The notes under the pieces: model-generated
The model's input: only the letters and a program-made list of their open reading frames with translations
What the model was told of the DNA's origin: nothing
Databases searched by the model: none
Program-made: the position numbers and the translations under genes
Assembly: GCA_944326125.1 (NCBI GenBank)
Contig: CALVCR010000066.1
Coordinates: 1 to 36,407 of the forward strand
DNA: 36,407 nt
Direction: 5' to 3'
Source: Candidatus Gastranaerophilales bacterium
Lineage (GTDB): Bacteria > Cyanobacteriota > Vampirovibrionia > Gastranaerophilales > Gastranaerophilaceae
Shown: in pieces, positions 1 to 36,407 of the stretch
Layout of the letters: every line of letters starts with the position of its first letter
Numbering within the stretch: the stretch's first letter is position 1

Positions 1-2
1 TT

Positions 3-350
3 CTGGATAAGGCGTTCTCCGAATTTTCAGGAGGAACCAGTACAGATAGTTACAGATATATCTCCAATAAAAAGCTTTACAACCTCAAAAATTCAATGGA
101 GGACTATGTTAAAGATATATGTAAAGCTGCAAAAGACGGTAAAGTTAACAAAAAACTGCTTGATAAAATGAAAAACGATAATCTTTCATACAACGGCATT
201 AATTTTATTGCAGGTTTCTTAGTTGCGGCAACATTCTTATCAACATTTATTCCAAAAATCCAATACTATATAACCAGAAAAACCTCCGGTATAGACGGAT
301 TCCCTGCGGGCCTTGATGAAGGTCAGAATGTAACCCCTACAAGAGCTTGA
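3..350 (+). CDS. 3' end of a membrane-anchored protein of unknown function
   Basis: The reading frame is open from the window edge, so the gene starts upstream; the first ATG (base 96) is internal, because coding-like sequence (LDKAFSEFSGGTSTD...) precedes it in frame. The visible part is about 115 residues. It is lysine-rich, then has one hydrophobic segment (INFIAGFLVAATFLSTFIP) followed by a basic, Gly/Pro-containing tail ending in TPTRA. That layout suggests a soluble or exported domain with a C-terminal membrane anchor. I do not recognise the family. The stop codon overlaps the -35 box of the next gene's promoter, so the two genes are probably transcribed separately. Confidence 0.7.
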   Translation: MDKAFSEFSGGTSTDSYRYISNKKLYNLKNSMEDYVKDICKAAKDGKVNKKLLDKMKNDNLSYNGINFIAGFLVAATFLSTFIPKIQYYITRKTSGIDGFPAGLDEGQNVTPTRA

Positions 351-375
351 CAAAATGTTAGGCCTACCTTACAAT
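347..375 (+). promoter_or_regulatory. Sigma-70-type promoter of the DtxR-family gene
   Basis: A perfect TTGACA (347-352) is followed after exactly 17 bases by TACAAT (370-375). Transcription would start near base 382, giving a leader of about 30 bases. The AT-rich palindromic sequence around 388-397 could be an operator for the regulator itself, but that is only a guess. Confidence 0.75.
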
Positions 376-410
376 ATTCCGTAATGAAATTATAATTATG
401 GAGTAAACTC

Positions 411-791
411 GTGCAGGAAAAGTTATCATCCAGTCTTGAGGATTATCTTGAAGTCATCTGTAATCATATAGATAAAAATAAGACAGTTCGAGCTGTAGAT
501 ATTTCAAAAAAGCTAAATGTAAGCAGAGCATCTGTTACGGAAGCTCTTAAAAAACTTGCTTCAAAAGACATGCTTCTTTATGACAGATACGGCAGTATAA
601 CAATGACAGAAAAGGGGATTAAAGAAGCTCAAAGAGTGGTATCAAAGCACACCTCACTTCAAAAATTTTTTGAAAAAGTCCTGGGGCTGGAAACGGAGGA
701 AGCCTCTCAAAATGCTTGCAGAATTGAACATGTAATCTCTGAAAAAGCATTTGAAAAAATATCTGAATTTACGGAAAACTACATTAAATAG
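411..791 (+). CDS. DtxR/MntR-family metal-dependent transcriptional regulator
   Basis: This is a 126-residue iron- or manganese-responsive repressor of the DtxR/MntR family. Residues about 8-65 form the winged helix-turn-helix (SLEDYLEVI, then a recognition helix around SRASVTEALKKL). Residues about 66-126 form the dimerisation domain. Expected metal ligands are visible by alignment with MntR from memory: D11 and E14 in LEDYLE, H80, C103, E106 and H107 in ACRIEH. It lacks the C-terminal SH3-like domain of DtxR, so it is MntR-sized. The start is GTG, with a GGAG about 7 bases upstream; no ATG fits. A near-consensus promoter lies just upstream, and the next gene follows after 12 bases, probably in the same transcript. 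Which metal it senses cannot be told from sequence. Confidence 0.88.
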   Translation: MQEKLSSSLEDYLEVICNHIDKNKTVRAVDISKKLNVSRASVTEALKKLASKDMLLYDRYGSITMTEKGIKEAQRVVSKHTSLQKFFEKVLGLETEEASQNACRIEHVISEKAFEKISEFTENYIK

Positions 792-803
792 GTAGAATTT
801 TAA

Positions 804-1781
804 ATGAACATATTAAAAATAGCAGGCAAGTTTCTTGACCAGCCTCTTTTAGTTGCTAAATTTCAAAAAACAGTACCGGCAGTTTTATTAACTGCAGGCG
901 GTATCTACGGAATCCATGAAGTAAAAAAAGCTCCAGACAAGCATAAAAACGGGGCAGCAGTAAGAGTCGGAACAACAATGATGTTTACAATAGTTTCGGC
1001 ATTGGCAGCGCCTGCTATCACTAACAAATTATTTAAAAAAGCATCTTTGAATATAAACAAAATAGCAGAAAACAATACTGAAACTATTGATAAATTTGTT
1101 AAAAATAATACTGTAAAATCTTCCGTAAAAGGAATTCTTAATAAAGCAAAAAATAAGGTATTGAGTTTTAAAGAGGTCAAACAACTTCATGAAGAAATCG
1201 GAGATAAAAAATTTTTAAATGAACTTATCCCGGAGCCTGAAAACATAACCTCAAAAGAAATCTTTTCAGAAATAGGCCGGCTGTCAGTATTTGGACTTAT
1301 TCCGGTCATAGGAGGAATTGCAGGAGGGATAACAGGAGATTTTCTAAGCACTAAAAACTGGAAAGAAAAGATTCCTAATAAAATCAAAGAAGGAGCTTAT
1401 CAGTATCTGGCCAACATTTTTCTCTGTAATGTAGGGGCAGGATTGGCTCTTGGAATAATGGAAAAATTTGGAGTAAAATCTAAAGGAACAAGAGCGCTTG
1501 GGATGGTGAGCGGAATAGTTTCAACCGGCATAATAGGAGGAAGCGCAATTGCAAATCTTATAGGGAACAAAATAATCAACCCTGTATTCAAAAAGAAAAG
1601 CGAAGATAACAGCATTTATGCCGAAAGACACCCCGAACCGCTTGATATAGGGCTTCATACAGACGATATTGCAACCGTAGCTGTTATGTCGGGTTTAAAA
1701 TGGATTGAACCGGCCCTGCCATTTATGTATGCCATATCAGGCTACAGAGCAGGCATAGGCTACAGAAACGGGAAGTGTTAA
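804..1781 (+). CDS. Multi-pass membrane protein of unknown function
   Basis: A 325-residue protein I do not recognise. It has several Gly/Ala/Ile-rich hydrophobic stretches: about residues 25-38, 55-75, 155-180 (LIPVIGGIAGGITGDFL), 200-218, 230-255 and 290-318. Lysine-rich hydrophilic loops separate them, especially residues 75-140, which look helical. This fits an inner-membrane protein. It starts 12 bases after the DtxR-type regulator and probably shares its promoter, so a role in metal handling is possible but unsupported by any motif. No transporter signature is visible. Confidence 0.75.
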   Translation: MNILKIAGKFLDQPLLVAKFQKTVPAVLLTAGGIYGIHEVKKAPDKHKNGAAVRVGTTMMFTIVSALAAPAITNKLFKKASLNINKIAENNTETIDKFVKNNTVKSSVKGILNKAKNKVLSFKEVKQLHEEIGDKKFLNELIPEPENITSKEIFSEIGRLSVFGLIPVIGGIAGGITGDFLSTKNWKEKIPNKIKEGAYQYLANIFLCNVGAGLALGIMEKFGVKSKGTRALGMVSGIVSTGIIGGSAIANLIGNKIINPVFKKKSEDNSIYAERHPEPLDIGLHTDDIATVAVMSGLKWIEPALPFMYAISGYRAGIGYRNGKC

Positions 1782-1811
1782 CTTTTGTAAAGAAATAAAT
1801 AAGTCGTGAAA

Positions 1812-1840
1812 TTGAGCATTTTTTTTAGACTTTATATATA
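1812..1840 (+). promoter_or_regulatory. Promoter of the GSIAY-repeat protein gene
   Basis: TTGAGC (1812-1817), a 17-base spacer and TATATA (1835-1840). The expected start is near base 1847, leaving a leader of about 23 bases that contains the ribosome site GAGATAGGAT. Confidence 0.6.
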
Positions 1841-1869
1841 TGTAAACACTGAGATAGGATTTGAAAAAT

Positions 1870-2229
1870 ATGCTAACATTTACAGCTTCAGAAGAAAGAT
1901 CAAATACTTGCTTTAAATTTATCGGCACAAATACAAATACCGAAACTACAACTCATTTAATTTCAAATAATACTTCATTAATATCACCTTCAGTTTCAGC
2001 AGACGGCGGTGTTGATACTTGCAGCTTCTACTCAGGTCCATCAGATGCAACTATCGCAGCATTCGGCGAAAGCTATGAAACAACAGGTTCTATCGCATAT
2101 ATGGGTGGAGAAACAAGCGGTTCTATCGCTTACTCAGGAGCTGGTGAATCTTGCGGTTCTATCGCATCAGCATCTTCTTCTTTCTCTTCAGGAGCAAGCT
2201 TCAGCGGAGGATGCAGCTACAGCTGTTAA
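1870..2229 (+). CDS. Small Ser/Gly/Cys-rich protein with GSIAY repeats
   Basis: A 119-residue protein with no family I recognise. The first ~45 residues are Thr/Asn/Ser-rich and end in SADGG. The rest is almost only Ser, Gly, Ala, Thr, Tyr and Cys, with three GSIA units (TGSIAY, SGSIAY, CGSIAS) and a tail ending FSGGCSYSC. There are five or more cysteines and almost no charge. The start is ATG at 1870, because AGGAT ends 9 bases before it; a TTG at 1861 is too close to that site. The repeat codons (TCT, ATC, GCA, GGT) look more selected than in neighbours. It has its own promoter and terminator, consistent with high expression. It could be a surface structural protein or a modified-peptide precursor; neither is shown. 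Confidence 0.72.
   Translation: MLTFTASEERSNTCFKFIGTNTNTETTTHLISNNTSLISPSVSADGGVDTCSFYSGPSDATIAAFGESYETTGSIAYMGGETSGSIAYSGAGESCGSIASASSSFSSGASFSGGCSYSC
2086..2165 (+). repeat. Three copies of GGTTCTATCGC inside the small Ser/Gly-rich gene
   Basis: The 11-base unit occurs at 2086-2096, 2119-2129 and 2155-2165, at 33- and 36-base spacing, all in frame. It encodes GSIA each time and suggests recent internal duplication or strong codon constraint. Confidence 0.8.
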
Positions 2230-2252
2230 TAAAAAAGAAAAGATTTTAATTT

Positions 2253-2281
2253 AAAAAGCGGATTTAAAATCCGCTTTTTTT
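2253..2281 (+). terminator. Rho-independent terminator
   Basis: GCGGATT (2258-2264) pairs with AATCCGC (2268-2274) around a TAA loop, with flanking A-run and T-run extending the stem; seven Ts follow. It ends the GSIAY gene before the pilT promoter. Confidence 0.88.
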
Positions 2282-2292
2282 ATGTAAACTTG

Positions 2293-2321
2293 TTGTCAAA
2301 AGATTTTATAAATGATACGAT
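2293..2321 (+). promoter_or_regulatory. Promoter of pilT-recO-gatD
   Basis: TTGTCA (2293-2298), 17 bases, then TACGAT (2316-2321) preceded by TGA, an extended -10. The start would fall near 2328, giving a very short leader that begins at the ribosome site GGGAGAAGG. Confidence 0.5.
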
Positions 2322-2343
2322 TTGATAGGGAGAAGGTTTTATA

Positions 2344-3441
2344 ATGAGTGAAGTATTTAATATTGAACAATTTTTAAAAGATGCAGCTTTGAACAGAGCA
2401 TCAGATGAACATTTAAAGGTAGGATATCCTCCGTTTTTAAGAAGGAATGGATTTATTTTAAGAACAAGTCTGCCTGCATTAACAAAAGGAGATATTGATA
2501 ATGCTATTCTTGAAATAGCTCCTACCGCAATAAGAGATGCTATTCTAACCAGAATGGACGTCGATTTTATGTACGAAATCAAAGGTGTATCAAGATACAG
2601 AATTAATTATAACCGTCAAATGGGCATGCCGGCTTTAGTTATAAGAAACATCCCTTATAAAATTCCGACATTGCAAGAATTACAGCTGCCTGATTTATTA
2701 GAAACGGTTATAAAGCACCAGAATGGTATCGTACTTGTTACCGGACCTACAGGATGCGGGAAATCCACCACTATTGCATCCCTTATTAACCAGATTAATA
2801 TGACAGAAACAAAACATATTGTAACAATAGAAGATCCGGTTGAATACGTATTTTATAGTGAGAAGAGCGTAATTTCGCAACGTCAGATCGGTGTTGATAC
2901 CGCAGACTTCACTGACGGATTAAAATATGCACTGAGACAGGATCCGGATGTATTATTTATTGGTGAAATTAGAGACAAGGAAACCATGTCTGCAGCTCTT
3001 AAAGCGGCTGAAACAGGTCACCTTGTTCTTACAACACTTCACACTAATGACGCAGTTCAAACTATTAACAGAATCGTCAATATGTTTGAAGAATCTAACA
3101 GGCAGATTGTAAGAAAACAGCTTGCAGAAACATTAAGAGCAACTGTCGCCCAAAAACTTATCTATTCGGAAGAAAAGAAAAGAAGATACCCTGCTTGTGA
3201 AGTGATGGTTGTTACACCTACTATTAAGGATTACATCACAAAAGACAGTTCTGATGATATTTACAGACTAATAAGAGATAATACCGTTGATGATATGCTT
3301 TCTATGAACGCATCGTTAGCAATGTTAGCAGACAGCGGCTATATTTCACAAGAAGAAGCTCTTGCTAATTCTAATGACGAGCCGGAATTAGAAAAGATTT
3401 TCAGAGGGGTATATCAGGGAACAAAAGCTTATTATGAATAA
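2344..3441 (+). CDS. pilT: Type IV pilus retraction ATPase PilT
   Basis: A hexameric cytoplasmic ATPase that depolymerises type IV pili and powers twitching or DNA uptake. The 365-residue length matches PilT. Visible motifs: N-terminal PAS-like domain (1-~110); Walker A GPTGCGKST (134-142); Asp box with EDPVEY (163-168); Walker B DPDVLFIGEIRD (200-211); His box GHLVLTTLHTNDA (225-237). The RKQLAETLRATVAQKL stretch (257-272) corresponds to the PilT-typical helix that separates it from PilB extension ATPases. The ATG has GGGAGAAGG 7 bases upstream. Its stop overlaps recO by 8 bases, so the two are co-transcribed. No other pilus gene is in the window. Confidence 0.95.
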   Translation: MSEVFNIEQFLKDAALNRASDEHLKVGYPPFLRRNGFILRTSLPALTKGDIDNAILEIAPTAIRDAILTRMDVDFMYEIKGVSRYRINYNRQMGMPALVIRNIPYKIPTLQELQLPDLLETVIKHQNGIVLVTGPTGCGKSTTIASLINQINMTETKHIVTIEDPVEYVFYSEKSVISQRQIGVDTADFTDGLKYALRQDPDVLFIGEIRDKETMSAALKAAETGHLVLTTLHTNDAVQTINRIVNMFEESNRQIVRKQLAETLRATVAQKLIYSEEKKRRYPACEVMVVTPTIKDYITKDSSDDIYRLIRDNTVDDMLSMNASLAMLADSGYISQEEALANSNDEPELEKIFRGVYQGTKAYYE

Positions 3442-4198
3442 TTACGTAACAGAAGCTATTAATCTGAAATCATATAACCTTAATGATGCAGATAAAATTA
3501 TAGTTATGTACTCTAAAGATAACGGTCTGATCAAGGGAGTGGCAAAAGGAATTAAGAAGCCTAAGAGTAAACTCGGTGCAAGAATGGATTTGCTTGTGGC
3601 TAATTCCTTGCAGCTTCTTAAGGGCAGAAGTATGGACACTATTATTCAGGCTCAAACCGTTAATAATTTCAGAAAGACCAGAGAAGATATGGATAAACTT
3701 ATGCTCTCTTCTTATGTTTCCGAACTTATTGTAAACTTTGGCGAGGGCTCAGAAGCTGCATCAAAAGAAATCTATGAACTTCTATACAAAGCTCTAAACA
3801 GGATTGCGGATTCTAAAGAGAAAAAAGATGCGCTTATTGCAGTAATAAAATTCCAGCTCAAACTCCTTTTAATAATGGGATTCTGCGTTGAATTGGATAC
3901 CTGCTTATGCTGCCGCGAGCAGATTCTGGATGAAGAAATGTATTTTTCTTCCGCTATGGGCGGTGTAATCTGTAAGGAATGCAACGAAACTCTCGGGGTT
4001 AAGCTTAAAATGCACCATAAAATAAGAGATTTTCTTCTTGCAATGCTCCAGTTTGATTTTGATTACGAAAGCGAGTATGACAGAAAAGCGACCGAAAAAG
4101 TCTGTCAGGTCTGCTTTGATCTTTTAGATGATTATATTAAAGTTCACAGCAGCAAAAAACAAAAGACTTTAAAAGTACTTAAGGAGCTTGCCGTCTAA
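3434..4198 (+). CDS. recO: DNA repair protein RecO
   Basis: RecO helps load RecA onto single-stranded DNA in the RecFOR pathway and anneals complementary strands. The 254-residue length is typical. Residues 1-~80 form the OB fold, with the family's YNLNDADKIIVMYSKDNG pattern and the basic KGIKKPKSKLG segment. The helical C-terminal domain contains a zinc-finger-type pair of CxxC motifs: C157-C160 (within TCLCC) and C180-C183 (CKEC). It overlaps pilT by 8 bases and its stop codon shares one base with the gatD start, so translation of the three is coupled. Confidence 0.93.
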   Translation: MNNYVTEAINLKSYNLNDADKIIVMYSKDNGLIKGVAKGIKKPKSKLGARMDLLVANSLQLLKGRSMDTIIQAQTVNNFRKTREDMDKLMLSSYVSELIVNFGEGSEAASKEIYELLYKALNRIADSKEKKDALIAVIKFQLKLLLIMGFCVELDTCLCCREQILDEEMYFSSAMGGVICKECNETLGVKLKMHHKIRDFLLAMLQFDFDYESEYDRKATEKVCQVCFDLLDDYIKVHSSKKQKTLKVLKELAV

Positions 4199-4893
4199 TG
4201 AAAAAAATCAGGCTGGCACATTTATATCCAAAACTTCTAAACATTTACGGCGACGGGGGAAATATTCTTACCCTGAAAAAAAGATGCGAATGGAGAGGAA
4301 TTGAAATAGAGATTGATGAAATTAATATCTCAGATTCTATAAGCGAACACGATATTTATTTTATCGGCGGCGGCCAGGATTTGCAGCAGATAGAAGTCTC
4401 AAAAGAACTCCAAAGACATAAAGATTTTTTAACCCTGGAACGTGACAGAGGCGCGGTATTTTTAGGCATTTGCGGGGGATACCAGCTTATGGGGCACTAT
4501 TATCAGCCGCATAACGGAGACAGGCTTGAAGGGATTAGTCTGTTAGATGCTTACACAATTGCCGGCGACAAACGTTTTATAGGAAATGTTACGGTTGAAA
4601 CGGAGACAGGAACTCTTGTCGGATTTGAAAACCACAGCGGACTTACTTACCTTGAAGGAGAGACCAAACCTTTAGGAAAAGTTTTAACAGGAAACGGAAA
4701 TAACGGCAAGGATAAAACAGAGGGCGCACAGTACAAAAATGTATTCGGAACTTATCTCCACGGTTCTTTTCTGCCTAAAAATGTAAAATTTGCAGACTAT
4801 ATGCTCGAGCTGGCACTCGGCGAAAAGCCGGAACCTCTAAACGACGAGATTGAAACACTTACACACGACTCGTTGATAAATAAGGCCTATTAA
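4198..4893 (+). CDS. gatD: Lipid II isoglutaminyl synthase, glutaminase subunit GatD
   Basis: A 231-residue class I glutamine amidotransferase of the CobB/CobQ-like type. GatD releases ammonia from glutamine so that MurT can amidate the D-glutamate of lipid II. Visible: YGDGGNI (17-23), FIGGGQD (55-61), nucleophile C92 in GICGGYQLMG (90-99), GFENHSG (142-148) and catalytic H188 in GTYLHG. The family assignment rests on length and on the N-terminal LAHLYPKLLNIYGDGGN pattern. The usual murT partner is not adjacent: downstream is convergent uppS, with 4 bases of 3' overlap. An alternative is another CobQ-like amidotransferase, but the GatD match is good. Confidence 0.87.
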   Translation: MKKIRLAHLYPKLLNIYGDGGNILTLKKRCEWRGIEIEIDEINISDSISEHDIYFIGGGQDLQQIEVSKELQRHKDFLTLERDRGAVFLGICGGYQLMGHYYQPHNGDRLEGISLLDAYTIAGDKRFIGNVTVETETGTLVGFENHSGLTYLEGETKPLGKVLTGNGNNGKDKTEGAQYKNVFGTYLHGSFLPKNVKFADYMLELALGEKPEPLNDEIETLTHDSLINKAY

Positions 4894-5606
4894 ACACCCC
4901 AACGGCGGCTTCTGCGATTGAATTCCAATACGCACTCCGCAAGGGTTTCTTTATTAAACTCCGGCCAGAATAGAGGCAGAACTATAAATTCCGAATAAGC
5001 TATCTGCCAGAGAAGGTAATTTGAAACCCTCATTTCACCTCCGGTTCTGATAAGCAAGTCGGGATCAGGAATTTTTGATGTATAGAGATACGAGTTAACG
5101 GTATCCTCAGTTATTTCATTTATTTTGCCTGACTTATAATCTTCCGCAATCATTGAGGCAGCTCTTACAATTTCCGCTCTGGAACCATAGTTAAATGCTA
5201 TTTGGAGATTTACTCCCGTATTATTTTTTGTTGTTTCAACAGCATTTTTTAAAATTTCCTGTAACTTCGGACTCAGCTTTGTCGTATCACCTATAAAAGA
5301 AATAACTACATTATTTTCATGCATCTCTTTGAGTTCGTTTTTTAAAGTCTGCCCTAATAAATCCATAAGAAAATTAACTTCTTCCGGTTTTCTGTTCCAG
5401 TTTTCGGTAGAAAAAGCATACACGGTTAAGTATTTTATCCCGAAATCGTCGCACGCTCTCATTGCTGCTTTAAGTGCATCAACGCCTTTTTTATGCCCTA
5501 CCGCTGACGGAAGATTTCTCTCCTTAGCCCAGCGCCTGTTACCGTCCATAATTATTGCTATATGTTTTAAATCGTTTTTTTCTACAATCTCTCTTATATT
5601 TTCCAT
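4890..5606 (-). CDS. uppS: Isoprenyl (undecaprenyl) diphosphate synthase UppS
   Basis: A cis-prenyltransferase that condenses isopentenyl diphosphate onto farnesyl diphosphate to make the C55 lipid carrier for peptidoglycan and LPS. The 238 residues match the family. D21 in IAIIMDGNRRWAKER (17-31) is the catalytic Mg-binding aspartate. FSTENWNR (65-72) and RTGGEMRVSNYLLWQ (187-201) are the other signatures. The last residues, RSRRWGV, are also typical. It is third in an operon with M16- and M14-like genes (7-base gap). Its 3' end overlaps convergent gatD by 4 bases, leaving no room for a terminator between them. Confidence 0.97.
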   Translation of the reverse strand: MENIREIVEKNDLKHIAIIMDGNRRWAKERNLPSAVGHKKGVDALKAAMRACDDFGIKYLTVYAFSTENWNRKPEEVNFLMDLLGQTLKNELKEMHENNVVISFIGDTTKLSPKLQEILKNAVETTKNNTGVNLQIAFNYGSRAEIVRAASMIAEDYKSGKINEITEDTVNSYLYTSKIPDPDLLIRTGGEMRVSNYLLWQIAYSEFIVLPLFWPEFNKETLAECVLEFNRRSRRWGV

Positions 5607-5613
5607 ATCTGTC

Positions 5614-6222
5614 CTAATAATCTTCCAACATCTTTAATATACCAAAAACAGGTTTTTCAAGCTCGCTTAATTCCATATTTTCATCAAGCTCAAGCGTAAT
5701 AACAGGGATTTTTCTTTCAATACCTGCCCAGGTACCGAAGCTTCCCGGAGTCGGATAACCGATATTTTCTTCTACAGGATATCCTATAATTTCAGAAATT
5801 CTTAATGCCAAATCTTTTGCGCTGTCATTACCGTCATAGTTAACGACCTTATACGGCGCATGCAGCGTAATGATAGCCCTTGGAGAATACTTTTCAATAA
5901 CTTCTGTCAAGAATCTTGTTTCAACCTCGGAAGCCGGCTTTTCACCGCCATAATAATCATCTTTCTGCCCTAAAACCCAGTTTTTCGCGGGGAAATTCCT
6001 GTTCAAATCAACTCCGTTAAAATTTGTCCTCGTTTTTTTCTCCATACCGTCAGGATTAAGACAAGGTATCATCATTAACTTGGTATCAGGAAAAGCTTCA
6101 TAGTATCTTCTTACAAGGTAATCACCCTGAGGTTCGTCGCCGTGAAAAACACCAATGACAAGAACAGCTCCTAAAGAAGGATTAAAAAGTTCTATCTTAT
6201 TTCCGCCGGGTGTAAGATTCAT
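5614..6222 (-). CDS. M14 zinc carboxypeptidase, MpaA-like murein peptide amidase
   Basis: A small 202-residue M14-family metallopeptidase. Zinc ligands are visible as H27 and E30 in FHGDEPQG and H121 in ITLHAP. The substrate-binding NPDGM (56-60), TRTNFNG (64-70) and DLNRNFP (72-78) are intact, and E178 in ITLELDE is the likely general base. Compact length and motif order resemble MpaA, which cuts the gamma-D-glutamyl-diaminopimelate bond during murein recycling. A cytoplasmic location fits: there is no signal peptide. Neighbours uppS and gatD are also cell wall genes, supporting but not proving this role. Substrate specificity cannot be read from sequence. Confidence 0.85.
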   Translation of the reverse strand: MNLTPGGNKIELFNPSLGAVLVIGVFHGDEPQGDYLVRRYYEAFPDTKLMMIPCLNPDGMEKKTRTNFNGVDLNRNFPAKNWVLGQKDDYYGGEKPASEVETRFLTEVIEKYSPRAIITLHAPYKVVNYDGNDSAKDLALRISEIIGYPVEENIGYPTPGSFGTWAGIERKIPVITLELDENMELSELEKPVFGILKMLEDY

Positions 6223-6229
6223 AATCCGC

Positions 6230-7438
6230 CTATGGTCTCAAAATTGCAATTACATAATCGTCCGTAAAATATTTATTGGCACATTCCAGCAGCTCTTGAG
6301 AGGTAACAGCCCTTAGCCTATCTATCACTTCTTTTTGATAATCAAAAGGTTTACCGGAAATAGAATAATAAGCCATTAAATTTGCCTGCTGGGAATTTGT
6401 TTCAGTTATAAACTGCTGTTTCCCGATAATATTGTTCTTAGCATTATGCAGCTCTTCTTCTGAAACCGGAATTGTTTTAATTTTTTCTATTTCTTCTTTA
6501 AACCCGTCAATAGAAGTCTTGATATTAGAAGGCTCCGTACCTATATAAATACTAAAGACTGCCGCTTTTTGGTGTGTTTCGTAAGAAGTTCTGACAGTAT
6601 ATGCCAAGCCCTTTTTCTCTCTTAATTCCATAAAGAGTCTTGAAGAGAGTCCGCTTGCTCCCAGAATTGTATTTAAAAGCATTATTTTAAAATAATCATC
6701 GCTTCCTATTGTAGGAACAAGCCATCCTTGTATAATTTGCGCCTGCTGGGCATCTTCTTTTATAAGTTCAACTTTTTCCTGATGCAAAGATTCAGGAACA
6801 CTTATTTGAGAAACTGCATCTTGTGATTTTGGAATTACACCAATGTATTTATTTAAAAGGTCCTGTGCTTTTTCAGGTTCAATATCACCCACAAAAGCAA
6901 GAGTTTTCTTACTGTTATTTAGAATTTCGCAATAAGATTTTTTTACATCTTCAAGAGTAGCTTTGTCAATTTCTTCAAGAATAGTTGTATAACTTGCACC
7001 GTAAAAATGATTCTTGTAAATAGTTTTGGTAAACAAATCAGACACTTTGGTTCTTGCAGAATCCAGCTCGGCAAAAAGTTCTCCCTTTAATTTTTCTCTT
7101 TCTTTTTCAAACTCTTCAAAAGTCGAATTCTGTATAATATCTGAAAGAATTGAAAGAGCTAATTCAAAATCTTCATTCAATGATACAAACCGGAACCTTA
7201 AATAATCGTATTTCATTTCCGTATACATATCAATTGCATTTTCATCCAGTATAGATGAAAGCTCTTCTGAGGTATATTTTTGAGTTCCTTTCAAAAGGAG
7301 CCTGTTCATTAAAAGATATTCCCCGGGAAGTTTTTCCGGATTCTCAATCAAAAAGTTTAATGAAAGTGCCGTTCTCGGTGTATCATTATTTCTTTTTAAG
7401 CAGGCACTTATTCCGTTTGTTAATAAAATTTCTCTCAT
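6230..7438 (-). CDS. M16-family peptidase homologue lacking the HxxEH zinc motif
   Basis: About 402 residues, two M16 half-domains as in the M16B (processing-peptidase-like) group. The N-terminal half should carry HxxEH before the F/L-KGT motif. Here the equivalent stretch reads PGEYLLMNRLLLKGT, so zinc binding and catalysis are lost. The C-terminal substrate-binding motif is kept (SSRLFMELREKKGLAYTV). This is the pattern of the non-catalytic partner in heterodimeric M16 enzymes; no catalytic partner is in the window. I start at ATG 7438: the alternative TTG at 7474 lies inside a predicted -35 box, and the family's opening (NGISACLKRN) begins just after this ATG. It heads an operon with the M14 peptidase and uppS. 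Confidence 0.85.
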   Translation of the reverse strand: MREILLTNGISACLKRNNDTPRTALSLNFLIENPEKLPGEYLLMNRLLLKGTQKYTSEELSSILDENAIDMYTEMKYDYLRFRFVSLNEDFELALSILSDIIQNSTFEEFEKEREKLKGELFAELDSARTKVSDLFTKTIYKNHFYGASYTTILEEIDKATLEDVKKSYCEILNNSKKTLAFVGDIEPEKAQDLLNKYIGVIPKSQDAVSQISVPESLHQEKVELIKEDAQQAQIIQGWLVPTIGSDDYFKIMLLNTILGASGLSSRLFMELREKKGLAYTVRTSYETHQKAAVFSIYIGTEPSNIKTSIDGFKEEIEKIKTIPVSEEELHNAKNNIIGKQQFITETNSQQANLMAYYSISGKPFDYQKEVIDRLRAVTSQELLECANKYFTDDYVIAILRP

Positions 7439-7445
7439 AGCTAGA

Positions 7446-7474
7446 ATTAAATCACAAATTTCATCAGACTTCAA
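7446..7474 (-). promoter_or_regulatory. Promoter of the M16-M14-uppS operon, possibly leaderless
   Basis: On the minus strand TTGAAG (7474-7469), a 17-base spacer and TTTAAT (7451-7446). The expected start, 7-8 bases on, coincides with the ATG at 7438, and no ribosome site precedes that ATG, so the mRNA may be leaderless. Confidence 0.45.
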
Positions 7475-7554
7475 TTAAAAATTTGTTATAGAATTGTAAA
7501 AAAAACTTTAAAATACGGGCATGTTCATGATAATATCTCTTTAGAGGTTTTAGA

Positions 7555-10113
7555 ATGAGAATTTTAGAAGTAAGAGACGGTTTTATAAAATTTGAATCCG
7601 GAGAAAAGATTTCACTATCATCATTTATTCTTGTTAACGGATTTGACAAACAATATATAGCACAGGTTATTCAGGTAAAAAAATCCGGCGAAAACCTCAT
7701 TGCTTATGCAAAAATATTATTTTTGTATGACGGAACCCTCAGAAACTATGATAAATCTCTTCCTGATAAGAATTCCGAGATTTCAGAATTTACAGCTGAC
7801 ATTCTAAGTAATTCTCTCATCTCAACAAACCCTGTTATAGCAGGAAGATTCTTTGATAAAAGTATTGATATTCCTATTGATAAAGAATGCTTTAACAAAA
7901 AGACACTTGTATGTGTCGACAAACCGCATTCTAATAACATTATTTTATCTAACCTTGCACGGCAATTCAAAGCTTACGGAAGAGTTATCGTCATTGATAT
8001 GCTTGGAGTTGCAGAGGGAAAGAAATTCACTGCCGGAGTTGACTTTAGTTTGCCTTTAAACCTTGAAGGATTGTCTTTTATGTATGAAGACTGTCTGAAC
8101 GATACGACACCGGAAAGTAAGGCAATGATAAAAGAAATCTTCCTTGATCTGGGAGAATATGCTAAAACTGTACCATTTTTACCATTTAGCGCTCTTAAAA
8201 CCGTAGTCGATGATTTAGTTGACAAATCTCATATATTTAAGCTTCTTGTCTTAAAAAACAAACTCGCAAAATTTGATAAAGACGGCTGTTTTGCTAAAAC
8301 AAAAGCCGAAGCCGAAAACCTCGATAAAATTCTTGAATCAGACTTTGCAATCATTGATCTTTCAAAACTGGATTCAACATTCCAGAACAGATACCTGAGC
8401 TGTATTCTTTCTGCACTTGCAAAGCAAAAAGATTCCGTCCAGATATTTTTAGAAAGTTCAAATTTAATAAACAAGAAAAATATGAAAACCGTGCTGACAA
8501 ATGATGCTATATCAGCAGTGTTTATGACTCATTCCAAGTTCAAATATATTAACGAAATTAAAAACCTCTTTGATAACTTTATAATTGAACCTTCATTTAC
8601 GGCAAATCAGGTCTTCAATATTTATAACACCTTCCTAAACTCTATGCCAAATGATACATATCTTCTGGTAGGAGAAGGAACAAATTATATTCCGCTTGTA
8701 TCAAGCCTTGAAGAAATTACGACCGTTATAAAAACTAAAACGGAAGAAAGTCCTGCTATTGAAGTATCGAACGAAATTTCGGACGAAACAGAAGAATTAA
8801 CCGTCGAAGAACTGGAAAATGAGGTTACGGAAGAAATTGCAAAAGAAGAACTTGAATCTTCTGAAGAAGTTAACGTTCAACTTGAGCCGACGGCCGAAGC
8901 AATTGAAAAGAAATCCGATAATTTGATTGAAAAATTAACAGAAGAAGTTCAAAGTGCGGAAATTCCTGCTAACCTGAATCTCTTTGATGATGAATCAGAA
9001 AATACAGAGGCAGTGGTAAATTTAGGAGCAGAGGTAAATGCAAATATTGATGCTCCTGAAAATAACCTTAGTGAAGCTTCAACAGCACCGTATGGAGAAG
9101 TATTGCAAGAGGTAGTAATTGAAACAGAATCCGATACACCTGAAGATGTTGTACAGTCATCTGTCCCTGAAGCAGCTCAAGTTGTAGAAAATTTTGAAAC
9201 AAAAGTTCATCAGGATTCCGAAACGCTTGCTGAAGAGTCAGAAACTGAATCCTTACAGCCAGACGAAGCTACCCCTGTTGAAGAACTTGAACTTGATTTA
9301 CAGGATTCAGATATTGAACTGGCAGAACCTGTCATTGAAAATGTACCAGAAGACTCATTACCAGAAACTGAGCAGGCAGAAGAAATAACACTTCCTGAAG
9401 AAATTTCCGACCTCATCGATGAAGAACCGGAACAGAATCATGAAATACCTGCCTTAAAAGAATTTGAAGAAGACTCAAGCGAAACCACCGTAATACCTAT
9501 TAATGAAGATAACAGTGAGCTTGATGAGCTAATAGAACTTGATCCTGATTCTGAAACGGACGAAGAACCTATTCTGGTTGATCTTGGAGATGAAAGCGAA
9601 GAATTATCAGAAGAAGAACTTGATAAACAAATCGTTGAAGACGTAGACAAGGTCTTTACAACAATGAAAGAAGATGATGCCATATCTGATTCCGATTTAG
9701 ATTTTATAGATGAACTAAATGAAGAAAGCAATTCTGAAGGTCTTGAAGAACTTACCCCGTCTGAAGGGTTAGAAGAACTTCAGCCCATAGAAGACGAAAC
9801 TGATGATGACAGTTTCCTTGAACCGTTAGAAGAAGTAGGTAATAAACCTGAACCTGATGACAGCGGCGAAATTCTTGAAACAAGAAGCTCTTCAACACCA
9901 ATAGTTCCTGTATATGAGGCTGATATTCCTCCTGAAGATATGGTATCCAGCGACCCTATAGAGCAGGGGGATACAGTAACACACGCTAAATACGGGACTG
10001 GCGTAGTAGAAAAAATGATTAAATACGGAACAAAAACCCTGTATTCAATAAATTTTGATAATATCGGAAGGCGGCTGCTTGACCCGACATTAACAGAAAT
10101 TAAGAAAAGTTAA
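7555..10113 (+). CDS. Degenerate HerA-like ATPase domain with acidic linker and UvrD/PcrA-type Tudor end
   Basis: An 852-residue protein without a standard name. Residues 1-~390 look like the HerA/FtsK layout: a small beta-barrel, then a RecA-like fold. The P-loop position (117-130, TLVCVDKPHSNNII) lacks GxxGxGKS/T, so ATP hydrolysis is unlikely. Residues ~395-795 are a very acidic Glu/Asp/Ser/Thr-rich stretch, probably disordered, with small repeats such as SEGLEEL. The last ~50 residues (GDTVTHAKYGTGVVEK..., ending TEIKKS) match the Tudor-like domain at the C-terminus of UvrD/PcrA, known in PcrA to bind RNA polymerase. This hints at a transcription or repair accessory role; the assignment is by eye. 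AGAGG precedes the ATG. It diverges from the M16 operon. Confidence 0.75.
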   Translation: MRILEVRDGFIKFESGEKISLSSFILVNGFDKQYIAQVIQVKKSGENLIAYAKILFLYDGTLRNYDKSLPDKNSEISEFTADILSNSLISTNPVIAGRFFDKSIDIPIDKECFNKKTLVCVDKPHSNNIILSNLARQFKAYGRVIVIDMLGVAEGKKFTAGVDFSLPLNLEGLSFMYEDCLNDTTPESKAMIKEIFLDLGEYAKTVPFLPFSALKTVVDDLVDKSHIFKLLVLKNKLAKFDKDGCFAKTKAEAENLDKILESDFAIIDLSKLDSTFQNRYLSCILSALAKQKDSVQIFLESSNLINKKNMKTVLTNDAISAVFMTHSKFKYINEIKNLFDNFIIEPSFTANQVFNIYNTFLNSMPNDTYLLVGEGTNYIPLVSSLEEITTVIKTKTEESPAIEVSNEISDETEELTVEELENEVTEEIAKEELESSEEVNVQLEPTAEAIEKKSDNLIEKLTEEVQSAEIPANLNLFDDESENTEAVVNLGAEVNANIDAPENNLSEASTAPYGEVLQEVVIETESDTPEDVVQSSVPEAAQVVENFETKVHQDSETLAEESETESLQPDEATPVEELELDLQDSDIELAEPVIENVPEDSLPETEQAEEITLPEEISDLIDEEPEQNHEIPALKEFEEDSSETTVIPINEDNSELDELIELDPDSETDEEPILVDLGDESEELSEEELDKQIVEDVDKVFTTMKEDDAISDSDLDFIDELNEESNSEGLEELTPSEGLEELQPIEDETDDDSFLEPLEEVGNKPEPDDSGEILETRSSSTPIVPVYEADIPPEDMVSSDPIEQGDTVTHAKYGTGVVEKMIKYGTKTLYSINFDNIGRRLLDPTLTEIKKS

Positions 10114-10132
10114 CTAACAAAGACGCCTGCTC

Positions 10133-10161
10133 TTTACAAAATGTTTTTTTATTATTACAAT
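10133..10161 (+). promoter_or_regulatory. Promoter of rpsT
   Basis: TTTACA (10133-10138), 17 bases, TACAAT (10156-10161). The leader would be about 80 bases, ending in AAAGGA before the rpsT ATG. Confidence 0.7.
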
Positions 10162-10247
10162 AATTGTACTCACAATCCTCATGTGATAAACAGTTTAAAC
10201 AGGAGTCATTAACCTTTTAAATTGTTACAAGCGAAAGGAAATATAAA

Positions 10248-10514
10248 ATGGCAAATATTAAGTCAGCAAAGAAAAGAGTTCTTATTGCAGAAGCTAACAG
10301 ACAAAGAAACGTAGCTTTCAAAACTTCTATTAAATCAGCTGTAAAAAAAGCTTTATCTTTAGCAACTGATTCTGATAAAGAAGCTTTGAATTTAGCAATT
10401 TCAAAAGTTTATCAGTTATGCGACAAAGCCGTATCAAAAGGCATTTTGCACAAAAATACAGCTGCAAGAAAGAAATCAAGACTTGTTCTTGCTATTAAAA
10501 GAGCTCAACAGTAA
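10248..10514 (+). CDS. rpsT: 30S ribosomal protein S20
   Basis: An 88-residue, highly basic helical protein that binds 16S rRNA and helps assemble the small subunit. The start MANIKSAKKRV and the KGILHKNTAARKKSRL motif are diagnostic for S20. AAAGGA lies 8 bases before the ATG. It is monocistronic, between its own promoter and a strong hairpin terminator. Confidence 0.98.
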   Translation: MANIKSAKKRVLIAEANRQRNVAFKTSIKSAVKKALSLATDSDKEALNLAISKVYQLCDKAVSKGILHKNTAARKKSRLVLAIKRAQQ

Positions 10515-10530
10515 GCTTTGAGTAATTATT

Positions 10531-10569
10531 AAATAGAGGCGGAATTTCTTCGAAATTCCGCCTCTATTT
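10531..10569. terminator. Bidirectional terminator between rpsT and the radical SAM gene
   Basis: A perfect 18-bp stem (10531-10548 with 10552-10569) closes on a TTC loop. The A-rich and T-rich ends supply a U-run on either strand. It serves rpsT (+) and the convergent radical SAM gene (-), whose stop codon begins at the next base. Confidence 0.92.
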
Positions 10570-11967
10570 TTATCTTTCCTGCAAAATTAAACTTATTCCT
10601 GCTTTAAAATAATTCTTGAATTCAGCAAAAGATCTCAGAGAAAATAATGTTTTTAAAATAAATTTTGGTCTCAGGTAGAACCTGCGCACCGCAGATTTAT
10701 GAATCTCCAAAATTCTTTCTTTTGATAAGTCGTGAGATCGTACCGCCGGAACAAAATATGCCCCGTCAAAATTCAAGCCGTCTTCTGCAAGCTTGTTCAC
10801 TAAAGCATAGGCAAAAAACTTTGTTCCCGGAAGCGGTGTCGCAGTATAAAAACTTACAAAGTTGCTATCCAATTCAATTGCAAATTTTATAGTCTCTTCT
10901 GCTGTTTTTTCAGTTTCCCATGGAAGCCCCAGCACAAAATAGTTATAAATTTTAATTTTATTTTTCTTTAAAACTCTAACAGTATTTCTAATATTATCAA
11001 GAGTTATTTTCTTCCCTATATTATTTAAGATTTCCTGAGAACCGCTCTCTACGCCAATACTGACAAGCCTGCATCCTGACTTGTACATCATAGATGCCAT
11101 TTCATCATCCATCGTATCAGCCCTTGTATTAGCTGACCAGGTAATTTTTAAACCGCTGTCGATAATTTTTTTGCACAAATCAAGAGTCCAGTCTCTGTCA
11201 ATATTAAAAATATCTGACCAGAAAAGAAAATTCCTGATATTATACTTTTCAACACACTCTTTAATCTCTGCAATAATATTCTCTGCAGAACGTTTACGTA
11301 CTTTTACCCCGGAGACCGGAGACGCAAGGCAGAAAAAGCAGTGAAAAGGACATCCTCTGGAAACCTTTATAACTGCCTGAACTTTGCCGTTATCCGGCCT
11401 TTTGTAAATTGAATTATCTACCAGATGTCTTGCAGGGAAAGGAAGCGAATCCAAATCTTCGTTAAACGGTCTCGGCTCATTCTTTACCCCTTGGAAGTTT
11501 TCAGTGTAGCAAATACCCAGAATTTCGTTATCAGGAACCCCTTCCAAAATTTCTTTGAGCGTAAGTTCAGGTTCCCCCATAATGACATAGTCAATATAAG
11601 GGTGTTCATAAATTACGTTAGTATTATATGTAAGAAACGGAGCACCTTTTACTATAGTTGTACAGGAAGGATGCTTCTCCTTTATTCTCTTGACCGCTTC
11701 CATATCTGATTTAAAAGTAGGAGTAGCGATATTTGCAACAACATAATCCGGCTTAAACTCCAGTATGTCTTTATCTAAGTTTCCACCGAGGCTGTAATCT
11801 TTAATCTTTGCTTCAAAACCTAATTGCTCTGCTATCGCTGCCAGATACATTAAATCCGTAGGAGGGAGCGGCGGAATAACAAGAAGTTCTTTAGTAGGCT
11901 GCTGGCAACGATCTTCTCTGTTCATAACCGGTGACGGGGGATAAATCAAAAAGATTCTTTTAGACAT
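10570..11967 (-). CDS. B12-type-domain radical SAM enzyme, substrate unknown
   Basis: A 465-residue protein. Residues 1-~145 form a Rossmann-like cobalamin-binding domain (LIYPPSPV near the start, IDYVIMGEPELTL at 125-137). The classic DxHxxG cobalamin motif is not visible, as in many BchE-like members. Residues ~195-400 form the radical SAM barrel with the 4Fe-4S cysteines C206, C210 and C213 (SRGCPFHCFFC) and a GVESGSQEIL stretch typical of the family. The enzyme would make a 5'-deoxyadenosyl radical and modify a lipid, cofactor or other molecule; the sequence does not say which. It follows the MFS gene by 17 bases, with AGGAG upstream, so the two are likely co-transcribed. Confidence 0.88.
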   Translation of the reverse strand: MSKRIFLIYPPSPVMNREDRCQQPTKELLVIPPLPPTDLMYLAAIAEQLGFEAKIKDYSLGGNLDKDILEFKPDYVVANIATPTFKSDMEAVKRIKEKHPSCTTIVKGAPFLTYNTNVIYEHPYIDYVIMGEPELTLKEILEGVPDNEILGICYTENFQGVKNEPRPFNEDLDSLPFPARHLVDNSIYKRPDNGKVQAVIKVSRGCPFHCFFCLASPVSGVKVRKRSAENIIAEIKECVEKYNIRNFLFWSDIFNIDRDWTLDLCKKIIDSGLKITWSANTRADTMDDEMASMMYKSGCRLVSIGVESGSQEILNNIGKKITLDNIRNTVRVLKKNKIKIYNYFVLGLPWETEKTAEETIKFAIELDSNFVSFYTATPLPGTKFFAYALVNKLAEDGLNFDGAYFVPAVRSHDLSKERILEIHKSAVRRFYLRPKFILKTLFSLRSFAEFKNYFKAGISLILQER

Positions 11968-11984
11968 CCTATATCATCTCCTAA

Positions 11985-13367
11985 CTATGAATTTTGAGGA
12001 ATTGTTTTTTCTTTAACCTTTGAGGCAACGATAGAAGCTGCAATTAAGCATATTGCACCGACTGCAAAGGTATATTCCCAATGATAATTCACACCCTCAT
12101 CCATTATAAACATACTCTTGTTGATTAACCATGAAACCAGAGTACATACAAATACCTGAGGACCTGCGATAAAAATATTAAATATACCCATCACTGAGCC
12201 TTCCGTACCGGGTTTAATAAACTGAGAAAGCATTGCAAACGGAAGCGCACAAATACTTGCCCAGCCGATACCTGATATTGCCATAAACAAAGCAATAAGC
12301 TTTGGATTAACAGTGACAGCCATTCCGATATAAGCAGCCGCCATAGAAAGCATTGATATAATATGAACCTTCTTATTCCCGAATTTTACTGATAAAACCC
12401 CAATTGGGATAGCAACGAGGAAACAAACAAGGTTAAATATTGCAAAACATACTGATGAAAAATTTGTCCCGGCAAGAACAGCACTGTCATAAGCGGCTTT
12501 CATAGTCTCGTGAACATCAGATAAATCAGGCACCGCAAATACTGTATGAACTGCATACTGGGTAAAATACATCATCATACACATAGTTCCTATCCAGGTG
12601 AAGAATTGCATCCAGCAAATTTTACCGACTTCGGGAGAAAGAGCAAAGAAATCTTTCAAAGATTTAATTATATCAAATTTTTCATCATTTTTTGTTTCAT
12701 TGCTCACAGGATTGGTTCGTTCCTGTATTGCCAAACAAGTCCATAGCATACCGAGAGAGAATGCCAGCGCAGCCATAATAAATTGAGCATTGATTGGCAT
12801 TTGATAATTAAACGCCCATTTTAAGAAAGGTGCAGCACCGGCTGCGAATACAGATCCAAGCCCAATCGCAAGACTTATATACGAATTTGCTATAGAATGC
12901 TGTTCAGGTGGTACGACATCCGGAACAAGAGCTCTATAAGGGCCTTGAGCAATATTAACGCAAGCATCCAAAATCCAAATCATAATAGCTGCGAATAATA
13001 AAGCTGACCAAGCAGGAAGCTGAACATGCAAAACACTTGAAATCCAATCCGTTATTGGAGAAGAATTTGGAAGAGCCCAGAGTGCGACAGCAGAAAGGAG
13101 TGCGCCGCCCAAAAGATAAGGTCTTCTTCTACCGAAAACAGTTCTGGTTTTATCGCTCAATGCACCTATTAACGGTTGAACAACCATGCCGGTAAAAGGT
13201 CCTGCCAGCCAAATTAAACCAAATAGGAAGGGTGATGCACCGAGCTCTTCAGTTACAGGGCCGGACAAAATAATTCTCATCTGCCAGGCAAACTGGAGTC
13301 CGAAAAAACCTATAGCAAAGCTGATAAACTTTGCGGTAGTAAATTTTTTAAGTGCATTCTCTTCCAT
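11985..13367 (-). CDS. MFS transporter, SLC45/GPH-like sugar symporter type
   Basis: About 460 residues and 12 predicted membrane segments in the inner membrane. The first cytoplasmic loop reads GALSDKTRTVFGRRRPYLL, close to the signature of sucrose/maltose symporters (SLC45, plant SUT and bacterial relatives), so a disaccharide or glycoside is a fair guess. I start at ATG 13367 because GGGGAAAAG lies just before it. A second ATG at 13385 has no ribosome site and would add six residues. It lies between rph and a radical SAM gene on the same strand; context does not reveal the substrate. Confidence 0.85.
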   Translation of the reverse strand: MEENALKKFTTAKFISFAIGFFGLQFAWQMRIILSGPVTEELGASPFLFGLIWLAGPFTGMVVQPLIGALSDKTRTVFGRRRPYLLGGALLSAVALWALPNSSPITDWISSVLHVQLPAWSALLFAAIMIWILDACVNIAQGPYRALVPDVVPPEQHSIANSYISLAIGLGSVFAAGAAPFLKWAFNYQMPINAQFIMAALAFSLGMLWTCLAIQERTNPVSNETKNDEKFDIIKSLKDFFALSPEVGKICWMQFFTWIGTMCMMMYFTQYAVHTVFAVPDLSDVHETMKAAYDSAVLAGTNFSSVCFAIFNLVCFLVAIPIGVLSVKFGNKKVHIISMLSMAAAYIGMAVTVNPKLIALFMAISGIGWASICALPFAMLSQFIKPGTEGSVMGIFNIFIAGPQVFVCTLVSWLINKSMFIMDEGVNYHWEYTFAVGAICLIAASIVASKVKEKTIPQNS

Positions 13368-13432
13368 TAACTTTTCCCCACACATTCTATATTACAAGTT
13401 TACAGGCAACATAAAAGCCCGTCAACAAGCAG

Positions 13433-14128
13433 CTAATACATTCCAATAATTTTATCTATGCCTGATTTTGCGACGGCAAATAGTTCAAGCATCTTTTCAT
13501 ACTCGTAAGGTTCACCTTCTGAAGTTGTCTGAAAATCTACAATCTTACCGCTTTTGGTCAACACTACATTTGAATCCACTCTTGCATGAGAATCTTCTTC
13601 ATAATTCAAATCCAGTTTAATTTCACCGTCAACTATACCTATTGAAACAGCACCGACTGGCTCAATAATAGGATTTTCAGCCAAGTCTCCGGAGTCAATA
13701 AGCTTATTAACAGCATCCCTGAGAGCAAGAAACCCTCCGCAAATACTTGCTGTTCTTGTGCCTCCATCTGCCTGAATAACATCCGCATCAATCGTTATTG
13801 TCATTTTAGGCATCTTACTTAAGTCAACGCAAGCCCTCAAACTTCTGCCAATAAGTCTTTGAATCTCATGTGTTCTACCCGAAACCTTTTCTCTTTCTCT
13901 TCTGCATCTTGTATTTGTAGAAGCAGGAAGAAGAGAATACTCCGCAGTTACCCAGCCCCTTTCATCATCTTCCGCCATCCACTTAGGCTTTTTCAAATCA
14001 ACAGACGCTGTTACTATAACTTTTGTATCCCCAAATTCAACCAATACAGATCCCAGAGCATGTTTAGTAAAATTATGGGTAAATTTTATATTCCTGAGCT
14101 GATTATTTTCTCTTCCGTCTACTCTCAT
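13433..14128 (-). CDS. rph: Ribonuclease PH
   Basis: A 231-residue phosphorolytic 3'-5' exoribonuclease that trims tRNA 3' ends; it forms a hexameric ring. Visible: MRVDGRENNQLR at the start, GRTHEIQRLIGRSLR (84-98), and DADVIQADGGTRTASI (114-129), which contains the phosphate-binding GTR. A strong ribosome site (AGGAGGGG) precedes the ATG. The MFS gene follows after about 65 bases. Confidence 0.97.
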   Translation of the reverse strand: MRVDGRENNQLRNIKFTHNFTKHALGSVLVEFGDTKVIVTASVDLKKPKWMAEDDERGWVTAEYSLLPASTNTRCRREREKVSGRTHEIQRLIGRSLRACVDLSKMPKMTITIDADVIQADGGTRTASICGGFLALRDAVNKLIDSGDLAENPIIEPVGAVSIGIVDGEIKLDLNYEEDSHARVDSNVVLTKSGKIVDFQTTSEGEPYEYEKMLELFAVAKSGIDKIIGMY

Positions 14129-14147
14129 ATAAACCCCTCCTGAAAAT

Positions 14148-14176
14148 ATTTTAACACAAAGACTACTCCATGTTGC
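14148..14176 (-). promoter_or_regulatory. Possible extended -10 promoter of rph
   Basis: On the minus strand TAAAAT (14153-14148) is preceded by TGT, an extended -10. A poor -35 (GCAACA, 14176-14171) stands 17 bases away. Confidence 0.4.
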
Positions 14177-14195
14177 GTATTTTATCAGAATTTAG

Positions 14196-14224
14196 TTGAC
14201 CGAGATAATAAATATATATAAAAT
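14196..14224 (+). promoter_or_regulatory. Promoter of the small gene before the giant FliD
   Basis: TTGACC (14196-14201), 17 bases, TAAAAT (14219-14224). Transcription would start near 14231, leaving a leader of about 47 bases with GGAGG at 14267-14271. Confidence 0.65.
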
Positions 14225-14277
14225 ATACATGTGTTTAAAACTAAACATACAGTATTGGGTTAAAATGGAGGTTAATT

Positions 14278-14574
14278 ATAGCAGAAGGTATTAGCTCATC
14301 AACAACCGGTGTTGATTATTTAAGTATGATTCAGAATGCAACAACTACAAATTCTTCTTCCACAGAAAATACTTCTGAAGAGGAAAAAACTACTGAAGAA
14401 ATCCTTTCAGAACTCAGACAAAGCAGCACGGCATCAACAATGACAGCACAACAAATTGCTGATGAATACGGTATTTCTCTCTCAAAAGCACAAGAAATTC
14501 TACAGGAACTTAACAACGACAGCAGCGAAGAAGAAACCATTCCTGAAAATTCAACTGTATCCTACATAGTATAA
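14278..14574 (+). CDS. Small Ser/Thr/Glu-rich protein with a helix-turn-helix-like segment; non-ATG start
   Basis: In frame from 14278 the product is 98 residues: an opening AEGISSSTTGVDYLSMI, a Thr/Ser/Glu-rich stretch, then TAQQIADEYGISLSKAQEIL, which resembles a helix-turn-helix or small helical hairpin, and an acidic tail. The function is unknown. A good promoter and GGAGG (14267-14271) point to a start at 14275-14280, where the codons are ATT and ATA. The first ATG (14326) is 55 bases past the ribosome site and has none of its own, so it would discard coding-like sequence. It lies tail to tail with the giant FliD gene. A possible relation to flagellar proteins is only positional. Confidence 0.6.
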   Translation: MAEGISSSTTGVDYLSMIQNATTTNSSSTENTSEEEKTTEEILSELRQSSTASTMTAQQIADEYGISLSKAQEILQELNNDSSEEETIPENSTVSYIV

Positions 14575-14631
14575 ATTCTTTTTTCATGATAGTTGCTACC
14601 ATCTTGGGGACGAGGTTTAATAACCAGCACT

Positions 14632-14645
14632 CCCCCGCCAGGGGG
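14632..14645. other. GC-rich hairpin between convergent genes
   Basis: CCCCC-GCCA-GGGGG forms a perfect short stem in the 92-base gap between the small gene and the giant FliD stop codon. There is no U-run on either side, so it is not a classic terminator. Its base composition contrasts with the AT-rich surroundings. Confidence 0.45.
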
Positions 14646-14666
14646 CAAGGGGTAAAATACTATAAT

Positions 14667-17600
14667 TTAGAAGCTGAGGAAAGAACTATATTGGTTTTGC
14701 ATATTAGCAATAAGTAAATCCATAGTCTGGAATTTTGCTTCTAAGCGGGTTCTATATCTTTCTACAGAACGAGTTTGTCTGGTAATTTTTTCATCAATTC
14801 TCTGAATCTGATCTGCGAAAGAAGAATCCGCCGAATCAAAATAACCTGTTACAGAAGCCAGAGTAGATTCAATAAGATTTTCTACTTTTGAAAGCACTCC
14901 AGGATTATCATCAGTACCTACCAGGAAGGATTTTAATTCTTCCGGATGTTCACCATATGCTTCAAGAAATTTTTCCCTATCGAAATACAGCATATCGACA
15001 TTTTCTGTATCAATATTTGTTCCGCTTGCAGCTTCTGATGATATACCGATTGCATCAAGATTTTTAAATGTACTGTTTCCGGATAAAGAACTTGTCATCA
15101 AGCTTCTTAATTGCGTTCTAATAAGTTTAAGAGTCGTCTCACCATGCAAATCCCCTTCAATTGAAATTGCATCATTGACATTGGTCATAAGCTCATTGTA
15201 GGCATCTATAACATCTTCTATTGCGTCTGCGACTACTTCTTTATCCCTTTCAATAGTAAGAGTGACAGGCCCTTCCTCTGATACATCCTTAAGATTAATA
15301 GTAACACCCTCTATTCTTGAGATATCACTGGTAACAGTATTAGAGGTTGAAGTATATCTTGTGCCGTTTATAGTAAAACTTGCATTTGAACCAAGAGTCT
15401 GGTTCTCTACAGAAAGCCTTCTGACAGTTGAACCGTCAGGATTTATTTCAGTAGAAGTAAATCCCATAATATCGGTAAAGTTACTTGTTCCTGACTCTAT
15501 ATTAATAAGAGAAGAGCCTGTTGCACGGGATGTTATGACAAGTCGGCCGTCAATAGAATCCCAGTATGCAGTAGCATTTGCATCTTCACTTGAATTAATT
15601 TGCGAAATTAAATCGTTTACAGTCGTAGTATTGTCAATTGTAAATACTGCATTGCCAATGGTAAATGTACCTTCAGTTACATCACCGAGCCTGAATAGGC
15701 CTGATTCCATAATACGGGATGTAGCATTTACTTTATATAATTCTCTTGCACTTGTTATTGTGCCGTCTTCATTTTTGGTAAGACCGGCAACTGCAGAGAG
15801 GTTACTTGTATCTGTAGTAGTACCGATTTGCAGATCCCCTCCGTCATTTGCAAAGAAGGTCAGAATACCATTTTCAAATTTAACATCAACACCTTGAAGC
15901 GCAGAAGCAACTCTGGATCTGAATTCAGAGAATGTTTCTTCTGAATCTACTTGAACAACAGCTCTTTGACCATCTTTATATATAGTCAAGGACCCTGATG
16001 AAATATTCATCAAACTTAATTTTGTAGAATTATCAGCATAATTTGATACAGAGAGAGTTCTTTCTTCATAAGTTGTAACAGTCTGCATAACAGTATCAGA
16101 ACTTGCCGCATATCCGCCAAGATCATCATGGAATGTTAAATCAAGGTTCGTTACAAGGTTGGAAGAAGATGCTGCCGTATTAATACTTATCTCGTCAAAA
16201 CCGCTCTGAATAGTAAATACACCCTCAGAAACTGAAGCCGTAATACCTGCTGTTTCTAATTTATCTATTAGTGATCCTATCGTATCATCGGCTGTGATAT
16301 TTATTGTTTTTGCTTCACCATTAACATTCAATACAAGTGTACCTTCTGATTTAAGCTTAGAGCCGCCCCAATCTTTATCAAGGTCACTTAATAGGGTATC
16401 TTCATTAATTAAATCTGTTGACGTTGTTGTAACAGTTTCCGTCAGAGAAGCATTATAATTATAAGATGTATCCATACCATTAGGGAACAATACATCAACA
16501 ATATTAGATGCATTCAATACAGAATTTGATTTAGCTACATAAGAATCGCCATTGCCAAGAATTTTTAATGATGATTTGCCGTCTTGTATATTCAGACTTG
16601 CCTGAATACCAAATTGCTGAAGAGTCTGTATAAATGAATCCAGAGTATCATCTGCAGAAACCATCGCAGTATATCTTACACCATTATTATAAATATAATA
16701 TTCACCGGAAGTTATGCCGAGTTCAGAGAGCTTAGTATCACGCGTAACTGCTGTTTCTATAGTAGAAATTTCTATTTTATCAAGATCAGAGCTTTCGTAT
16801 ATATTTGTCTTAATCCAGTTAGCAGAATCGATACCCAGTATTTCAAGGGCATTTGAAGCTTTTTCTGAACCTGTGTAATTTTCAAGCGTAATATTACCGT
16901 TAGCACTGACTACCAGACTTCCATTTTGGTCAAGACCTGCATTGAAGCCATATGCATTGAGTTTACTAATCAAAGATCCTATAGTCTCATCCACTGAAAG
17001 CGAAATATTTGTTTTTACACCATTATTATTAACAGTAATAAAACCTTCTTCATAATTTATACCGTCAATATTAGCGAATTTAGTATCATTTGTAATATTC
17101 TGAACAGACTCTACTTTTGATTTTAAAGCATCCGAAGTATAGGTATTAATATACTTCCAGTCAGGGAAAAGCGTATCAACAATATTTGAGTTACTGCCGC
17201 TTGTTTGAGCAGTTTCAATATAAGAATTATTTCTGCCGCTTATAGAAATCGAGCCGTCAGAACCAAGACTTGCAGTAATTCCGTGAGCATTTAATGTAGC
17301 CAGAAAGTCTGCAACTGTAGTATCTGCAGTAATTGTTTCCGTGAGACGAACACCGTTTTCATATATATAATAAGCGCCTGTAGTAATACCGAGGAGAGCA
17401 CCGTCTGAACCGCGTAAATCTACCAATTTTGCATCGGAAGTTATAACACCTTCATTATTTATTTGTTCCTTAAGCGGGTCAGAAACAGTGTCATAGCTTG
17501 TAGACCAGTCGTTCGATATATTTAACTTATCAAGGATATTAGAAACATTGGATGTAAGGCCATCTGTTGTAAGATAACTGTTATTATTGCCATTGAAGTA

Positions 17601-20600
17601 CAATTTTCCGTCAGCGCCTATACCGATGGAAATATTGTAATTTGCAAGCTTGTTAGAAAGCGATTCTATGGTTTCATCACTATTAATATTTAATATTGAA
17701 CGATTACCGTCGCTGTATACATATACCTGTCCCGATGTAATTCCAAGATTATTACCTGAAGAATCAACAAGTTCTGAAAGTTTTGTTGTCATTGAAACTG
17801 TTTGAGTAGTAGTAATTGTCTTAGTCAAAGGTTTTGTAGACGTCTGAGACACCGGTGCAGTTGACGACGGGCTTAAAGGCGGAGTACTTGGAATAATTAA
17901 ACGATACGAATCAGACATTTGTGCAGAAGACGAGGTTGAGTAAGACTTGCCTTCACCGACTTCAATATTAAACCCGCCTGCTAACGCGCTATCCATACTA
18001 TAAATATAACCATCACCGCCGGATTCTATTGTAAGTTTATGAGTTGTATCAGAGAATGAGACAACTACGCCATTGTCGTTAAGGGCTTGTACAAAGTCAT
18101 CAATAGTATCAGTTGAGCTGAATGTAATTGTAGTATATGCTCCACTGTCGGAGGAAGCAACAACTACGGAAAAAGAGTTTTTGAGTATATTGGTTGATAT
18201 AAGCGATAAAGAAGACTCTGAAATTATTGGATCTTTTTTCATATATGGCGAAAGAGGGACAGAAACAGAGTCCGTAATTCCAGTAGGTCTGGTTGTCGGC
18301 AGGCGTAATGCATTCGCAAGCTGAGTCGATATTTTATCAACACTATATGATCCCGAACCCTCGCCGGAAATCGTTATTTTTCCGCCGCTAAATGATGCAT
18401 CTATATCATAACTGGCCAGTTTGGAAATTATTGTTCCTATAGTAGCAGTAGTGCTAAATGTAACAGCTACAGTACCTCCGGTAGTAGTAGTTAATGTAAT
18501 AGTCTGGGTAGAAGTAACCCCAAGCGTAGCTAACGTAGTAGAAATCGTAGCAGTCTTTGCAATACTTATAGGAATAGTAGGATCGGTACTCACAGGAAGA
18601 TTCGTATTCCTTTCAGTAGTGTCGGATGCTGACATAGTTGATACACCGGGGTTCGTTGACTGTTCAATAACAGAGAAAGACGGAAGTTCCGGAATGACAG
18701 GCCTACCCGGATCTATTATTGTCCCTTCATTGGGCTGAGTAGAAGTGGTCTGCTTCGTCATATAAGTAATAACGTTATCAGATACCCAATCAGTTTCTCC
18801 CATACTGGAAGCCCAATCAAAACCAAGAGCATCCATTAAAGCACCGGTAAGATAAGAATTACCTGAATCAGATGTTATCTTAATAGTTGCACCTTCTATA
18901 GCAGGACCAGAAGTCCCATCGCTGATAATAGTCGCGGTATATCCGTTATTATCAAGGAATTTAAAGAATTCTTCAAGTGTAGTTTCTGCAGTTAAGGATT
19001 CGGTACCAAATAATCTCGCTACATACCCACTAACTACATTATTTTTAATAAGAGTGTCTCCCGTACCAAGTTTAGCCGGATCAATACCCAAATCTGCAAA
19101 GGTTGTAGTTAGGTCAGGGGTGATACACATAGTAACATTTGCAACCACCGCTGAAGAAGAAGTCTGCCCTATACCAGAACTTGCTCCAGAGCCTTCTGTT
19201 TCAACGCCGAAATCTTCAAGGAGAGCGCCTTCTGCATAAACTCCGGAAGATGTATCAAATGAAAGTTTTCCGAAGGACATCGTCACATCAATACCATTAT
19301 CTGCAAACACATCAATAAGATCCTGGAATGTAGCATCCTGTGTAAATGTATAGCCACCAGTAACCGCACCGGTAGCAGAGTCTTTAAAAGTTATAATAAA
19401 ATCACTTGTTTCTGCTACACTGGAGAGTTCTGTTGTTTTATTCGCAATCTGCCCGGTAACCTGTGAATTTCCAGTAGTAAATGACGGAGGAAGGGGTGAA
19501 CCGGCCGTCTCAAGTCCGACGAGTTCTTCAAACTGGGTATTAGCAATCACTCCGCCTTCAATCTTGAATACACCATCTTCAAGTGAAGCAGTCGCACCAT
19601 GTCCGTTTATCCAACTTATCATTTGTCCGAATGTTGTTGTTTCAGCCATTGTAGTCGTATAAGAAGCTCCATCAACAGTCATGGTAAACTTTTCTGTTCC
19701 TACAAACCCAATATCACCCAATGTAGAATTTAAATCCACATCAGTTTCTTCTGTAATTACGGCATAAACCGGATCAGAAGATGTATACTTTCCTGAAATC
19801 ACTTCTTTAAAGCCAAATATTTGGCTAATCAAGGCACCTGTACCCGAGCTTGGAGAAGCAAGTGTTGCACCGCTGATAGTAAGTTTTGAAGTAGCAGAAT
19901 CGAAATCAGCGGAAATACCCTTTGCATCTAAAGCACTAATCATACCCTGTATTGTCATATCAGAAGTTAAAGTTACGGTCACATTTCCAACACCCTGCAC
20001 ATCAAACGTTACAGGCGTTGTACCGTCTGTAAGCCCGAGAGAACTCAGTTTAGTAGTCAAAGATGCATTAACAGTCTCAGAGCTTTCATATTTTAAAGAT
20101 TCAGATTTAGAATGCGCAGACCCGGAGGTTATATTGTCTACAAAATCAGTACCATACAATTTCGTTAGCAGATCCGTACCTTGAATAAGACTCGGATCTG
20201 TTTCTATTATTTCACCGGTATCTACAAGACTTTGAACCTCAGAATCGCTCAAGGCTGCAAAAGTGCCGCCTGTTATTGTAAGAACCCCCGTATTAGAATC
20301 AATACTGGCACTTATACCCATCTTTGAATAATCATTGATCAGATCCCCGATAGTCATATCTTCAGAAATTTTTTCGTAATAGGTATCTCCATCGCCGTTT
20401 GTTACCTTAAGATACCCTGCCTTAACACCAAGGTCTTCTACAAGACGAGTATCTCTCGTCGCTATCACATCGTTTGTAACAGTCTCTTGCAAAGCATTAC
20501 CGGTAACAATTCCTGTGAGAGGACTCGATGTCAAGTCAAACGCATCAATTGCATCAAATGTTCCTCCGACTATCTCTCCTCCTGAAATAGTAACAGTGCC

Positions 20601-21794
20601 GTCATCATTCAAAGAAGCTGTAAGACCTGACGCTTCCAAACCATCAAATAGATCTCCCAGAGTACTTGTTGAATTTAAAGTTATTGTAGCCGTTTCATTA
20701 TTAGAGTTTCTCACCACAACGGTATCGCCATCAGCAACCCCTGTATCCACTATATCATCAAGCAGAGTATCTAAAGTAGCTGTTGTAACATCGGTAACAA
20801 CAGTAGTATAAGTTAGGTCTTCGCTTTCCTGAATGTTTGAATTAACATCTTGTACCAAGCCAAAAGCAGCAATAAGACCTGTTGTCCCATCATTTGTTAT
20901 AATTGCATCTTCCAGTTTAAAAGTTCCGTCGGTTAACGATGCATTAATATTCTCATCCTTTAACGCCTGTATAAATTCCCCTAAAGTAGTATTTTCATCA
21001 ATTTCAACATTATAAATTGCATCATTAGCTTCTATTGTCAGAGTACCGGCTTTTACGCCCAGATCAGACATCAAAGTATTTTCATCGGCAGCTTTGTATA
21101 TGGTATCTTCATTTTTAATTGTCAACTTATCACTTTGATAACCTTCATTAACACCTTCAAGATGTAATGCATTGACTATACCGGTGTTATCAATATCATT
21201 TATATCATTAACACCGAGATTTATATTAAAAATACCTGTATCATTATTAAAACTTGCATTAACCCCGATATTATTCAATTTGTCAATAAAAGTCTGAATT
21301 GTATCGTTTTCACTAATATACAGATTTTGTTGTATTCCGTTAACGTTAACCCCTATATTTCCGGCTTTTACCCCCAAATTTATAAGTTTAGAATCGGAAG
21401 TAGCTGTTGTAGTAGAAACTATTGTTGTTGTGTACTTATACCCACTCACTGCCTGGGTTGAGGTTGCCAGCTTATCAACGTCAATTTCATATGTAGCTTC
21501 TTTAGCTTCTGCAGTAGCGATTGCGGATAATATATCGGCATTTGATGATGTAGCAAGGTTTTGGGCAAAAATGTCCATTGAGCCTATATTAAACTTTGTG
21601 TCTGTTACCTTCTCCAATACAGAACGAAATGATGTAAAAAACGACTTAATATTAGCTACGGCTTCACGGGTGGTGGTGACTAAATCTTTTTCTTCTTCAA
21701 GCTCGGTGACTTTCGCTTGTTTCAATGATACAAGCGATTCTACCCATGATGATGTATCTAAACCTGATGCTAATCCGCTGAATGAAATAGTCAT
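14667..21794 (-). CDS. Giant FliD-like flagellar cap protein (hook-associated protein 2 type), paralogue 1
   Basis: A 2375-residue protein; ordinary FliD has about 400-700. FliD caps the flagellar filament and folds incoming flagellin. Residues 1-~110 are a FliD N-domain (SGLASGLDTSSWVESLVSLK, then a coiled-coil region). Residues ~2154-2375 are a FliD C-domain (VIDAYNELM, FKNLDAIGI, VTGYFDSAD, and a final coiled coil ending NMQNQYSSFLSF). Between them lie about 17 Flagellin-IN-like repeats and a Pro-rich linker near residues 1050-1090. There is no signal peptide, consistent with export through the flagellar secretion system. The ribosome site is weak (AGGA in a leader hairpin). Whether it is a true cap, a tip fibre or an adhesin is unknown; no other flagellar gene is near. 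Confidence 0.85.
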   Translation of the reverse strand: MTISFSGLASGLDTSSWVESLVSLKQAKVTELEEEKDLVTTTREAVANIKSFFTSFRSVLEKVTDTKFNIGSMDIFAQNLATSSNADILSAIATAEAKEATYEIDVDKLATSTQAVSGYKYTTTIVSTTTATSDSKLINLGVKAGNIGVNVNGIQQNLYISENDTIQTFIDKLNNIGVNASFNNDTGIFNINLGVNDINDIDNTGIVNALHLEGVNEGYQSDKLTIKNEDTIYKAADENTLMSDLGVKAGTLTIEANDAIYNVEIDENTTLGEFIQALKDENINASLTDGTFKLEDAIITNDGTTGLIAAFGLVQDVNSNIQESEDLTYTTVVTDVTTATLDTLLDDIVDTGVADGDTVVVRNSNNETATITLNSTSTLGDLFDGLEASGLTASLNDDGTVTISGGEIVGGTFDAIDAFDLTSSPLTGIVTGNALQETVTNDVIATRDTRLVEDLGVKAGYLKVTNGDGDTYYEKISEDMTIGDLINDYSKMGISASIDSNTGVLTITGGTFAALSDSEVQSLVDTGEIIETDPSLIQGTDLLTKLYGTDFVDNITSGSAHSKSESLKYESSETVNASLTTKLSSLGLTDGTTPVTFDVQGVGNVTVTLTSDMTIQGMISALDAKGISADFDSATSKLTISGATLASPSSGTGALISQIFGFKEVISGKYTSSDPVYAVITEETDVDLNSTLGDIGFVGTEKFTMTVDGASYTTTMAETTTFGQMISWINGHGATASLEDGVFKIEGGVIANTQFEELVGLETAGSPLPPSFTTGNSQVTGQIANKTTELSSVAETSDFIITFKDSATGAVTGGYTFTQDATFQDLIDVFADNGIDVTMSFGKLSFDTSSGVYAEGALLEDFGVETEGSGASSGIGQTSSSAVVANVTMCITPDLTTTFADLGIDPAKLGTGDTLIKNNVVSGYVARLFGTESLTAETTLEEFFKFLDNNGYTATIISDGTSGPAIEGATIKITSDSGNSYLTGALMDALGFDWASSMGETDWVSDNVITYMTKQTTSTQPNEGTIIDPGRPVIPELPSFSVIEQSTNPGVSTMSASDTTERNTNLPVSTDPTIPISIAKTATISTTLATLGVTSTQTITLTTTTGGTVAVTFSTTATIGTIISKLASYDIDASFSGGKITISGEGSGSYSVDKISTQLANALRLPTTRPTGITDSVSVPLSPYMKKDPIISESSLSLISTNILKNSFSVVVASSDSGAYTTITFSSTDTIDDFVQALNDNGVVVSFSDTTHKLTIESGGDGYIYSMDSALAGGFNIEVGEGKSYSTSSSAQMSDSYRLIIPSTPPLSPSSTAPVSQTSTKPLTKTITTTQTVSMTTKLSELVDSSGNNLGITSGQVYVYSDGNRSILNINSDETIESLSNKLANYNISIGIGADGKLYFNGNNNSYLTTDGLTSNVSNILDKLNISNDWSTSYDTVSDPLKEQINNEGVITSDAKLVDLRGSDGALLGITTGAYYIYENGVRLTETITADTTVADFLATLNAHGITASLGSDGSISISGRNNSYIETAQTSGSNSNIVDTLFPDWKYINTYTSDALKSKVESVQNITNDTKFANIDGINYEEGFITVNNNGVKTNISLSVDETIGSLISKLNAYGFNAGLDQNGSLVVSANGNITLENYTGSEKASNALEILGIDSANWIKTNIYESSDLDKIEISTIETAVTRDTKLSELGITSGEYYIYNNGVRYTAMVSADDTLDSFIQTLQQFGIQASLNIQDGKSSLKILGNGDSYVAKSNSVLNASNIVDVLFPNGMDTSYNYNASLTETVTTTSTDLINEDTLLSDLDKDWGGSKLKSEGTLVLNVNGEAKTINITADDTIGSLIDKLETAGITASVSEGVFTIQSGFDEISINTAASSSNLVTNLDLTFHDDLGGYAASSDTVMQTVTTYEERTLSVSNYADNSTKLSLMNISSGSLTIYKDGQRAVVQVDSEETFSEFRSRVASALQGVDVKFENGILTFFANDGGDLQIGTTTDTSNLSAVAGLTKNEDGTITSARELYKVNATSRIMESGLFRLGDVTEGTFTIGNAVFTIDNTTTVNDLISQINSSEDANATAYWDSIDGRLVITSRATGSSLINIESGTSNFTDIMGFTSTEINPDGSTVRRLSVENQTLGSNASFTINGTRYTSTSNTVTSDISRIEGVTINLKDVSEEGPVTLTIERDKEVVADAIEDVIDAYNELMTNVNDAISIEGDLHGETTLKLIRTQLRSLMTSSLSGNSTFKNLDAIGISSEAASGTNIDTENVDMLYFDREKFLEAYGEHPEELKSFLVGTDDNPGVLSKVENLIESTLASVTGYFDSADSSFADQIQRIDEKITRQTRSVERYRTRLEAKFQTMDLLIANMQNQYSSFLSF
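15345..21404 (-). repeat. Array of about 17 Flagellin-IN-like protein repeats in paralogue 1
   Basis: From residue ~131 to ~2150 a unit of roughly 90-130 residues recurs. Its pattern is: T-K-L-S-x-L-G-(I/V), a beta hairpin with NG or DG, D-(D/E)-T-I-G-x-(L/F)-I-x-x-L, then G-I-x-A-S-(L/F), and finally G-x-(L/F)-x-I-x-G. The copies are diverged, so this is an old array rather than a fresh tandem duplication. I counted units by eye. Confidence 0.75.
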
Positions 21795-21796
21795 AA

Positions 21797-21836
21797 AGCT
21801 GCTGTCCTGCGCCGTTTTAGTCTACCTTAAGCAGCT
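21797..21836 (-). promoter_or_regulatory. Leader hairpin at the start of giant FliD paralogue 1
   Basis: In the mRNA AGCUGCU (21836-21830) can pair with AGCAGCU (21803-21797), closing a 26-base loop that holds the only Shine-Dalgarno-like AGGA. The stem ends 2 bases before the AUG, so it could limit translation. Confidence 0.4.
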
Positions 21837-21945
21837 GCAAATATTCTCGTATCGGGGTAACTGCCTTGTCTTACAGAATCTTTCTCTTATTAATACTACA
21901 TGTGTGTTTCCAGTTGAAAATAATGCATCGCTACTTTATATACTT

Positions 21946-21974
21946 AGTATAGCATAAATGATATGTTTTTACAA
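21946..21974 (-). promoter_or_regulatory. Promoter of giant FliD paralogue 1
   Basis: On the minus strand TTGTAA (21974-21969), 17 bases, TATACT (21951-21946), preceded by TGC (extended -10). The leader would be about 145 bases. It is a sigma-70-type promoter, not the GCCGATAA type used by the flagellar sigma-28. Confidence 0.65.
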
Positions 21975-22010
21975 GTGGCACTTATTTTACTTATTAAAAA
22001 AGCTGTTTCA

Positions 22011-22038
22011 TTGTCTGTTTTCATGCTAAAATTATAAA
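22011..22038 (+). promoter_or_regulatory. Promoter of the arnT-like-waaA pair
   Basis: TTGTCT (22011-22016), 16 bases, TATAAA (22033-22038). An overlapping extended -10, TGCTAAAAT (22024-22032), is an alternative. GGAGGAG (22044-22050) is the ribosome site. Confidence 0.45.
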
Positions 22039-22054
22039 CACTTGGAGGAGAGAT

Positions 22055-23722
22055 ATGGGAAAGATTCTCAGAATTAAGAACTTTATACTCAAACATCCGG
22101 AATTTTTTACAATTCTTGGACTAGGAGTATTGTTTTACTTTATTTTCTTTGCAGGAATAGGAACTTACGCTCTTATGGATGTTGATGAGTCAAGATATGT
22201 TTCAATGTCCAAAGATATGTTTTTATCAAGAGATTTTTTAACACTTTATCTTAATAATGAGTTCTTTTTTGAAAAACCTCCTCTATATTTTTGGGGAGAA
22301 TGTATTTCCTTTGCTCTTTTTGGAAAAATCAATGAATTTACTGCAAGATTTCCTGTTGCATTATACGGAACTCTTTGCTGTTACCTTGCATATTTTATGG
22401 GAAGAAAAATTATCTCAAGAGGATATGGCGTAATAACAGCACTTATTCTTGCAACAAGCCTTGAATTTGTTATTTTGGCCAAATTTGCAATACTGGATAT
22501 AGTTGTTGCAGCCTGTATTTGGGCTTCTATATGTTTTGGAATATCCGTATATTTTTGCAGAGAATCACATAAAAAATTCTTCTGGTGGATGTTTTATATA
22601 TTCTCAGGCCTTGCTGTAATGGCAAAAGGAATACCGGGTTTTGTCGTACCATTTGGAACCATGTTTTTTGTATCGATTGCGGCAGGCAAGTTTAAAGAAA
22701 TTTTTAAACCCCAGTATTTTCTGGTGGGAATGGGGTTATTTCTACTAGTTACCTTACCCTGGCATTTAATAATGTTTAAGCTGCACAACCCTTTATTCTG
22801 GGACGAATACATTATAAAGCATCATTTAAAAAGGTTTCTAGGGGAGGGCGGTATTAACCGTACACAACCTTTCTACTTTTATTTTTTGACATTACTCTGG
22901 GGATTTTTCCCTTGGAGCATTTCTTGTCTAAGTGTATGGATCAAAGATTTAGTAAAAATTATTAAAGAAAAGAATTGGAGCTTTGACATCAAAGCATTAA
23001 GCACGGAACAAAGATTTATTTTTTATAATGTAATTACAGTCGTATTTACATTATTGTTCTTCACATCATCAAAAACAAAACTTATAACATATATTCTTCC
23101 TATGTATGGCTCTTTAGCCTGCATTGGAGCTTATGTTTGGTATAATTACATTAAAAAGATTTCTAATGAAAAAATTATTAATATAACGGTTTATGTTGTC
23201 GGCGGCATATTTTTATTCGCGACACTGGCATCCATATTAACACCAATTTATCTTCCAAAGCAGCTATATCAAGATATATCGACAGTCAAAACCTTTTGTG
23301 TAGTTACATCCTTCGCTTTTGGATTGGCTTCAATCATGTTTGCAAAAAGAAAGTTATATAAAGCGGTTTTTGCCTCTTATATACTTTTAATTCTTGCTTT
23401 TTCAGCTTATGCAACAGAAAAATTCTTTGAAATAGACTATGCCTTCGGACAAGCAGACCTTTTAAAATTTGCGGAATATGCAAAAAAGCATAACGTCACA
23501 CTTACAACCTACGGATTTGCCCAAAAATATTCCCTTATTTTTTACAGCGGGCAGCCTGTTTTGTATAAAAAGCATATGAAACCTTCTGAGCTGGAAAAAG
23601 CTCTGGATAAAGATAAAAATATGGTTATTATTCCTTATAAAAAAATGGACGAAGTTAAGGACGTCAATTTTGATATAATTAAAAACGGAAGAAGATATGC
23701 ACTTGTTGATGAGGATATGTAA
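22055..23722 (+). CDS. ArnT-like family 39/83 membrane glycosyltransferase
   Basis: A 555-residue integral membrane protein with about 11-13 hydrophobic segments, the size of ArnT. The first periplasmic loop carries DVDESRYV (42-49), with the acidic residues that bind the polyprenyl-phosphate sugar donor, and FFEKPPLYFW (71-80), a hallmark of the ArnT/PMT-like family. Such enzymes move a sugar such as aminoarabinose from undecaprenyl phosphate onto lipid A or another envelope acceptor. Neighbouring waaA (one-base stop-start overlap) supports an LPS role. The exact sugar is unknown; no arn pathway genes are present, so calling it arnT would be too specific. Confidence 0.85.
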   Translation: MGKILRIKNFILKHPEFFTILGLGVLFYFIFFAGIGTYALMDVDESRYVSMSKDMFLSRDFLTLYLNNEFFFEKPPLYFWGECISFALFGKINEFTARFPVALYGTLCCYLAYFMGRKIISRGYGVITALILATSLEFVILAKFAILDIVVAACIWASICFGISVYFCRESHKKFFWWMFYIFSGLAVMAKGIPGFVVPFGTMFFVSIAAGKFKEIFKPQYFLVGMGLFLLVTLPWHLIMFKLHNPLFWDEYIIKHHLKRFLGEGGINRTQPFYFYFLTLLWGFFPWSISCLSVWIKDLVKIIKEKNWSFDIKALSTEQRFIFYNVITVVFTLLFFTSSKTKLITYILPMYGSLACIGAYVWYNYIKKISNEKIINITVYVVGGIFLFATLASILTPIYLPKQLYQDISTVKTFCVVTSFAFGLASIMFAKRKLYKAVFASYILLILAFSAYATEKFFEIDYAFGQADLLKFAEYAKKHNVTLTTYGFAQKYSLIFYSGQPVLYKKHMKPSELEKALDKDKNMVIIPYKKMDEVKDVNFDIIKNGRRYALVDEDM

Positions 23723-24960
23723 TGTTTCAAGTTATATGTGAAATACTTTTTAAAATTATAGAACCCATAGTACTAATAGTACTAAAAAAAACAGGTTACC
23801 CGAAAGATGCTGTATTGAGAAAAAAAGCAATCTTTGAGGAATCCGGTTTTTCAAAAGATGATTTTGTAATAATGTTCCATGGCGTTTCTGTTGGGGAGGT
23901 TATGGCACTTGAAAGACTTGTAAAAAAGACACGTAGCTGTTTCCCTGACGCAAAAATTGTTGTGACAACCGGAACCCACACAGGGCAGGATATTGCACAC
24001 AAAAAATTTGACGGAACTGCAGATTTAATCACATATTTTCCTCTTGATCTTCCAAGCATTATAAATACTTTTCTGGATAAAGTTAACCCTAAAATTATCA
24101 TGATTGCTGAAACTGAGATCTGGCCTAATTTTGCAATTGAAACAAAAAAAAGGAATATTAAACTTTTTGTAATTAACGGAAGAATCTCTGATAAAAGCTT
24201 TAAAACATACAGGATATTTAAACTATTCTTTAAACCATTTTTAAAATTATATACAGGAATTTACACTCAGAGTGATGATGATAACCGAAAATTCCTTTAT
24301 CTCGGTGCAAATCCTGAAACTACTAAAAGAATGAACAATCTTAAATTCGATATTACAAAACCTGATATCGATTTTACATTTAACAAAGATGGGGCAATAA
24401 TCATGCTGGCAGGTTCCACACACCACGGAGAGGATGAAATTGTCTTAAAAACATTCAAACAGCTTAGAGAAAGACACCCCGGTCTAAAATTAATACTTGC
24501 ACCAAGACATTTAACAAGAAGAGATGAAGTAACAAAACTTGTTGAAGCAACAAACTTTAAATATGATTTCCGCTCAAATAACCGTACCGGCATGGAAGGG
24601 ATCGATATCCTTATACTTGATACATTGGGAGAACTCGGCAAAATGTATTTCTTCTGTGATTTCGCCTTCATAGGAGGAAGCTTCAATAAAACAGGCGGTC
24701 ATAACCCCCTTGAAGCACTTGTCTTTAACAAGCCAGTTATCTCAGGCCCTTCAATACATAACTTCAGAGATATTTACGGAATAATTGAAAAAGCTGGAGC
24801 CGGTTTTGTAGTTAAAAATCAGGGCAAGTTTTTTGCCATTGCTGAAAAATTTCTTTCCGACAAAACCTTTTTCCAAAAAACAATTGAATCAGGAACCGGC
24901 GTTTTTGCGGAACAACAAGGAGCTATGGAATTTGTATTAAATAACATATTAACATCTTGA
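23722..24960 (+). CDS. waaA: 3-deoxy-D-manno-octulosonic acid (Kdo) transferase
   Basis: A 412-residue GT30 enzyme that adds Kdo from CMP-Kdo to lipid IVA, the first step of LPS core assembly at the inner membrane. An N-terminal hydrophobic anchor (about 8-21) is followed by HGVSVGEV (53-60, with the catalytic Glu), AETEIWPN (129-136), NGRISDKSF (152-160), AGSTHHGE (230-237), PRH (261-263) and GGSFNKTGGHNPLEA (318-332), all canonical. It is translationally coupled to the ArnT-like gene. Its presence implies an LPS-bearing outer membrane. The stop codon overlaps the -35 box of the second giant FliD promoter. Confidence 0.95.
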   Translation: MFQVICEILFKIIEPIVLIVLKKTGYPKDAVLRKKAIFEESGFSKDDFVIMFHGVSVGEVMALERLVKKTRSCFPDAKIVVTTGTHTGQDIAHKKFDGTADLITYFPLDLPSIINTFLDKVNPKIIMIAETEIWPNFAIETKKRNIKLFVINGRISDKSFKTYRIFKLFFKPFLKLYTGIYTQSDDDNRKFLYLGANPETTKRMNNLKFDITKPDIDFTFNKDGAIIMLAGSTHHGEDEIVLKTFKQLRERHPGLKLILAPRHLTRRDEVTKLVEATNFKYDFRSNNRTGMEGIDILILDTLGELGKMYFFCDFAFIGGSFNKTGGHNPLEALVFNKPVISGPSIHNFRDIYGIIEKAGAGFVVKNQGKFFAIAEKFLSDKTFFQKTIESGTGVFAEQQGAMEFVLNNILTS

Positions 24961-24985
24961 ATTTGCAATATATGAATGTTATACT
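24957..24985 (+). promoter_or_regulatory. Promoter of giant FliD paralogue 2
   Basis: TTGAAT (24957-24962), 17 bases, TATACT (24980-24985), preceded by TGT. Spacing, -10 box and extended -10 match the paralogue 1 promoter. The leader is about 105 bases. Confidence 0.62.
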
Positions 24986-24999
24986 GAATATATAACAAG

Positions 25000-25054
25000 A
25001 ACAGTTAAGTTTACCCTGTAAGTTTTTGTGAAAGGATCCAAAAACTAAACTGTT
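25000..25054 (+). promoter_or_regulatory. Leader stem-loop of giant FliD paralogue 2
   Basis: AGTTTTTG (25021-25028) pairs with CAAAAACT (25039-25046), and AACAGTT (25000-25006) pairs with AACTGTT (25048-25054), leaving a 14-base bulge on the 5' side. An alternative pairing of 25000-25012 with sequence around 25043-25054 is possible, so the leader could switch shape. Confidence 0.4.
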
Positions 25055-25096
25055 TTTAGAAAAACGGATATTTTATCATACAGAGACGGCAAGTAT

Positions 25097-28000
25097 ATGA
25101 CAATATCATTCAGCGGATTAGCGTCAGGTTTAGATACATCTTCCTGGATTGAATCACTTACGGCACTGAAACAGGCTAAAGTTGATACACTTGAGGAAGA
25201 AAAAGAAGCTGTTGCTTTATCCAGAGAAACGCTGAATAATATTAAATCATTCTTTACATCTTTCAGATCACTAATAGAAAAAGTGACTGATACTAAGTTT
25301 AATGTATCCTCTATGGATTTGTTTGCACAAAAACTTGCAACATCTTCAAATACCGACATTTTAACAGCAATCGCAACTCCTGAAGCTGATGAAGGCACGT
25401 ATGAAATAAAAGTCGACAAACTTGCCAGCAATGCTAAAGCTACCAGTGAATATACATACTACACAACTATTGTTGAAACCACTACGGCAACTAATAATTC
25501 TAAACTTAAAGATCTGGGAATAAAATCCGGCAATATTGGAGTTACAGTTAACGGTGCGGAACAAATCGTTAATATAAGCGAAAATGATACAATAAAAGAA
25601 CTTGTAAACAAGCTTACAAATATTGGAGCTAATGCAAGCTTTAACGAAGAAACAGGGATATTCAATATAAATGTTGGAGCAGATGCCATTAATGACATTG
25701 ATAATACGGGCATTATTGACGGATTAAACTTGAGCGGAGTAAATAAAGGCTATTCATCAGGAGAATTAACCACAGAAAAAATTGAAACCGTTTACAATCC
25801 TGCAGACGGAAATACAAAGGTTTCCGAACTGGGAGTAAAAGCCGGTGACATTATTATCCAGGCTAATGATGCAGAATATCAACTGACAATCGAAGATGAT
25901 GATACCATTCAAGATATTCTGGACGCACTTAATGCCAATAATATTGATGCTAAACTGGAAAACGGCATATTTTCAATTAATAATGCAATTATAGTTGATG
26001 ACGGGACTACAGACTTAATTGATGCATTTGGTTTGACAAGCGAAATCGGCTCAAGCACACAAAAAAGCGACAGCCTGTCTCAGGAAACCCAAATTACCGA
26101 AACAGTAAGTGCAACTTCCGATACATTGCTAAAGGATTTAAACGGGGCTTCAGGGCTAAAAGACGGAGATACGGTAATCGTTAAAGATGCTGAAAATAAC
26201 TTTACCACTATTACATTAAGTGAAACAAGTACTCTTGGAGATTTAATTGACAAACTAAATGATGCAGGTTTAACAGCTATACTTAGAAGCAACGGGAAAG
26301 TCGCAATTTCAGACGGCATTATCACCGGCGGAAGCTTTGACCTTGAAGGAGTTCTCGGACTTGAATTCGGTCAAATATCAGGAATTGTTACCGGTTCATC
26401 ATTAATAACTGAAACAGAAGTATATGCAGATGAAAATACTACATTTTCAGAACTCGGTATAGACTCTGCTGAATTCCAGGTCCTAAATTCCGACGGCGAC
26501 CTTGTTACAAGCTTGAATATAACCGGAAGTCAGACTCTGGGCGAGCTTTTTGAGAATTTAAGCACTAATTACGGAATTGAAGGATCTATCAGCAACGGAG
26601 TTATAAGACTCACATCCGATAGTGGAAATGTTCTTATTGCAGATGAATTAGGCATTGGAACAGAAACTATAGTATCACAAACAATCATAACTCAAACTTC
26701 AAACTCAAATATAGAATGGTCAAATACTATTACAGCAGACAGTTCAACAACATTTGCAGACCTTGGGCTTGATGGTTTGGAATATCAAATAACAAATGCA
26801 GAGGACAGTGTTTTATTAGAAGGACAGCTTGAAGGAACTGTTCAAGACTGGTTTAATACTCTCTCCGGATATGGCATAACAGCATCTATAAATGACGGGA
26901 TTATCTCCTTCACATCTGCAAACGGAAACAAAATTATAGGCGAAGCAGCAGATGCAATGGGCTTGGAAACTACGACAAGCATAAGTACTGTAACGAATAT
27001 AGTAGTATCTTCAGAAAGTCCTCTATACTCAACAGTGACACAAACAGTTTGGGCTGATGGAAATACACGGCTGGACGAAATTATTGACTGGAACAACTCA
27101 TCTTCATCTACAGTCACTTACAACATTACCGGGACTATTAATTCTGATGGAGAAGTTACTCTTTATGATGAATACAATTCTCCATTAGCCAGTGTAACTC
27201 TTTCTGCTGATATGACCGTACAGGAAATGCTGGATGAACTTGCGAAGATCGGAGTAAAAGGTCATATATCCAACGGTGTTATTACACTCGATGCCGGAGA
27301 TAAACAGTACCTCAAAGGTGATATTATTGATGCATTAGGCATTGAAAATACCATCCATTCAAAAACTGTATTATCAGCAGAATACACATATGCCACAATC
27401 TCTGCAATAACCTCAAAAGATCCGGCATTAAGCGATTTAACACAGTTAGGACAAGACTATGGCTCTTACACAATCACCGGCACACTTAACGCTGACGGAT
27501 CAATCACAGGAGGCACTGTTGTTGCCGTGTCAACAGAAGCCGACTTGAAAGCAATGGCTGAATATACTTATGAAGGCGAATCTTATAATGGTTATATATT
27601 TGTTTTAACAAATGATATAAAGTTAACCGACTCCAACTGGGAACACCAGATTCAACTTGGAGATGCAAGTATTTTTGACGGACAAGGTCATAATATTGAA
27701 CTTAATATATCAAGCTCCGGAAATGCTGCACTATTTCATTCTGCAGGAGGTGATTGGGGTGGAATAAAAAATCTTTCTACAAGCGGGACTGTTATTGCAC
27801 TTGGCACCGGTACAGCTGCTGGAATCACAAACTTTTTATGGAGTGATAGTACTTTTATAAATGTTTCTTCTTCAGCAACTCTTATTTCAAAGAATGGAAG
27901 CGCGTCCGGACTTATTGGAACCTCATTATCAAATTCCAGTATCAGAAATGTTGAATTCTCTGGAACTATTATTGCAAACAGCGGGAAGATCGGTGGTATT

Positions 28001-31000
28001 GTTGGTACATTGGGGTGTGTATTAGAACAGGCTGTTTTTAGCGGTACAATTAATGCTGCACAACAAACGAATTCATATATTGGAGGTATTGCCGGATATA
28101 TGGAATCAACCGCTTCCGTAAGAAGATCAATAGTAACAGGAGACGTTCTGGTCACTGATACAACTTCTGGAACCTACAATATTGGAAATGTAGCAGGCTA
28201 TCTTGAATTACAAACAAATAGAACCATAAATATTGCAAATACATGTTATACCTATAGCTCTAATAGTCATTGGGGAGCAACTGGTAACGGAGGTAATGCT
28301 GTGAATAGTTATGTATCTGAAGTAATCAGCACAACAGAAGAAAAACTTGTAACTGATGCTGCAGGTATACTAAATTTAGCTCCTGAGGTATTCACCTATG
28401 ATCCTGATAATCCTGAAGGTGGAATTCACAAACGTGCAGTTTCCTCGCGTAATATTGATATTTATGACAGCAATAACAACCTGGTAGATACAGTTGTTGT
28501 TCATGATGGAATGAGTTTAAACGACATTAATAGCGAACTGAGTAAATACGGTGTTGAATTTACACTTGGCGGAGGCGGTGTAATCGGTGTAGACAACTCC
28601 GGAACGCATTATATTGACGGCGGCTTCCTTGATAATTTAGGTATCAAACTTGAGGGAGTTAATGTTTTTGAAGAAATCGATTCAGTTGAAGAATCTGCTT
28701 CAGATCAATTTACTACCGAAGGCAAAGGTTATATAACAGAAGATACCCTATGGAATGATATAGAAGGAAACCTCCAGACTGGCAACGGGATTGATGTTGT
28801 TAATGAAGACGGTTTCGTCGCAAATATCCAAACGGCTGGAAAGACCCTTGGCGAAATATTTGACGAACTTGCAATATACGGCATAACAGGGTCTATTAAT
28901 GATGGAAAATTAACTTTTACAAGTCAAAACGGATACAGTATATCAGACCCGATCGATCTTGTAGATGAAACTGGCTGGACATTCACAACCAACATCTCCT
29001 CCGGAACCACTGCCGGTAAAGTTTTTGAATCCACTCAAACAGTAACTTATACAGAAGAAAGCGCAATTACTCTGAATACCAAACTTGGAGACTTTTTAGA
29101 TTTAAGCGATACTATAATTTATAATCATAATGTCTCTGACGGAAGTGTAAATGAAAAAGATCTTAACGACCTTGCTCAAGATAACTATAATAAGACAGCT
29201 GAAGAACTTACCGTAGCAGAATTCTTAAATATTTTGCATTGGGATCTCAACTACGATACCGGCTTTTCCGACAATGGAGAAATTTCTTTATCAATTGAAG
29301 ATGGAAGCTATTACCTTAGCGGCTCAATCTTTGACCAGATGGGTATTGACATTGAATCCGGAGTTACTACCGGCGTATCACTGACATCTTCCAGTGCAGT
29401 TACGTATGAATCTATTGTTGGTATCCAAACAGTCACAACCGGCGCTACACAAACTTCTACAAGCGCTGTTACATACGCCGAGTACACAGGTTATAGCACT
29501 TTTGCCACAGTTAACGAATCGACTACACTAACAAGCGGAAGCTACGTTATATCAACAACTGCGGACTTACAAAAACTTTCAACAATGACTAATAGCGGTA
29601 AAATTGGTGCTGACACATATTTTATCCTGGCTAATAATATAAACTTTTCAAACACAACACTTACTGCAATAGGAACAGAAGCTAATCCGTTTAAAGGAAC
29701 CTTTAACGGAAACGGATACACAATAAGCAATCTAAAACTAACATCAACAACTACCGGCAGAATTGCGTTGTTTGGAGTTACAAAAGGTGCTACGATCACA
29801 AATATAGGAGTATCAAATTTAAATATTAGCACAAGTTCAGCTGATGGCGGCCAAGTTGGCGGACTTGTAGGTATTGCATATTCTTCAACTAAAATATCTA
29901 ACAGTTATGTAACAGGAACTATTAGAATAACAGGCTCAAATGGCGGTTGTGTTGCAGGACTTGTAGGAAACTTAAGAGAAAAAAGTTCTGTTACCAATTG
30001 CGCAGCCAGTGTATATGTAAGTGCAACAGGAGACAACATCGGCGGTTTTGTCGGAATGGTTAAACAAGCCTCCATTGAAGATAGTTTTGCAAAAGGAACC
30101 GTAACTGGAGGTGGCAAGAAAGTAGGCGGATTTGCAGGAAACTCTTATTCCGCAACTATAAAAGATTCATGGTCAAGCGGAAGCGTAAGCGGAAGTTCTA
30201 ATATTGGCGGATTTTTAGGTTATGCTGAAAATACGCCGAGTATTTCAAATTCAAAATTCTATAATAATAGCAGTCTTTCAGGTTGCGGCAATAACAGCTC
30301 TTTAAGCGGTATTACGAAGATGACAGGATCAGCACCGACCACATCTGTCACATCAAAGCTAGGCTCCAAAATAGTAATACCAAAACAAACAAAAACAATG
30401 ACTTCAAGTACAACTTTTGCCCAGCTGGGACTTTCTGCTAATGAAACAATAACACTCATATCAGATGGAACAACATATACTTATACTGTTACTACAACAG
30501 CTTCAGTAGGAACATTGATGAATTACTTGAATGGTAAAGGATTCACAACATCCCTAACCTCAGGTAAACTCACCATTAAAGGTGCTGAAGGAGTATATTT
30601 TAAAACAGACTTCTCTGACACACTTGACGGTTTATTAAATTTCGCGGAAAAATCCGGATACGGCTCAAGCGGGATTGCAACACTCCAAACTATGACGCTC
30701 ACTTCCACTGAGACTATTACGGAAGATACTTCCATGAGTGAGATTTATGATTTTAACCCAGCTCATCCATCAGAAGAAATTTGTATAATAGATAATGGTA
30801 GCAGAAAGTATATTGCTATAAGTCCAAATGATACTATTGGTGAATTTATAGACAAAATGAATGACGCAGGGATACAAGCCTCCCTTTTAAACGGAAAACT
30901 ATATTTAACACCTGAATCAGGAATTACCTTTGAGCATTATCAGGGAAATGATTACTTGCTAGGCGCCTTTAATATTGATGATGAAGCTTATTATAAAACA

Positions 31001-31150
31001 TACGTTGAGCAAACAATGACCACTTCGGATCCTTTATACACCGGCGAAACCAAAACCCTCACTGGAGATACAACTATTAGTGATCTGGGACTTTCTGCAA
31101 GCAATATTAATATTGAAATATCAAAAATGGCGAAATTGTCGGTTCAATAA
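25097..31150 (+). CDS. Giant FliD-like protein, paralogue 2, N-terminal part up to a frameshift
   Basis: A 2017-residue frame opening with the same FliD N-domain as paralogue 1 (SGLASGLDTSSWIESLTALK, then a near-identical KSFFTSFRS region). Then come about 11-12 Flagellin-IN-like repeats interrupted by two GLUG modules (residues ~807-1081 and ~1480-1722). The frame ends in the middle of a repeat with the non-family tail MAKLSVQ. One base of slippage restores the repeat, so the intact protein would have about 3012 residues. Alone, this product lacks the FliD C-domain and probably cannot form a cap. The start at 25097 matches paralogue 1; its ribosome site is weak (GAGACGG). Confidence 0.82.
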   Translation: MTISFSGLASGLDTSSWIESLTALKQAKVDTLEEEKEAVALSRETLNNIKSFFTSFRSLIEKVTDTKFNVSSMDLFAQKLATSSNTDILTAIATPEADEGTYEIKVDKLASNAKATSEYTYYTTIVETTTATNNSKLKDLGIKSGNIGVTVNGAEQIVNISENDTIKELVNKLTNIGANASFNEETGIFNINVGADAINDIDNTGIIDGLNLSGVNKGYSSGELTTEKIETVYNPADGNTKVSELGVKAGDIIIQANDAEYQLTIEDDDTIQDILDALNANNIDAKLENGIFSINNAIIVDDGTTDLIDAFGLTSEIGSSTQKSDSLSQETQITETVSATSDTLLKDLNGASGLKDGDTVIVKDAENNFTTITLSETSTLGDLIDKLNDAGLTAILRSNGKVAISDGIITGGSFDLEGVLGLEFGQISGIVTGSSLITETEVYADENTTFSELGIDSAEFQVLNSDGDLVTSLNITGSQTLGELFENLSTNYGIEGSISNGVIRLTSDSGNVLIADELGIGTETIVSQTIITQTSNSNIEWSNTITADSSTTFADLGLDGLEYQITNAEDSVLLEGQLEGTVQDWFNTLSGYGITASINDGIISFTSANGNKIIGEAADAMGLETTTSISTVTNIVVSSESPLYSTVTQTVWADGNTRLDEIIDWNNSSSSTVTYNITGTINSDGEVTLYDEYNSPLASVTLSADMTVQEMLDELAKIGVKGHISNGVITLDAGDKQYLKGDIIDALGIENTIHSKTVLSAEYTYATISAITSKDPALSDLTQLGQDYGSYTITGTLNADGSITGGTVVAVSTEADLKAMAEYTYEGESYNGYIFVLTNDIKLTDSNWEHQIQLGDASIFDGQGHNIELNISSSGNAALFHSAGGDWGGIKNLSTSGTVIALGTGTAAGITNFLWSDSTFINVSSSATLISKNGSASGLIGTSLSNSSIRNVEFSGTIIANSGKIGGIVGTLGCVLEQAVFSGTINAAQQTNSYIGGIAGYMESTASVRRSIVTGDVLVTDTTSGTYNIGNVAGYLELQTNRTINIANTCYTYSSNSHWGATGNGGNAVNSYVSEVISTTEEKLVTDAAGILNLAPEVFTYDPDNPEGGIHKRAVSSRNIDIYDSNNNLVDTVVVHDGMSLNDINSELSKYGVEFTLGGGGVIGVDNSGTHYIDGGFLDNLGIKLEGVNVFEEIDSVEESASDQFTTEGKGYITEDTLWNDIEGNLQTGNGIDVVNEDGFVANIQTAGKTLGEIFDELAIYGITGSINDGKLTFTSQNGYSISDPIDLVDETGWTFTTNISSGTTAGKVFESTQTVTYTEESAITLNTKLGDFLDLSDTIIYNHNVSDGSVNEKDLNDLAQDNYNKTAEELTVAEFLNILHWDLNYDTGFSDNGEISLSIEDGSYYLSGSIFDQMGIDIESGVTTGVSLTSSSAVTYESIVGIQTVTTGATQTSTSAVTYAEYTGYSTFATVNESTTLTSGSYVISTTADLQKLSTMTNSGKIGADTYFILANNINFSNTTLTAIGTEANPFKGTFNGNGYTISNLKLTSTTTGRIALFGVTKGATITNIGVSNLNISTSSADGGQVGGLVGIAYSSTKISNSYVTGTIRITGSNGGCVAGLVGNLREKSSVTNCAASVYVSATGDNIGGFVGMVKQASIEDSFAKGTVTGGGKKVGGFAGNSYSATIKDSWSSGSVSGSSNIGGFLGYAENTPSISNSKFYNNSSLSGCGNNSSLSGITKMTGSAPTTSVTSKLGSKIVIPKQTKTMTSSTTFAQLGLSANETITLISDGTTYTYTVTTTASVGTLMNYLNGKGFTTSLTSGKLTIKGAEGVYFKTDFSDTLDGLLNFAEKSGYGSSGIATLQTMTLTSTETITEDTSMSEIYDFNPAHPSEEICIIDNGSRKYIAISPNDTIGEFIDKMNDAGIQASLLNGKLYLTPESGITFEHYQGNDYLLGAFNIDDEAYYKTYVEQTMTTSDPLYTGETKTLTGDTTISDLGLSASNINIEISKMAKLSVQ
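27517..28340 (+). repeat. First GLUG-type adhesin module in FliD paralogue 2
   Basis: Residues about 807-1081 begin with the entry pattern VSTEADLKAMAEYTYEG. Repeats follow in which a G-(G/S)-(I/L)-(A/V/I)-G core alternates with SIRNVEFSGTI-like strands. This is the beta-helix pattern of GLUG repeats found in bacterial surface adhesins. It is absent from paralogue 1. Confidence 0.75.
29536..30262 (+). repeat. Second GLUG-type adhesin module in FliD paralogue 2
   Basis: Residues about 1480-1722 begin ISTTADLQKLSTMTNSG, then FKGTFNGNGYTISNLKL, then four clear GLUG units: GGLVGIAYSSTKISNSYVTG, AGLVGNLREKSSVTNCAA, GGFVGMVKQASIEDSFAKG and GGFAGNSYSATIKDSWSSG. A fifth, partial unit follows (GGFLGYAENTPSISNSKF). 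This is the best-preserved GLUG block in the window. Confidence 0.88.
31121..31131 (+). other. Single-base frameshift site in an A-run
   Basis: The run at 31123-31127 has five As. Frame 2 reads TCA AAA ATG GCG and stops at 31150. Re-reading one A gives AAA AAT GGC GAA, i.e. KNGEIVGSIKASSSS, which continues the repeat and is open to 34134. One missing A, or a -1 slip of the lysine codon AAA onto AAA, explains it. Confidence 0.88.
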
Positions 31151-34134
31151 AAGCTTCCTCAAGTTCAACCACAATAAACGACATTATCCAACAGCTTGAT
31201 GCATACGGTATTGAAGCTTCAGTAGAAAACGGAAAATTCAAAGTAACCGGATACAGCGATGATTATTATATCTCAAATATCAGCTCACAGCTTGCAAAAG
31301 CTCTCAATCTTGAAGAAGCTAACGGCAGCGATAATCCTTATTATACAAACAAGCCGGGAGAAACGGAAGGCAGCTCTGACAGGCTTACCCATGAGTCTCT
31401 TGAAAAAATAACGCTTGATACTAAATTTGGAGATATAAAAGGATACAAAAACGGCCTTGTTTATATCGAAAGCGCAGGCGGAAATGTTATTGCAACAATC
31501 ACGATGAGTGAAACAAATACCGTAAGAGATTTATTTAATATGCTTGAATCCTACGGTATAAGCGGAAGTGTTGATTCCTCCGGAAAAGTAACGTTGCAAT
31601 CCACAAACGGAAGAAGTATTTCCGGTGACTTAGTAACTTTATTTGATCTTAACAAGTCTGAAACAGTACAATCAGGCACAGTTAATACAAAATCAAACAC
31701 ACTGCTTACAACATCTACCGTAAGTGCAACTTTAACCACTAAATTAGCAGATCTCGCTAACGGAAGTTACCAAGACGGTTTTATAACGATTGTAAAAAAC
31801 GGAGCTGAAACAAATATTTCATTATCAGCTGACGAAACTATCGGATCATTAATGGAAAAACTCCGTGCACAAGGATTTTCAACCTCATTTACAAACGGTC
31901 AGCTTACAGTAAGTGCAAACAGTGACATTAAACTCAAAAAATACACTGGAACATCACAAGCTTCTAATGCATTAGAGCTATTGGGAATAGACGAAGCCAA
32001 CTGGAAAGATACCAGCACATATAAAGCCGGAAGCGCAGAAATCACGACAATTTATACGTCTACAACATCTGTCGAGGGAACAACCCAGCTCGGAGAGCTT
32101 GGTATTACAGACGGATATTTCTATATTTACAATAACGGTGTCCGCTATAAAGCAATGGTTTCATCAACAGATACCTTTAACGACTTAAGAGAAACACTCG
32201 CAAGATTCGGCGTACAATCAGGTTTAATAAATATAAATGGTGAGACAAGGTTTGTTTTAACAGGCAACGGCGAAAGCTATATGGAATCTGTACCTAATTC
32301 ATCAAACATAGTAGACGTTCTATTCCCTAATGGTATTGAAACAACCTATGATTACTCTGCAAACCTGCAAACTTCAGTAACAACAAAACACACAATAACT
32401 GCAGAAAAAGATGTTCTGCTCAGCGAATTTGATACGGATTGGGGAACTTCAACCCTAACCAGTGCTGGAACACTTTCCTTAACAATTGACGGGCAAAACC
32501 ATACAATTACAATAGGAACGGATGAAACTTTCGGAAGTCTTATGCAAAAATTCGAAGAGCTGGGAATAAATGCATCTCTGGCAAACGGAAAACTTACTTT
32601 ATCCGCAGGCAGCAAAGACTTCACTATCAATCAGACCGGTTCAAGTTCAAATCTGATTAATAACCTTGGTTTGACATACAGCGACGACCTTGGCGGCTAC
32701 ATGTCAAGTGATTCGATCGTAGAAGCTACCACTACAACTATTGTTGAAGAAACAGGCTCAGTCGCAAACAGTGCTGATTATTCAACAAAATTAGGCCTTG
32801 TTAATATTTCATCAGGGACTTTCTCTATATATAGAGACGGACAAAAAGCTGTTATACAAATTGATGAAGACGATACGTTTGCAGACCTTAGAAGTAAAAT
32901 ATCTTCGGTATTTTCCGATGTTGATTTGAAATTTGAAAACGGAATGCTTCAAATTTATTCAAAAACAGAAGGTGTTGAAATCAATGCTAGTGCAAGTTCT
33001 GACAGTTCTAACATAACAGCAGTCCTCGGACTTACATCTACAGATGGAATGGTAACAGCCTCCAGAGAAATTTATCGTGTAAGCGGAGATTCGCTGCTCA
33101 CTGAGTCAGGTTTGTTTAGGAAAGGTGATGTAACAGAAGGTACATTCACTATTGGCGATGCCACATTTGAAATTACAAGCACAACAACACTCAATGACAT
33201 TATCTCTCAGATTAATGCTTCAGAAAAATCCAATGCCTCTGCATACTGGGATTCCGTTGACGGCAAGCTCGTAATAGAATCCAGAACCTCAGGAGCTGCT
33301 CTTATTAACATAGAAAGCGGAACCAGCAACTTTACGGACATTATGGGCTATACTTCAACAGACAGCTCCGGTATCAAACGACTCAATTCAGGTGCGCAAG
33401 AAATCGGAAGCAACGCAAAATTTTCTATTAACGGAACAAATTACACATCTACGTCAAACACCGTTACAAGTGATATTTCAAGAATAAAAGGTGTAACCCT
33501 TAATCTGAAGAAAATATCAGAAGAAGGCGAAAGCGTAACTCTAACTATAGAAAAAGATTCCGAAAAACTTATGGATGCAATTTCAGAAATTGTAGATTCA
33601 TATAATGAACTTATTGAAAATGTAGACAAAGAAATAGCAAGTGACGGTCAATTAAAAGACCAAACAATGCTTAAGCTTATCCGTAACCAGTTAAGGAATC
33701 TTATGACAGGCTCCTCTTACGGAAACTCTGTATTTAAAAATCTTGACGCAATCGGTATAGATTTTGACAGTGCAAGTGCAAATGATATTTCAACAGAAAA
33801 CGTAAATAAACTCTTCTTTGACGAAGATAAGTTCCTTGAAGCATATACAGAGGATTCTGAAGCGCTAAAAGATCTCCTTATAGGAACTGAAGATAACCCT
33901 GGCATCTTCATAAGAGTAGAAGATATTGTTGAATCTTCACTAAAATCAGTTACCGGATATTTTGATTCTGCCGATAAATCCTATGCAGACGAAATAGAAC
34001 GTTATGATACAAAAATTGAAAGAGCTAATAAAGCAGTTGAAAGATATAGAGCAAGATTAGAAGCTAAATTCCAATCAATGGATATGCTTATTGCGAATAT
34101 GCAAAATCAGTACAGCTCATTTTTATCTTTATAG
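31126..34134 (+). CDS. Giant FliD-like protein, paralogue 2, C-terminal part after the frameshift
   Basis: Coding sequence resumes at 31126 in frame 1; the first ATG in this frame is 31504 and has no ribosome site, so a separate start is doubtful. It encodes about 1002 residues. The last six or seven Flagellin-IN-like repeats closely follow the last repeats of paralogue 1 (for example TEGTFTIGDATFEI against TEGTFTIGNAVFTI). Then comes a FliD C-domain of about 222 residues (IVDSYNELIENV, FKNLDAIGID, VTGYFDSADKSYADEIERYD, ending NMQNQYSSFLSL). Joined to the upstream part it gives a full FliD-type protein with about 18 repeats. Whether the genome really carries the lesion needs raw reads. Confidence 0.82.
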   Translation, partial: NGEIVGSIKASSSSTTINDIIQQLDAYGIEASVENGKFKVTGYSDDYYISNISSQLAKALNLEEANGSDNPYYTNKPGETEGSSDRLTHESLEKITLDTKFGDIKGYKNGLVYIESAGGNVIATITMSETNTVRDLFNMLESYGISGSVDSSGKVTLQSTNGRSISGDLVTLFDLNKSETVQSGTVNTKSNTLLTTSTVSATLTTKLADLANGSYQDGFITIVKNGAETNISLSADETIGSLMEKLRAQGFSTSFTNGQLTVSANSDIKLKKYTGTSQASNALELLGIDEANWKDTSTYKAGSAEITTIYTSTTSVEGTTQLGELGITDGYFYIYNNGVRYKAMVSSTDTFNDLRETLARFGVQSGLININGETRFVLTGNGESYMESVPNSSNIVDVLFPNGIETTYDYSANLQTSVTTKHTITAEKDVLLSEFDTDWGTSTLTSAGTLSLTIDGQNHTITIGTDETFGSLMQKFEELGINASLANGKLTLSAGSKDFTINQTGSSSNLINNLGLTYSDDLGGYMSSDSIVEATTTTIVEETGSVANSADYSTKLGLVNISSGTFSIYRDGQKAVIQIDEDDTFADLRSKISSVFSDVDLKFENGMLQIYSKTEGVEINASASSDSSNITAVLGLTSTDGMVTASREIYRVSGDSLLTESGLFRKGDVTEGTFTIGDATFEITSTTTLNDIISQINASEKSNASAYWDSVDGKLVIESRTSGAALINIESGTSNFTDIMGYTSTDSSGIKRLNSGAQEIGSNAKFSINGTNYTSTSNTVTSDISRIKGVTLNLKKISEEGESVTLTIEKDSEKLMDAISEIVDSYNELIENVDKEIASDGQLKDQTMLKLIRNQLRNLMTGSSYGNSVFKNLDAIGIDFDSASANDISTENVNKLFFDEDKFLEAYTEDSEALKDLLIGTEDNPGIFIRVEDIVESSLKSVTGYFDSADKSYADEIERYDTKIERANKAVERYRARLEAKFQSMDMLIANMQNQYSSFLSL

Positions 34135-34183
34135 AGGGTAAACATTTACAATCCTTAATACACTTCTGTGCTAAATTATTGAT

Positions 34184-36407
34184 ATGGCAAATTTAATTCC
34201 GCTTCACATTCACACAGAATACTCATTATTGGATGGTATGATTAGGGTTTCAGATCTCGTTAACTACGCTAAGGATAACGGGCTGAATGCCATAGCAATT
34301 ACTGACCACGGTGTAATGTATTCTGCTATTGAATTTTATGAAAAAGCCAAAGAAGCAGGAATTAACCCGCTTATCGGGTGTGAATTTTATGTCCATGACG
34401 GAGATATTCATCAGAAAGATAACTTGCACAACCCTTTATATCACCTTATTTTAATTGCGAAAAATGAGACCGGATACAAACATCTTATTAAACTTGTCTC
34501 TACAGCATGGTGTGAAGGTTTCTATTACAAGCCCAGAATAAACTTTGAACTTCTCAAGCAGTATCACGAAGGATTAATTTGTACATCTGCCTGCCTTGGC
34601 GGAGAGATTTTGCAGCACCTGCAAAAAGGCGAAAAAGATAAAGCCATAGAAACTGCAAAACGATACAAAGAACTCTTTGGAGATGATTATTATATCGAGC
34701 TTCAAGACCATGGACTTGATGAGCAGAAAAAAACTAATCCGGAATTAATAAAAATTGCAAAAGAACTCGGAATAAAAATGATCATCACAAATGACTCTCA
34801 TTATTTGAGAAAAGAAGATGCAGATGCTCAAGACAGCCTTCTTTGTTTGCAAACGAACGCTGATAAATCCGATCCTAACAGGTTTCATTTTCCGAACAAT
34901 GAATTCTACATTAAATCACAGGAAGAAATGAGAAAAGCTTTCTCTTGGATGGATGATGAAACGTTTAATGAATGTGTAAAAAATACTCAAGAGGCGGCTG
35001 ACAAATGTCATGTAGAAATTGAGCTCGGAAATGCACCGCTGCCTAACTACGAAGTTCCTGAAGACTATACAAACGAAACTTATCTTGAACATATTGTTTA
35101 TGAAGGGCTTAAAAAAAGATACGGTGAAATAACACCGGAACTTAAAGATCGTGTAGATTATGAACTTCGCACAATTAATAAAATGGGCTTTGCTGCATAC
35201 TTCCTTATCACCTGGGATTTTATACACTATGCAAAAACTCACGATATTCCGGTCGGCCCGGGAAGAGGTTCCGCTGCCGGCAGTGTTGTTGCTTATGCCC
35301 TTGAAATAACAGACCTTGACCCGATTAAACACCACCTGTTGTTTGAAAGGTTTCTAAATGAAGAACGATATACCATGCCGGATATTGATATAGACTTCTG
35401 TATTGAAAAACGCAAACAGGTAATTGATTACGTAACCGAAAAATACGGCGAAGATAAAGTCTGCCAGATTATCACGTTTTCAACTTATGCGCCAAAAGCT
35501 GCATTTAAAGGCATCGCAAGGATTTTAAAAGTTCCGTTTGCGGAATCTAACAGACTTACAGGTCTAATAGAACCTGCTATTGAACTTGCGGCAGCAACTA
35601 ACCCAAAAGCTAAATGGATAAAAGATGCTCTTCAAGTAGAAGGTTCTGAATTAAGGAAACTTTATGATGAAGATTACCAGATCCCTATTCCTGAAACAGG
35701 AGAAACAGTAAGTTACAGAAAGCTTATTGATATGTCCTGTGCTATAGAAGGGCTAAAATGCGGAACAGGTACGCATGCTGCAGGGGTTATTATTTCTCAC
35801 GCACCATTGGATACAATAATTCCGGTTCAACCGTCAAAGGACGGTATTGTACAAACCGGATATCCGCCGCATGAGGTTACAGAAGTTCTGTCCCTTCTTA
35901 AAATGGACTTTCTGGGCTTAAGAAACCTTACAATGATTTATAAAACGGTTGACCTTGTTAAACAATACGAAGGGATTGATATTGATATAAATCATATTCC
36001 GCTTGATGACCCTGAAACTTACAAAATGCTTGTAAGAGGCGAAACTGTCGGAGTATTCCAGCTTGAATCTCAAGGTATGATTAACCTTGTAAAAAGATTA
36101 AAACCTGACGTATTTGAAGATTTGGGCGCACTTGTAGCACTATTTAGACCGGGGCCTTTAGGCTCAGGCATGGTAGATGAGTTTGTTGACAGAAAACACG
36201 GTATTAAAAAGATTACATACCCTCACCCTCTATTAGAACCTATATTAAAAGATACTTACGGTACAATTGTTTATCAAGAGCAAATTATGCAAGTGTTCCA
36301 AACTCTTGCAGATTATTCCTTAGGACAAGCCGATATTGTCCGACGAATGATGGGGAAAAAGAAAATTGAAGAAATGCAGAAGCAAAAAGCTAAATTTATT
36401 GAACTTG
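34184..36407 (+). CDS. dnaE: DNA polymerase III alpha subunit, 5' part (runs off the window)
   Basis: The replicative polymerase catalytic subunit; 741 codons are visible with no stop. The PHP domain opens at once with PLHIHTEYSLLDG (H8, H10), then AITDHGVMYS and LIGCEFYVHDG. The polymerase core follows: PGRGSAAGSVVAYAL (from ~359), MPDIDIDFC with D400, D402 and D404 supplying two catalytic aspartates, and LKMDFLGLRNLT, with D575 the third. This is the DnaE rather than PolC layout. No Shine-Dalgarno precedes the ATG. An extended -10-like TGCTAAATT ends 6 bases before it, so the mRNA may be leaderless. It begins 50 bases after the FliD paralogue 2 stop, with no terminator seen between. Confidence 0.97.
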   Translation, partial: MANLIPLHIHTEYSLLDGMIRVSDLVNYAKDNGLNAIAITDHGVMYSAIEFYEKAKEAGINPLIGCEFYVHDGDIHQKDNLHNPLYHLILIAKNETGYKHLIKLVSTAWCEGFYYKPRINFELLKQYHEGLICTSACLGGEILQHLQKGEKDKAIETAKRYKELFGDDYYIELQDHGLDEQKKTNPELIKIAKELGIKMIITNDSHYLRKEDADAQDSLLCLQTNADKSDPNRFHFPNNEFYIKSQEEMRKAFSWMDDETFNECVKNTQEAADKCHVEIELGNAPLPNYEVPEDYTNETYLEHIVYEGLKKRYGEITPELKDRVDYELRTINKMGFAAYFLITWDFIHYAKTHDIPVGPGRGSAAGSVVAYALEITDLDPIKHHLLFERFLNEERYTMPDIDIDFCIEKRKQVIDYVTEKYGEDKVCQIITFSTYAPKAAFKGIARILKVPFAESNRLTGLIEPAIELAAATNPKAKWIKDALQVEGSELRKLYDEDYQIPIPETGETVSYRKLIDMSCAIEGLKCGTGTHAAGVIISHAPLDTIIPVQPSKDGIVQTGYPPHEVTEVLSLLKMDFLGLRNLTMIYKTVDLVKQYEGIDIDINHIPLDDPETYKMLVRGETVGVFQLESQGMINLVKRLKPDVFEDLGALVALFRPGPLGSGMVDEFVDRKHGIKKITYPHPLLEPILKDTYGTIVYQEQIMQVFQTLADYSLGQADIVRRMMGKKKIEEMQKQKAKFIEL

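Follow-up and report, generated by a model that had tools for sequence, protein, structure and literature searches.

The window analysed here, a stretch of 36,407 nucleotides, encodes two giant proteins (gene A and gene B; Table 1), and their domain content, predicted fold and phylogeny support their assignment as paralogues of the flagellar filament cap protein FliD, in a lineage-specific family that would stand beside the ordinary cap. The window is a contig (C66) of a 1.72-Mb MAG (86% complete), the named relatives of which are Candidatus Gastranaerophilales and Melainabacteria MAGs, several of them labelled as rumen or colon. We posit, at about even chances, that the giants constitute a second cap-type tip protein, with a head in the form of a long looped arm, the distal surface of which evolves fast and probably serves adhesion or recognition.

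Table 1. Coordinates of gene A, gene B and their parts (nucleotide positions within the window)
Feature	Position	Strand	Basis
Gene A, intact giant FliD-type protein, 2375 aa	14667..21794	-	Single ORF; same-locus orthologues in three relatives
FliD_N of gene A (leg, N-terminal half; aa 10-112)	21459..21767	-	E 4e-15, 56.6-64.3 bits
17 Flagellin_IN-like beta-beta-alpha-beta-beta repeats of gene A (aa 136-2111)	15462..21389	-	Iterated profile; last four by fold
Fastest-evolving middle of gene A (aa 761-1120)	18435..19514	-	35-44% identity to three orthologues
FliD_C of gene A (leg, C-terminal half; aa 2135-2367), ending in a predicted helix of ~75 residues	14694..15392	-	E 2e-37, 129.3-136 bits
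Gene B, first piece, 2017 aa: FliD_N, 11 repeats, two GLUG blocks	25097..31150	+	ORF, Pfam, repeat profile
FliD_N of gene B	25124..25432	+	59.8-67.2 bits
GLUG block 1 of gene B	27908..28147	+	Span of profile matches; longer when judged by eye
GLUG block 2 of gene B (a beta-solenoid by prediction, resembling the N-domain of IgA1 proteases)	29534..30268	+	Profile, AF2, fold
Frame-change stretch of gene B (gene interrupted)	31117..31150	+	ORF frames; intact relative
Gene B, second piece, other frame: 7 repeats, FliD_C	31117..34134 (open 31117..34131)	+	ORF, Pfam, repeat profile
FliD_C of gene B	33406..34107	+	E 4e-38, 131.8-136.7 bits

Domain composition of the giant proteins

The initial annotation of the window recognized FliD N- and C-domains in both genes, and this is borne out: FliD_N and FliD_C match above the curated Pfam cut-offs in gene A and, split over two frames, in gene B. 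In the PDB, the C-terminal profile of the giants hits structures of the FliD cap (9m6i, 9gnz; E ~1e-21), and Foldseek on the C-terminal model of gene A returned FliD chains as the best matches. That model (AF2; last 696 aa, 38-row alignment, pLDDT 75) consists of four beta-beta-alpha-beta-beta modules and a C-terminal helix of ~75 residues; its low pTM (0.38) means that the arrangement of the domains, including any loop, is not given by the model. The leg fold of gene A is identified by model and profile in its C-terminal half and by sequence in its N-terminal half; conservation in the giants extends to both leg halves and the C-terminal helix. The best score against the NCBIfam FliD equivalog is 115 bits, below the cut-off of 387; by that standard the giants are not orthologues of the standard cap, as expected of divergent paralogues.

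The count of 17-18 repeats agrees with an iterated repeat profile, seeded from gene A and iterated over relatives, which finds 17 repeats of ~75 aa in gene A (median spacing 115 aa) and 18 in gene B (11 + 7), with a spacing of ~105-115 aa in the two genes. The repeats resemble Flagellin_IN, as had been proposed, but stay below its Pfam cut-off in the two genes: against PF07196 only the last repeat of gene B comes near (22.4 bits, cut-off 22.7), one divergent giant (clade II, see below) matches at E 1e-29, and the remaining repeats connect via the iterated profile. The ordinary FliD of the genus has 2 repeats and ~585 aa, so that the estimate of four to six times the usual cap length also holds. 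Partial, weak Pfam matches of the beta-beta-alpha-beta-beta repeats to OTU1_UBXL, CBS and Rad60-SLD were treated as look-alikes.

Gene A is an intact giant, as originally read; the 3012 residues attributed to gene B join two frames, and the span of 9038 nt is not a multiple of three. An intact gene B orthologue of 2989 aa is encoded in one relative (G282; L164), lying between waaA and dnaE as in the window, whereas in G279 waaA adjoins dnaE directly and gene B is absent from that site. The frame change may be a true interruption, phase-variable, or an assembly error.

Gene B also carries GLUG motifs (PF07581, E 3e-13), which the initial annotation overlooked. In the giants, GLUG blocks lie inside the repeat array, with repeats on both sides, and not beside FliD_N or FliD_C. 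Those of gene B match the N-terminal domains of IgA1 proteases by profile (E 7e-23) and fold; the AF2 model of one block is a beta-solenoid followed by two modules (pLDDT 72, pTM 0.58). GLUG was found in 34 of 92 giant rows, some of which are redundant. An IgA1 protease (M26) was rejected as an identity for the giants, the match being to the GLUG/N-terminal region alone with no metallopeptidase domain among the matches in the giants scanned. An autotransporter-type adhesin was likewise rejected: the ends are FliD_N and FliD_C, the Pfam matches include no barrel family, and the repeats match no autotransporter-type family in Pfam, the signal peptide having been judged by eye only. Other known adhesin families gave no Pfam match, no carbohydrate-binding or enzymatic domains were recognized by Pfam among the giants scanned, and inspection by eye revealed no Sec signal in the giants. 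Elsewhere in the window, a 122-aa Gly/Ser-rich ORF (1861-2229, + strand) contains repeated SGSIA-like motifs.

Flagellar genes of the host and distribution of giants

The host MAG has eleven Flagellin_N matches, seven Flg_bbr_C matches (rod/hook-type proteins) and a flagellar-type FlhA, so that the proposed search of the genome for flagellar genes gave a positive result. A third FliD_N match, 56 aa long, sits at a contig end (C131); it is 96% identical to the ordinary FliD of G279, a protein of 584 aa, and rnhB adjoins both this fragment and the ordinary fliD of G279. Thus, the host has an ordinary FliD that is cut by the contig end, and the giants would be accessory caps rather than the cap itself. 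The window indeed contains no other flagellar gene, as had been remarked, but the ordinary fliD of these genomes likewise lies outside any flagellar cluster.

Across the family, FliD_C was identified in 90 of 239 genomes, and a giant (an open frame of >=1000 aa with FliD_C; our own count of the listed frames) in 28 of 239. The giants span six genera of this one gut family (g1, g6, g9, g29, g33 and g40; g9 on weak matches); within the window's own genus, one is encoded by at least 25 of the 33 genomes searched. All occur in genomes with a flagellar-type FlhA, called at 817 bits or more (28/93, against 0/146 genomes without it; Fisher p ~2e-13), which disfavours the earlier suggestion of a non-flagellar appendage. 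The patchy presence of FliD_C and FlhA fits the report that a complete set of flagella genes is confined to a part of the Gastranaerophilales (Soo et al.; PMC4040986). The survey covered the family, order and class of the host; in the order's other families, 20 genomes had one FliD match each, with listed frames of up to 736 aa, and in the rest of the class the listed FliD frames were <=799 aa. Two genomes without a full giant (G059 and G213) have giant-type C-terminal tails of 37-38 aa, at least one of them at a contig end; giants are therefore probably under-counted, and their genes seem to break metagenome assemblies. A literature search for giant, multiple or paralogous FliD found nothing relevant.

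In a FliD_C tree of 138 rows, the ordinary FliDs fall outside two clades of giants. Clade I (67 rows; support 100/99; genera g1, g29 and g40) includes gene A and gene B, and clade II (7 rows; support 100/100; genera g6 and g33) is on a long branch. Placement of clade II in the tree is unsure, given the long branches in this sequence phylogeny. Clade I also contains a few short rows, which are cut by a contig end, interrupted by a stop (L094) or, in one case, a protein of 346 aa that lacks a head (L143:9719-10756, from G111), with FliD_N, FliD_C and zero repeats. Intact open giants number 40, the shortest of 1215 aa and the longest of 11061 aa. Of these, 35 belong to clade I, with FliD_N by our own profile (1215-6603 aa), and 5 to clade II (3837-11061 aa). 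Their heads are arrays of Flagellin_IN-like modules, 7 to ~45 in number, and GLUG blocks often sit mid-way. Three giants in the set are interrupted, namely gene B and two genes (L092, near 6590; L094, near 6560) with one in-frame stop each and both parts otherwise open; another (L097) contains an assembly gap. In genus g6 (L062, L178 and L179) a divergent giant and the ordinary fliD share a strand and are close together or immediately adjacent, which may hint that the giant arose by duplication. Two sequences titled 'uncultured Acinetobacter' (L137 and L141) carry a Gastranaerophilales-type ordinary FliD, and these labels look wrong.

Nearly every genome of the family, the host among them (G000:C60:6338-8314; L187), encodes a second FHIPEP, an export gate of FlhA/SctV type (~720-735 bits), and this holds even for genomes with neither FliD nor a flagellar-type FlhA. 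The giants could be secreted through the flagellar gate or through a gate of this second type, and stay free or loosely bound to the cell without assembling; their lack of genetic linkage to flagellar genes, the coexisting ordinary FliD and the family-wide second gate are all compatible with such a fate. We nevertheless consider it unlikely: the leg halves and C-terminal helix are conserved past the needs of export alone, and genomes without a flagellar-type FlhA have no giants, though nearly all of them have the second gate. A sigma-28-type promoter motif is no more frequent upstream of the giants than in shuffled sequences, and the same is true of the ordinary FliD and the flagellins.

Variability of gene A

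The locus of gene A is common to three relatives (G327, G279 and G282), in which the protein measures 3437, 3181 and 3503 aa, respectively, versus 2375 aa in the window. The neighbouring proteins are 96-98% identical to those of G327, bar an 852-aa ORF with a long acidic middle (7555-10113, + strand) at 83%. Whole-length identity of gene A to its three orthologues is 64-67%. This divergence is concentrated away from the ends: the first 115 aa are 90-94% identical to the orthologues and the last 245 aa 80-89%, and among the three orthologues the middles fall to 25-32%; the values at this locus are 25-48% for the middle versus ~80-94% for the ends. By comparison, the ordinary FliD of the same genomes has a constant length (578 aa each) and 79-96% identity in every region. 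The repeats average 30% protein identity; one pair in G327, at 94%, is a recent duplication. Tandem repeats at the DNA level were rejected as the source of the length change, only short chance rows being present.

Relative to G327, dS is 0.2-0.6 in the neighbours and ~1-1.9 in gene A, which suggests that alleles of gene A have been exchanged, faster mutation being the alternative reading of the same sequence comparison. The dN/dS ratio of gene A is <1 wherever it is computable, consistent with relaxed constraint or with diversification, without proof of positive selection. One reading of this pattern is that the giants cap some filaments and that the variable loop mainly evades antibodies, phages or grazers instead of adhering. 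Such an antigenic or phage-facing shield would accord with the fast divergence of the middle, the varying length and the apparent allele exchange, but an adhesin would give the same pattern, a few copies at the tip would cover little surface, and positive selection is not demonstrated by these dN/dS values; we hold evasion as the main function to be rather doubtful.

It is improbable that the giants are simply an alternative cap for a subset of filaments, with ordinary capping as the main job and the long head tolerated or structural. The host has several flagellins, and in other bacteria capping survives an exchange of heads (PMC8533109), but a head of 1000-10000 aa is expensive to make and its length varies, whereas the ordinary cap stays constant. 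The proposition that the giants are decaying or selfish repeat genes without function is highly unlikely, given that the interruptions in three giants and the absence of gene B from the waaA-dnaE site of G279 are set against 40 intact giants, which argue for selection keeping the frames open, the prevalence of giants in the genus of the window and the dN/dS values below one.

A putative accessory cap and its relation to known systems

Under the accessory-cap reading, the giant would leave the cell unfolded via the flagellar export gate, and its leg domain would seat it at the filament tip in the manner of FliD. FliD-filament compatibility is set by the terminal helices, and heads are swappable, even for larger ones (PMC8533109). 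Because the N- and C-terminal ends both belong to the leg domain, the array must go out and return, so that the head would jut out as a loop of modules with both ends at the filament and the middle of the sequence as the distal part. It is with this mid-sequence that both the variability peak and the GLUG blocks of the giants coincide. The tip fibre for attachment envisaged in the initial annotation thus fits the anatomy and the variability profile, short of proof, but as a loop rather than a free-ended fibre.

As the fastest-evolving part, the distal region would be where contact is made. Its role would most likely be adhesion to, or recognition of, mucus, gut or rumen material or partner cells, and gain and loss of repeats together with allele exchange would maintain the diversity of the head. 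FliD of P. aeruginosa has been implicated in mucin binding, with direct interaction not demonstrated, and purified Pelotomaculum FliD bound methanogen cells (PMC4009794). The leg may suit any partner with flagellin-like ends, which would allow a position at the hook-filament junction or free secretion.

More broadly, we tentatively propose, while rating it below an even chance, that Gastranaerophilales make a distinct tip structure of accessory FliD caps, the looped-arm heads of which reach 11,000 residues. These caps would use the flagellar channel for export and diversify as a surface antigen does, so that the tip is a variable recognition device. If so, the flagellar cap, usually viewed as a conserved assembly chaperone, would, in these common gut relatives of cyanobacteria, have been duplicated and remodelled as a tip appendage that is both giant and variable; moreover, a chain of 11,061 residues would be an extreme cargo for the narrow flagellar channel, making the limits of export testable.

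Among known systems, the giants share with the FliD/HAP2 cap the leg halves at both ends, the long terminal helix, head modules of Flagellin_IN type and, as judged by eye, the lack of a Sec signal. They differ from it in having a head of serial modules and GLUG blocks in place of D2-D3, in their length (~470-800 aa is usual in the class) and in being additional to an ordinary FliD. The GLUG domain of IgA1 proteases (3n6z, 6xja) is matched by the gene B blocks, but no M26 protease domain was recognized in the giants scanned, in which GLUG is inserted into the head of a FliD-type protein. Giant repeat adhesins have export and anchoring signals different from those of the FliD giants. They likewise consist of very long arrays of small beta-domains, but Foldseek similarity to the ice-binding adhesin (4p99, 5irb) is weak (probability 0.33 or less), and on this evidence the two are not homologous. 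Giant flagellins, of greater than a thousand residues, are also flagellar export substrates enlarged by a solvent-exposed variable region (PMC6248924); they are filament subunits, whereas the giants described here are cap-type, much longer and built of repeats.
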